Assembly (NCBI GenBank): GCA_019009955.1
Contig: CM032233.1
Span: 60,806,001-60,870,000, forward strand
Length of the DNA: 64,000 nt
Direction of reading: 5' to 3'
Source: Riptortus pedestris
Taxonomy: Eukaryota > Arthropoda > Insecta > Hemiptera > Alydidae
How positions within the stretch are numbered: position 1 is the first letter of the stretch; each line of letters begins with the position of its first letter. Positions 1-64,000 of this stretch are shown here, piece after piece. The notes under the pieces are model-generated. The model searched no databases and was not told where the DNA came from. It worked only from the letters and a program-made list of their open reading frames with translations. Both the position numbers and the translations under genes were made by a program.

Positions 1-1490
1 TAATTGATTGGCTGTATAAATTATGATATATTATGAAAGTAAATTACTTAAGGACAAGAGAACACCAAGAGGAAGATGGAGATGACAAACATGGAAGAAA
101 CTATGAAGACCTCATGCGTTCACTACAGGTTTAATTTTTTGTATTTACTATTTTTCATTACTTATTTGTAATTGTCAATTGAATTTTGTCAACCCTTTTA
201 TGCCGAACGACGATATATTGTTATTGTCGTCGACATTAAATAAGCTGTATCTTTTCGACGCTTAAAAGCCAGTTTAGGAAAAGTCGTTCTGATTAATATT
301 AATTTTATATTATGGACGAAATCTACCATCTTTCTTATCCTGAAATTCTGGATCCTGCTACACGGATCATTCAACATTGTTAAATCATGTTTTTTACACG
401 TTCGGCCGAGCGCCTAGGCGTCAACTGCCCATTCCTTGGGGATACTTTAGCTGAACGCGTGCATAATGCATTTCAAATTTAGGTTATTGTAATAGATGTG
501 ATTTGTTACAGAATAAATCGAAACCCTGGGCAGGTTTAAAAAATAGTAAAATATTTGAATGGATAATCAGATATGCAACCCTAAATAAATTATTTCCATT
601 TCAAATATTTTTAACCATTTCCTTCACGTTCAGATCATCATCCTTATATAATCAGCAAAACTGAGCAATAAAATTATGAAATTCATAAATGTTAAATTAT
701 TCCAATAGCACATAAAGCAAGGGTTTTGCAATATTTTACAGCAAGTAAAGGTTAATTTCCCGTCAATAAAACGAAATGTTTTCACCACCAAGGTTCATTC
801 AATGGAATCAATCCTTTAAATGAGGTTGATCAGATAACAATGCCCGTAGAGCATGTCCAAGGACGCGCAGTGCTTAAAATGCGGAAAAAGTCAAATTTTC
901 AAAACAAATAAACATAAGAATTCTGATGACAGTTTTAATTTACCTTATATGATTATATTATTATTCACTGGAATAGTAATGGCATTTCATTATTCTTTCA
1001 ATAGATCTTATTCAATAATTGTTTTTGAAGATTTCCCGATATGAGCTACTGAAATTATCTTCATGTACATTTCAACCTAATAGAATACAAAATAATCCTT
1101 CACGCAAGGCTTCATAAATTAAGCAGATATAAATTAAGTGCCAATAACGCGCAGATGAACAAATTCTATTCTCTACTTCTCCAAGATAAAATTTGAAATA
1201 TTAACTGTTTATAACGTCAAACAAAGAAGAGTGGAGGTTCAGAGAAGGAGTGATTAGAATAATTGTAAGTATCCCTGTCATTATGAGAGGCATTGAAGAA
1301 TATTAATTATCTCTTTTATTTAAAACATTAGTTTGTGTACATTTTCATGTCGCAAACGAGTAAATGTCTGGTTTTTAATGGAGTTTTATTTTTATATCAA
1401 ATATTGGTGGCAGGGTAGAATAAACAGCTTCATATGTTTCTTTGGTCTATAAATCCTTCATATTTACTTTTGTTTATTTAAAATACACAT
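1..1490. other. AT-rich DNA, no gene recognised
   Basis: I see no gene, RNA or recognisable repeat here. Open frames are short (up to about 63 codons) and look like chance AT-rich frames. Confidence 0.6.
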
Positions 1491-1491
1491 T

Positions 1492-1720
1492 GGGGCTCTG
1501 TTTAGCCATGTGAGTTAAAGCGTTGACCTTAATCTCCCATGGTATACCTAGAGTGGCGAGTTGGATTCCCGCCTGGGTAAAGGAAGTTATTTAGTGACGG
1601 AATTCATTAAATATAATCCTTAGTCCCACCCTGGCTAGAAAAGGGTGGTAGTCTGTAGATAACCCGTCCCAATTAGCCTTAGTTGCAAAAAGTGGACGTT
1701 AATAAATAATTTAATTTAAA
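1492..1720 (+). repeat. tRNA-derived SINE
   Basis: The 5' part looks like a tRNA gene turned SINE. A box A-like stretch (TAGCCATGTGAGTTAAAGCG, from 1503) is followed about 55 bp later by a box B-like AGTTGGATTCC (1559-1569). A non-tRNA body follows, with TCCCACCCTGGCTAG and an AT-rich tail. Parts of the body recur in reverse near 4248-4325 and, diverged, at 4505-4665, which supports a dispersed family rather than a tRNA gene. Transcription by RNA polymerase III is inferred from the boxes. Confidence 0.6.
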
Positions 1721-1920
1721 ATACAACTCACATGTTTTTAGAATCAATTTATTTATGTGCATTCATCATCACACCGCTGTGTTCATAGGTCACGGAGGTT
1801 TAAAACGAATCCACGACACATATAGGGAGACTTTCATTATAGAATTATTTTTATTAATGACGACTTACTAATACGCCCAGACAGCATATATTTGCTCAGT
1901 CAAAATCAATACCAATATCA

Positions 1921-2070
1921 CAGAGGGGTGGCGGTGCTGTAGTGGAAACCGTGTTAGATTACAGCCCTAGAGGTGCCAGATTCTAACATGGGAATTGTAG
2001 AGTAAATTTTATTTAACTTTGTGTTTAACGGTTTTCAATGTCGGGCTTCTATCAATTCCTTCAATGGCAA
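1921..2070 (+). repeat. Possible second SINE-like repeat
   Basis: GGTGGCGGTGCTGTAGTGG resembles a tRNA-type box A region, and GGTGCCAGATTCTAAC lies where box B would be. No second copy was found in the window, so the call is weak. Confidence 0.25.
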
Positions 2071-4240
2071 CTCCGTAGCGTGAAGATATTTTAAGTGTCT
2101 CATTGAGTAAAAAGATAATGAGCTAAAAATAACATTATTATTGTCATGAAAGAATTATAATTGAAAGTAGTTAAGAATAAGATTACGTTATGGTTCACAT
2201 TTTTAACTTGTTCTAAATTCTCTTTTGCAAAAATAGAATTGACATATCAGATTAGGAATCATTGTAGTGGAATCCTTAAAATTTGGGGTATTTCTTAAAG
2301 TACATTTTATTATTACTTTACAATTTTTTATTGAAGTAGATTATAAGTGTTTGTGAAAGAAGAATTCTACAGCTATTTCATATGTACCTTTACATATTTT
2401 ATTTAGACTTCCTGGCATAATAGATAGGACTGAGATGATAAAAATGTTTCTTTTGTTGAATACTTTTTTGCAACAAATATCTTCATTCCTCACAATTATT
2501 TTCGTTGGGGCAGTGCTACTGTAATTTGTTATTCACCAGCTTTGGCCAATTTTAAATAATATATTGTGACATTTTTTTTTCTATTTTTGTCTTATTTTGT
2601 TTGTAGCTATTTATACTTTTTTTTTTCGTTGTTCGCCGTTTTAATAGACGGGACATTTGTCGTCTATTTTTTCAGGGCAATATATGATCACTTCTTCTTA
2701 TGTACGCCAGCTTACTCGTATAGTGCAACATCATCCTATTACCTAGGTTAAGTTCAATTTTAGTACTGTGTTCAGGGAAACTTAAAACGAGATTGCAATT
2801 ATATTACAGTAAAAGTTTATGTCTGTTTTGAACGCAATTATTTTCGTCCCTGGTACTTTTTTATTCTCCTTATTGCTTCTTTATTAGGGTTTCCTATTGG
2901 TGCATTATATAAATGTATGTATATAAATGTTAAAACTCGTGTCCAAAAGAAATAATTAATGGTGTTTTCATTAAAATCTTAACCGGAATGGCCCAGATAT
3001 AAAATATTTTTACTCTCCTAATTCAGAGATCACGAAGAGGGTGTGCAAGTACATTTTGCAGAAGTACACATGCATTTTGTATCCTTTGCTGTAGAGTCAG
3101 GAAAGGGTTACCCACATCAGTAAAATAGTTAAGTTTATTATAAAGGTTGTCAACCATTGTTTCTTAATTCCGCGAACTTAATTATATTCGGTATAATTGT
3201 AAATCGGATGCATAAAACATTCAGAATGCATCTTTCAGTAGCTGTGTTATCAAGATTAGTAGCTATTAGCGCCTGCCACTTTATCACCTAGCTCATTAAA
3301 TTCAACCGGCTAAATGCGAAGAGGGGTAATTTTCTGGATTTCTGGGCTTGTCATTTTGCAAACCTAGTTTATCTCTGGAACTCCACCTTCCAAGCCAAGT
3401 GAGCTTTGACATCCTTACAACCATCTATAGTTAAGCAGCCCCCTACGCTTTTCTTTTCAACGTGTAGCTAAGACTGTTTTATCCTTCTTAAAATATGAAT
3501 TAATGCGTACAGTAGGCCCGTTTTTCCTAGAAGGTACAAAATAGATTGTTTCTTTAGAAAATTAAACTTGTTTTAATTAACATTTTCAGTTTACTTTAAG
3601 GCAACTAATGGTCTTTCCAAATGACCTTTATTGAATTTATATGGATATTTTTGAATTCAGAATATCATCATTTCTTTTTCGGTTAAGGCTGGATACACAA
3701 TGCAATATTCAAACATTATGTGTGAATGTTGAAATTTGACGAACAGAATTGTATAGACTACTTACTTTCTATATTTTTAGTAAATATACCTAGCAAAATA
3801 TTCATACAGGTTTCTACAAGAGATTATTTTTTCCTAAAAGTACTAGTTATCCTTAATTCAGTTATTGTATATTCACTAGTACACACCTTGATAAATGATT
3901 TCCCTCATTGCACGAACCAATGAATCAAATTAATATTATACTGATTGTTTCTTAATGTCTAGAAACATTGAAATTACGCAATTTTCTGCAATTGGTTTCA
4001 GTTTATTTAAAAATAATTCGTGTTACTGTAAAAGAGAATACAAGTAATAATAAGTAAATTTTTCATTTAATACTATTTGATTTTGAATTCGTCTATTATT
4101 ATTATTTCATTAAACTTGTTATAATGCCGTAGTAAATGAGCTAAATTAGGGTGTTAAAGAAATGTTGAATACTCAAACTCATTATTTATTCTTCTGTTGC
4201 ACTTGATTTGTAAATTAATATTATTAGTTTTTGTTTATTA
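2071..4240. other. AT-rich DNA, no gene recognised
   Basis: No supported feature. A hydrophobic 61-codon frame near 2566-2751 is T-rich, low in complexity and lacks a gene context, so I do not call it. Confidence 0.5.
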
Positions 4241-4247
4241 GCGTCCA

Positions 4248-4325
4248 GTTCTTGCTCCGATGTCTAACAGGGACAAGTTACTTACCGGTAACCACCCTCT
4301 TCTAGCCAGGGTGGGACTAAAGAGT
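4248..4325 (-). repeat. SINE fragment (reverse copy of the 1492 family)
   Basis: CTAGCCAGGGTGGGACTAA is the reverse complement of the body of the SINE at 1492-1720. Only the 3' body is present; the tRNA-like head is missing. Confidence 0.5.
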
Positions 4326-4504
4326 TCATTTAATTAGCGAATTAGTATGCATATTAACGAACGCTCCGGATTACAGTTTTATTTGACCTTTTCGGGACAA
4401 AAATTAAGTTCGTCAATGTCCGAGTACGAACAAAAAGGAGTTAAGTGAAGGGGTAAAAGTAAATTCTTAAATATCTCTTTTATTATGCAATGAACTAAAA
4501 TACA

Positions 4505-4665
4505 GTCTTGACGTGGCTCAATTTAGCCATGTAAATTTTAAAGAGTTGGGTTTTAATACACTTGGCAAACCTTAAGTCGTAACTAAATAAAATCCTTCGT
4601 CCATGGCTAGAAATTAACCTGTCGCAATTAGACTTAGTAGCATAAAGTGTAGTCTGGTAATTTAT
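4505..4665 (+). repeat. Diverged SINE copy
   Basis: The order of motifs follows the SINE at 1492-1720: TTTAGCCATGT near the head, then AAATCCTTCGTCC-ATGGCTAGAA, CCTGTCGCAATTAG and a run like GTAGCATAAAGTG. It is much diverged and the box B region is poorly kept. Confidence 0.4.
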
Positions 4666-4669
4666 AACG

Positions 4670-7600
4670 TCTATAATTTACTATTCAGAGCATTCTGCCA
4701 ATCTAGAGTTGTTTCCTAAACGAAATACTTTTTATATTAATAATTGTTTTCGATACCACCATCTACATGTCCTAAGCCTAAGAATGAAACACGCAACTCA
4801 ATAACTAAGTTTATTCATTCTCTTGCCTCACATCACCCACTTGCTTTCTCAGGTGTTCATTGGTCAATAGTTAAAATTTCTGTTAAAAAAATTCATCCAT
4901 GAGCGTGGGTTATTATAGGTCAACATATAACTTACTTTCGGAAAAGGTGATTTTATTTACCTGGCAGGCAAGAACTGATATTAATAGGTAGCCTGTATTG
5001 CTCCCAGAATTCGATTATTGAGGGACAGACTTAGATTCAGACCATTACTCGATGTTATCTAAGTGAAACTGGGATCTTTCAAAGAGTTCAGACATAATGT
5101 GGAATACGATTTTAGAAACTGATCCTATGAAAGGACGATATTTGAAGAGCTGCGGTGATCGAGGGTCAACATTATGACGAACTAGCAACCTATAGGAGTT
5201 ATTTATTTGAATACATGTTCCATTGCCACATGGCATATTACATGTATGATTATGTTTAAATACATTTTTATTTTACAATATATACACGTTAATCAACGTT
5301 ATCTAATCAAATATAATATAAACAAAATAATAATAAAATAAAATATTAAAATAAGGAAGATAATTACAAATAAAATTAATAAATGAAATGAAAAAAAAAT
5401 AAATAAAAAAACAAGTCAATTTAGGTTAAAATCAACCGATGTTTAATTTACGAGTCTATGTAAAGTAAACCGCAACCTTATGAACTTTTATTTATGGTAA
5501 AGGTGTTATATATGTCAGTAGTCTGGATTGTTTTGTATACTTCATTATCCCCCCCCCCCCCAGAGATGATTAGGTGACCGACTGAATATTGGGCTTTTGA
5601 AATTGGAGGGCCCTAGATCCTGGTGGCAGAGGACCCCCTCCTCCGAATTCGCCCAAAAAAAAGAGGATCAAAATAATATCGCATAAATACTGCATAGGAA
5701 CAAAAGTTTATGAACTGCAATTGATTTTTTTTAATGAACAATGATAATAAGATAATTAAATTTCAGGGAGAAACTTGGAAAATCTTGGCTCATGTAAATA
5801 ACTAAGCATCCATTGTGGAACTTCGGAGAGGAGGGGTTCATTTTCAAAATGAATGTACTATTTGAACAGAAATCGTTTCTTTTAAATATGCATCAACAAG
5901 TTTATATTACATCTAAACCTAACGCTTCAGTCTTTTTTTGGTATAAACTTTTAGAACAAGCGTTGGTAAAATGTTGAAAACTCAATATGATAATTTATGG
6001 ACTGCTCATGGGTAATGCCAGATAAAATATATGTATGGGTATTTGTGTAAAATATATAATGTAATTAATACCTATTAATGAAATATACTTATCATATGAT
6101 GAACTCACATAAAAGTCCGTCATGCAGGGGTTATCTTTTGGTAAACTTTGGTATACTTCGCTCATTATTGAACTTTCGTTTAATTTGAATGGAATGTTTA
6201 AATTTCTACTTCTATGCCGAAAAAACCCCATTAAGAATAGTCGTTGTTAGCATTCTTCAAAAACTAATCAGATCTCATTGGCTGTACCATGAGATTTACC
6301 ATGTTTATAAGAAAAATTTTCATATAACCTCCACAGTTTATATAGGGTCATATACCCAATGTATGTACAACAAATGAAGTGAGACTCTATATAAGTAATC
6401 CCCAATTATGCTTTGGCGCTCAAAAAATACAATTCTTAGTATATATTCCTTTTTTTGTTTATAATACGATTTTATTAGACATTATTCAAAATATTTCGTT
6501 CTAAGATCAGAATCATTTATGTTTCCACTACAAAAGAGTCAACAGAGCTACCTTGCAAAATGTATGAATGTATGGTGGTTTGAGCTCAGTTTTCGAAGTA
6601 AACAAATGTCTTAAACATTTAATTTAAGTTAGCTACTTCATTATTAAAATAATTGTGTAGAACCGATCAATAAGGTGTCAAAAAAATTTGATTATAATAT
6701 ATATTTTTAAAGATCCTGTAAGATTTCTAAATTGTTGCCAATATATTTAATGCGGCTGACATAGTGTAGTTAAAGTATTGCGAATAATTCAAAAAGTTAT
6801 ATTCCTTCAAAATCTATGAGTGAGAATTAATTTCATTTTAAATGACAGTGGGGGAAAATTGACTCAGAAAGAAAATTGATTACGCAGTTTGAAACACTGT
6901 GGTTGTGATCTCGTTCGACAATTTCTCTGTATTAATCAAATACTACGTTATTTCTTTCTACCATTCAATAGATCCACTTTATTAAAGTTATGCTTTAACA
7001 GTTTTTTAGTAAAAAGAAAAATCACAACCGAATGAATAAATATACGAGTAGCTTTTTTAATAGATAAAGACTAATAATTACGATGCCACTAAGAAATATA
7101 TAATAGTTGAAAATTAATATTAATTTATCAATTTGTTAATGTTATTCTCATATTTCTAATAGATAAAGTTATCGGAACATTCGATACCATTTGTTGACAC
7201 TAACTCCCCCAGTACATGATATTGAAGTGTAATAATATGTTTCAATTTGGGAGCTTAGTACAGGAATGTACGAGTATGTTAAGCCGTACTTAGGTCTGAT
7301 CACTATAGGAATTTTGTGCTTGTTTCTCGCATGGGCGAGGGGCTCTTTTGATGACAGACCGTCAAAATAAAATCTCTAGTGTCACTGGATTCCAGTGGGA
7401 TTGAAGTTACATTATTATTTATATTTCTTATTACGAAGAGTATTTACTAATTTTGTTGGTCAGTCTCTGGTAAGGGGTAATATTCAAAAGACAAGCTCTT
7501 GACAGTTCAAGTATACACAAAAATGTCACCCCCTCCCCCCCAAAAAAACATCAGAGCGTTCCTGGGTCATTATTGTTTAGAGTGTTATAAACGTCAAGTA

Positions 7601-8285
7601 TTCTTGAAAAGTTAAGGTTACATCAAAAAGTTCGGTAAATTACTTAATCCACAGAAATTAAACTTCAAAAGGTCGACGCCAAGTTGAGATATATATGGGG
7701 ACTGGTAAAAACTGATTTTACTTGATGCCAGAACTCTAGGACCGTTTTGTTAGTGTCGACATGTTTACTGAAAATTCCCTCTTTTGTTGAATTCCCTTCC
7801 TCCTTTTCAACGGAGTTAACATTTTTTGTGGGGGACGGAACTCCTACGATTTAAAAAAATATTTTTTCTGAGACATCAAACTCACACGAAACCGATTACT
7901 CATAAAAACGGTGTTCCATGTCCAAAACGCTTTGTGAAAATATACGATGTACATTAGAAGAGCAAAATCACTTAGGTCTAGAGTCAGTACCTAGTGAGAC
8001 AGTCACTAGTTAATAGTAAACAGTATTGAGAACAGTAGTGGCTTTCTGTGCTGCAGTAATCTATTAACATTATCTTGATCCCACCATGACTTTTTCCACG
8101 TTTATATCCTCAGTGTATATTAGGTAATTACAAAAGTGAACATCCATGTTTATTGGGCAGTATTAATCGTGGAATATTGAGTTTTCCTTATTTCGTTTAA
8201 ATTAAATTTGTTGAGTTGAACACTATAGGTTTTTTTTTAAACATGCCTTGCTCAGCTGTTATTTTTTGGGGACACCATAATTTCT
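4670..8285. other. AT-rich DNA, no gene recognised
   Basis: No supported gene. A C-run lies near 5550 and a short purine-rich patch near 5640. Open frames are under 80 codons and show no recognisable motif. Confidence 0.5.
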
Positions 8286-8289
8286 CCTT

Positions 8290-8660
8290 ATCTGAGAATA
8301 TGCTGGAAGCGTGCTTGTACAGGAGAATCTAAGTGCTGGTATGAGGAGTGAGGTACTCACCAGTGATTGGTTGTCAAGTTATCGGCCGATAGGCAGTAGA
8401 TTGGTTGGGGAGAAGGTGTTGCTGTGTCGGCGGTCGGGGCTGTTCTGTGGCTGTCAGCTCTGCTTGCCGGGTCGCCACTGTTTTCCATGCGGTTACCATG
8501 GAGAGCCCTCTCATTCATTCGCCAGGTTCATCGCCCTCCCCACATTCACTCCTTCCGAGAAAGCAGTAAGCTGACAATGCGTCCCCGGCACAGAACCCAC
8601 TTTTCGGAAGACCGGTGAGAGAAGTTGATGCGTTTGCGCCCTTTCGCTATGGAAAGCCCC
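8290..8660. promoter_or_regulatory. CpG-rich island, candidate promoter / first exon
   Basis: This block is visibly GC- and CpG-rich inside very AT-rich DNA. It carries two inverted CCAAT boxes (ATTGG near 8365 and 8399) and GGTTACCATGGAGAG near 8490, which resembles an RFX X-box half. An ATG at 8488 opens a basic frame that runs to a splice-donor-like GGTGAGAG near 8615, and a longer overlapping frame (ATG 8341 to stop 8574) is also open. Either strand could be transcribed. No protein family is recognised. It could also be an isolated GC-rich repeat. Confidence 0.4.
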
Positions 8661-8664
8661 TGTT

Positions 8665-10189
8665 TTGCTAGAAGTGATTAATGACCAAGAAGCATATTAC
8701 ATTTTTAGGGCAAAAAGTCATCTTCATTCTGTTAATTTATTGTCGAGCTTTGGGATGTAGAACAGGTCACATATTGCTGGGTCAGACGACTGTTCAATCC
8801 ATCTGTTCCTTAGTGTATCTTGGCAGTGACTAATAGCCTGAAGATAAATGAAAATTGTAATCACTCAACCTAATTGAATGTAAATTTATTAAATTACTTA
8901 TAGCTTTAGGAACTGATCCCAGTTAAGCTCCAGAGATATTTAAAAGATAATTTGGACACACGGCCTTGAACTATGAGGTCTAACAAACCCATTAAATTAC
9001 AATATAGTTTACGAATTTCAATCCGAAGTGTTCTTTCGAATCCGGAATTTGTGATGTGTGTAACCAGCTCCAATATCCATCCCGAACTAAATAGTATTTT
9101 GCACATGAGTTGGCAAAACGTTATTCTTCTCATTCCACACCGAACTACCCATACACTCCGACCCTCTTGCAGACTTCTTTCTAATTTAACCCTTGTCGAC
9201 TCCTCAACTTGGTTTAGTCCGTTCTACAATTTGCAAAATGTACTTGCAATAAAGAGAAAGATTACAAGGAAAAGAATTCCCACTCAGGTGCTGCCAAAAC
9301 TAAGTAACATCACTGTGTAAAATTTAACCATAGGTATTCTTGGCGTATTTTAATTTATGTATTGTAAGTGAGAAATAGTGCCTCGATGACATATTTCACT
9401 GAAGTAAACACACAAATACGTTTGGCTGTTAAGTCTCTAGTGGGCGCAATGTTTTCTCTGTGGTTACCGAACGCAATATTTCGTTACTTAACGTAAAAAT
9501 AAAGTTCAAAATAATTAATGTCCTCGACTGGAACAGAAATGATTTGGAGTTCAGAGAAGAAAGTACAAAGTCATAAAAATGTTGTTAATCCAAGTTATTT
9601 TCTACATCTAGCGTTCATATTGTTGTCATGTGAATATTTTGTTCAGTTATTTGTATTTGATCTAGCAGACTCGCATGATTCCATCCACTTCGGACCTCCA
9701 TGATTATCGACTTCTAGTATTGACTGTGTCTTCGTATTTTCTATTTTGTGGGTACCTCAAAGTATCTCAACTGAGAATGAGGGCCAGCTGTCCTATCCTA
9801 CTTTTATACTTGTCTCTTCCTGTTCCCGAGTAGAATCTTCATTTGTATTCCATAATCCATCTTCTGTTTCCCCTGGATTAATTACCGACATTTTTAGGAT
9901 TTTTTAAAATTATTATTATTAATAATTCTTTCGAAATACTTTTTAATGTAGCGAAAACTTTCAACGTCAATTTTGTTTCGGTGGGAATTATGGAAATAAA
10001 CTTGTCTCATTATTTCTTAACGGATTTTAGGTATTCAAAAAACTTGTGGACATCACTCTGCCCATTTCTCCAATGTATTAGTTCTTTTTTTACAAGGACA
10101 GAGAATGCCACATCAATTATTTTTAGCCTCCAGTAAACTCATTCACTTTTAGACATCGTACTTTGACAAGCTAATATATCATGAAAATT
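8665..10189. other. No gene recognised
   Basis: A 115-codon frame on the + strand (8973-9320) is the longest here. It matches no family I know, and overlapping frames on the other strand are also open, so I do not call a gene. Confidence 0.45.
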
Positions 10190-10732
10190 CTTATTCCAAG
10201 ATTAAATACGAAATATTCTTTTCGCCAGATCTTTATTACATGAGATACATGCGTTACTCACATATGTTGTTTGATGACGTCACCAATTAAGATTTTTTCA
10301 TGGATCGAAAACGTTTATTCCATTTATACCATACTCGATAATTAACCGTTTAGTGGACACTAAAGATCATATTTGTTAATGGCTGAAATGGGACCTGGAA
10401 TAGCAGGGGGTGGTTTAGAGGGAGGGGAATTCAAAAATTAAATATATCTCTGTTATTATGTGTTGGATCGGAAAATGTTGTTAACACATGATATAAATGA
10501 AGGAACAAATGTTCTTAGACTATTGATGCCCTACAATTGATCCATTATACATTTTTTCGTAACTAAAATTATTCGTACATTCTGGTTTTCAAGCTTTAGT
10601 AAGCCTCCCTCCCCCTTCTACTCATCGAATTTTTATTTAAAACTAGAGAATGTATGTTGAGATGGTTCCAGTAGTGTGTGATATCAGCGCGTGGGAAATC
10701 GGCTTCGTTTACGCAGCCCCTGATTGACGGAC
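10190..10732 (-). mobile_element. Family A (Helentron-like) element, 5' portion
   Basis: The sequence ends with the family A 5' terminus on the minus strand (plus-strand order GGGAAATC, TTTACGCAGCCCCTG, GACGGAC). The body has the family's conserved order: ACTCGATA, GGCTGAAATGGGACC, a G-run, GAATTC, ATATCTCTGTTATTATG. It belongs to a subtype with a TGACGTCA palindrome (10275-10282). The 3' terminus is missing. It directly adjoins the next copy across GTTTT. Confidence 0.7.
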
Positions 10733-10737
10733 GTTTT

Positions 10738-10870
10738 AGCAGATTTTCTTAAGGGAAATCAGCTATTGAGGTCTTACTCATGACGCGATTTTCGAAAAAT
10801 TTCCTCAAATGTCCATCGATCCTTTTTAGGAGATTACGAAAATGAGGCCCGTTCAAAATTTTATATATAT
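10738..10870 (-). mobile_element. Family A element, 3' terminus
   Basis: It starts with AGCAGATTTTCTTAAGGG and continues with TATTGAGGTCTTACTCATGA and ATGTCCATCGATCC, the hallmark 3' terminal block of family A read on the minus strand. It runs into a short TA tract where a family B end is inserted. Confidence 0.75.
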
Positions 10871-10871
10871 A

Positions 10872-10990
10872 CTAGCTAAGGTAACCGGCTTCGCTCGAGA
10901 AATCATTTGAGGCTGAATGATTATGGCATTTTTTTTGGCAAGGCTTCAATGTGTACAACTACACTTCCCGTCTGGGCGCATTGTTATCCC
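10872..10990 (-). mobile_element. Family B (Helitron-like) 3' end fragment
   Basis: CTAGCTAAGGTAACCGG followed by CTTCGCTCGAG and ATTTGAGGCTGAATG matches the 3' end of family B in reverse. Read on the minus strand it is a short CCGG-type hairpin, an 8-nt spacer and CTAG, followed by T. Only about 120 bp match the other copies. Confidence 0.6.
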
Positions 10991-11489
10991 GTGAGGGTCA
11001 GGCAGGGGACTTATGGAATAGAAATTTTAGTTCTGAAGAATAAATGTAAATAAGTCCCTCTTCACTGTTTGACTCACCATGAATAATTTAAATCATAATC
11101 ATGGATATCATTTATTATAATTAAATATTATCTATAATGTACATATTTCCTGTCAAAAACCAATCCGAGCTTGCTTATATACAATTATGTACATAATAAT
11201 GGAGTAGAAAGCAATATACAACATTTCACAGGAAATAAGTTAACACGATTAACTGTGTTAGCCTCCCGTCCTGCTTGAATGTTATCACCATTGATCTAAA
11301 CAAGTTACTTCTTCAAAGCATTGAAAATTTCGAATTTTTTAGTTATTTATATTCCTATATAGTAACTTATATTTATATTTTATCCTGGTGTAAATAAATA
11401 ACAGTAGGATCCTAAAAATAATTTAATTTATATTGTAAAAACGAGGTGAGGGAAAGAGATTGTAGCAATCCGCTCCCGCAACTTCATAT

Positions 11490-11935
11490 CAGATTGAGTT
11501 CAAACGCATATTGTCTTTTTTTATAATGGTATTACCAAGTAACGTTTATCATGCGAGATACCAGTACATTCGTTGTGTTATGACGTCATCAATTAAGATT
11601 TTATATTCTTGTTTCGAAAATGTTTCTTTAATCCATACCATACTCGATATGTAACCGTCTCAGTCAATAATAATGACCATATTTGTTATTGTAAGATATC
11701 GGAAATGGAATAGTGGGGGTATAGAGGGAGGGGAATTCGAAAATTCAAAATATCTCTGACATTGTGAGTCAGATTGTTAAAATGTTATAGAACCAATATT
11801 GTTAAACTATTGATGCTCTAGAATTGATTGAATTTTTTCGTAACTGAAATATTAAGCTAGTAAGCCGTGCTTTCTTGTTTTTGTCAGTTTATACAGTCAG
11901 AGTTAGTTTCCACAGACCCTGCGTGATGGTTTTTA
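11490..11935 (-). mobile_element. Degenerate family A copy, TGACGTCA subtype
   Basis: The order of motifs matches the copy at 10190: TGACGTCA (11581-11588), ATACTCGATATG, GGAGGGGAATTCGAAAATTC, ATATCTCTGAC and TTAAACTATTGATGC. It ends with a worn 5' terminus (CAGACCCTGCGTGATGG). DNA at 10990-11490 is unassigned. Confidence 0.55.
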
Positions 11936-12297
11936 TACATATATATTGTTTTATTAACGCTCTAGTGATAGCATTTTTTTTTTAAATCGTTTTGTGCAAA
12001 AAGAAAGATCAAGTTCCTTAATGGAAGAAATCGGTCCTGAGAGAGGGGAATTTCGAAAATTTGGAATATCTCCGTTACTATACTTAGGATCAAAACATTG
12101 TACATAACCAATCTTATTTCAAAATTACTATAAATGTTAGGTATATATTTTCTATTTCTTGAATATTATTAACGGAGATATTTGGATTTTTTAATTTTCA
12201 TTCTTAAGTAAACCCCCACCCCTACTCATGTTATTTCAACAATGAGCTGTTATTCCACGAACCACTTTATTCTAATCTTGTATCAAATGTTTTGTAT
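11936..12297 (-). mobile_element. Family A internal fragment
   Basis: It contains AACGCTCTAGTGATAGC, AAAGATCAAGTTCCTTAATG, ATATCTCCGTTACTAT and AACGGAGATATTTGGATTTT in the usual family order. Both termini are missing; the next copy begins at 12301 after TTTT. Confidence 0.65.
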
Positions 12298-12300
12298 TTT

Positions 12301-12453
12301 AGCAGATTTCCCTTAAGGGAAATCTGCTATTGAGGTTGTGCTCATGACGGAATTTTTGAAATTTTTCTTCAAATGTCCATCGATCCTACCTAGTAGATGA
12401 CGAAAATGAGGTCCGTTCAAAACTGTATATATATACCTATATATATCAATATC

Positions 12454-12503
<50 letters not shown>

Positions 12504-13229
12504 TATATATTTGTCTGTTACCGCTCTAGCGGTCGCAATTTTTGTTTGATCGTTACCAAACTCGATATTTAGTCGTTTTATGTAAAAAGAAAGATCAAGT
12601 TCGTTAACGGCTGAAATCGGATCAGTGGGAGGGGGGGTTTAGAGGGGAGGATTTTCAAAAATTCGAAATATCTCCATTATTATGCATCGGATCGAAAAAT
12701 TGTATATAACCAATCTTATTGAAAATTAAATTTACTATAAATATTTTTATATATGTTTATTCTCTATCTTGAATATTAACCGAGATATTTGCATTTTTCA
12801 GTTTTCAGTAAACCGCCACTTCTACTCATGTTACGTAAACAATACTCTGCTACATAATAAATCACATTATTGGAAGTTTAAATACCAAAAATGTTATTCA
12901 AGAGACCTTTATTATACGAGATACAAGCAAATATTTTCTGGTGATCCCCCCCATCTTAAAGTTTTAGACTACTAAAATTTTATTGATTGAGATAACAATT
13001 ATTCTGACTCATTATTAATTACAGTACTAGAGGTGAGGCGGGCCGACCAGTTTGATTACACTTCTAACCTAACGCTTCCTGTCGGCAGGTTATTGAAATT
13101 GGATGAAACATTTCTTATTTGTGTTTGTATTTATTCACGGTGTTGTTGTGTTACCAGTATGTATATTTATCTATTTCTGAACTTCACGAGGGAAGTCTGC
13201 TTAGTTTATGCAGCCCCTGCGTGACGGAC
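12301..13229 (-). mobile_element. Full-length family A (Helentron-like) element
   Basis: This 929-bp copy has both termini. On the minus strand it starts GTCCGTCACGCAGGGGCTGC and ends in a palindromic hairpin (GATTTCCCTTAAGGGAAATC type) plus CTGCT. The word GCAGATTTCCC near the 5' end recurs inverted at the 3' tip, giving offset (asymmetric) terminal repeats. The core is a TA microsatellite (about 12455-12500). It is flanked by T-runs on both sides. It codes for nothing and would depend on a helper. Classing it as Helentron-like rests on structure alone. Confidence 0.75.
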
Positions 13230-13231
13230 TT

Positions 13232-13690
13232 TTTTTATTTTTTGTATAAATAAATTATCATTATTGATCTGGAGAGTGTTTAGGTTATCTGTACGTCTTC
13301 ATATTTTATATGTTAACTATTGTTATTATATAAGGACAAATCGCATTCAGGAGTGGTATGTTCTGATTGAGACCATTAAATTTGGAGTCAGAAATGTAAT
13401 TTGTCATATTTTCAAATCTATGACATATGTACGTTATTCTTTAATTACACAGACACATTATTTCAGGGGAAAAATATGTGGACGCTCTACGTCGAAGCGT
13501 TATTGTTTTAACTAAATGAAAATAGTATGAAGAACAAATGTCTTGCTACTGCTGACTTACACTCTATACATTAAATGGTCTCTAGTTGCAAACATCCAGT
13601 AATTTGATTGGATATTGTGATACCACCTCTTACTAAAAGCGGCATATTCTGGCAGTTTAAAACAAATAATTCCTCGGAATGCGATATTCC
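13232..13690. other. No gene recognised
   Basis: An 83-codon frame (13264-13515) matches nothing I know. No repeat is recognised. Confidence 0.5.
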
Positions 13691-14800
13691 CCCTTTATCT
13701 AGCTTAACCTTCGAAACCCCTTCTCCTTTCCGCTTAGTGTTACCGGGCCATTCAAACGAATTTTAGTGCATCTCATTTCTAATCCAAGGCGCTCGGCATC
13801 CTAATAACCAGTACAACTGACATCGGCAACTGTCTATCTTAAAGCGTACAAAATGTTAACCATTAACCATAATAAGTGGGTCCACTCGAATACCCCTAGC
13901 AACGCTTTCCCCTATTGTAATAGAGCTAATACGGAAATCTTGGTTAGTTTGAACAGCTGACGACTCTATTTCCCTTACATCCCGTTTTGAGGCACAGAAA
14001 AGTCTAAATTGGTTCTTAAGGCCACATCGGAAACCGATTTTACCCCGTGCAGGACAATGTTTCAAAGAATGATTCCCCTAGACCCACACCGAGCATATCT
14101 GGAAGTAACATAGTAATAATTGGTTTGATTATCTGCGTTTCTAGACGCTCGATTTTCACACCTTCCCTCCATAACAACCCCAGAATCCCTGTCAAAAGGC
14201 TTTTTTTTTTAGAATTCATCGCTTTTGACTGTCTAACCATCTTTTTTGGTTTTAACAAGGGGCAACCCTTCCTGAATCTGAAGATGTCTCGATTGCTGCT
14301 GATCCCGAATCCCTTTAACAAGCTCAAGCAGTATCTATCCTCTTGATATTTTCGACTCCCGCAAGTACTGCTAGCCAACTCGCATCTCTTCGGCATTTTC
14401 TGAAGGTCATTAATAAACACATCTGCTCTTTCATCAGCTAATGGATCTCTTTTTAAGAAAACAGTCCTGTGATAAAATATATTTTTCTTCTTACAATTAG
14501 TAGAAAAATATTCATTAAACTACCTAACAACAGCATCTCATGAAGTCCTTGCTTCGGCATCTATTCCAATAGAGGTTATCAGTTCCTCAGCGTCTGGTCC
14601 CATACAGCAAATTAACATATTAAACTGTTGATCTTGGGATTTAGCAGATAGACCGCTTGATCCAGGGACTCCATGACTGCGGATCTTGTACACTAAACAT
14701 ATCTGGAGGTTTTACCTTGTAAGAAGCGTCGTTTCTGAAGCCAGCCTCATCATGAATGAAATCGACATCACCTTTATCAGTTTACACCAGACACCATGTA
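13690..14800 (-). pseudogene. Gypsy-type (Metaviridae) gag-protease remnant
   Basis: Read on the minus strand from about 14800, broken frames follow the layout of insect Ty3/Gypsy gag and protease. First is a PPDMFSVQDPQSW...W segment (around 14720) of the type that opens insect Gag. Next comes a helical stretch with FINDLQKMPKRCE (about 14410-14370), then a zinc-knuckle region with CPARGKIGFRCGLKNQF (about 14050-14000). Last is a retropepsin-like FKID segment near 13840-13820. Frames shift and stops interrupt throughout, and no reverse transcriptase or LTR was found beside it, so it is a dead fragment. The assignment rests on motif order. Confidence 0.6.
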
Positions 14801-14897
14801 AAATAAAGAACTACGCAACAAGTAACCTTTATTAACTGAACTCATAATCATAATCAAACATATGTTCAAGTAACATTCACCATTTTAGAAAATAAAG

Positions 14898-15472
14898 TCA
14901 ACCACGCAGGATCTGCGTAAACTAAGTAGATTTCCCACGTACGGAGGAATAGAAACTAGGGTATAATGAAAACTGAAATATTTGAGTTACAAAAAAATGC
15001 AAAAAAACACAATTAGGACAAATTTCAGCCAATAACGAATATGACCTTTAGCGTTGACTGGATTGGATAAATATCGAGTACGGTATAGATCAAGTAAACA
15101 TTTTCGAGACAAAAACTTAAAATCATAATTGATGACGTCATCACACAACTCATTTGCATCAATCACATCTAGTAATCTTCTAATGACAAACAATATTTGG
15201 AAATTAAGCTTAGAATAATATGATTCATAATATGACGGCTTATTATTAATATGACGTGAGTAGGTGTGGGGTTTACTAAAGGCTGAAAAATAAAAAAATC
15301 CAAATATCTCGGTTAATATTCATGATTCAGAAAATATGGATATAACAACATTTATAGACAATTAAATTTACAATAAGTTGGGATCTAATTAATTTTTGAT
15401 CCTACTCATAATAACGTAGATATTCAGAATTTTCGAAATTCTCCTCTCCACTAACCCCCCCTCCCCTCGAGC
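14898..15472 (+). mobile_element. Family A element, 5' two-thirds (TGACGTCA subtype)
   Basis: It begins with CACGCAGGATCTGCGTAAAC and AGATTTCCCACGT. It has TGATGACGTCATCA near 15131, two body modules, AATATCTCGGTTAATATTC and a C-run near 15455. The TA core and 3' terminus are missing; unrelated sequence starts at about 15473. Confidence 0.65.
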
Positions 15473-16209
15473 GATTACTTCATCACAGCCTCTCGCCGTC
15501 GAGTAATCATCTGACTCAGAACCTCGTCGCAGGAGCCGTTGGAGTGCTCCATGCGTGATACTTGATTCCGCTAGCATGCAACTTCTTGTTCCATACTCAT
15601 CAAAATATCTTACGTGACAAGCTGAACACAAAGCATCGCCAACATTGGGTTCCGTTGACAGGGAAGGGGATTTCCAACAAGGCGATGTAGAATCCAGTAT
15701 CAGAACCAAAGAAAATTTGGAACCTATAACTTTACAAGATCAGTTATACACGACTTCGGAATCAACTTCAAATTTGAAACTCGATACGTCTCATTTGTCA
15801 TGTATTAACTACTTGCAGCTTCCTGCGACTGCATCGAGAGCTAATTCTGGAATTACATTAAATTTGGTTTAATCTAGGTTTATACTAACCACTCAACACA
15901 TGGGTTTTGACATGACATTTCCCATTGTCTTCCTTCAATGCATCTTCAAGTACACATATTGCTTATTTTAACCTATTTTTCTGTACCAGGAAAATGAAAG
16001 AAACAAAAACAAACAAACCATTCCCCTTTCTTTTAGGAATATTCATTTTCAATTACATCAAAGGTAATTTTCAATTATCGAAGGAAGTACCTGTACAGCA
16101 GACTGGGCATAGGAGTTTCCCAATAGAATTCCAAGTAACCCAAATCATTTTTCAGCAAGGAGAAAGCTTCGGTGTTTAATGTTTTGAAAGTTATATAGTA
16201 AACACACAC

Positions 16210-16212
<3 letters not shown>
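15473..16212. other. Unassigned segment with overlapping open frames
   Basis: Balanced base composition, with a minus-strand frame (about 15709 back to 15473, containing CSACHVRYFDEYGTRSC) and a plus-strand frame (about 15618-15872) overlapping it. Both look coding-like but neither is a family I recognise. It may be a transposon or gene fragment inserted in family A. A further 84-codon frame (15925-16179) is unassigned. Confidence 0.35.

Positions 16213-16278
<66 letters not shown>
16213..16278. repeat. (TA)n microsatellite
   Basis: Pure TA dinucleotide run of about 60 bp, preceded by a short CA run. Confidence 0.95.
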
Positions 16279-16285
<7 letters not shown>

Positions 16286-16329
16286 CCGGATTGCTTTACA
16301 GACCTTGGAGATCTTTAGCTGCCATTCAA

Positions 16330-16790
16330 GCCTCCTCCACCTCAGCCTATCATGGGCGATGGATTTTCAGACCACTTCGTAGACCTCCGTAGTGTCCTTC
16401 TTTAATTTGTCAACCCACCTCATATTTGGTCTCCCCCGTTGTCGTGTGCCCACCGCTGTTGCATTCATTGTCTTGTATAGGAAGCCGGTCGGGTTGCTTC
16501 TTGCCACATGCCCCCCCCATTGTAACCTCTGAGCTTTCATATAGTGTGAAATCGACTGTCGTCGTATCAGATACAATCTCCTCTAGTGTCTTTCTTCTCC
16601 AGAGTCCTAAGTCACCATCCAAAGTGATAATATTGGACTGCGAAGCTTCCAATTTTCTTCTGCAGATAAGTTATCTCGTCTTGTTCAGGATATGCCATTA
16701 TTCGTTCTCGGTTTTTTAAATCTAGTAATTTGGAAATACTGCTGAGATCTCTCTGAGACGTTTCTAATTGCAGTACGCGAAAATGAAACC
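16330..16790 (-). pseudogene. RTE-type LINE 3' end remnant
   Basis: The minus-strand frame at 16576-16367 carries QRLQWGGHVAR, then GTRQRGRPNMRWVDKLKKD. This is the C-terminal signature of RTE-like endonuclease/reverse-transcriptase proteins (RLRW-GHV-R ... GRP-RW-D). Upstream coding continues in other frames to about 16790, so the copy is frameshifted. No catalytic domain remains. Confidence 0.65.
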
Positions 16791-16799
16791 ACATTTCTT

Positions 16800-18170
16800 G
16801 TTGACTATCACATAAACTCCTGACGCGACACCCTGGGAGCCGATAAACTCATAGGAAGATTTATAAACGTTTTTATTTCGTTGAAAAACTTTAGTAAAGT
16901 TCTTTTAAGGCCAGTTAGCATATTCTTATTAAACTTTGTCAGATGACCGGACTTTAAACGATTCTCTCTTCCCGAAAACGATTTTTTTTTTTTTTGGCAA
17001 AACTAAATCTAACTAAAAACTCTTTAGATCTAAAATATTATCGATTATTTTTACACTGTCAACATAAAAAAAATCTACATCCGTCTGCGTTGAAGAAATT
17101 AGTTTTACAATTAAAAATTTTAAATATCGGTTCAGTCAGGTCCACCTGATAGCATGAAAAATAAATAAATCAACAATTAAAGCAAGAAACTTACTCAATA
17201 AAAACGAAGATCTTACTTTAAAAAAAATAGAACAATTTCAATCTAATCCGAATTCGTGTAACTGTATAGTTTCTGACAGGTTCAATATAATATTTATGTT
17301 TTCCCAACGTAAATAGACAATATATCGGCATAGGAACTATGATTGTGTTTTAGTTTTATTTTAATTATTTCTTCTACCAAATTATCCATAACAATTCAAT
17401 TAATGGTTAGAAACTTTATTTATCATCTTAAATTAATATTTTTGAGAATTTTTTATAATTATATTTACAACAAAAGCTTAAATTTATCACAATCTACCAG
17501 ATTTAGCATAGAGCCCATTGTCATATTTAGTATGAATATTAGTACTCAACCACATCTTATGGGCGTATGTGTGAGACTGAGATTACATTGTGAACCTTCC
17601 TGGTCAAAATTCAAAAAGTGTTAGTGTTCTTGAAGGTAAGGTTCGAAAATCGTAGGTAAATTCTTCATTTATAAGTGGTTAGCTATTAGTAATGTATATT
17701 TATGCAGGAATTTTGAATATTGTTTTCTGATGCGAGTATAGTATCGTAATAATGCTAACGGGTGCTGTTGGTAGACATTTCTAAAAGAGAACAAATTTTT
17801 CTATTTTAAGAATTTTACAGATTCTAAAAAAGTACACAACCCAAGCAATAAATTTCTATTACACAAAGATGCTTATTAGACTTGAGTGAGGGTAAATATA
17901 TTCATAACCCCACTGCAGGTAAATTCTCTTTAATCAAAACTTTAAAGAATTTTTGTAACCCTTAGTGGGCTAATTAATAATCTGGGAAAATTTCTCCAAC
18001 AAAAGAAATTCTGGGCGTATCAAATGGCCACGTGAAAGGCTTCAATCCCTTTCCCAAAGTAAAACAAATATTATTCAGGGGTCTATTTTCACAATGGATA
18101 TTCACTGCTTCCAACACCTTGGACGCTGAATAAATCGCGATTGATTTATCGGACAGGCCTGCCGATTACA
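16800..18170. other. AT-rich DNA, no gene recognised
   Basis: No supported feature. Frames up to 93 codons (17343-17624) are AT-rich and unrecognised. Confidence 0.5.
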
Positions 18171-18177
18171 AGTATTC

Positions 18178-18843
18178 CGTAAACTAAGCAGATTTCCCAT
18201 GTGAAGTTTTACAATAGAGAAATCTGCATACTGGTAACACAACACCACCGTGATTAAATACAAACGGTAATGAGAAATCTTTCAGTTAATTAAAATAAAT
18301 TCCCAACTGAAACGGCTTCTGAATTGTAAGAATAATTTATATTATTTTATATAACTCAAATTTTAGTAGTCCAAGAACTAAAGAAGGGGGGGGGGCGGAT
18401 GAACAGAACGTATTTGCATAAATCTCACAAAGTAATGAAGGTAAGGTAAGGTTAGAAACGACAGGTAAGGTTAGAAGAAGCTTCCACCTGAGCCGAGCAG
18501 TTACGAAAACGACTGACCTAATCCAAACTATACCCGACCACAGACTTCATAAAAATGCAAATATCTCGGTTAATATTCAAGATAGAGAATAAATGTATTA
18601 AATTTACCATAACAATATTTATAGTAAATTTAATTTGCAATAAGATTGGTTCTATACAATTTTTCGATCCGATGCATAATAACGGAGATATTTTGAATTT
18701 TCGAAAATCCCCTCTCTAAACCCCCCCTCCCTCTAGTCCGATTTCAGCCATTAACGAACTTGATCTGTCTTTTTAGATGAAACGATTAAATATCGAGTTT
18801 CGTAACGATCAAACAAAAATTGCGACCGCTAGAGCGTTAACAG

Positions 18844-18907
<64 letters not shown>

Positions 18908-19027
18908 TTGAACGGACCTCATTTTCGTCATCTCCTGGGTAGGATCGATGGACATTTGAAGAAAGTTTTCGAAATTCACGTCATGAGTACGACCTCAATA
19001 GCTGATTTCCCTTAAGGGAAATCTGCT
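18178..19027 (+). mobile_element. Near full-length family A element
   Basis: The first bases of the 5' tip are lost, but TAAACTAAGCAGATTTCCC, the internal AGAAATCTGC and ACACAACACCACCGTG follow. The TA core lies at 18848-18902. The 3' block (ATCGATGGACATTTGAAG, GAGTACGACCTCAATAGC) closes with a perfect palindrome GATTTCCCTTAAGGGAAATC (19002-19023 region) and CTGCT, followed by AAAA. This is the best example of the 3' hairpin in + orientation. Confidence 0.75.
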
Positions 19028-19213
19028 AAAACACTAGAAACATAAGCTCCTAGCAGCAACGTGTTCTCCACGCCAATCTTCAAGGAACAAAACTGAATTT
19101 TGCCGGTTCTAAGAGCAGACTTACAACATTAATCTCTCAAGAACTTATGGGAATTAGAGCATTCTAATGACACCTATGAGTGAATTGTAAAAAGTACAAC
19201 AAACACGGCCTGA

Positions 19214-19247
<34 letters not shown>

Positions 19248-20810
19248 ATATCAAATTAGTGTAATAGGTTTGCTTTGTTGTTTCGTTTCACAAAAGTAAA
19301 CAGCTAATTGATATCAGCAATTCATAACGATGAAAAATTCGCATTTCAAAAATGTATTTTCTTTTTGAGAAAAATGGTTATTAAATTCGCTGACTTGTGC
19401 CTAACAAACTACAAATTATTCTCTTCGTGGGTTAAAAATGACACTTCACGATATTACGCAAACGATTATCAACTCAGTGACGGTTGCTTGTGCAGAGTGG
19501 ATGAGAAGAATTAGTTGGGGTTCGTTAAAGTAGAAAATCTACATTAACCGAAATTTCCACTCCAGTATTCACGTCCTTAAGATGAAATTGAAGGACTATA
19601 TTATAATCTATGAAAGAAAAACAAAGACATTCCAAGGCATAAGACTATTAAATACTACATACAATAAAATTACCATTTATACGGAAATACACAAATCAAA
19701 CATGTAAATGTCTTGTTCGTCTTAGTCAAAGCTCTGTCAAATTGAACAGAGTGGAAGCGCTAGGAACACAACATTTGAGTTTTCATAACTACCTGTCGAT
19801 TCCCCAGTTTTACAAGCATTACAACTCATGCGGCCGCAAATTTCATTTAATAAGTTCGTAATAGATTATTAACTCTGAGCTTGCGTAATAAGCAAGTTAT
19901 ATATAAAAACATGTAACAAGAATTGGGCAAAAATTATTTTTGATAACGGAAGAAGAATATACGAGGTCATTCTTTAGTTTGTATCTACAATTTTCGGATA
20001 TCCGTTATTCGAAAATATTTACGAATAATTTCTGTTATCCGTTTTCTTTTCTCTTAAAATAGGTGATAGCAGGCATAATGTTGATAAAATAACAGGCATT
20101 TTGGGATACCTCAACATATAATAAATAAAGGGGCTTCTACTAAGAAACATATTTAAAGTTATATTTTCAAATACATAGTTTGAAAATAGAACTGTTTTGA
20201 TTTCATCCATATTTATACATTGCACAGTTTACTTAAGCTTTGCAAAGTTTAAATCCGATTTCACTTTATAGACTTAAAGTTACGGGAAAACATTAACTTT
20301 TAAATCAATGTTTTTTCCCCTCTAAAGGCAATTCAACTTTTGAGGTGCTATCCTTATTATTTTCGATTTTCCAAATGCTCATCAAATCCACGTAGTGATA
20401 GTGATGATAAGAAAGAAATTAACACGCACCCTAACCCCACACGTGTGTAACTTTATAATAATCAATAATTTTTATTTCATCGTTACTAAACTTGATTTTA
20501 AACCTTTAATGCAAAAGGAACGAATAATTGTCATAATTAATGTGGTACAAGATAAATGAGGATTTACAGAAAGAAAAAAAAAGAAAAATCGTAAATATGT
20601 AGTAAGCTATGAATTGCAAAATGTTATATAACCAATGTTATTGCAAAAGTTATTCTCAACAATATTCTCGAAGCTCAATTATTAACGGAACATTTTTATT
20701 TACTGCTTCGATTCGAGTACTTGGGTGAATTTGTAATATTTTTCTTGCAAATTTATACCTTTCTATGATGAAAATGGGATTCCTTCAAATTTGTTTGTCT
20801 GTCTGTATCT

Positions 20811-20815
<5 letters not shown>
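19028..20815. other. No gene recognised; short (CA)n at 19216-19242
   Basis: Apart from a CA run I see nothing. Frames of 68 codons are not supported as genes. Confidence 0.5.
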
Positions 20816-20842
<27 letters not shown>

Positions 20843-20866
20843 GCACTCACGCACGCACACACACAG
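20816..20866. repeat. (CA)n microsatellite, imperfect
   Basis: CA repeats with ACGCACTCACGC interruptions, directly before a Penelope-like terminal segment. Confidence 0.9.
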
Positions 20867-20869
20867 TGG

Positions 20870-21209
20870 ATTCATACACTGGCCATTTATTATTTATGAA
20901 TGTTTTTTGAGCCAGTTCAGAAAAATATTAATTTCTTCAAGCTCAGAAAAATAATAATTTCTTCACCAACGGGCTTCGAGCGTCCACCTCTCCTTCTCAA
21001 GGGATTATTAACAATGACAAGCTAAAAAGTTGTTAACCAAATATTTGTATAAGGACGACTATAATATATTTCATGTATTATAATATAGGGCTTAGTTTTT
21101 ATAATAGATTTGATTGCTAAACCTCTTGAGTCGTGGACACTCAAAACACTCGGGGATGAAATAAATGGTCTATGAAGAAAGTTTTTCTGACCTTATGGCT
21201 AATAAAACA

Positions 21210-21210
<1 letters not shown>
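20870..21210. mobile_element. Penelope-like element termini in inverted arrangement
   Basis: Two inverted arms resemble Penelope-like 3' ends. On the minus strand (about 21002-20930) there is TTGAGAAGGAGAGGTGGACG, CTCGAAGCCCGTTGG, then GAAGAAATTATTATTTTTC. On the plus strand (21123-21190) there is CTTGAGTCGTGGACACTC, a GGGG, then GAAATAAATGGTC and GAAGAAAGTTTTTCTGA. Penelope-like elements are known to carry hammerhead ribozymes and inverted or direct terminal repeats. The motifs here are worn. A related single end is at 53386-53480. No reverse transcriptase is present. Confidence 0.45.
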
Positions 21211-21266
<56 letters not shown>

Positions 21267-21271
<5 letters not shown>

Positions 21272-21659
21272 TGGCTGTTACCAAACTCTATATTTAATCA
21301 TATTGTATAAATCTAAAGATTAATTTCGATATTGGCTAAAATGGGACTAGGAGTACTCGGGGGTTACAGTTGAAACCAAAGTCGTAAGTATGTATGTTAT
21401 TATCTACAAATATTATATCATAAATATTTCTCTACAACGAATATTGACAGAAGATTGGATATTTGTGTCTTCAGCTTTCATTAAACCGCCTCACCTATGA
21501 AGGGGTTTATCTCTTTGTGTATTTATATCTTTAATAATTGCTTAACGAACTTAAATTTTCATATTTTTTTTTTTAAGCTGGGCTCTTGCTGTTAGAGAAA
21601 TATGTGATTCATTTCAGCATTTAGATCTGGTTAATTTATGCGATCACTGCATGACGGAC
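21267..21659 (-). mobile_element. Degenerate family A element, 5' half
   Basis: It follows a (TA)n core (21213-21266) with GTTACCAAACTCTATATTTA, GGCTAAAATGGGACTAGG and a worn 5' terminus (TTTATGCGATCACTGCATGA-CGGAC). A second short terminus-like piece, TCTCTGCGACGGAC, lies at 21690-21704. No 3' terminus is seen. Confidence 0.55.
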
Positions 21660-21709
21660 TTTTGCCGCTATTATATAAAAATTTATACGGTCTCTGCGAC
21701 GGACTTATT

Positions 21710-22600
21710 TCCATATTATATGAAAACAAGAAAAACACATCCTTTACTGAAAGGGCGTTGATTTATTTGGTGGTTGATATACTAAGGTATTTTTAAAATA
21801 TATTCTTGGCTTTCATCATTAAGTTGGGAGTAAGAAATATTTCTATTTAACTTCCCAACGTCCGAAAAAACAATTTTATACAACGTTCTTTAAAATATAA
21901 CGTCTATAGGGATATTTTGATTCGTGTAGAACTAATGTAGGCTTCATTATTTATTTTTGTAACCTATTGTTCATTAGTCCCTCCTGTATTTAAAATAATT
22001 ATTGACGATTAAGTTATATTTTGTCTGTACAAATCTTTTTACTGAATATTTAAAACTACCTATTATAAACTATCTTTAATAATATTACATATCAAATAAT
22101 TTAATATTTATTATATAAGTATTGCATACTTATCTTTAGTATTAGTTACATAATTTTATTCGTGATATCAGATGATTCTTTGTCTCCATTATTTTTTTTC
22201 TTATTTAGGTTTCCCTCATACGTGTATGATGATGTTATTTAGAACTAGTATTGAATTTGAAATTGATAAAGAAAATACCATAAAATATCACAAAAACTAT
22301 TATCTCTTGAGCAATTCTTAATTGCTTATTGTTATAACATTGATTTTTTAAAATTTTAATTCGAAAAGTGGTAAATAAAGTTATGAAACAAATTTCAATA
22401 CTTTCAAAAAGTGTTTTTGTAAATACTGGGGCTTAAGCCAGAAAGTTCAGTGTAACATGATTTTAGAAATATAAAGTCAAATATTTTGATTTTATTCATT
22501 TTATCATTAAAAATGAATTAATTTTCATCACCTGCGTGTTTTCATTGGTTGTAAATTGTATAAGCCTAATAAAATATCAAGAGAAAATTTGCACATCAAG
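21710..22600. other. AT-rich DNA, no gene recognised
   Basis: I see no gene, RNA or repeat. Confidence 0.5.
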
Positions 22601-22709
22601 TGTCCATCATGCACTATTTGTCTTTTTAGATGAGAAATTTAAAAAAAACCTGGCCTTTCCATTAGGACACATATTATTATTTATTTTATAACTACCCAAG
22701 TATGAAAAC

Positions 22710-22972
22710 ATTCAATATGATATTTCTAATTATAACTTTAGGCACATTGAAAGAGTTTTATTATGACTATAATAGGTATTTGGAGTTTCATTAATATTTA
22801 TGGGTAGATAAATTGAGAGGTATATGGTAAATACAAATATTTGTCCATTCTTCTATGTTTAATAAATAAATTCAAGAGGGAATAGATAAATAGGGAAAAA
22901 TATATAGGGTTCTATGTGTTCATTTTTTTTTAAATGAGAGATTAAAACTTTTATATTAAGGCCTTTTTGTGA

Positions 22973-23027
<55 letters not shown>

Positions 23028-23330
23028 CTACATACAGTAGATTAATAAACTGACCATTTATTATTTATGAATGTTTTTTGAGACATATGATATTTCTAAT
23101 TATAACTTTAGGCACATTGAAAGAGTTTTATTATGACTATAATAGGTATTTGGAGTTTCATTAATATTTATGGTTAGATGAATTGAGAGGTATATGGTAA
23201 ATACAAATATTTGTCCATTCATCTATATTTAATAAATAAATTCAAGAGGGAAAAATATACAGGGTTCTATGTGTTCATTTTTTTTAAATGAGAGATTAAA
23301 AATTTTATATAAGGCCTTTTTGTGAGAGAA
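22710..23330. repeat. Direct duplication of about 250 bp around a TA tract
   Basis: 22710-22975 and 23086-23325 are near-identical. Both run from ATTTCTAATTATAACTTTAG through AGGTATATGGTAAATAC and AATAAATTCAAGAGGGAA to AAGGCCTTTTTGTGAG. They are separated by (TA)n at 22976-23022 and a 60-bp piece (CATTTATTATTTATGAATG) shared with the Penelope-like segment at 20880. The second copy has a 17-bp deletion relative to the first. Confidence 0.85.
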
Positions 23331-23830
23331 CATTGTTAAAGTATTTGTTTCATGACTACCCAGTAATGGAATCATTTAATATGCGTTTTCCTGAATAACA
23401 TAGATGTTAACATATAAATATAGAATAACTTCCTAAGAATACGGAGTGGATTCTATAGTCTTTATGATGTCTGGTAGGTAATTACTTGGGGTCGCTTTGA
23501 GTTGTATGGGTTGGTGAATGGAGAACGGTTTGGACAGTGCTGTACTCGTTGTTCATTCTCCGAACCCTGTCCAGCCAACGCGGGCTTTTGATCCCAATAC
23601 AAAATGACCGACTCTGGCTCATATGCTGAGTTATTTTAAACTACTAAATAATTACATGTCATCCCTTAGAAAATTAATGTTTTCCTTATTATTATTTATC
23701 CAAGCATATGGTATCCCTATCATACAAATAATGAAATGAATTTTTTTTTGTAAAAATCTATTGTTTTATTTTTCATTACTGGCCTAATCTTTATTTTTGT
23801 TATCCATGCCATTTCTTTAATTCATTCTCT
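23331..23830. other. No gene recognised
   Basis: I see no supported feature between the duplication and the Harbinger element. Confidence 0.5.
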
Positions 23831-24004
23831 TTAAGCGGCCCTTACACGGTCATTAATAATGACATTACCAGTAATGACATTTTTTGCGAACGCACTTCAT
23901 TCCAGATTATCATTACTGTAAAAACCTTACACAATCATTTTTAATGTCATTACTTTCCTTCAGTACAGTGGTGGTCTCTGTCAAAGCAAGACGTATAAAA
24001 TAAA

Positions 24005-24160
24005 ATGGATCCACACAAAACCGCTTGTATTGCTATAATTTTGGCTTTAGCTACAAAACGGCGAGTAAAACATAAACGTTGGATGAAGGAGTGGTTAAAA
24101 AAACGTGAACAGTATTCTCATATTTTGTTATTGAATGAAATTAGAGACACCGAAAAATAA
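24005..24160 (+). pseudogene. Harbinger transposase, N-terminal fragment
   Basis: A 51-codon frame starts at ATG 24005 just inside the left TIR. It contains KHKRWMKEWLKKREQYSHI followed by LLLNEIR, matching the R-W-...-W-...-R...L--E-R region near the start of HARBI1-like DDE nucleases. The frame stops at 24158-24160, and the DDE domain that should follow is absent. It is therefore a truncated remnant of an internally deleted element. Confidence 0.7.
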
Positions 24161-24164
24161 AACA

Positions 24165-24435
24165 ACATAATTTAAAAGCATTTTACTTACTTTTGAGTTC
24201 CCAAGGTCAACAGGTTGCTCAAAATTGTTAATAAATTGCAATGCGTGTAAAACCCACGAGGACGGTGAATATACATCGTCGGCTCCAGCCCCTGATCTTG
24301 TGGAGTCCTCTATTTTTAGCAGATTTCCCTTAAGGGAAATCAGCTATTGAGGTCGTACTCATGATGCGAGTTTCGAAAAATTTCTTCAAATGTCCATTGA
24401 TCCTACCCAGGAGATGACGAAAATGAGGTCCGTTC

Positions 24436-24493
<58 letters not shown>

Positions 24494-25256
24494 CTGTTAA
24501 CGCTCTAGCGGTCGCAATTTTTGTTTGATCTTTACCAAACTCGGAATTTAATCGTTTTATGTAAAAAGGAAGATCAAGTTCGTTAATGGCTGAAATCGGA
24601 CCAGTGGGAGGGGGGATTTTTGAAAATTCAATATATCTCCGTTATTATGCATCAAATCGAAAAATTATATAGAATAAATCTTATTGCAAATTAAATGTAC
24701 TATAAATATTGTTCTATACATTTATACTGTATCTTGAATATTAACCGAGATATATTCTGCGTGTGGTCACCAGTAGGCTGTTCGGACTTTCCGCCGAGAG
24801 CTCTGGCGGCCGTTTCTATAACTATTCGTCCCACGTGAATAGGTTTAGAGGTTAGGTTAACTGTTTTTTGGGGCTAGAAACTACAGGGTTATTACGCCCT
24901 AAATAATGTTTTAGGTTTAGAGGTTTCTTACTACTACAGTTGTTATTAGGCAGATTTCTCTATTGTAAAACTTGTGGGAAATCTGCTTAGTTTACGCAGC
25001 CCCTGCGTGACGGACTTTTTTTTAACTCTTTTCGGTAGTTACATCTGAGAGTATTAATTTTACGTCTGACGTCAGATATCGTGGCTCTAGGTTTGCATTT
25101 TTCGTAGACTGACAGCAGTTTCACGAGTGCGGCATTCCTTTTATTTTTATAATTTGAATCTGAAGGATTCCATAATGCTGGTAATTCTTCGTACATTGAT
25201 ATAAAATATTGCAAAACATCACTGGTTTCTACACAATCACTCTCCGGAGCCGACAT
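24165..25256 (-). pseudogene. Harbinger-associated MADF protein gene, split by family A insertion
   Basis: On the minus strand the frame starts at ATG 25256 (MSAPESDCVETSDVLQYF). It carries a MADF domain: ELPALWNPSDSNYKNKRNAA, then a helical stretch ending in NYRKELKK at about 25020. The frame then enters the family A element (25015-24318). Beyond it, coding resumes in the same register with EDSTRSGAGADDVYSP and FINNFEQPVDLGNSK, the expected tail of this family, up to a donor-like GTAAGT near 24190. MADF/Myb-type partners of Harbinger bind DNA and bring the transposase to the nucleus and to the ends. The insertion makes this copy non-functional. Confidence 0.8.
24318..25015 (-). mobile_element. 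Full-length family A element inside the MADF gene
   Basis: A 698-bp copy with both termini: AGCAGATTTCCCTTAAGGG at the plus-strand left end and GCAGCCCCTGCGTGACGGAC at the right. The TA core lies at 24443-24489. Because the MADF reading frame resumes on the other side, the boundaries are confirmed to within the flanking T-run: the site was a run of A on the coding strand. This is the best evidence for insertion into poly-T/poly-A. A subtype-specific segment (TTTCCGCCGAGAGCTC) is shared with 30030 and 31310. Confidence 0.85.
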
Positions 25257-25489
25257 GTTGTCTTCACAATTTCGTGTGGCAGACTGAGTAATGATGCCGC
25301 ACACCTTACACTATCATTATTAATGACAGTATCCCCTCCCGTTTACAGTAATGATGTGCCGAGATCAGAAAATCCGGATTCGCATCATTCCCCCTCGTCA
25401 TTCCAACTTTGTCGACGTTACACGATCAGTATTAATGTCATTCTGATAAAGTAATGTCATTATTAATGACCGTGTAAGGGCCGCTTTAT

Positions 25490-25683
25490 GGTAAATAATT
25501 TCCTACCTTCTGATACATCCATCATTACAATAGCCTTCTTATAAATTAATTAGCGTTACTATAATATCTTTATCATCAAACTTAAATCAAAATCAATTTA
25601 TTTTGTGGAATTTAGAAATATAAAATAAATAGATAATTTAGTAATTATTATTTCTCAATTATTTTGTGAATATAATGATGTAG

Positions 25684-25687
<4 letters not shown>
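25490..25687. other. AT-rich spacer
   Basis: I see nothing besides AT-rich DNA leading into a TA tract. Confidence 0.5.

Positions 25688-25732
<45 letters not shown>
25688..25732. repeat. (TA)n microsatellite
   Basis: TA run of 45 bp directly upstream of a family B element. Confidence 0.95.
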
Positions 25733-25738
<6 letters not shown>

Positions 25739-25936
25739 GTAACTTCTGTCTGTACATTGATTTTTTTCGCGAAATTTCACGATAACTTTTCGTTTCACAT
25801 GTCATAGACACCATAACTTCATTTTGTTTCTTTCGTGTATGTTTGTTTGTTTGTTTGTTACCTGTTATCTGATATAAATAGTTTATATAGAAATATAAAA
25901 ATTTGTAAACCCGGGCGAAGCCGGGTACCTTAGCTA

Positions 25937-25937
<1 letters not shown>
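25733..25937 (+). mobile_element. Short family B (Helitron-like) element
   Basis: A 205-bp internally deleted copy. It opens with AAAATTGTAACTTCTGTC and TTTTTCGCGAAATTTCACG, then TGTTTGTTTG repeats. It ends with the hairpin CCCGGGCGAAGCCGGG, a spacer TACCTTAG and CTAG, followed by T. Hairpin plus CTRR followed by T is the classic Helitron 3' end. TA tracts lie on both sides. Confidence 0.7.

Positions 25938-25990
<53 letters not shown>
25938..25990. repeat. (TA)n microsatellite
   Basis: TA run directly downstream of the family B copy. Confidence 0.95.
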
Positions 25991-25992
<2 letters not shown>

Positions 25993-28005
25993 GTGTGTGA
26001 TTTGATTTAATTTTTTTTTGGTAATATATCTGGGTAATTCTACGGGGAGCGTTCCGATCGAATTTTCAAAGTGATTTTTTAGGGAAACCCTACTTTTTTT
26101 GTTAAATACACACCCTAAATATTTGAAATTTCTTGATGGACCCACTTTGTTTCAGACTTTTTTGGGGTTGTTTTTTTTCAGTGAGTAATGGAAAACATTT
26201 AGTCTTTTTATCGAGGGGGGGATTTTTATTTTATCGTCTCTCGTACATTTTTTTTTTTTTAATAAAAGACAGAAATTTTGATAACCCCTCAAACTTTTTT
26301 TGTTTTCTAATTAGAGTAATGAAGTATCTAGCTGACATGTGCAAACAGTTTGAAGACTATCACATATTTTCACAGATATTGATTAATAAGTCCAGACTCA
26401 CCCTTTTTATTATTTTTCCCTTATAATTTTATAAGCTGTGACGATTAAAAATTTTTGAGGGCCAAAAAATCCATTAAATCAGTGCTGCAAAATCATAAAT
26501 ATAATTAAGAAATTAGGGTACAGTCATGATTTCCAAGGGTCGGTCATGTCATTTAGAGTCTAGAAGCTCAGAAATCAGGCTGAAGAGTTAAGATTTGTCC
26601 CTTTTGAGTGTATGGATTTTGATAAAACTCATTATTTTTTATTCGGATTTGCTGTTGGGTGTATTTGCTACAAAAACCTCAATTTTGACTGAAATTAATG
26701 AATTATTTCATATAATTATTTATTTACACATCGCGCTATATTATTTGAGATGTAGTTTCATCAATTCAGTGTAAAATTATCATTTTATTCAGCAAGATAT
26801 TTTCTCCGTAACTTTTAGAAATGTAGAAGATTCGTATTTTATCTTTTTTGTTTATTATGAAAAGATGTATATTATGTCAATGATAATTTTTGATCCGATG
26901 CATTGAACGTATATATTCGTATATCACTTTCAAATGAAATAATTTAAAATAAAGTGCAGAAAACCATTTTGCACATTTAATTTAATAGGAGTACCAGGAA
27001 ATCATGTGGTGCCGACATCAGAATTTTATTTACAAGTGTTCACTTTTGAAGGCTATTTTAGAACAAAAAGTATCCCCCCCCCCCGGACTCGTTTCTATTT
27101 TTTATTAATCTTCTTATTTTCTATATATTTGTGGGTGATAGTTAAATGAATAGAGTGGTTGTAATTTTATTTTATCCAAGTTCTCTTTTAATAATTTTTT
27201 TACTACTTTGTAATAAGATGCGAGCATTACGTTTATTATTTTTACTAATCTGTTTGTGATTAATTAACGCTAAGAAGTATGTTATTGAGGTTTGTTGAAG
27301 CATCTTTTTTTTGTATTCATCATCGACCACATCGTCTCTCTTTCTCTTATTCTTTTTATTTGTTTCTAATTTTAATTCCCCACTTGTCAGCTTTTGTTTT
27401 TTTCGTAGCCTATTTTCTTCCACATTGTCTAATCGACAGTGATTTTAAAAATATTTGGGTTAAATTCGAAATTTGTTTCCACGTTTTTTGATTTGGAATA
27501 AATGATATTTTTTTTTTTTTGCTTTTTTTATTCCACTCTCTATTATTTTTCAAGGGTAACTATTTTCTTTAAACAGTAATCTAAGTTTATTTTTTATCTC
27601 ATCAAAATATTCTGGCAACCCCAGTGAGGACAGTCACAATGAATATAAGAGGGAACTGAGCACTTCAGAAATGTAAGTATCAATCTGTATTTAGATTTAG
27701 TAAATATATACGTAAGTAGGCATTTATTAATACTCAATCTAGTAAAGACGCTGGGGAGGTGCACCCACTTATTTCTGGTATTTATTAACTCTGCTCCGTT
27801 AATGTATGGTATACTTTACTGATCACCAATATTAATATACAGTTTTCAATCGAGACTTACAAAAGATTATTTTTAATAGCGGTTATTAGTACCTAAAACA
27901 GCTGTCAGCTGTTATGCTTTGTGCCATATCAAGGGAAAGGAACTTTAATTCATACATGGTTTGGAAGACAGAATACTTTCTACGATTATGAATTATATGG
28001 TCCAT
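25991..28005. other. T-rich DNA, no gene recognised
   Basis: Several T-runs and a C-run near 27067. Minus-strand FKYLGCVFNKK near 26130 faintly recalls the FKYLG motif of LINE proteins but is too short to call. A lysine-rich 83-codon frame (27172-27423) is low complexity. Confidence 0.45.
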
Positions 28006-28009
28006 TACG

Positions 28010-28245
28010 CTATAAAAAAAAACTACATGCACAGGATACGAGAAATATAAAAATATTGAGGAGAGTGAAGTCTTAAATAACAAATAATTTTATTATTAAC
28101 AAACCCATAGCAACGACGGGTATAAACCCTAAACACTGTGACGGGGAAATGTCAAAATATTGTGGAAAGTTAAGCCTTGTCAAAAAATTACTATCTTCAT
28201 TCAGCCTCATATGAATTTCCGAGCGAAGCCGGCTACCTTAGCTAG
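28010..28245 (+). mobile_element. Family B 3' end fragment
   Basis: It matches the last 230 bp of the full family B copy: ATGCACAGGATACGAGAAAT, AACGACGGGTATAAAC, AATGTCAAAATATTGTGG, ATTCAGCCTCATATGAAT. It ends with GAGCGAAGCC-GGC, TACCTTAG and CTAG, followed by T. The 5' part is missing. Confidence 0.65.
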
Positions 28246-28271
28246 TATATATATATATATATATATATATA

Positions 28272-29540
28272 TCAAATTGTAACCTCTGTCTGTACATTGA
28301 TTTTTTTTCGCGAAATTTCACGATAACTTTTCGTTTCACATGTCATAGAAACCATAACTGCATTTTGTTTCTTTCGTGTATGTTTGTTTGTTACCTTTTC
28401 ACGCATAAACGGCTGAACCGAATTTTATGAAACTTGGTATGTATATTACTACTAACCCAACTTAGACTTTAGGCTACATTAAAATTCTCTGAGATGAACA
28501 GGAGTGGGGGTTATAAGCGAGGCCTAAAGTTAAAAATAGCGATATTTCGTTTCCTATTGGTTTTTTGGCAAGTATGAACATAACAAAAGTTGTTTATTTT
28601 GTTATATAGAGTAACTTTTGTCATATATACTTTTGTCGTATTCCAAAGTACAAATGCGTTATACGCCAAACATTATAGCGGGAGTCAACGATTTTATTTG
28701 GCACGAAAGACTCAACGGAACTAAATAAAACTAGGTATGTGTATCATACCTAGCACCTTCATTATAATAAGCCTTACTAACCTTTCTAGGGACGGGCAGG
28801 AGTGGGGGTTGTAAGGGAGGCCTGAAATTAAAAATAGTGATATTTCGTTTCCTATTGGGGTTTCGGCAAATATGCACATAACAAAAGTTATTTATTTTGT
28901 TATTTAGAGAATGTTTTGTTATATACACTATCGTCGAATACTGAACTATAAAGGCGTTATACGCTAAAAGATATAGCGGGAGTCAACAATTTCATTTAGC
29001 AAAAAAGACTCACCGAACTAAATAAAACACTCGGTATGTGTATTAGCACTAACGCTTTCCTTATAATAAGCCATACTAACATTTCTAGGGACGGGCAGGA
29101 GTGGGGGTTATAAGGGAGGCCTGAAATTAATAATAGTGATATTTCGTTTCTTATTGTGGTTTCGGCAAATATGCACATAACAAAAGTTGTTTATTTTGTT
29201 ATTTAGTGAAATTTGTTCAACAATTCTTTTCAATATGAACTACCAGGTACCTTACCTGGAAAAATAAATTCAAAATGTATGTTAATATTTTGTCCTTAAT
29301 AATTCAAATCTATGCATAGTGCACAGGAAACGGGAAATATGACAATATGCAGGACAGTGAAGTCTTACATAAAAAATTAATTTTATTATTAACAAATCCA
29401 CAAAAAACGACGGGTATTAACGCTAAACACTGGGACGGGTAAATGTCAAAATATTGTGCAAAGTAAAGCTTTGCCAAAAAAAATTCCATCACCATTCAGC
29501 CTCAAATGAATTCCCGGGCGAAGCCGGGTATCTGAGCTAG
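28272..29540 (+). mobile_element. Full-length family B (Helitron-like) element
   Basis: This 1,269-bp copy begins TCAAATTGTAACCTCTGTC (a TC start after A) and ends with hairpin CCCGGGCGAAGCCGGG, spacer TATCTGAG and CTAG, followed by T. These are the start, hairpin, CTRR end and A|T target expected of a Helitron. It has no Rep/helicase gene, so it would be non-autonomous. Internally it carries about 2.4 copies of a 299-bp tandem repeat. It sits in a TA tract between other family B pieces. Confidence 0.75.
28498..29220 (+). repeat. 299-bp internal tandem repeat of family B
   Basis: Units start with CAGGAGTGGGGGTTATAAG (or GTAAG) at 28498, 28797 and 29096, an exact period of 299 bp. The last unit is partial. 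The reverse copy at 44051-45112 has the same array (AACCCCCACTCCTG marks near 44573 and 44873). Confidence 0.85.
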
Positions 29541-29597
<57 letters not shown>

Positions 29598-29599
29598 CG
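29541..29599. repeat. (TA)n microsatellite
   Basis: TA-rich run linking a family B end to a family A fragment. Confidence 0.9.
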
Positions 29600-29780
29600 T
29601 TACGCATAGTAACGGAGATATTTCGAATTTTCGAAATTCCCCCCTCTAAACCCCCCTCCCAGGTCCGATTTCAGCCGTTAACGAACTAGATTTTTTTTTT
29701 TTTACATAAAACGATAAAATACCCAGGTTGGTGAAGATTAAACAAAAATTGCGACCGCTAGAGTGTTATCAGACAAATAT
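29600..29780 (+). mobile_element. Family A internal fragment, + orientation
   Basis: It contains TAACGGAGATATTTCGAATT, a C-run, GTCCGATTTCAGCCGTTAAC and TTGCGACCGCTAGAG, up to a TA core. Both termini are missing. It faces the next copy head to head. Confidence 0.65.
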
Positions 29781-29811
29781 ATATTTATATATATATATAT
29801 ATATATATATA

Positions 29812-30159
29812 GTGTCTGTTAGCGCTCTAGTAGTCGCAATTTTTGTTTAATCTTCACCAAACTCGGTATTTTATCGTTTTATGTAAAAAAGAAAAAGATT
29901 TTCTTTGGAATTTGAAATATTTCCGTTACTACACTTCGGATCGAAAAATTTCATTGTATATTAACCAAGATATTTGCATTTTTATTAAGTGTGTGTAGGC
30001 AACGGTCGAGATGAGATCGGCTAAGGACGGTTCTATTCGTTTCCGCCGAAAGCTAGTTCGGCGGTTTCCGTAACTGTTCGGCTGTCGTATGAAGATTTCT
30101 CTGTTGTATAACTTCATGTGGGAAATCTGCTTAGTTTACGCAGCCTCTGCGTGACGGAC
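29812..30159 (-). mobile_element. Family A element, 5' half, - orientation
   Basis: From TGTCTGTTAGCGCTCTAG through ACCAAACTCGGTATTTTATC it mirrors the preceding + fragment across a short TA tract, forming an inverted pair (29701-29774 with 29814-29886). It ends with the 5' terminus TTTACGCAGCCTCTGCGTGA-CGGAC. The subtype segment with TTCGTTTCCGCCGAAAG is present. Confidence 0.7.
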
Positions 30160-30164
30160 TTTTT

Positions 30165-31160
30165 TGGATTGCCACGTCCATGGCGAGACTAAATTGCACA
30201 GGTGTTAATGTGTATCCTTTTCATATGCCAGTGTTAAACTCAAAACCACCAAAGATAGAGACAGTATTTGTTTAAACAATATTTTGATTTGAGTTACGTT
30301 TAAAGTGTCACGGCGGTTTAGAGGAGCAGAAGGTGATATTAGCGAAGTTCCTTTTGGAAATAAGCCATTGAGGTCGTGCACATACAAAATATTCAAACGT
30401 TCTTTCAAATCTTGGCAAATCATAGTCAATTAGACGATAAAACATGATCCGCTTTGTAATTGGAAATAGAACGTCTCTTATATTTGTATGCTATTTAATA
30501 TGATAATTAATAAATTTGAATATTACTTAGAACCTTGTAGATTTTCTATTCTTTTCTATTTAATTGAACTATTTTATTTTATGCTCCTAAAATGCCTCTT
30601 AATCATATTAACAATTTCAATATCCCAGGGGGCAAAAAAAGAATGGATTTCTAAATATATAAAAAATATATTTTTCTTTAGAGTTTTGTATCTTATTATT
30701 TTGCAGTGCTGATTTTATGATTGCTTATTTCTGTCTGTTTTTTAACAAAGCTGTACTTAATAACTTATTGTAGCATTTTTTGTTTGTTACTAGAGGATCC
30801 TCTTCATCTTTCCCAACTTTATACTTCCCTCCACTTACTTCACATATTCACATAGACTGATTATTCCGAACTTATGGCACTTCAAATTAAACGTTAATTA
30901 ACTGTAATCAGTTATTTCAAACAATTACTATGCTCCTCTGAACTCAGATAATAGTAAAACACTATGACTACAAGCTGAAATGCATCCTGTAATTGCAAAG
31001 CACCTACGGAAGTAGGCTTATTACGCAGGTCAGGCGTATTATTTACGTATATTAAATGGTTCTATTTCTTTTATAAGAAATTTCGAATCCCACGAACTAC
31101 ATTCGTCAAATTCCTTTCAAATTACAGATAGAACTTTTTTTTTAAAACGACATTACTTAG
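30165..31160. other. No gene recognised
   Basis: AT-rich. Frames of about 74 codons on both strands are unrecognised. Confidence 0.5.
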
Positions 31161-31165
31161 CAAAC

Positions 31166-31653
31166 GTCCGTCACGCAGGGGCTGCGTGAACTAACCAGAT
31201 TTCCCACGTGAAGTTTTACAGTAGAGAAATCTGCACACAGTTGTAACAGTAGTAGTAACGAATCTCTAAACCAATTTCATTAGTGCCGAACCGTTACGGA
31301 AACGACCGAACTAATATTCGGCGGAAACTCACGAATAGAACCGACATCAGCCGATCTCATCGCGTGTGTTATCCGCACACATATAATAAAAATGGAAATA
31401 TCTCAGTTAATATTTAAGATATAAAATAAATGTATATAACAATATCTGTAGTAAATTTAATTTCCAATAAGATTGGGTCTATACAAGGTTTCGGTCCGAC
31501 GTATAGTAACGGATATATTTCGAATTTTCGAAATTCCCCCCTCTTACTCCCCTCTCACTGGTCCGATTTCAGCCATTAACGAACTCGTAACGATCAAACA
31601 AAAATTACGACAGCTAGAGCTTTAACAGACACACACACACACACACATATATA
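31166..31653 (+). mobile_element. Family A element, 5' two-thirds
   Basis: It has the 5' tip GTCCGTCACGCAGGGGCTGC, AGATTTCCCACGTGAAG, the subtype segment (ATATTCGGCGGAAACTC), ATATCTCAGTTAATATTTAAG, a C-run and TTTAACAGACACACAC. The TA core is replaced by CA and TA repeats into which a family B start is joined. No 3' terminus. Confidence 0.7.
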
Positions 31654-31690
31654 TAACTGTAACCTCTGTCTGTACATTGATTTTTCGCAC
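31654..31690 (+). mobile_element. Family B 5' tip
   Basis: AACTGTAACCTCTGTCTGTA and CATTGATTTTTCGC match the first 35 bp of family B, then the sequence diverges. Confidence 0.5.
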
Positions 31691-31934
31691 TGATAGCGAG
31701 AGCGAAAACGCTGATAGGTGAATACCAAAGTATTTTGCAACCAGAAATACTTATTTCTGACCATATTCTTTCTTGACTCTGGAATGTAAAGTATGGCCCC
31801 GTATAACGTCTAAAAAGACAAAGTTACTGCACAGCATAGGCAATGCTAAGATATTCTGACAATGGTATGACCGATAAATCTGCTAAAGGAATATATGAAA
31901 AAAAACCCAGTTGGCAGAATATACATAGTAACTA

Positions 31935-32057
31935 GATTATGCATGTACCATTGCAATCTCGTTTGAATCAAAAGGTCCCCTCGAGGAATTTCTGGGAATA
32001 GCAAAAGCGATAGGCCTTGAGATAAATGTCAAGAAGATCCTGCTGTGCGACGTTTGA
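31935..32057 (+). pseudogene. LINE reverse-transcriptase fragment (palm region)
   Basis: The frame reads DYACTIAIS, then LEEFLGIAKAIGLEINVKK and stops. This fits the segment after the YADD box of RTE/Jockey-type reverse transcriptases, where a helix leads into GL-IN--KT. The YADD position reads YACT, so the metal-binding aspartates are gone. DNA at 31690-31934 is otherwise unassigned. Confidence 0.55.
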
Positions 32058-32122
32058 AAGTCTCGAAGAGGAGACCATTCACATATAGGGGTAACAAATA
32101 TGTAACGTCATTGAGTTAAAAA

Positions 32123-33015
32123 GTCAGTCTCGCGGGGGCTGCGTAAACTAAGCAGATTTCCCTCGTGATGTTTAACAATAGATAAATCTACAAACTGGTA
32201 ACACAACACCACCGTGAATATTAAGTCAGTAAATACAAACGATAATAAGAAACCTCTCGACGGAATGCATCTGAAATGTAAACAAACAGTTCTGCCAACT
32301 TCTTACCGGAAAGAAAAACAATTACTGAAATATATCTGAATATAACGCATTAATTTGATTGAAAACTATTTACTATATCTATTAGTACTGTAATTTATAA
32401 TGAATCAGAATAATTTTTATCTCAATCAATCAAATTTTAGTAGTACAAGAACTTCAGGAGGGGGGGGGTCACCATAACATATTTGAAGTTATCTCGTGTA
32501 ATAAAGGTCTCTTGAAAACAATATGTGGTATTTAAGCTTCGAATTATGTGGTTTATTACATTACAGAGTATTGTTTATGTAACACGAGTAGAAGTGGGGT
32601 TTGCTGAATGCTGAAAACTGAAAAATGCAAATATCTCCGTTAATATGCAAGAAAGGGAATAAATGCGTACATTTATTTTGCAATAAGATTGGTTCTATAC
32701 AATATTTTGATCCGACTTATAGTAATGGAGATATTTCGAATTTTCAAAAATCCCCCCTCTTAACACCCCCTCCCACTTGTCCGATTTCAGCCATTAACGA
32801 ACTTGATCTGTCTTTTTACATAAAACGACATTAATCGAGTTTGGTAACGAACAAACAAACGACCGCTAGAGCGTTAACAGACAAATATATATATAATTTT
32901 GAATGAACCTCATTTTCATCATCTCCTTGGTAGGATCGATGGGAATTTGAAGAAATGTTTCGAAAATCGCGTCTTGAGTACGATCTCAATAGCTGATTTC
33001 CCTTAGAAATCTACT
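32123..33015 (+). mobile_element. Full-length family A element
   Basis: An 893-bp copy. The 5' tip is GTCAGTCTCGCGGGGGCTGC, followed by ACACAACACCACCGTGAATA, ACCGGAAAGAAAAACAATTAC, a G-run, GCAAATATCTCCGTTAATATG, a C-run, CCGCTAGAGCGTTAACAGAC and a very short TA core. The 3' block ends TGATTTCCCTTAGAAATC-TACT; the hairpin has lost several bases. T/A-rich flanks. Confidence 0.75.
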
Positions 33016-33068
33016 AATAAACGAATTGTACACCTTCATTACGCCATAATAGAAAGCATTAGCACACG

Positions 33069-33071
<3 letters not shown>

Positions 33072-33136
<65 letters not shown>
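33072..33136. repeat. (TA)n microsatellite
   Basis: TA run of about 64 bp between two family A copies. Confidence 0.95.
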
Positions 33137-33137
<1 letters not shown>

Positions 33138-33270
33138 AGAATCGCTCCTGAAAACATGTACCTTTGGTAGTTTTGAAATAAGAACGCTTTTAAAGGACTT
33201 TCAAACTTTATAAAAACAGTGAGGAAGGCAGAAAGATTGTGGCGTGGCCTCTGGCTGAAGAGAACAAAAA

Positions 33271-33618
33271 GTCCATTACGTTGGGGCTGCGTTAACAAGC
33301 AGATTTCCCGCGTGCGTTACGTATTTGCATCTCAAAACGTAAAAGTTCAATGAGAACAATATTTTGTATTTAGGCTTCTAAAAAGTGCTTCATAACAAAG
33401 ACTAAGATACTTAACTGAAGGCCAACAACTAAGAAATGCAAATATCTCGGTTAATAATCAATATAGTGAAGAAACATACATAACAATAATTATAGAACAT
33501 TACATTCTTAATAAGATTGATTTTATATAATTATTCGATCAGACGCGTAATAACGGAGATATTAAGATTGCTCGAAATCCTCCCCTCTATCCCCCCCCCC
33601 GCCCACTGGTCGGATTTC
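33271..33618 (+). mobile_element. Family A element, 5' part
   Basis: It starts GTCCATTACGTTGGGGCTGC, has AGCAGATTTCCCGCG and GCAAATATCTCGGTTAATAA, and ends in a C-run and CACTGGTCGGATTTCC. Sequence then switches to a LINE fragment. Confidence 0.65.
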
Positions 33619-33624
33619 CCCCTC

Positions 33625-33870
33625 CAAGCTTTTGATAAAGTGTGACACCAAGGTTTATTGTCCAAGCTAAAAAATACACTCCCATTCACATACTACCTCA
33701 TCCTCAAATCATATCTTTCCGACAGACATTTCCAAGTTTTATTTGGTTCCTCAGTCTCATCCTTACTCCCCCAGCTGGCAGGTGTACCACAGGGGGGTAT
33801 CCTAAGTCCTTTCTTATTCCTTACCTATACCGACTTTAAAAACATACATCATAAATTAAAAAAAAAACAA
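33625..33870 (+). pseudogene. Jockey-type LINE reverse-transcriptase fragment
   Basis: In one frame from 33631 the sequence reads FDKV, stop, HQGLLSKLKN, then LPFTYYLILKSYLSDRHFQV and AGVPQGGILSPFLF. This is the central reverse-transcriptase region of Jockey-like LINEs (AFD-VWH--LL ... AGVPQGS-L-P-LF). The invariant W of the FDKVW box is a TGA stop at 33643-33645, so this copy is dead. It is a short block between two family A copies with no ends of its own. Confidence 0.8.
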
Positions 33871-34392
33871 TTTCTTTCTTCTTTACAGTTATTTTGTTTG
33901 CATCCCAAAGTTCCTTTTAGCAGATTGAGAATCAGTTATTGAGGTCGTACTAATGAGGCGATTTTCGAAATTTTTCATCAAATGTCCATCTTACCTAGGA
34001 GATGACGAAAATGAGGTCCGCTCAAAACTGTATATATATTTGTCTGTTAACGCTCTAGCGGTCGCTATTATTGTTTAATCGTTACCAAAGTCGATTAGTC
34101 GTTTTATGTAAAAGGAAAGATCAAGTTCGTTAACGGCTGAAATCGGACCAGGGGAGGGGGGGTTTAGAGGGGGAGAATTTTGAAAATTCGATATATCTCC
34201 GTTACTATACGTCGGATCGATAAAATGTATATAATAAATCTTATAGAAAATTAACTGTACTATAATTATTGTTATATACATTTATTCCCTATCTTGAATA
34301 TTAACCGAGATATTTGCTCACGTTACATAAACAATACTCGGCTATGACCTTGATAACCCCCCCCCCCCTTGTTATGTTTTTGGACGTCTTAA

Positions 34393-35791
34393 CCCTCCGT
34401 TAGGCGCGGGTCATTTCCAAACGACTCTAGGCGCGGGTCACCTATGAGGTGACGATGGAGAAATATGTTGGTAAAACTGCTTCTTAGGGCAAAAATAGAG
34501 TTAAACAAATATAAATACTTATCTGAACAAATAGTAAAACTATTTTATTTTAAAAGTTAGCAAAGCAACACATGAATATATCTTACAACTATCAAAAATA
34601 TTAATTCATTTCAGGTAACATGAAGCAATTTATGAACAATGAATTCTTTAGGTACTACTTACTTAGGTACCAGAAAATATCTATAAAAAAGTACAATAAC
34701 AATAGTTTAGAACTACTTAACCATTTGATTTCTGCAGGGATAACGAATATAAGAAAATATTTAAGATAGAAAAGCACATTAAAACGTTTCACGTCGAATC
34801 TTTCAGTGCCACCTAGTTCTACTCTGGTGAGTTTCTTGCCCAACAGGATTTACATAAAGTCTTCTAAATTCATTCTCGCTCCTCTGTAAGTGCCAGCTAA
34901 ATAAAGAAGGCTACATAGGCTTTTATTTCTGTGAAGTCTGTCTCTTTGGTAACCCTAAAAAATTCTGGCTCAACGATTTTTATAAATTCGTTTGTGCAGT
35001 TCACAATACTACTGATAATCGTCTCATCAAAGAGACAGAACCAGCAGTCAAGTTCATTAGTAACCTCCTTTGCCGCCCCTTTCAATCCCGGAAGGTGTAA
35101 TTGTGTTTCCCTACATAACGCAAAGAAATTTTCCTCGACTCAAAACGGTCAACGATCTTTCTTTTTACACTTCTCAATGCAACATATTTTTCGTGTGACT
35201 GCTCATCCTCCCCATCACTTTCCGATTCCACGTCACTTTGTCCAGTCTCTGAGTCAATACCCCGTTCATCCAAGCCGTTCTTCAAATTCCGAATCTATGT
35301 CGTTCTGTATGTTATCGTCTTCTTCGAAATGATCCAGTAATGTCTGGTGGAGCCTAGCAATGTTATTTTGATTAATCAAGTCAAAAATACGTTTTTCCTG
35401 TCCATTTTATCTGAAAAATGTTTTAAAAATGCATTGTTAGTCGCGGTCACCTCAGAGGTGAATTCCCTATTTTGTAGGTATTTGTAACTATTCGAATACA
35501 ATCAAGCCACTACAAACGTCAAATGATAAATATGTTTAAGATAAATAGATTAAATATAGAAATAAAAGAAATTAAAATAATTACAACTTTAGTCGCGGTG
35601 CACCTGTGGGGTGATTTTAGCACAAGGAACGCACTGTGTACAAACTTCGAATGTCAAACCTATACTATTTTGAGGAGGAACGGAAGCTAGAAGCATTGCT
35701 GGAGGCGGAAGTCGTTGGGTCCACCCAATCGGAAGCTATTGGAAAAACACTTCAAAGATGCACCTGCCAGGACGCCGCGACTAACGGAGGG
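34393..35791 (-). mobile_element. piggyBac-type transposon, internally deleted
   Basis: 1,399 bp bounded by TTAA on both sides (34389-34392 and 35792-35795), with inverted ends CCCTCCGTTAG / CTAACGGAGGG. TTAA plus CCC-type ends define piggyBac. Subterminal copies of a palindrome, GGTCACCT--GAGGTGA, occur near 34438-34453, 35446-35461 and (worn) 35598-35612; these may be transposase-binding sites. Only the N-terminal part of the transposase remains. Confidence 0.85.
34897..35285 (-). pseudogene. piggyBac transposase, N-terminal part, frameshifted
   Basis: The first frame (35285-35082) is acidic (DVESESDGEDEQSHEK), like the N-termini of piggyBac transposases. A second frame, one base out, overlaps it and continues LPGLKGAAKEVTNELDCW, FCLFDETIISSIVNCTNEFI and TDFTEIKAYVAFFI. 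This fits the start of the piggyBac transposase domain (LFFD---L--IV--TN ... T--EIKAF-G). The frame shift falls near 35090, and the frame stops at 34897 before the catalytic DDD region, which is deleted. Confidence 0.75.
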
Positions 35792-36114
35792 TTAAATTTG
35801 ATTGATTGAGATAAAAATTATTCTGATTCATTATAAATTATAGTAATAATAGATATAGTAAATAGTTTTAAATCAAATTAATTCTTTATATTCAGATATA
35901 TTTAAGTAATAGTTTTTCTTTCCGGTAAGAAATTGGCAGAACTGTTTGTTTACATTTCAGATGCTTTCCGTCGAGAGGATTCTTATTATCGTTGGTATTT
36001 GCTGACTTAATATTCGCGGTGGTGTTGTGTTACCAGTTCGTAGATTTATCTATTGTTAAACTTCACGCGGGCAATCTGCTTAGTTTATGCAGCCCCTGCG
36101 TGATGGGCTTTATT

Positions 36115-36430
36115 TGTTTGAACAGGTAGGATAAATTATGTTACTGAAATTACTATTTTATTCATTAAAAGAAATTATATTCTTATTATAATTATAATAA
36201 TTACTTTGTTGTACTAAACCCACAAAGGTTCGCTTTAATTGATATATTTTAATAAGTCATTAGGATCCGGAAATTAGTGTTCACTAGTTAGAAACAGATT
36301 ATCTTCCTCAGCATCGCTACAAGCTATTTGAGCCGCATCATAACATTCTGCCCATCTAATCGAGTATTCTTTGGATTTTGAATGAGTGAGAATTAAGTAC
36401 AGAAGAAAAAAATATATATATACTTGTATA
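36115..36430. other. No gene recognised
   Basis: I see no supported feature. Confidence 0.5.

Positions 36431-36466
<36 letters not shown>
36431..36466. repeat. (TG)n microsatellite
   Basis: TG run of about 34 bp in the place where family A copies normally have their TA core. Confidence 0.9.
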
Positions 36467-36469
<3 letters not shown>

Positions 36470-37344
36470 TTCCTGTTACCATTCTCGCGGTCGCATTATC
36501 GCATATATCGTTACAACACGTTATATAAGAGTTTCATGTAAAACCAAAGATTAAGTTAACGGTTGTAATCAGACCTGGGTGGGGGGGGGGAGTTTAGGTG
36601 GGAATTACGAAAATTCAAAATTATTATACGTAGGAAAAATCGAAAAATTTTATACAACTAATCTTACTGCACATTTAGTGTCCTATAAATGTTGTTATAT
36701 CCATTTTCTCTCTTTCATGAATATTAACTGAGATGTTGGCATTTTTTTTTAGTTTTCAGATTCAGTAAACCCCCAATCCTACTCATACCATATTAACAAT
36801 AGTCTGTCATGTTCATATCGTGAGCCAATTTTTTCGAAGGTTAAATACTAATTATAACTTTCATTGAGCTTTTTCTGAGTGAGGTACATAAAAAATAAGT
36901 TGTGTGATGTCGTTATCTTAGAAGATTTTACGTTCTTAACTCGAAAATGTTTATTAATTCTATTACGTACTCGATATTTAGACGTTTCAGACACCACTAA
37001 AGATTGTATTCGTTAATGGCTGAATTCGGACAGAGGTTGTGGTTGGGGGGGAGGGAGGGTTAAAGAGCGGGAATTCGAAAATTCAAAATATCCCCATAAT
37101 TACGAGTCGGATTAAAAAATGTTATAGAGCCAATTATATTAAACGATTGATGGCTGAGTTACGTGTTTTTGTAACTCAAGCATTAAGAGAGTTATTCTCA
37201 CATTCTTGTTCTCAGCCTTCAGTAAACCCCCAGTTATTATCATCAGATATAATTTAGAAATAGAGAATATATGGTGAGATCAGTAGTATGTTGTACGAGC
37301 ACGGGGGAAATCTGCTTAGTTTACGCAGCTGCTACGTGAAAGAC
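36467..37344 (-). mobile_element. Family A element, two-module form, 3' end missing
   Basis: After the TG core it reads CCTGTTACCATTCTCGCGG, a G-run and ATATTAACTGAGATGTTGGC. A second body module follows (TACTCGATATTTAGACGTTT, GGCTGAATTCGGACAG), then the 5' terminus GGGGGAAATCTGCTTAGTTT and ACGCAGCTGCTACGTGA. Two consecutive body modules also occur near 10.2-12.3 kb. Confidence 0.65.
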
Positions 37345-37555
37345 TTTCTTTTAATTGTGGATCCTTGAACTTATGGTGCAGAAAGCAAAATGTTAGGTGA
37401 AAGAGCAGGTGGATGGCTCATATCGAATTTTAGGAGTGGAAGTTGCAGTGTTTGAACTAATATAGTGCTGCGAAAATTAAATACATGAAAAATTAAACAG
37501 AGGTAGTCACGTATTTGGGAAGTACGGAGGAGATCAAAGGGGTGCCGCCATATGG
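37345..37555. other. No gene recognised
   Basis: I see no supported feature before the promoter-like segment. Confidence 0.45.
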
Positions 37556-38040
37556 TCCCGCCCGTCCTCGGCAATACCAGTCCAGATCTCGAAGGGTCCA
37601 GACAATTCCGCTTTGATGTTGTCGCTTCTCTATAAAAAGCGTACAGCTCGGCCTACAGTTAGTTTGTTCTCAGCTGTCTTCAAGTGATCATCAGTGCGTT
37701 CAGTGAACAGTGCGACTTAGTGTTTTTATGTGAAGAACACTGTTGTGCCGTGACTCTGTAAGGAACCGTATAGTGCCGTATTTAAGACAGTGCAGTGCCG
37801 TTAACTTCGCGAAGTAAGGACAGTGCAGTGCCGTGTTTCTGTGAACTTCCGTGATCGTGAGTGAATTATTGGACTGTGTAATCTGAAGAACAGTGAAGCT
37901 ATCATTGTATACTGTGAGTAGTAATTAGGAATAATTAACCAATTGTGTAATGCATTGTTAAATAAATTGTTCAGTGATAAAAACTGTGAAGCTTGTGTGT
38001 GTTTAATTTGCAACCCAAAAGAACTATAGTAAACAACGTT
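37556..38040 (+). promoter_or_regulatory. LTR-like promoter segment (possible solo LTR)
   Basis: A TATA box (TATAAAAA, 37631-37638) is followed by initiator-like CAGTTAG, ATCAGTGCGTTCAGTG and a GC-balanced leader with a duplicated GACAGTGCAGTGCCGT (37787 and 37819). AATAAA at 37961 is followed by a GT-rich stretch near 37996. A promoter and polyA signal within about 350 bp is the layout of an LTR. Clean TG...CA ends, a TSD and a primer-binding site were not identified, so a short non-coding gene or an LTR fragment are both possible. Confidence 0.4.
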
Positions 38041-39970
38041 TATTACTGATTTTGTAATAAACATAACAATATATATTTGATAATGTTCCAGGATAATCTT
38101 GGGGTTATTTAAACCTTTAGTGATAGATTCACTGCTACAGTCCTCCTGTTGTACAATGGCCTTAATTTTTCCTCGTTAGGGGAAAATGTCTGATCTTTAA
38201 TGTCATATCTGTTGAACATATTCTCTCTGCCTTGAATCTCTTCACGGCATTTTGAGCTAAAGTTTCTCTTAATGAGAGTTTTTTTTTATTTCTTACTGTA
38301 TTTTTGAAGTTTTATATTTCGACGTGTCATTAACATGAAGTTAAGGGGTTGACATCAATGGGTTATTTGTCGGGGGAAACGTAGGAAAAAAAAATTATCT
38401 CGACCCAGATCGGTTAGTTGAATATAGTCAGCCTTGACTGAGCGAACATCAAGTAACAAAATAGGTTTTTAAGAGGCAGATAGGACGAAAAACAAACCAA
38501 TAAATTGAAAGAAGTGGGGTGGGGGGCATGATCCATTAGGAATTTCATTCATTCATTTTACAGCTCACACAATAATTTTTCTTCAGGTACTAATGTGTGC
38601 TACTCACTCATTTGATCTCACTTCAAAGTACCCCGTTTTACTTAAATATGACCTTTATAAGATAGAATGGCATCAAAATATACTCAGAGAAAACCTTTAA
38701 ATTTTTAGCAATGATTTAGTGTTAGCAATGTCTTGGTGAAATTACCAAGTCGTCTCAGCTGATAAATAACAAGATAAATCATTACGTTTAAACTAAAGTT
38801 TTTTAAACAATTCTCAGTCCCAACGAAGTTTCTATATTACTCTGCATTCCAACGCAAAGAATGTTTCGTGTAGTTTAATAGTAGTACAACATGTCTGAAA
38901 ACAGGGATCAATGCAGTCAAGAAAAATCATTGTCAACCACGAAAAATAAATACATCTTAAGGCTTAGCTTTCTCTAAGGACTAAAAATCCCTTGGGATTT
39001 GTTCACTTGACATCTGAAGTTGCAAATGCGTGAATTTATTAGTAGCAGTTATGTAAGTCGTCTTTAATAAATTTATAATTACAGGTTTTGTTGCAAAATT
39101 CAGAAAGAATTACGGACAAAATATATTTTGAATGTACCCAAATATTTAAGAAGGGAATGTGTTAATCATGAGTGGTTTAAGCGAGAAACTCCATTTTCGT
39201 TATGTTCTGGGTATTTTGAACGTTCTCTTTTGGCATTCATTGTATCTTTTATTCATGTGTTTGTTGCCCCCCCCCATATGGATGTGTTAGATGTGTTTCG
39301 TCCAACTGCCAAACATTGCAAGTAGCGCGTCCCTTCTGGAGGTGACATTTTAAATAAAATATTGTGGTTGGAAATATATATATATTTATTCAATAATAGC
39401 ATATGAATTAAAATTTTAAATGAAGCAACTTCATAACTAGAATTTATAATGAGCTATAAAATGTTTAATGGGCCAAGGGATTGGCATACTGGTTACAGAT
39501 ACAGCGAGAGCCTGCTTCATTGCGCTTAGCGATGACTTGAGGATGACCTTGTCTTGTTTACTAGAAGCCCCTGTTGGATTACCAATGCTCATACAAGTTG
39601 CGCCTGGAGGACAGCAAGACTGTTAATTTGTACATTAAATCCAATTAAACAGCATTGTCTGACGCGTGTAGTTTCTGGTTTTAGGAGAACGTTAAGACGA
39701 CGAGTGCCTCAAGTATTACGTACAGGGCGTCTATAAGGGTGATATAGGCAAGGCTGGGACCAGAAATTACAATTGGTGACAAGTTTAGTCAAACGGTGTA
39801 GTCTAGTTTAGCGTGACCATGTAGAATTGCGTGATAGTCTCATCAAAACATCTCATGCACCGTTGAAGCATTGAGAATAAATGGAGCTGCTGAGAACTTT
39901 CTTCCTGCCGAGTTTCAGTTATAGCTATTTTAATGTATTCTGAGTTGGTATTCTGGCAGGTGGAAGTGAC
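38041..39970. other. No gene recognised
   Basis: Frames of 60-65 codons only. A GC-balanced patch at 39470-39740 could be an old insertion but matches no family I know. Confidence 0.45.
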
Positions 39971-40031
39971 TTCTAATGTAGGTAGAATGAAAGAATTGGC
40001 TACGCTTCCACTGTAACAATTTATTAAAAAG

Positions 40032-40070
40032 GCAGAGCGCTTTCGATGCAGTCCATCATCTACAGTGCCC
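40032..40070 (-). ncRNA. Hammerhead-ribozyme-like motif, left arm
   Basis: The minus strand has GGGCA, CTGTAGA, a GATG/CATC stem II, GAAA, GCGC, TC and TGCCT. Here stem I is better (GGGCA with TGCCT, five pairs including one G-U), but the catalytic core reads CUGUAGA instead of CUGANGA. The two arms have decayed at different positions. Confidence 0.4.
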
Positions 40071-40370
40071 TGTTGACACACAAAAACAATAATTACTATC
40101 TCTATTAAAATATTTTAGATAAGGGTTAAAATCGATAACATATAACAATAAAAACTAACTTTCTTAGAACTAAATAACAAATAAAACTTTTCATAAATCA
40201 ACAGGCATTTTTTTTTATTAAATTAAGTAATTAAGTAAGTTGATGTATGAAACGTTTTATACGTTATTTAGTTCTAAGAAAGATAGTTTTTATTGTTATA
40301 TGTTATCGATTTTAACCCTTATCTAAAATATTTTAATAGAGATAGTAATTATTGTTTTTGTGTGTCAACA

Positions 40371-40410
40371 GGGCACTGACGATGATGCACTGCATCGAAA
40401 GCGCTCCGCC
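40371..40410 (+). ncRNA. Hammerhead-ribozyme-like motif, right arm
   Basis: Core CTGACGA at 40376-40382 fits CUGANGA. Stem II is GATGC (40384-40388), loop ACT, GCATC (40392-40396). Then come GAAA (40397-40400), a GCGC stem III (40401-40404) and TC (40405-40406) at the predicted cleavage site. One extra T lies between the core and stem II. Stem I would pair GGGCA (40371-40375) with CGCC, three pairs plus a mismatch. Activity is doubtful in this copy. Confidence 0.45.
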
Positions 40411-40764
40411 GTTTTAATAAATTGTTATAGCGTAGCCAATTCTTTCATCCTACCTATATTTTAATGTAGTATCGACATCAGGGTATGTTATCTCACTCGT
40501 CATTCAGGTGCGAGGTTTGTCGGAGAATGGCTTAACATCCTCAAAGACCTTCAAGCTGTATCATTCACTCGATAGATAAATTTGGAAACTAGAAATGTCT
40601 CTACTAACAACAACCGTGTCATTCATGACTGGGAAAAAGCTTCTTTTATTTGATGACAACCTCGGAATTTCAGTGTGTATGATGAGCAAGTAGGGGAACT
40701 TTCTCAAGAGATTCCTTCTCCATGGTATTCCATAGGGAGTTAATATTATTTAGTTTCAATTGTA

Positions 40765-41336
40765 CAGGGTGTTTCAAAAAGAATATACCTAATGCAAAGT
40801 ATTATTTTGTCGAAACTATCGATAGCTGGGCTTCGGCTCGGTTATTGGAGAAGCGAATATATTCTCTAGTTTATAATATAACCACTAAATGTCAGTTGTC
40901 TTCTGTTTTGCTAAGTAAGCGTCATATGTTTAATTAAAATGGCCAATCCGCAGCAGAAATCATTTTGTGTTCGGGTGTTTGCGAAGCAATTCCGTGATTA
41001 CAGTGCAAAGATGTTTCAAGTTGAGATCCAAATTGATTCTCCGAATAAGTGGACCATCCGCAGATGGTATCGACAGGTTGTAGATACAGCATGTGTATGT
41101 TAAGGAAAGAGACCTGCCCGCCCTCGTTTTCCTGAAGAATATGTTGCACCAATTCAGACAGCTTTCCAACGTAATCGTTCAAAATTATCAAGCAAAAGAA
41201 TACAGTAGATATCTAGTGGCTATAATATAAACTAAACTGTGTACACAATTCTCCAATAGCCGAGCCGAGGAGCAGCGATCGATATTTTGGGTAAAATAAT
41301 TCTTTGTGTTGCGTATATTCTTTTTGAAACACCCTG
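40765..41336 (+). mobile_element. Mariner-type element, internally deleted (MITE-like)
   Basis: 572 bp with long terminal inverted repeats: CAGGGTGTTTCAAAAAGAAT at the left and its complement at the right, with homology reaching about 95 bp inwards (GGCTCGGTTATTGGAGAA / TTCTCCAATAGCCGAGCC). The left flank is TA and the right flank CA, so the TA duplication is mutated on one side. Confidence 0.85.
40939..41209 (+). pseudogene. Mariner transposase N-terminal helix-turn-helix fragment
   Basis: From ATG 40939 the frame reads QQKSFCVRVFAKQFRDYS, NKWTIRRWYRQVVDTACVC, stop, then GKRPARPRFPEEY in the same frame. This is the N-terminal DUF4817-like helix-turn-helix (QK-FCV..., T-RRWY--F--TG-...GR-R) of mariner transposases that binds the TIRs. 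A stop (around 41101) interrupts it and the DDD catalytic domain is deleted. Confidence 0.75.
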
Positions 41337-41519
41337 CATTTGTTATGATTGTTGTTTAGTGTCTTTATTATTAATATAATGTATTTTTTTCGCAGACTTT
41401 TTCTTAGTGTTCTTTTTATTTACAGTTTTTCATTCTTTAGTTCTTACTTTGAATGTTAGTATATTTATTTTTTTTGTGGATGCACTTAGCACATTTTCTT
41501 ATGGTATTTGGCATGTTTT

Positions 41520-42466
41520 AGCAGATTACCTTTAAGGGATATGAGGTATTGAGGTCGTACTCATGAAGCGATTTTCGAAACATTTCTTCAAATGTCCATC
41601 GATCCGACCCAAGAGATGACGAAAATGAAGTCAGTTCAAAATTATATACATATTTGTCAGTTTGCGCTCTAGTGGTCGCAATTTTTGTTTGATCGTTACC
41701 AAATTTGATATTTAAACGTTTTATGTACAAAGAATGATCAAGTTCGTTAATGGCTAAAATTGGACCAGCGGAAAGGGGGGGGGGTTAGAGGAGGGAGTTT
41801 CGAAAATTCGAAATATCTCCGTTACTGTATGTCGGATCAAAAAATTGTATAAAACTAATCTTGAAAATTGAAAGATCTATAAATGTTGTTCTATACATAT
41901 TATCTTTATCATGAATATTAACCGAGACATTTGGATTTTATAGTTTTTGGCTTTCAGTAAACCCCCACTTTGCTCATGTCATATTAACAATAACCTGTTA
42001 TATCATGAAACACTTCATTACAAGGTTAAATACCAAATATTTTTTTTCATTGAACTTTTACTTTGTGAGAATTTCTTTTGTTCTTGGATTACTAAAATTT
42101 GAATGATTGAGATAAAAATGATTCTGATTTTTTACAAATAACAGCACCAGCTGTAGCAAATAGTTTTCAATAAAATTAATATATTATATTCAGATATATT
42201 TCATTAATTTGTTTTCTTTCTGATCTAGAATAGTTCTATCTACCTATTCAGGTCTGTTTGTTTACAATTCAGACGCTTTCTGTTGTAGAGATTATTAACT
42301 TATAAATTGACTGAAAGTCGTCATTTCTTATTATCGTTGGTATTTATTCACTTAACATTCACGGTACAAAAATAACGGTAAATAGTGTTACCGGTATGTA
42401 TATTTATCTATTGTAAACCTTCGCGTGGGAAATATGCTTAGTTTACGCAGCCCCTGAGCGACGTAC
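41520..42466 (-). mobile_element. Full-length family A element
   Basis: A 947-bp copy with 3' terminus AGCAGATTACCTTTAAGGG and 5' terminus TTTACGCAGCCCCTGAGCGA. The TA core is reduced to ATATACATA. The whole body follows the family order, including a G-run, GTAAACCCCCAC, and ACGGTAAATAGTGTTACCGG near the 5' end. TTTT lies on both sides. Confidence 0.75.
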
Positions 42467-42469
42467 TTT

Positions 42470-43880
42470 TACTGGGGTGCAGAAGCATTCATTCATTCAT
42501 TATGGCTCTTAGGGTCCAACTGTAGGAAGCAGTGTGAAGCAACAACAGCTGGTGTATTGTTTTAATGTGTTAATAGCATGCACGATATTAGTCATTATTA
42601 TATATTCTTTAAATATTTTCCAGGGGCTCAGGCTAGAAAATATAATAAAGAAAGAAAAGAAAGCAATAATTATCAAGTATTAGATAAAATGTCTAAATGG
42701 CAAAAAGCGTTTATTAGTTTCATGTTCATTTTAACTTACAAAGTACACAAAGAAACCGCCCTTCCACACTCACAGTTTAAATAAAAATAATTGTCTCATA
42801 TACGAAACCATTTAAAAATTTATCGTAGAGTTAAAGGGAGCTGTGTAGAGTTAAAAGAATTGGTCTGTCTGTGTATTTTTCGATCGAAGGAATAACTAGG
42901 ACTTCTCAAAAATCGGTATACACGTTCAATGCACACTTGGTTCTTACTTTATAGTTTTGGTACAGACCCTATGGCCAGAAATGTTCAAAACTAACTTTGT
43001 GTTTCGCTCATATTCTTTTGACTATGTACTTACCTGTTTTTTTGCATTTGTTTAATGGAACGGTTTTTGACTTTTTAGTGCCGCATACAAAGCATCTTGT
43101 CGAGAGTCCAATGTTCAGTGGATCCCCCTATAGCTACAATGTCAGCTGAAAGGAAAAGATATTCAGAGAGGGAAAATATGTAAAAAAAATCGAGGAGACA
43201 ATCGAAGTGCCAACATTGGATTGGGGCCACATTTGTCATCATTAAAGCGTGAGGCCTAAGGGATTCTTAATATAAAATTATTTTCTAATAATTAGATAGT
43301 ATAAATTTGAAGACAATATATTATATTTTTTTGAGGAATTAAAATAAGTTATTGTATTTTTGGATAGTACAGTAACCTTTTTACTAGCTAGAACTTTTTT
43401 CAAGTCATTGAATTCAGAAAAGCTGGCCGTAATTTTAGACCTACTTGTTAAAAGGTAGACTAATTGGAGTTTACAATTATCAAGTTTGCAATTTTAATTA
43501 ATTGCAAGGAGCATTGTTTGTCGTAAACAGGAATTATAATTCCTAAGTAATATCTAGTAATTATGTAAAAATTGTCCTGTATTAATGTATTGGTTCAATG
43601 AAGTTTTGATTTAGATATTAAAATTTTAAACTGTGAGAATAAAATGATGGGAGGGCTTGATCATTAATACCAAGAGGCTAAATTGTAGTTGCAACAATTA
43701 GGTTCTTTCGGAAACTACTCTTTTCATATTACTACACCCACAGAAATCCGTGAGATGTTTGACGTTTTGGAAAAATAACTCTTCCTGGGTCTTCCATTAT
43801 TTCGAATAATCGTACCATCAAATAGATTAACAATGGTCATATCGTTGTGCCTTCAGCTATTCCTACATAGTACCCTCTCC
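42470..43880. other. No gene recognised
   Basis: A short (ATTC)n run lies at 42488-42502. I see no gene. Confidence 0.5.
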
Positions 43881-43885
43881 TTATT

Positions 43886-44003
43886 AGCAGATGTTCCTTC
43901 AGGAAAATCAGCTATGGAGGTCGTACTCATGACGAGATTTTTGAAAGTTTTCCACAAATCCCCAACGATCCTACCCAGAAGATGACGAAAATGAGGTTCG
44001 TTC

Positions 44004-44050
<47 letters not shown>

Positions 44051-45106
44051 CTAGCTCAGATACCCGGCTTCGCCAGGGAATTCATTTGAGGCTGAATGGT
44101 GATGGTATTTTTTAGCAGGCTTTACATTGCACAATATTTTGACGTCCCAGTGTTTAGGATTGATACCCATCTTTGCCATGGATTTGCTAATAATAGAATT
44201 ATTTCTTTAATAAGGCTTCACAGTCTTCGATATTTTTATATTTTCCGTCTCTTATACATGTAAATATGGTGAATTTTTATTTCAGTGTTCCCTTTTAACC
44301 CCCCTCCCGTTCGAACCTAAAAATTTTAATATAACTTATAATCATGGAAGAATTAATTCTAATTGACATACCGAGTTTTGTTAAGTTCGGTTCAGCCGTT
44401 AGTGCCCGCTAAAGTTTTAACGTATAACTCATTTATACTTAGGTATACGACAAAAGTGTATATAACAAAAGTTACTCCAAATAACAAAATAAACTACTTT
44501 TGTTATGTTTATATTTGCGGAAAAACAATAGGAAACGAAATATCGCTATTTTTAATTTCAGGCTTCCCTTATAACCCCCACTCCTGCCCGTCCATAGAAA
44601 TGTTGGTATGGCTTATTATAATGAAGGTCTCACTGCTAATACACATTCCGAGTTTTATTTAGTTCGGTTGAGTCTTTTTTGGCAAATAATATTGTTGACT
44701 CCCGCTATAATTTTTAGCGTATAACGCATTTAAACTTCGGTATACGACAAAAGTGTATATAAGAAAAGTTACTCTAAATAACAAAATAAACAACTTGTGT
44801 TATGTGCATATTTACCGAAAAACCAATAGAAAACGAAATATAGCTATTTTTAATTTCAGGCTTCCCTTATAACCCCCACTCCTGTTCGTCTCAGAGAAAA
44901 TTAATATAGCCTAAAGTCTAAGTTGGGTTAGTAGTAATATACATACCAAGTTTCATAAAATTTGGTTCAGCCGTTTATGCGTGAAAAGGTAACAAACAAA
45001 CAAACAGACACCAAAGAAACAAAATGCAGTTATGGTGTCTATGACATGTGAAACGAAAAGTTATCGTGAAATTTCGCGAAAAAATCAATGTACAGACAGA
45101 GGTTAA

Positions 45107-45149
<43 letters not shown>

Positions 45150-45531
45150 CTGTTACTTCTCTAGTGGTTGCAATTTTTGTTTGATAATTACCAAGCTCGA
45201 CATTAAAACGTTTCACACAAAACTAAAGGTCGAGTTGATTAATGACTTACATGGAACCAATGGGAGTGGGAGTTTAGAGGGAGAGCATTTCGAAAATAGG
45301 AATTATCTCTGTTATTGTACGTAGGATCGAAAAATGTTACATCATGTTAAGCTATTGATGTTCTACAATTATTGTTCTATTTTTTTTTTCTTAACTTAAA
45401 TTTTAAGCGAGCTATTCACGTATTCAGCCTTCAGACATAGAAATAGAGAACATGCGGTGAGATGAGATCATGAGTGTGTTTACCAACACATGGGAAATCT
45501 GCTTAGTTTATGCAGCCACTGCGTGACGGAC
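43886..45531 (-). mobile_element. Family A element interrupted by family B
   Basis: The 3' part (43886-44010) has AGCAGATGTTCCTTCAGG, TATGGAGGTCGTACTCATGA and a TA tract. The 5' part (45113-45531) resumes with a TA tract, TTGTCTGTTACTTCTCTAG and the body, ending TTTATGCAGCCACTGCGTGA-CGGAC. Family B fills the gap, so the family A copy is older. Confidence 0.8.
44051..45112 (-). mobile_element. Family B (Helitron-like) element nested in a TA core
   Basis: Read on the minus strand, it opens TAACCTCTGTCTGTACATTG, has TTTCGCGAAATTTCACG and GGCTGAACC, and two to three units of the 299-bp internal repeat. It ends with a CCCTGGCGAAGCCGGG hairpin, GTATCTGAG and CTAG followed by T. Length 1.06 kb; no coding capacity. 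Confidence 0.75.
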
Positions 45532-45774
45532 TTTTTCATATAGAGAGTTTATGTACACTTGTCATCTAGAACATTCTCGCATATATACATATATGATATT
45601 TTTTTTTAACTCATCACCAAATTCTCATTTTCATTAATTTTACCCGATTATCCTTTATTTCAACTATATCAAACGCGTTTATTTTTTATCTCAAACCCGC
45701 GAGAGGGAGTCTGATTACATTATCAGCAATAAAGGAATCACTATAAAGTAATTATATATTCTCTTTCCAGCAGT

Positions 45775-46225
45775 TATAAGCTGTTATGCCATGAACCACT
45801 TTATTCTAAAGACTTAAAGACCAAATTTTCTTTTCGACGGACCTTTATAATTTAGGATACATGCAAATAGGTAGTGTGATGACGTTATCAATTGAGATTT
45901 CCTGTTCTATACTAGAAATTTTCATTAGATCTATAAGATACTCTATATTTGACCGTTTCATTGAACACTAAAGATTAAATTAGTTATTGACTGAAATCGG
46001 ACTAGCATTTAGGTATTGGGGAGTGAGATTCGAAAATTCAAAATATCACCGTTATTATGAGTCAGATGGAAAAATGTTATATGGCATGTCTCGTTAAGCT
46101 CTTGATGTTCTATACATTTTCTTTTATCTCAATTATTAAGCGAGTTATTAGTAATTTATTGCTCACTAGTGTGTAATATCACGTGGAAAATTTCTTTAGT
46201 TTACGCAAGCCCCTGCGTGATGGAC
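45775..46225 (-). mobile_element. Family A element, 5' half (TGACGTTA subtype)
   Basis: It has GATGACGTTATCAATTGAGA, TATTTGACCGTTTCATTG, GACTGAAATCGGACTAG and the 5' terminus TTTACGCAAGCCCCTGCGTG. It lacks the TA core and 3' terminus. Confidence 0.65.
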
Positions 46226-46398
46226 TTTTTAGCGTTCAGTTAACCTCAATTCCTACACATACTAACTTCACTTAACGTAACTTGTATCTCTAAAAATGTC
46301 ATGATCTGCTTACATTTTAAGTCCGGTTCACATAGAATTTCTTGTTAAGCGATAAATGGAGAATAGAAAAGAGATGACACAATCAACATGACTTATCG

Positions 46399-46549
46399 TC
46401 CCGTGGGAAGACAGCTTAGTTTACTGAGATGCTTGGTGGAGTTTTTCTAATTAATTTGTTCACTGGTGGTCTATGAAGCTCTAGTATTGTTTTGGTCCCA
46501 GCCCAGGCGTCTTCTAGTTTATGCAGCACCAGCGTGACGGACATTTTAG
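46399..46549 (-). mobile_element. Two short family A 5'-terminus fragments
   Basis: 46399-46440 (CGTGGGAAGACAGCTTAGTT) and 46507-46548 (CTAGTTTATGCAGCACCAGC, GTGACGGAC) are worn copies of the last 40 bp of family A, with no body attached. Confidence 0.5.
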
Positions 46550-46788
46550 TGGTAAGGACGCCCGTTTCCCATTCTAACGCGCCTAATTTCGACAGACAAG
46601 GGACTGGCAGAGACTGTGCTACAAACTAATGCCAGTAACACCAGGATTAGATACAGCTAAACCCGTACGGAAAATTGAACAATGGTGTGGCGCAATCTAA
46701 AGACAATATACCCTACCCCAGAAACTGTTTATTCAATTAGCTCGAATTTGGTAATTTTTTTCATAGTTTTGATTGGGTGTATTATATA

Positions 46789-48450
46789 CAGGGTGTCCCC
46801 AAACTAAACGGCCAAACTTCAGGGATCGATAGAGGATCAAAAAACTAAGAAAAAAAGTCCTCTGGCATATGCCTCGTTTTCGCTTCGTTTTTGAGAAAAT
46901 CACAAAAAACTGAAAATAGTTGTGCAAAAAGTGTATTTTTTTTTTAATAATGTATTTATATTACAAAAAAACTATTGGCTTTTTGAGTAAGCTTAATTTT
47001 TTAATTTACGAGGAGTAGATTTAGAAAACATGAATATTCTCACGCTTTCCTTATCAATAAAACGTCTAGGTTGAGTGTTTAAACTTAAAAAGAAAGGATT
47101 AAAACGTTTACTATCATTTTAATCCTTTTTGGGGGGAATCCAGCCTCTCATTCTCACATTAGTGGCGTTGCTAGTACTGTTCAGTGAAGTCAACAAATAT
47201 GGCTAGATTTACCAACGCTGAATACGCGGACAAAGTCTACGTCTACGGATTCTGCGATGGCAATGCACGTCAGGCAGTTCGGGAATATCGCAGACGGTTT
47301 CCTGACCGAGAAACCCCACACAGAGGTGTTTTTACCAGCACTTTCAGAAGGCTTCGAGAGACTGGGTCCTTCTCATGTAATCGTCGTGGAAACCGTATGC
47401 AGGCTCCGATGGAAGCTGACCTGAGGCGGAGGGAGAGGATACTGAGGCACTTCAATACCAACCCTAGTACAAGCGTCCGGAGAGCTGCTTCAGTTCTAAG
47501 CATACCAAAGACAACCATTTGGCTCACATTAAGGGCTGACTGCAGGCATGCTTATCATGTACAAAAGGTACAAAATTTAATACCCGCTGATTATCCCCGC
47601 CGATTAAATTTTTGTAATTGGTACAAAGAACAATTGCAAAACGATGTAAACTTAAGTTCGAAAGTAATCTGGACGGACGAATTGACTTTTACACGTGCGG
47701 GCTTATTCAATCAAAGAAACTACCACCTTTGGGCACATGAAAATCCCCGCGCTATTAGAGGATTTCACTACCAGCATGAGTTTTCTGTAAACGTGTGGGT
47801 TGGTCTTTGTTATAATCGCATAATAGGTCCCGTATTTTTACCTGCTCGACTTCACGCTGAAAGTTATCATCTTTTCCTGGAGAATGACTTACGGGCACTT
47901 TTGGAAGATATCCCTTTGGAAACAAGGCTTGAGAGCTGGTTTCAACTCGATGGTTGTCCTGCACATTACGGAAGGGGCGTACGAGAATGGTTGGACATCA
48001 ACTACCCAGGTCACTGGATAGGAGGTGGGCCGGTGCCTTGGCCTCCCCGGTCTCCGGACCTCACGCCACTAGATTTCTTCGTGTGGGGATACGTGAAAGA
48101 AAATGTCTACCGAGAGCCCGTCCGCACAAGGGATGACCTCATCGAGCGCATCAGAATGGTTTGCAACCAGCTCACCGCAGAACAATGTTTAGATGAAGTG
48201 CGATCTGTCAGTACGCGATGTGATGCGTGTATTGCAGCGAGAGGCCAGCATTTCGAACAACATTTACGGGGGTTAGTCTTTCAAGTCGTGTCGTACTTGT
48301 TAATTTACACGTGTCCTGCAGTCAGTAAATATTTCATATTCAGAGGTACATTACCCTCCTGACATTTAGGCCTCTCTTCCTGTTCATTATGAAAGAATGT
48401 ATTTCCAATGGGAAGCCGAGTAAGTACAACTTGTTCCCTTGTCAATTCTA
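46789..48450 (+). mobile_element. Mariner-type transposon, right end not found
   Basis: The left end is CAGGGTGTCCCCAAACTAAA directly after TA (46787-46788), followed by about 400 bp of leader and the transposase gene. The complementary right end is not found before family A sequence begins near 48440-48460, so the 3' TIR appears lost or displaced. The gene looks intact but mobility in cis is doubtful. Confidence 0.75.
47184..48362 (+). CDS. Mariner/Tc1-superfamily transposase, DD40D
   Basis: An uninterrupted 392-codon frame, the longest in the window. Residues 8-60 form a DUF4817-like helix-turn-helix (FTNAEYADKVYVYGFCDGNA, then AVREYRRRFP), and residues 75-115 a second one; both would bind the TIRs. 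The catalytic triad reads D165 (VIWTDEL), D256 (FQLDGCPAH) and D297 (SPDLTPLDFF). Forty residues lie between the last two, against 34 in classic mariner. HLWAHENP and WPPRSPD are further superfamily marks. The likelier start is Met6 (ATG 47199, better context). The last 25 or so residues are unlike the family and may be read-through. Transposase acts in the nucleus on the element's ends. Confidence 0.9.
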   Translation: MKSTNMARFTNAEYADKVYVYGFCDGNARQAVREYRRRFPDRETPHRGVFTSTFRRLRETGSFSCNRRGNRMQAPMEADLRRRERILRHFNTNPSTSVRRAASVLSIPKTTIWLTLRADCRHAYHVQKVQNLIPADYPRRLNFCNWYKEQLQNDVNLSSKVIWTDELTFTRAGLFNQRNYHLWAHENPRAIRGFHYQHEFSVNVWVGLCYNRIIGPVFLPARLHAESYHLFLENDLRALLEDIPLETRLESWFQLDGCPAHYGRGVREWLDINYPGHWIGGGPVPWPPRSPDLTPLDFFVWGYVKENVYREPVRTRDDLIERIRMVCNQLTAEQCLDEVRSVSTRCDACIAARGQHFEQHLRGLVFQVVSYLLIYTCPAVSKYFIFRGTLPS

Positions 48451-49685
48451 ATAGCCTCCCAACGGAAATAGACTGAATTGAAAGCAAACAGGTCTGTTAG
48501 AGTTGAACAGATAGATAGAAATATTCTTCACCGGAAAGAAAAACCATTACTGAAATATATCTGAATTTAAGAAATCAATTTTATTGAAAACTATTTACTA
48601 TATCTATTACTGTAATTTATAATGAATAAGAATAATTTTTATCTCAATCACTCAAATTTGTGTAGTCCCAGAACAAAAGACGGGGTCAACAGAACATATT
48701 TGCATGTATCGCGTATAATAAAGGTTTCTTGAAAATAATATTTAGTATTTAAAATTCAAATAATGTGGTCTATTATATAAAAGAGTATTGTTTATGTAAC
48801 ATGAGTAGAAGTAGTGGTTTACTCAAGACTGAAAACTAAAAAATGCAAATATCTCTGTTAATATTTAAGATAGAGAATAAATGTATATGCCAATACTTTT
48901 AGTACTTTTAATGTGCAATAAGATTGGTACTATTTTTGGATCTGAAGAATAATAGCAGAGATATTTCGAATTTTAGAAAATCCTCCTCTAAACCCCTCCC
49001 CTCCCCCTTCCACTGCTCTGATCTCAGCCATTAATGAATTGAATCTTTCTTTTTAAATTAAACGATTAAATATTGAGTTTGCTAATGATCAAACAATAGT
49101 TGCGACCGCTAGAGCGTTAACAGACATGTTGGAAAGAATTGTTGAGTATATCAATATTTCTACGCAAATTGCTTGCTTCATACATTGTTCCCGAAAAAAT
49201 GTATAAAGCAAAAGTTACTCTAAATAACAAAGTAAACAGTTTTTGTTATATGCACGATTGCCGAAAAACAAATGGAAAATAAAATATTTCGATTTTTTAT
49301 TTCAGACCTGCCTTATAACCCCCACTCCCGTTTGAACCTAAAAATTTTAATATAGCTTATAATCATGGATGAATTAATGCTTTCTCACATACCGAGCTTT
49401 GTTAAGGTCGGTTCAATCGTTAGTGCCCAATAAAATAGTTGGCTCCCGCTTTAGTTTTTAAGGTAACCCCCACTCCTGTTAGCCTCAGAGAATATTAATA
49501 CAGCCTAAAGTCTAAGATGGGCAGTAGTAATATACATACCAAGTTTCATAAAATTAGGTTCAGCCGTTTATGCGTGAACAAACAAACAAACAGACAGACA
49601 CCAAAGAAACAAAATGCAGTTATTCAGGTGTCTATGTGAAACGAAAAGTTATCATGAAAAAAATCAATGTACAGACAGAGGTTAC

Positions 49686-49757
<72 letters not shown>

Positions 49758-49847
49758 GATAGGACCTCATTTTCATCATTCCCTGGGTAGGATCTATGGA
49801 CGTGGAGTACGACCTCGATAGCTGATTTCCCTCAAGGGAAATCTGCT
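48440..49847 (+). mobile_element. Family A element with nested family B
   Basis: The left part (48440-49127) lacks the 5' tip and starts near CCTCCCAACGGAAATAG. It runs through ACCGGAAAGAAAAACC, AAATATCTCTGTTAATATTT, a C-run and CCGCTAGAGCGTTAACAGAC. The right part (49753-49847) has GGACCTCATTTTCATCATT and the 3' hairpin GATTTCCCTCAAGGGAAATC-TGCT. A family B piece and a TA tract (49689-49752) lie between. Confidence 0.7.
49185..49689 (-). mobile_element. Family B element, 5' part
   Basis: On the minus strand it opens TTGTAACCTCTGTCTGTACA and continues through GGCTGAACC and part of the internal repeat (CAGGAGTGGGGGTTACC). The hairpin/CTAG end is missing. Confidence 0.65.
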
Positions 49848-50039
49848 AAAAGTGTATGTGTATAGGGTGTTTGTGTTGAGAGGAGGAGGGGATGAGGAGT
49901 AATGAGGTGAGGGGTTGTCGATTGTCTATGCATCATGATGAGATTGAGTGAGGGGAAGGTAGAGCTGGATGCCAATGAGTTCGGTAGGCCCGCCCACTGG
50001 AGTTGAGCTGGAGTGGCAGTGACCTTACCAGCTCCACAG

Positions 50040-50094
50040 ATGTCGGCACAGCTATTCCTTCTAACAGCCTTCTTCGTCTTCACCGATGCACAAG
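50040..50094 (+). CDS. Signal-peptide first exon of a secreted protein gene (candidate)
   Basis: ATG at 50040 opens MSAQLFLLTAFFVFTDAQ, a short N-terminus with a hydrophobic core and a small-residue cleavage context, typical of an insect signal peptide. The frame meets a consensus donor, CAAG|GTATGG, at 50094/50095, leaving one base (phase 1). The preceding 190 bp is GC-balanced, unlike its surroundings, and would hold promoter and 5' UTR; no TATA box is evident. Insect secreted-protein genes often have such a short first exon. The phase fits the exon at 62737, which would complete a Val codon. That link is inference. Confidence 0.55.
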
Positions 50095-51814
50095 GTATGG
50101 ATATTTCTTAATTATTTCATAGTCTGAGTGATTTCAAGGAGGTCTTGTATGTTCATCTTTCTTCTTTGCTCTCCAGAATTCATAATAGCCTAGATTAACA
50201 TGATAAGTTTTGCCTACAAGAATGCTTTATTGTTTTGGCTTTCTTTGAGATTTCTATATCCATAGCTCCATACAAGTGCCTTAAATTTAATATATTTGAT
50301 TATTATATTGTCATATTTTTGTAATTATTTTGAACGTCGGTTACAAAGAATATTATATATTAATAACACAGTTTTCATACGTTTCGGAAAAATTAATTTA
50401 TTTTATCAAAGACAAAATCAAATTTTTTGGGCAAATTTTTGATCTGGGTGTAAAAATAATAAATACTCACACCTGTGACAGAACTTCAATATTACATATT
50501 ATTCCTGAATAAGTGTTAATTTATTAAAAACAGACCCTACCTAGAAGATATTAAATTCCTTCCTATTAAACTCAATTTATAATAGAAAAATGTATTTGAA
50601 ATATGAAAGCTATATTGAGATAAACAGTTATAAAACTTGCAGCTATATTGGTATTAAAATATTCAATTTTAAATAGCCAAGGATCTGAAGATTTTAAATA
50701 AATGGAAGATAAGAATAGTTATTCACTCGCAGTGATTTTCAACATACAATATATTCATTTAATGTTTAGTAATATTTTCCTTCTAAAATTAGCGTATAAA
50801 TGTCTCCAACGTTTTTTTATTTGTGAATTGATTTGTGACTTTCCGCTTTATTCTTATATAATGTACTTATATAAGGCGCATACTTCAATATGTGATTATT
50901 ATGCCACGAGCTAGAAAACATTACTCAAAGCTATTAAATTTAAAAATGTTTCCTGTAGCTCAGGTAGAGCATTTTTATAGTATTTCAGATTTATTGAGAA
51001 AACATTTTCTTTAGACCATCAAAAATTCGTTTTACTCTGATAAATGTGTGACATCTAATTTTTTTTGGGAAATTCTTTTCGTGGAGATGAATGTCATTAT
51101 GACATTAGGAATTTAGAATGACATCTTGGGACCAAACAATTCACTTATAATAATTGGGCTATCATTGATGTTCTGGGTTAATTAAGTCACTTGATATTAA
51201 AATTATAATTTCACCACCAAGCCCCAAGTATGACTAATTATATAGAAAGAACAAATTGTTACTTACTATACTTTGAAACATATTTTCAGAATTGTACTAT
51301 AAAATCTCTAATTAGAAATAACGTCTTTTGGGTGAGTTATTGTCTTTAATTAAAATGTTTAAGTTAAATACGTCTTTTTTTCTTCATAAACAAATGTGAA
51401 ATTGTATATTTTTGAATAACTCTATCGCGCACAATGTTAGATTTCTTTATAAAAAAAATATTTTATTCATTACTTAAACACAAGATTAAGAATTAAACAA
51501 GTAATTTACAGGGGCTTCCGTAAAATAGCATTTTTATGAAAAGTGACTAGTGACTTTACTAAGAATGCATGAAAATAAAATTAGAAACATTTTTCAATTT
51601 TCTATCATTGTAGAATGCTAAGGTCCCAGTAAATGAACAACCTGAGTGCAGTGCTGATGGCATCATTTCACATCCAATTCTCTCATAAAAAGAAGCCAAT
51701 GTAGAGATGGTATCGAAATTTAAGCGGATCATGAGGTGTTTATCTATACAGTGTCTTTAATTTAAAATCGTATGATGAGAAATTGGGGGTGAAATGAAGG
51801 CTGAAATCTAAAAC
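50095..51814. other. Candidate intron DNA, no gene recognised
   Basis: AT-rich with no supported feature. It would be the start of intron 1 if the exons at 50040 and 62737 belong together. Confidence 0.45.
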
Positions 51815-52566
51815 GTCCGTCACGCAGTGGCTGCGTAAACTAAGAAGATTTCCCTCGTGAAGTGTAAGAATAGATAAATCTACATACCGGTAACACAATA
51901 CCACCGTGAATATTAAGTGAATAAATACAAACGGTAATAAGAAATCTTTCCCCTCCCTACGCGAAGCGTCTCAAATGTATACAAATAGGTCTGCCAACGG
52001 TTCACCGGAAAGAAAAACAGTAATTGAATCATATCAGAATATAACATACTAATTTCATTAAAACTATGTACTATTCTTGTACTGGAATTTATAATGAATA
52101 ATTTTTAACTCAATCAATCAAATTTTAGTAGTCCAAGAATTTAAGACCGGAGGGGGGGGGGTCACAAGAACATATTTTCATCTATCTCGTATAATAAAGG
52201 TCTCTGGAAAACAATATTTGGTTTTTACGCTTCGAATTTTACGAGTATTGTTTATGTAACACGAGTAGAAGTGGGGGTTTACTGAAAAATGCAAATATCT
52301 CGGTTAATATTCATGATAGTGAATAAATGTATATAAAAATATTTATAGTAAATTTAATTAGCAATAAGATTTATTCTAAGCAGTTTTTCGATCCGACTTA
52401 TAGTAACGGAGATATTTCGAATTTTCAAAATTCTCCTCCTCTAAAACCCCATCCACTGGTTCGATTTCAGCCGTTAACGAACTTGATCTTTTTTTTTTAC
52501 ATAAAACGACCAAATATCGAATTTGGTAACGATCAAACAAAAATTGCGACCCCTAGAGTGGTAACA

Positions 52567-52610
<44 letters not shown>

Positions 52611-52742
52611 TATATATATAGTTTTGAACGGACCTCATTTTCGTCATCTACTAGGTAGGATCAAGGGCATTTGAAAAAAAAATTCGGAAATTTCGTCATG
52701 AGTACGACCTCCATAGCTGATATCCTCTAAGGGAAATCTGCT
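51815..52742 (+). mobile_element. Full-length family A element
   Basis: A 928-bp copy with both termini: GTCCGTCACGCAGTGGCTGC at the 5' end and CATAGCTGATATCCTC-TAAGGGAAATCTGCT at the 3' end. It carries ACACAATACCACCGTGAATA, ACCGGAAAGAAAAACAG, a G-run, a C-rich run and a TA core at 52570-52620. The flanking bases are A-rich on the left. Confidence 0.8.
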
Positions 52743-52775
52743 AATATCACTGTTAATACTCGAGTTAGAGAAAAA

Positions 52776-53160
52776 GTCCGTCACGCTGGGGCTGTGTAAA
52801 CTAAGGAGATTTTCCCATTAATGAAATGACACACTAGTTATGCCATGTCACCGTATATTCTCTATTTCTAAGTCAAAGGTTTCCTGCTTCTCTCCCGGTT
52901 CCCATATACAACTGTCTGAAAACTAAAAAATCTGCTAAAAATGCAAATATCACATCTAACATAAGATTCAGGGCACAAATCCATTGAACAAAAATTGTTG
53001 GTATATAAATTCGCAACTATCAGATAATAATAAAGGTTATATAAAATGTTTCGATTCATGGTTCTGATTCATAGTACCTGTAACTCTCAAACGTAAAAGT
53101 TCAATGAGACCAATATTTGATATTTAGTCTTCAAATAACGTGCTTCATAATATAACAGCT
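52776..53160 (+). mobile_element. Family A element, 5' half
   Basis: It starts GTCCGTCACGCTGGGGCTGT only 33 bp after the end of the previous copy and in the same orientation. The body is short and worn and stops at a TA tract. No 3' terminus. Confidence 0.6.
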
Positions 53161-53161
53161 T

Positions 53162-53163
<2 letters not shown>

Positions 53164-53222
<59 letters not shown>
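53164..53222. repeat. (TA)n microsatellite
   Basis: TA run of about 58 bp between a family A fragment and a Penelope-like end. Confidence 0.95.
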
Positions 53223-53225
<3 letters not shown>

Positions 53226-53229
53226 ACAT

Positions 53230-53480
53230 ACACACTGAAGATTTATGCACTGTCCATTTGTTATTCACAACTCTCCAAAGTAGAGTTGATGGCTGGGAGT
53301 AGCACAGATACTCTTAATTAGTTGAATAATAGAAAGGTATAACACATTGTAATTAACAAAGTTTCTCTAAATTTGTGTAGAAATAGCCCTTTGAGAAGGA
53401 GTGGTGGGCACTTGATACGCGTCGGGGTTGAAATAAATGGTTATATGAAGAAATTATTTTACTGATCTTATGGCACAAAA
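53230..53480 (+). mobile_element. Penelope-like terminal segment
   Basis: It starts GATTTATGCACTGTCCATTT and ends GGTTGAAATAAATGG, ATGAAGAAATTATTTTACTG, like the right arm at 21117-21205. Near 53386-53428 there is a hammerhead-like order: CCCTTTGAGAAGG, stem AGTG (53400-53403)/CACT (53409-53412), GATA in place of GAAA, CGCG (53418-53421), TC (53422-53423), GGGG. No coding sequence. Confidence 0.45.
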
Positions 53481-53792
53481 AACGTATACACACACAACAC
53501 ACACACACAACAATTGTACGAGAAATCTGTTAAAACATAAAGAATATCCAATAACTTTGGCCTGAATTATTATTTTCTTTGATTTGCCCTGAGGTGACTC
53601 GATAAAAATGTTATTAGCCTGTGAGGACAATGGCATAGATGTAGAGAATGAACTGCGGTCAGCCGCTGTGTTCCATCAATTGGAGGGCTTTAGCCTCCGC
53701 AAGTTCTTCCTCATTCACTTACCTCAAACATCTGGTTCCATACAATCGGTTTTGGCTGTCAACGTGATCCGACCATAACTGTCCGTCATTTT

Positions 53793-53846
53793 AGCAGAAA
53801 TCAGCTACTCAGGTTGTTCTACTCACTTTTCGAAAAAGTTCCTCAA

Positions 53847-53910
<64 letters not shown>

Positions 53911-54857
53911 GTAAAAACTCTATACGCCGCAATTTCTGTTGGATGATTATCAAATTCGATATTTATACGTTTTTATCTCAAACTAAAGGTCAAGCTTATA
54001 AACGGCTGAAATTGACGAAGGGAAAGGGGGATCAAAATAATTGTTTTTCGTCAGATCAAAAAATTTGGAATATGCAATCTAGTTATAATTCTCTATTTTG
54101 TTTTTTTTTATAGACTTTTTTTTATATCTTGAATATCATGCGAGCATTTCATTAAATATTTTATCAGGTGTATCATGAATACAGTCTATTTCTCCATCCT
54201 ATTTGCGGTGGGTCACACGTATTCCCAGTTTTTCTCATGGGAGTAATCAGGGTGTAGTAGAATTTATATTGCCAGCTATTGATAAGCTTGGTATTCGTAG
54301 ATTGTTGTGGTCGTGTTGGATTCATTGCTTAACTTAGCTAATTTGTCTGTGGTCATATTGAGTCCTTTGTCTTCCTGTTCTTGTAGCAAAAAAAAAATGT
54401 AATTTGCTTTTCTTGAAAATTGAGAATGCATATAGCGTCTTCAAATTGGGTAGGGAAAGGGTAATTGGAGCAGCAGTTCTGCATATTGCCCAGTGAAATT
54501 AGTATGTAAATAAAGTAATGTTTCTGGAAGAGTCTTGATTATGGCTAATAGCATGGAATACATTTCTGTTGAGACTGAACTGTAATTTACGGGGAGTGTT
54601 TTACTTACTCGAATATCATGCGAGACATTTGTATTTATTTTTCAGCCTTCAGTAAACTCCCACTCTGAACATCTCAGTTTTTTACCTTAATAATTGAGTC
54701 ACTAAAAGTCACAGTTCCAGCCACATTTCAATTTCTGTTTATAATATTGTTGTCTTACTGCGGGAGAAATACAAAATAGATGATGAGATGAGTTGACGAG
54801 TGCTTCATTCCAGCACTTGGGAAATCTGCTTAGTTTCCACGGTATTTGCGTGACGGT
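53793..54857 (-). mobile_element. Family A element interrupted by a LINE-like fragment
   Basis: The left part has AGCAGAAATCAGCTACTCAG, a TA core (53850-53909) and GGCTGAAATTGACG. The right part (54612-54857) has CAGTAAACTCCCACTC, ACTTGGGAAATCTGCTTAG and the 5' terminus. The interruption is bounded by a duplicated GAATATCATGCGAG (54131 and 54611). Confidence 0.7.
54150..54610 (-). mobile_element. LINE-like fragment (RNase H-like), with target-site duplication
   Basis: A 460-bp insertion between two copies of GAATATCATGCGAG(A)CATTT, a target duplication of about 19 bp as made by LINEs. A second, about 90% similar copy is at 60007-60472. On the minus strand, broken frames read SSVSTEMYSMLLAIIKTLPE and TTDKLAKLSNES, which resemble the glutamate motif and the AD-LAK end of LINE RNase H domains. 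The domain call is tentative; the duplication is clear. Confidence 0.5.
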
Positions 54858-54859
54858 TA

Positions 54860-55440
54860 TTTTTGAGTAGACAGATGATGTGATGTTAGCTGCAGAAAAC
54901 CATTAGTTCGCGCGTTACTTCTAATCCACATCATTGCTTCTCCTTAATGCTTTCTTCTATACGAATTTCTATTCCCTAGTAGATTGATTAGATTAACATG
55001 TATTCAAATGACTATTTGAAGTTCAATGAACATTGATTACCTAATTGTGTGTTACCTAATTTTTTTGTTCATAAAATGCCATATACTTTTCTACACGAAT
55101 TTATAAACTTTTATATTTTTTATGTACTTCTTTATATGTTCTTACTTTAAAATTTTTATATGTAAAATATTATATTTTAATGTGTAACATACCATTGCGA
55201 GGAATATTAATAGAGAGCAGTAACACCTTAAACTATTTTTTGGCGTGATTGTGAATTACAGAATCTTAATAAAAAAACCATAATACCTTCGTCGGCTGTG
55301 GTAGAAGAACTCCAATAAAGGCTTTTGGGGCCATTAATGAGCTGTATATTTCGTCAATCTAAAGCAGTGCTCAACTGTCATATTCGTATGGCTGGCTACC
55401 TTGAGTTTGTACAGTGAAAACGGGCACTCTCGCGTTGTTG
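54860..55440. other. No gene recognised
   Basis: I see no supported feature. Confidence 0.5.
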
Positions 55441-55444
55441 GAAC

Positions 55445-55605
55445 TTATCATATGACGAGGCAACAAATGCCGTATTACACACGAGGAGAGACAAGAAAAG
55501 GAGGCAGGTCAATGCCCAGGTGGTTAGATGACCTGGAGGAAAACTTGCTCCTCTAAGCTGGGGATTATTAATTGGAGGAACATTGCTGGTATGTTATATT
55601 TTTCA
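55445..55605 (+). pseudogene. RTE-type LINE 3' end remnant
   Basis: TRKGGRSMPRWLDDLEENLL is followed, after a frame shift, by IINWRNIAG. This fits the C-terminal GRP--RW-DD--EDL ... NW--IA-DR signature of RTE-like LINEs, as in the remnant at 16330-16790. No upstream domain is visible. Confidence 0.55.
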
Positions 55606-55609
55606 TTGC

Positions 55610-56802
55610 TGTTATGTTTCTTAGCTAGTCAATATAATAAAGGGATTTCACCTTGTATGCTTTAATAACTTAGTCGATATGGTTTCTAGTGCGATAGTAT
55701 CTGTGCATTACATATTTTACTTCCTATTAAAAGAGTTATTAAAAATTATCTCACGCAATTCTTCACCGTTTCACAAAGAACCGTTTTGGTCTTGATGTTT
55801 CAATCTGCAGTTAGTTCAATATAGGACGTTCAGTGCTTTCTACTTTTGAAACCTCCAAATGCACCTGGAAACTTCTAATGGCCAACAAAAAATGGTTTTG
55901 GTTTAGGCCTTAATCCTCATTGATTAACTTATTTTTGAAGTCTCATATCTTTATATTTCAAAATTACTCTGATTCAAAACTGGCGAGGAAAGTAATTTTT
56001 TTTCCTTTTTGTTTACATTACATTTTTTCTATGTGGTTAAAAAGTCAGTATAAAGGGAATTATATACTTCTGGTCATTCTGTATTATTTTGACAACGTTA
56101 TGAATACCAGCGTTCTTAGACAGTTTATTCTCAGTATATTACTAATTATACGCAATGAAATTTAAATTGTTATAATTGAGATGATCATAACTGGGGCTAT
56201 TTGAAATATTTAGAGAAATATTTTATTTGAGATATTTTCGACTTTGAAACTTATTTTATTTATTTTCTATTGAGCTATTAAAGTAATTATTATCAATTAT
56301 TGATTCTATTTAAGTGTTATAAATATATTCAGTTTATTCTCGGCGTATTTATGATGTATTTATACGTTTGAGTTATATACCATTGTTATTTATGTATTCA
56401 TTTATTATGTATTATTTACAAATTTTTGTAAGTGGTGAGATATCGCCTGCAATGATCCTCGTAACGCGTTCTTAAATTTAAAGAATACAAATATATATGC
56501 TTACATTTTGTATAATCAAATTATATCCCTAATGAAACTCGGAAATTATTGTTAATTTTACAGGTTTTTATATGTTCACTTTTTAGAATAATATAAATTA
56601 TCGTTAAACACTACTTGTAAGTGTGTTATAATACAAATCACATACATACACACTCACTCAGACACGTATATACATATAATTTGATTATTTCTTTCATTTC
56701 TTATTGGAAAAGAGCATGTTTTTTTACTTCATTTCAGGAAAAGTGCCAAGTATTAAAAATCAAACAGAAATACAGTTTATTACATAATAAAATACAAAAT
56801 AG

Positions 56803-56812
<10 letters not shown>
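55610..56812. other. AT-rich DNA, no gene recognised
   Basis: I see no supported feature. Frames up to 81 codons are hydrophobic AT-rich stretches. Confidence 0.5.

Positions 56813-56864
<52 letters not shown>
56813..56864. repeat. (TA)n microsatellite
   Basis: TA run of about 50 bp, 200 bp downstream (in transposase orientation) of the piggyBac C-terminus. Confidence 0.95.
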
Positions 56865-56866
<2 letters not shown>

Positions 56867-57058
56867 AAGAGGAAAATATGTTTCAAAAATAATACATTTA
56901 TCAATAGGAACCCACCAAATTCCAAATGTTAAGAAAAACTATACATTGTACGAAAATTCCATGTCAAATCAGCATATAGTCAAGTATAGAAATTTTTTCT
57001 TCCACATTAGTAAATAGAGAAAAAAATTCCATATGGCTACATCACTTCAACAAAGAGT

Positions 57059-57520
57059 TTACACAAGTATTGCACAGTTTTTTGAACATTCAAGGCAATT
57101 AGGGGTCCCACAATTGACACATTTATATGCTGTCATTCTGTTCTTCTGATAAGGACAGTATCTGCAGGTCTTCTTTTTGACCAATTTGTCAGTTTCCGTT
57201 GTCGCGGAAGGTTCTTCTGTTCTCGATGTTGATGGTCCCCGTAACCTTGAAGACTGAGTGGCAGGTTCGTCCCCAAGAGACTTCAGTATCAAGGACTTCA
57301 AATCCGACGGCAGATTTGGAATAGTAAGGCGAGCTTTCAATGACTCCTGAATAAGTTGCATTCCAAGCTTTTTCATGAAGTCGAATCGAGAATTTTTTTT
57401 ATTTTTATAGTGTCCGTCTAAGACGTAGGCATTTGAACAGGCCACAGCTATAAGATGGTAAAAAATTGCCAATGGCCATCGGAGTGTTCTTCGGTTGGCA
57501 CAATAATTGTAAAAAAAACA
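57059..57520 (-). pseudogene. piggyBac transposase, C-terminal fragment
   Basis: On the minus strand the frame reads CANRRTLRWPLAIFYHLIAV and NAYVLDG, the conserved RRWPL-FY-L-D-----AY-L block of piggyBac transposases. It ends with a cysteine-rich domain, CRYCPYQKNRMTAYKCVNCG then CLECSKNC, which in the family binds the transposon ends. About 145 residues remain. Sequence upstream of 57520 is low complexity and does not continue the protein, so the catalytic domain is absent here. Confidence 0.8.
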
Positions 57521-57748
57521 ATATTGGACTAGAAAAAAATAATAAAATGAAAACACAAACCCCACCCCGCACAAATAAATAAATAAAAAAATAATAAATA
57601 AGCAAAATAAATAAATAAATTATTCAAGGCAAGGAGAGGAATAAATTGGCAATCAAATAATGTAGGGGGGGGCATTTAATTTAGAAGAAAACTATTCATT
57701 TATGATATAATCATAAAACAATCATTATAAGTATTAAATAATAGTCTA

Positions 57749-58044
57749 TGGAACATCCGCCCTATAGACGATAATGAATAAAATATGCACATAGAGGAAC
57801 ATCCGTCTGTGGGACGGAGGAGAAACTTAGCTCTTAGAGGAACATCCGTCTGTAGGACGGGGTGGTTCACAGCAAAACGTTTCCTGTCAAAGTCACACAG
57901 GTCGTATCAGCACTTGAACCACTAGGCTCCACTCCAGGATGACAACTGAAGACTCCCTTAGGACCACAGCCCTTTTCGACTGATTAGAACGCCACGACCG
58001 GACTAAAGAATTACTATACCCGTCTGTCAGACGGATGTTCCGTT
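57749..58044. repeat. Four copies of a GGAACATCCG subterminal-type motif
   Basis: GGAACATCCG(T/C)C--T---GACG occurs at 57754, 57801 and 57845 on + and once on - (about 58022-58044), each preceded by a TTAGA-like word. TTAA lies outside both ends of the cluster. It may be the subterminal binding sites of the piggyBac element whose transposase tail is next door, or a separate TTAA-type MITE. Confidence 0.45.
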
Positions 58045-58059
58045 CTAAGTGTTAAATAG

Positions 58060-59120
58060 ACAAAAATAAATATTATGGGAGTGGCATACAAATGAAAAAT
58101 TATTGGGTTTTCTGTTAGCTATCTCAATTAATATTAAGAATACTAGGGAAAACGAGCCACGAATTGTCTATACATATAAGAATAACAAAAACTTCCAGAT
58201 GGTAGCAGAAGTATATACCAGATACACATCACAGTTGCTTAGAGTATCAGAACTGTCTGTAAAATCGAGATATAATGACGAAACTAAAAATAGTTTAATC
58301 AATATAGAAGAACAGCTGAAACTACAGGCAATATATATTAAACACATTGTTAGTTTTGACAAGACGAGAGTTAGTACAGCTGTTTGAAAAGAGGTTGAAG
58401 CAACATGCCAAGACCTATTGACGAAAAGGATAACATAAGTTCGAAGGCTGATGACTGTTCAATAAAAGAGCAATACGATTAAAAGGGGAAACACATTCAT
58501 ACTGTAAAACAAGTATTACAATGTTTTTTTAAAAAAAGACATTATATACAAGACATATTTTTCAATAAAAACCAACTACTTTAATTAAGATATAGTCATT
58601 AATCATTCTGAATACTCTTCTGGGAACATCGAGCAATTAATTTAGCAACCCAATGACATTATTAATCAGCTTTAACCTTGATGGTTTAGTGGAAGGATCA
58701 TTGCCGCGTTTATGTATTATAAAGTTTATGTATTTTATACACACCACACGAATGTTGAGCAATTAAGATGTTGTGTTTTTATATTGTTGACCCTGAACGG
58801 AACTTATTCATATTTATGCATACAATTTGATTTTCCTTTTGATTTTGAATAGAGTGTATGCTATATGCTGTCGAATATTTTTATATATTTGTCATTAATT
58901 AATGGTCATAAATAGTTGGTGCTGAAAATTAATGGTCATTATTGAGTGACAAATAGTTTATTCTGTAGTGTGCAAATATTTTGTTTTCTTTTGATTAAGA
59001 CAGTTCGAGTGTAATGTGTTAGTAATTGTTTAACATTCAAATTTAAATTCATTGATATTAAAAACAAACACAAGGTTGTCTTGAATTAAGACATATTGAG
59101 TCCAGTGTCCATGAAAATTT
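58060..59120. other. Unassigned; one 94-codon frame
   Basis: A frame at 58103-58387 has mixed, coding-like composition (helical, charged) but no ATG in good context and no family I know. The rest is AT-rich. Confidence 0.4.
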
Positions 59121-59124
59121 CCCA

Positions 59125-59990
59125 TTTTCCAACGGAGACTATTATTAATATAATATGGGTTTCCATAGTCGATCAACTTATGGTATTATGCATTGGGGCA
59201 ACTCCAAAAATCATATTTTAATATTTAAATTGCAAAAGAGAGCAATAAGGTTTATATTCAACAGAAAGTTTAGAGACTCCTGTAGTCCACATTTTAAGGA
59301 GTCAAACATAATGATTTTTCCCTCAATATATATGTACCAAACAATATTGTTTGTGAAACAAAACATGAAATTGTTTTACAAAAATAGCATAACACACAAT
59401 CATAAAACAAGATACAAGAATTATGCTTCATGCCCTCAACCACAAACATAAGTTTTTCTAGAAAAGCGTATCATTTTCAGGAGCAAAACTCTTTAGCGTT
59501 CTGCCCGTATATATCACATCTATTAATAAATACTCTTTGTTTAAAAATAAATTAAAGAACTTCTTAAATAACGGATGTTTTTATACACAAGATGAATACT
59601 TTCAAAAATGTTCAATTATTAAATAATGATCAGGTACATTGCCTCTATAAGGTGGGACCAGTTTCTCATCATTTAAAAACCTTTTCATCTTTTAATAAAT
59701 CTGCATGTCAACAAATGAAATAATGCAAGTTGTAGAGTTGAATTAAGACTGTTAATGAAACTAAATTATTGTATATAATTATTTAAATTCATGAATTTTA
59801 TACTATGTATTCATAGTATATGACCTAATTTTTAACGAATGTATTATGTAAGTATAACTGTAATTGAATGAGTTGTAACGAATTTAATTGACATAATATT
59901 TGAAAATTGTTTATAGAAAAAAAAAGCTATTTGATGTATCCTATTGTTATGACAACATTTAATCGAAATAAGCACATTTCATTTCATTTC
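59125..59990 (+). pseudogene. CR1/Jockey-like LINE, C-terminal region and 3' UTR
   Basis: The frame from 59155 reads YGIMHWGNS, IFKLQKRAIRFIFNRKFRDS and CSPHFKESNIM. This is the C-terminal region that follows the reverse transcriptase in many CR1/Jockey-like LINEs (YGI--WG ... QK-A-R-I). After a +1 shift between 59451 and 59483 it goes on with LFSVLPVYITSI and LKNFLNNGCFYTQDEYF, and stops at 59624-59626. A 3' UTR ends in an (ATTTC)n tail (about 59976-59990). The copy is 5'-truncated, as LINE insertions often are. Confidence 0.75.
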
Positions 59991-60006
59991 AAGGGGAAAT
60001 CCTATT

Positions 60007-60472
60007 TTTAGCAGGGGGATCATGGATACTGTCAATTTCTTCATCCCATTTGCGGTAGGTCACACAAATTGCCAGTTTTGCTGTTAAGAGTAATCAGTGT
60101 GCTGTAGAATTTATATTGCCAGCTATTGACAAGTTAGGTCTTCGTGAAAGATTGTTGTGGTAGTAGTCGTGTTGGATTCATTGCTTAACTTAGCTAATTT
60201 GTCTGTGCTCATATTGAGTCCATTGTCTCCCTGATCTGGTAGCAAAGAAAAAAAAATGTAATTTGCTTTTCTTGAAAATTGAGAATGCATATAGCGTCTT
60301 CAAATTGGGTGGGGAAAGGGTAATTGGAGCAGCAGTTCTGCATATTGCCCAGTGAAATTAGTATGTAAATAAAGTAATGTTTCTGGAAGAGTCTTGATTA
60401 TGGCTAATAGCATGGAATACATTTCTGTTGAGACTGATCTGTAATTTACGGGGAGTGTGTTACTTGATTCCT
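60007..60472 (-). mobile_element. Second copy of the 54150 LINE-like fragment
   Basis: It is about 90% alike over its length to 54160-54608: ATTTATATTGCCAGCTATTG, GCAGCAGTTCTGCATATTGC, TACATTTCTGTTGAGACTGA. It differs by small indels and directly precedes the minisatellite. No target duplication is evident. Confidence 0.7.
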
Positions 60473-60488
60473 CAGAAGTTTTATCAGG

Positions 60489-62340
60489 AGTTTATATTAG
60501 CCCATGAGTGTATAATACCTAACGTTGCTCTATGAGTTCATTATGCTATCGTTAGCCCATGAGTGTATATTAGTTATCGTTAACTGTGTTATGTCATGAC
60601 CATATTATCAATCGTTGCCCTATGAGCTTATGTTAGGAGACAAAGAATGCGCATTACCGAAAGTTTATATTTGCTATCGTTAGCCCATGGATGTACTTTA
60701 CTTATAGTTGCTCCATGAGTTTATGTTAGCTGTCGTTATTTCATGAGTGCACATTACCTATCGTTGTTCCAAGAATTTGTATTAGCTATCATTAGCCAAA
60801 GACCGAAAGTAGCCATATGACTTTATTTTTGGTATCGTTAGTTCATGGGTGTACATTACCTATCGTTGCTCCATGAGTTTTAGTCATCGTTATGTAATGA
60901 GTACACATTATATACCGTTGCTCTCTGAGTTTATATTAACTATCGTTGGCACATGAATGCACATTACCTATCGTTGCTCCATGAGGTTATATTAGCCATC
61001 GTTACCACATGAGTGTATACTTCCTACCGTTTTTCCATGAGTGTATAATACCCATCGTTGCTACGTGAGTTTATATTAGCTGTCGTTAGCCCATGAGTGT
61101 ATATTACCCTCGTTGCTACGTGAGTTTATATTAGCTGTCGTTAGCCCATGAGTGTATATTACCCTCGTTGCTACGTGAGTTTATATTAGCTGTCGTTAGC
61201 TCATGAGTGTATATTACCCATTGTTGCTACGTGAGTTTATATTAGCTGTCGTTAGCTCATGAGTGTATATTACCCTCGTTGCTACGTGAGTTTATATTAG
61301 CTGTCGTTAGCTCATGAGTGTATATTACCCTCGTTGCTACGTGAGTTTATATTAGCTGTCGTTAGCCCATGAGTGTATATTACCCTCGTTGCTACGTGAG
61401 TTTATATTAGCTGTCGTTAGCTCATGAGTGTATATTACCCATTGTTGCTACTTGAGTTTATATTAGTTATCGTGAACCCATGAGTGTATAATACCCATCG
61501 TTGCTACGTGAGTTTATATTAGCTGTCGTTAGCCCATGAGTGTATATTACCCATCGTTGGTACTTGAGTTTATATTAGCTATCGTTAACCCATGAGTGTA
61601 TATTACCCATCGTTGTTACTTCTGTTTACATTAGCTATCGTTAGCCCATGAGTGTATATTACCCATCGTTGCTACTTGAGTTTATATTAGCTGTCGTTAG
61701 TCCATGAGTGTATATTAACCATCGTTGCTACTTGAGTTTATATTAGCTGTCGTTAGCTCATGAGTGTATATTACCCATCGTTGCTACTTGACTTTATATT
61801 AGTTATCGTGAACCCATGAGTGTATAATATCCATCGTTGCTACGTGAGTTTATATTAGCTGTCGTTAGCCCATGAGTGCATATTACCCATCGTTGCTACT
61901 TGAGTTTATATTAGCTATCGTGAACCCATGAGTGTATATTACCCATCGTTGTTACTTCTGTTTACATTAGCTATCGTTAGCCCATGAGTGTATATTACCT
62001 ATTGTTGCTCTACGCGTTTCTGTTAGCTGTCGTTATGCCATGAGCGTGCATTATCTACCATTACTCCCTGAGTTTATATTAGCTATCGTTAGCCTGAGGT
62101 TATACATTAGCGAAAGTAGCCCTGTGAGTTTATACTAGGTATTGTCAGCTCATGAGTGTTCATTACTTATCGTTGCTCTATGAGTTTATATTAGCTGTCG
62201 TTATGTAATGAGTGGAAATACCTATGGTCATATGAGTAACATGAGTGTAGCTATCGTAGGCCCATGAATATACATTAGTCATCGCTAGTCAATGAATGTT
62301 CATTTGCTATTGTAATCACATGAGATATTTCTTTATTATC
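60489..62340. repeat. Minisatellite with dimeric 28-bp units (55-57-bp period)
   Basis: About 1.85 kb. Two related half-units alternate: GTTGCTACGTGAGTTTATAT-TAGCTGTC and GTTAGCCCATGAGTGTATAT-TACCCTC. They share GTT-GC---TGAGT-TATATTA, so the unit arose from a 28-bp monomer. The centre (about 61040-61960) is homogenised into near-identical 55-57-bp dimers; both flanks consist of diverged monomers. It lies about 400 bp before the exon at 62737. Confidence 0.9.
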
Positions 62341-62736
62341 ATTAGCAGAGTGTGGATATTGGTGAGAGTGAACGAACTATCAAAGTATACCGCCCAAACG
62401 GTCTAATTTTAGCGATTTTGATATTTGAAACTGATACTTTTTGATAATAGTTGGAGATTATAATAATAATCTTTATTATAAAATCTGAAGGTTTATTTTT
62501 AACCGTACTTTGTCGGTTATTTATTATTACGATTGATGTTTCATAAAATATTAAAACATCGATCTCACACTCACGTGTGCTGACCACACTGAATGGTCTA
62601 TGATTTACAGGTTTTTCAGCCTCCAAATCTGGGGTCAAACCCATTTTTGCCGATTTCTTATTTCCCCTATATTTCTAAGCCATTGAAATGATACTTGTGT
62701 ATTAATGTTATGATTAATAGAAAACATATGTTTCAG
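62341..62736. other. No gene recognised; leads to a splice acceptor
   Basis: A 100-codon minus frame (62342-62644) is not supported. The segment ends in a branch/pyrimidine context and TATGTTTCAG at 62727-62736. Confidence 0.5.
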
Positions 62737-62916
62737 TATCAGAGAATGATTTGGCTATCTACTACGATGCGGCTTGGAAACCTGTGCCGTTGATGACTGA
62801 TGGAGTTTTAAAGGAAAACACTCTCAGATATGGCATACTTCCTTGTACATGTCAAGATTTAACCTGTGGCTGCTGCCTAAACATGAATATACAATTTATG
62901 AATTTTAGTAGATCAG
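62737..62916 (+). CDS. DUF4773-like exon of a secreted protein gene (internal)
   Basis: After an acceptor (ATGTTTCAG, ending 62736) an open frame reads SENDLAIYYDAAWKPVPLM, then LRYGILPCTCQDLTCGCC and LNMNIQFMNFSRSG. It meets a donor CAG|GTATAA at 62916/62917. The C-x-C-x4-C-x-C-C cluster followed by a hydrophobic stretch and Gly is how DUF4773 domains begin in insect secreted proteins, where more cysteines follow in later exons. The exon starts in phase 1 and ends in phase 1. The phase-1 donor at 50094 would supply the G of a Val codon, so a signal peptide could be joined directly. Function of the family is unknown. No third exon was found before 64000. Confidence 0.65.
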
Positions 62917-62919
62917 GTA

Positions 62920-63320
62920 TAATACCTAATTCTAGATACCAATTGTTTTAGTTCTATAATACTCATCTGGGTATATCATCCTTACACGGAAAATTGTCTG
63001 ATTATTTTAGGTTAATGTTGTAATGTCCGTACCTTTACTTTATGAAGATAATTGTGTTATTAGTAATTAATACATAATGATTTTTGAATTTTTGCAAGTT
63101 TTAGGTCGATTCAGTGTGTTAGGACCACGAAGCACACATCAAAGAACTAATTTGATTTTTGGATCAACATATTTTGTGAGAATTCACTTAATATGTTTTG
63201 ATCATAGCTGGAATCCCTGCCTATTAGATATCGTATAAGATTTAAGTCGAAGATGGTATATAGGCATACTTAGGTTGCCTGGATTTGGGTATGGACAATT
63301 AAACGTTTGTTGTGTACGTG
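62920..63320. other. Candidate intron DNA, no feature recognised
   Basis: I see nothing supported between the donor at 62917 and the microsatellite. Confidence 0.5.
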
Positions 63321-63327
63321 CGTGCGT

Positions 63328-64000
<673 letters not shown>

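Follow-up and report, generated by a model that had tools for sequence, protein, structure and literature searches.

Copies of Family A and their abundance

The window analyzed here is a stretch of 64,000 bp from Riptortus pedestris, in which copies of a repeated element, Family A, extend from 10.2 kb to position 54,856 (Table 1). A preliminary description had placed no copies in the first 10 kb, which holds apart from one weak match at 9,426-9,520, and had spoken of full or partial copies. Both kinds are present, the two-ended copies being a minority: paired-end search recovered four of them, and blast with alignment added a fifth (32123-33015). Allowing up to 3 mismatches, the window contains 13 sites for the 20-bp 3' tip; the palindrome of the other end is found 5 times, and shuffled sequences gave a mean of 0.00 in both cases. 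With TA-like tracts masked, blast searches with one locus copy and two window copies as queries assigned 9,934 of the 64,000 bp (15.5%) to the family; inclusion of the TA cores could plausibly raise this to the fifth or so estimated earlier. The 5' block at 10738-10854 lies head-to-tail behind the 3' tip of the preceding fragments, with GTTTT between them, and the short-subfamily copy reads as sitting in an A/T-run of a putative MADF-like coding stretch.

Table 1. Family A sequences identified in the window
Feature	Position	Strand	Flanks and evidence
Two-ended HINE copy, long subfamily, 929 bp	12301..13229	+	T4 left, T7 right; paired-end search
Two-ended HINE copy, short subfamily, 698 bp	24318..25015	+	paired-end search
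Two-ended older copy, 947 bp	41520..42466	+	TTTT on both sides; paired-end search
Two-ended older copy, 928 bp	51815..52742	-	GATATT left, GTTTT right; blast, paired-end search
Two-ended copy, 893 bp, 5' palindrome shortened	32123..33015	-	blast, alignment
Near-complete copy, 3' tip lost, perfect 5' palindrome	18178..19027	-	blast
3' part of copy, perfect 3' tip, 5' block missing	31166..31628	-	tip search, blast
Two-piece copy (48529-49125 and 49755-49847), 5' palindrome, 3' tip not found	48529..49847	-	blast
Copy fragments ending in 3' tip (10709-10732)	10191..10732	+	blast
5' block of another copy	10738..10854	+	blast
Body fragments, weak 3' tip-like match at 11908-11931	11619..12243	+	blast
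3' tip and body fragment	14897..15465	-	blast
Body fragment, inverted relative to neighbour	29602..29774	-	blast
Body and 3' tip fragment	29814..30159	+	blast
Decayed 3' tip and body	33271..33618	-	blast
5' block and body fragment	33930..34317	+	blast
3' part (tip 36085-36108) and further body fragment	35794..36806	+	blast
Body fragment and 3' tip	37009..37344	+	blast
5' block only	43886..44003	+	blast
Body and 3' tip	45148..45531	+	blast
Body and 3' tip	45814..46225	+	blast
3' tip remnant	46515..46542	+	blast
3' tip remnant, 33 bp from 5' end of 51815-52742 copy	52776..52815	-	blast
3' tip remnant, last family sequence found in window	54818..54856	+	blast

What had appeared to be a dense local colony is part of a genome-wide swarm. 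Exact copies of the 20-bp tip number 64,736 across the genome (1.08 Gb), and the same word read backwards does not occur at all. In a sample of 20 systematic stretches, all from contig C1, the family makes up 27,238 of 200,000 bases (13.6%, about a seventh), 2,500 of these 200,000 bases being read as N. The first 28 loci studied were chosen by the exact tip and are therefore biased toward young copies.

Ends, polarity and target sites

Correctly oriented, the element runs from AGCAGATTTCCCTTAAGGGAAATCAGCT, preceded by T(n), to GGGAAATCTGCTTAGTTTACGCAGCCCCTGCGTGACGGAC, followed by TTTT, which is the HINE/DINE-1 plan of non-autonomous Helentrons. The preliminary description had this polarity reversed: its GTCCGTC tip is the 3' end and its palindrome the 5' end, so that the T-runs it reported as flanks are T-runs in the corrected orientation and A-runs in its own. 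Otherwise the reading and alignment of window copies bore out the description of both ends, C-run, TA core and hairpins. A consensus of 34 copies has 11-bp subterminal inverted repeats (subTIRs) at unequal distances, GCAGATTTCCC lying 1 nt from the 5' end and GGGAAATCTGC 29 nt (33 counting TTTT) from the 3' end; HINEs are recognised by such inverted, offset repeats of at least 11 bp and by a hairpin near the 3' end. Here an ACGCAG/CTGCGT hairpin stands 7 nt before the GGAC end; it is predicted to fold, yet no better than shuffles (z -1.2). The 5' inverted repeat, GATTTCCC TTAA GGGAAATC, folds at z -5.0 and has its first arm inside the 5' subTIR, which, together with the TA microsatellite core, is characteristic of DINE-1.

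These features match those given for HINEs and DINE-1 (INE-1) in the available part of Thomas et al. 2014 (PMC4067079): 11-bp subTIRs, a nested 5' inverted repeat as in DINE-1, a 3' hairpin, a microsatellite, a T-rich target with boundary Ts and no duplication, and a partner with the same ends. The subTIRs of Family A are closer to the ends than those of mite HINEs (2-4 and ~38-60 nt), and its ~65,000 exact tips are unlike the systems described in that part of the source; the likeness to DINE-1 is one of structural plan, set by description, and Family A is classed as DINE-1-like, not as DINE-1 proper, which has a core sequence conserved among the Drosophila elements.

The 5' end is preceded by TTTT at 40 of 56 ends, by TATT at 6 and by AATT at 2; TTTT follows 65 of 87 3' ends, with TATT and AATT once each. 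TTTT is found on both sides of 23 of the 35 two-ended copies, and none of these 35 has an identical flank pair containing a non-T base at any of the lengths tested (2, 3, 4, 5, 6 and 8 bp). Thirteen alignable paralogous sites among 35 joined sites provided comparisons with empty sites. Four are clean (L004, L010, L014 and L025), the empty site being in each case 4 nt shorter than the filled one; L027 and L044 are not explained by a simple gain of 4 nt, and a further seven (L003, L016, L018, two in L030, L046 and one in the window) are too diverged or partial to judge. At L014 and L025 a TTTT duplication would yield the identical outcome. L004 and L010 discriminate between duplication and an element-borne TTTT, with the caveats that the L004 paralogues differ by one T/A and that those of L010 have TATG or TAAG next to a TTTG repeat. 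The preliminary description had proposed a comparison of filled and empty sites and named consistent target-site duplication as a refuter; no duplication beyond T-runs was seen in the 35 two-ended copies, nor did its other refuter, a DDE-class partner with the same ends, come up in the flank and empty-site analyses. Other Helentrons are described as using a TT target that is left unmodified, the boundary Ts being part of the element (PMC4067079, available part). We also note that CCTCATTTTCGTCAT is the family's own TTTT site and a potential receiver of nested insertions.

A Helentron with the same ends

The Rep/helicase element with the same ends that the preliminary description called for exists in this genome, and an autonomous partner of this kind is among the features by which HINEs are recognised. 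It is an element of 10,973 bp (C1:5592620-5603592, minus strand) with the family 5' block and a 3' end identical at 40 of 40 positions. Its single ORF (C1:5593711-5600949, minus strand) encodes 2,413 residues. The 40-nt 3' end of the family lies 1.09 kb downstream, in the sense of the ORF, and the family 5' end lies upstream, 91.8-93.3% alike over 120-122 bp. Beyond the 5' end, the helper matches the body of three HINEs (81.2% over 735 bp, 88.9% over 449 bp and 84.8% over 784 bp). In all five ORF loci with the 3' side read, the family 3' end is present at 0-1 mismatch in 40, and in the shuffle control 0 of 200 shuffles of one locus reached 12. The last 60 bp, compared ungapped, agree with the HINE consensus at 48 positions and with two window copies at 43-44, so the helper and the window copies may belong to different subfamilies. 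The sole helper copy read end to end is followed by GTTGTTTT, not TTTT. Other helper copies lie on C22, C7 and C50. The window itself holds no match to the helper protein by tblastn at E up to 1e-3, in line with the earlier statement that no helper is present there.

The predicted protein contains, in order, DUF6570 (E 1.7e-21), a Rep domain with the motif RGSPHLH (Helitron_like_N, 6.7e-24), a PIF1 helicase (9.8e-21), an endonuclease-like region and, unexpectedly, a C-terminal UCH/USP domain (PF00443, 69.5 bits, 3.8e-18). Helentrons are expected to have a C-terminal endonuclease of AP type; the endonuclease-like region has zero Pfam calls up to E 5 in the bug protein; we infer it from alignment of the motifs HNVQSL, ETW, GDFN and SYHKPI with a PF03372-bearing scale-insect protein. 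The Cys (SCYAN) and His (GHY) boxes by which a USP is recognised are both present, and we take the catalytic residues to lie within them. Uninterrupted endonuclease-USP regions number four in the genome: that of the copy read (100%) and three others at 85-97%. Two of the four stand in reading frames that exceed 2,400 residues. Rep and PIF1 share one ORF as in Helentrons, and the Rep motif VEFQQRGSPHLH carries the S of RG-S-PHxH, called diagnostic of Helentrons in the available part of PMC4067079. At the other Helentron signature (F/Y, w/l/y/k, R) the protein has YFR, which fits in part.

The helper resembles the autonomous Helentrons of that source in the order of Rep, PIF1 and endonuclease-like region in one ORF and in the RGSPH motif, and differs in the extra USP behind the endonuclease-like region and in that no RPA gene was noticed in the parts scanned; the RPA second ORF accompanies Helentrons rather than defining them. 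No RPA-type ORF was noticed in L050-L051. Elsewhere in the genome, an abundant Helitron group with near-identical scores was rejected as helper on the basis of one tandem pair of its members (C2:72443391 and C2:72452079): the N-terminus looks like that of a canonical Helitron, and no family end occurs in the 4.1 kb read between the two. The phage collection, viral contigs with the tip and viral contigs with a degenerate Rep motif gave no lead.

Proposed mechanism and the role of the USP domain

Family A is almost certainly a non-autonomous, DINE-1-like Helentron family (HINE), as the preliminary description proposed, with a rare Helentron of 11 kb in this genome, encoding a Rep (HUH nuclease)/PIF1/endonuclease-like/USP protein, as its probable mover. 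In the HINE copies compared, the first ~450-760 bp and the last 40 bp of the helper are retained, as in deletion derivatives. In the proposed mechanism, Rep would recognise the hairpin ends, rolling-circle copying would peel off one element strand, and this strand would be joined to a T-rich target (TTTT or TATT) abutting the 5' end. The 3' end would bring its own TTTT, and therefore no target duplication would arise. The helper would have moved the HINEs in trans, and its USP domain may have some role.

Flanking TTTT on both sides of most two-ended copies, and filled sites 4 nt longer than empty ones, are also to be expected of a MITE whose DDE transposase makes a duplication of TTTT at the target. 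We consider that reading extremely improbable and reject it: the TATT and AATT found on the left are unmirrored on the right, no flank pair with a non-T base is identical at the six lengths, so the fixed duplication expected of a DDE-type MITE does not appear in the 35 two-ended copies, L004 and L010 already point to no duplication (with the caveats on both paralogue sets), the ends are asymmetric with two hairpins, and the same-ended partner encodes Rep/PIF1. It is likewise very improbable that the Rep/Hel ORF stands beside HINE ends by chance, the true helper being another, perhaps lost, element. Chance neighbours should be common because the family is so dense in the C1 sample, and exact tips far outnumber uninterrupted ORF regions. 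Against this, the 3' end recurs in the sense orientation ~1.0-1.1 kb behind the ORF in five loci and in an internally deleted copy in L011, the two helper 3' regions that were compared can be aligned (84.7% over 354 bp), and on the 5' side the family body runs into helper sequence common to L051/L052 and L054; the canonical-looking Helitron pair, by contrast, has no such end in the part read.

The HINE family is a newly found member of the known HINEs, and the USP-bearing helper is a Helentron variant without counterpart among the search results listed. A USP-region search of the protein collection gave only 1 protein; the wider protein search covers the best 120 of 200. The closest relatives among the proteins listed are those of Parthenolecanium corni (V9T40_004699, P0121) and Planococcus citri (LOC135841724, P0122), which share 37-38% identity over most of the protein, fall in the same clade (support 1.0) and have a C-terminal USP-like domain; unlike the helper, P0121 ends before the His box and the USP of P0122 is below Pfam detection. 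Helentrons whose deubiquitinase domain is of the VTD or OTU class (PMC9741609) resemble the helper in having a deubiquitinase fused to Rep/Hel/endonuclease in a rolling-circle element. The helper domain is of the USP class, which the available part of that source does not list among Helitron domains.

Given a helper as described here, it is possible, though less likely than not, that the USP is a non-functional passenger, a gene fragment acquired as in ordinary Helentron gene capture. Capture of gene fragments by Helentrons is published (PMC4067079, available part), and the domain is cut short in the Parthenolecanium, Anthonomus and Folsomia relatives; its in-frame, uninterrupted fusion in four genome copies, the retained Cys and His boxes, and the USP-like C-termini of the two hemipteran relatives in the same clade argue otherwise. 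A more speculative and in our judgement unlikely proposal is that Helentrons have taken up USP, perhaps repeatedly, as a third deubiquitinase class in addition to OTU and VTD, that in this bug an active USP would shield the transposition protein or reaction from ubiquitin-dependent removal, and that the helper drove an unusually large HINE expansion from a mere handful of helpers.

A pattern recognised by eye is now a tested helper/parasite pair, in which four uninterrupted endonuclease-USP regions stand against the tens of thousands of exact 3' tips. The pair is well suited to studying the amplification of rolling-circle elements and the reasons for which Helentrons repeatedly gain deubiquitinase domains; USP appears to add one more class to these.

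Family A in the window and the genome

Pattern searches of the window, allowing at most 3 mismatches, found 13 tips (the 20-mer of the 3' end) and 5 palindromes of the 5' block, against a mean of 0.00 in shuffled sequence for each. The preliminary description had placed about twenty copies of a single repeat between 10.2 and 54.9 kb, and this stands far above chance; the naming of the copies as non-autonomous Helentron/DINE-1-like elements (here HINEs) was also correct. Only the polarity has to be reversed, and the two-ended copies were aligned in the opposite orientation. Family A is real. Blast searches with L003 (a copy from outside the window) and two window copies, with TA and similar tracts masked, assigned 9,934 bp of the window to the family; the first 10 kb gave one weak match, at 9.4 kb, and the last 9 kb gave none.

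Alignment of the two-ended copies gives the plan T(n)/AGCAGATTTCCCTTAAGGGAAATCAGCTATTGAGG ... TA core ... GGGAAATCTGCTTAGTTTACGCAGCCCCTGCGTGACGGAC/TTTT. At the 5' end, an inverted repeat (DNA fold z -5.0) has its first arm within an 11-bp inverted subterminal repeat (subTIR). The second subTIR lies 29 nt before the 3' end, where a 6-bp hairpin is predicted to form, with an unexceptional score (z -1.2).

The window corresponds to C6:60806001-60870000 of the assembly. A 587-residue host ORF from one sampled locus matches proteins of the bugs Ranatra chinensis (47%) and Nesidiocoris tenuis (49%) best among named sources, below two matches of 61-67%; the host is thus most likely a true bug. The exact tip occurs 64,736 times (32,327 + 32,409) in the 1,078,779,003 bp of the 138 contigs searched, and its backwards control pattern has 0 occurrences in the same genome. 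In a sample of contig C1 (20 systematic 10-kb stretches, 2,500 bases being N), family A accounts for 27,238 of 200,000 bp (13.6%) and is present in 19 of the 20 stretches; reversed family queries gave 0 matches. If C1 is typical, the extrapolated genome total is roughly 147 Mb. The 34 two-ended copies shorter than 1,100 bp diverge from their majority consensus by 4.6-20.9%, and the two most similar of them are 2.9% apart; the family therefore spread over some time. Young copies are over-represented, because 18 of the first 28 loci, and more, were picked by an exact tip or are close to one. In one copy (L001) the TA core is interrupted by what we take to be a pogo/Tigger-type transposon.

Other features of the window were also noted. 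The HINE at 24318-25015 appears, by-eye translation of 24100-25200 suggests, to interrupt a MADF-like coding stretch readable on both sides. DUF4817 and DDE_3 exceed the Pfam cut-off in an uninterrupted 395-residue ORF at 47175-48362 (+), where a Tc3-type HTH also matches below threshold; this ORF is a mariner/Tc-like transposase unrelated to family A. A 186-residue ORF at 57059-57619 (-) has no Pfam match; we presume a likeness to the C-terminus of piggyBac transposases. A long microsatellite, GT then GA, occupies 63270-63700 and is visible as repetitive ORF translations.

A probable helper with the ends of the family

The genome has at least 153 PF14214 matches, from a search that scored 150 of 210 candidates; 0 of 14 control genomes had any. 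An abundant group of near-identical elements, which looks like a canonical Helitron, was rejected as the helper: the one tandem pair read had no family end across 4.1 kb. This group has many near-identical, often long ORFs, and its pair at C2:72443391 and C2:72452079 lies head-to-tail, 8,688 bp apart.

The helper was located in a more diverged pair on C1, the sequence of which was examined piecewise. The 40-nt 3' end of the family, identical at 40/40 positions, lies 1.09 kb behind the first C1 ORF, in the same sense and between two ORFs. The family 5' end lies upstream of the helper ORF (91.8-93.3% over 120-122 bp), followed by the family body with TA core, and the helper body matches three HINEs at 81.2% over 735 bp, 88.9% over 449 bp and 84.8% over 784 bp. 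The Rep/helicase element with the same ends that had been envisaged is thus present in the genome.

Coordinates of the helper element and Pfam domains of its protein
Feature	Position	Strand	Length	Source
Helper element	C1:5592620-5603592	minus	10,973 bp	
DUF6570	residues 445-575			Pfam
Helitron_like_N	residues 731-869			Pfam
PIF1	residues 1370-1574			Pfam
UvrD_C_2	residues 1777-1819			Pfam
UCH	residues 2149-2408			Pfam

The 25-kb contig C50 carries a second copy, which starts within the TA core; its 3' end is identical to that of the first and runs into TTTTT. Mismatches to the 40-nt end number 1 in a third copy on C1 (ORF end 5583391), 0 on C22 and 1 in a broken copy on C7; 0 of 200 shuffles of the helper region L050 reached even 12 mismatches. 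Overall, the family 3' end is present at 5 of 5 ORF loci read, these being the best-scoring of 63 matches, the lower-scoring rest of which are mostly broken. In an internally deleted copy (L011), ORF pieces remain, and a family tip that has 1 mismatch follows them at a distance of ~1.03 kb. Frames exceed 2,400 residues in two copies (C1:5593711 and C50) and reach 1,850 and 1,318 residues at C1:5583391 and C22. Two helper copies stand in tandem at C1:5582300-5603592, with ORF ends 10,320 bp apart; the intervening sequence that was read contained no 5' end of the second.

The helper protein and its relatives

The helper ORF encodes 2,413 residues with no stop. Its Rep motif, VEFQQRGSPHLH, carries the S given as diagnostic for Helentrons in PMC4067079; the second signature given there is only partly matched (YFR in the helper). 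Pfam made no endonuclease call in the helper protein, and alignment with a Parthenolecanium protein bearing PF03372 (37% identity over 2,152 positions) suggests an endonuclease-like region.

Queried alone, the ubiquitin-specific protease (USP) region matched a single protein, from Parthenolecanium (E 2.8e-4). Residues 700-2413 as query returned 200 proteins, and among the best 120 of these precomputed domains include PF00443 (USP) in 3, PF02338 (OTU) in 18 and PF04843 (VTD) in 24. A USP profile built from five C-termini detected USP-like sequence in 6 of the 120 besides the helper: P0121 (Parthenolecanium corni V9T40_004699), P0122 (Planococcus citri LOC135841724), P0150 and P0213, with remnants in P0140 and P0191. 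Four of these six carriers were among the sources of the profile, so that its new finds are only the two remnants; that of P0191 also has a Pfam match. The sources of the Helentron-type proteins P0213, P0150, P0140 and P0191 include a springtail and two beetles. In a FastTree phylogeny of 121 proteins, the helper protein and the two scale-insect carriers form one clade (support 1.0). The remaining carriers are placed elsewhere in this tree, which implies either repeated gain or frequent loss of the USP domain. OTU- and VTD-class deubiquitinase domains have been published in Helentrons, with VTD activity shown (PMC9741609). Among the titles and abstract openings listed by a literature search, none named a USP-bearing Helentron, which is no proof of absence.

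Target sites and proposed mechanism

The four bases before the 5' end are TTTT in 40 of 56 cases, TATT in 6 and AATT in 2; those after the 3' end are TTTT in 65 of 87. Comparison of the two flanks of 35 two-ended copies over 2, 3, 4, 5, 6 or 8 bp gave 0 identical pairs containing a base other than T. No target-site duplication beyond T-runs was thus seen, and flank identity was inside the 95% range of shuffled pairings.

Comparison of the joined flanks of the 35 copies with the loci in hand gave 13 alignable places. Four were judged clean empty sites (L004, L010, L014 and L025, the last nested in family A itself), each of them 4 nt shorter than its filled counterpart; L027 and L044 show no simple fit to a 4-nt gain, and the other 7 are undecidable. 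L004 reads GCTATT/element/TTTTTT and its paralogues GCTATTTTTAATTTC, differing by one T/A; L010 reads GTAAT/element/TTTTTTT and its paralogues TATG or TAAG ahead of a TTTG repeat. Since the left side in these two need not be TTTT, this argues that TTTT forms part of the 3' end of the element. In HUH elements such as IS608 the target abuts the left end and the cleavage motif is borne at the right end; family A would share this asymmetry. For Helentrons, the Ts at the boundary are described as part of the element (PMC4067079).

In the mechanism we propose, a few helpers would feed a swarm of derivatives that retain the 5' block and 3' end. At T-rich sites the Rep would nick and then transfer a single DNA strand; the helicase would unwind, and the 3' hairpin would act as the stop signal. 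In the window, two neighbouring copies lie head-to-tail (3' end at 10732, following 5' end at 10738); this arrangement fits rolling-circle behaviour, but its weight is low because family A is so dense. The HINE family itself belongs to a known kind, and the novelty lies in its USP-bearing helper.
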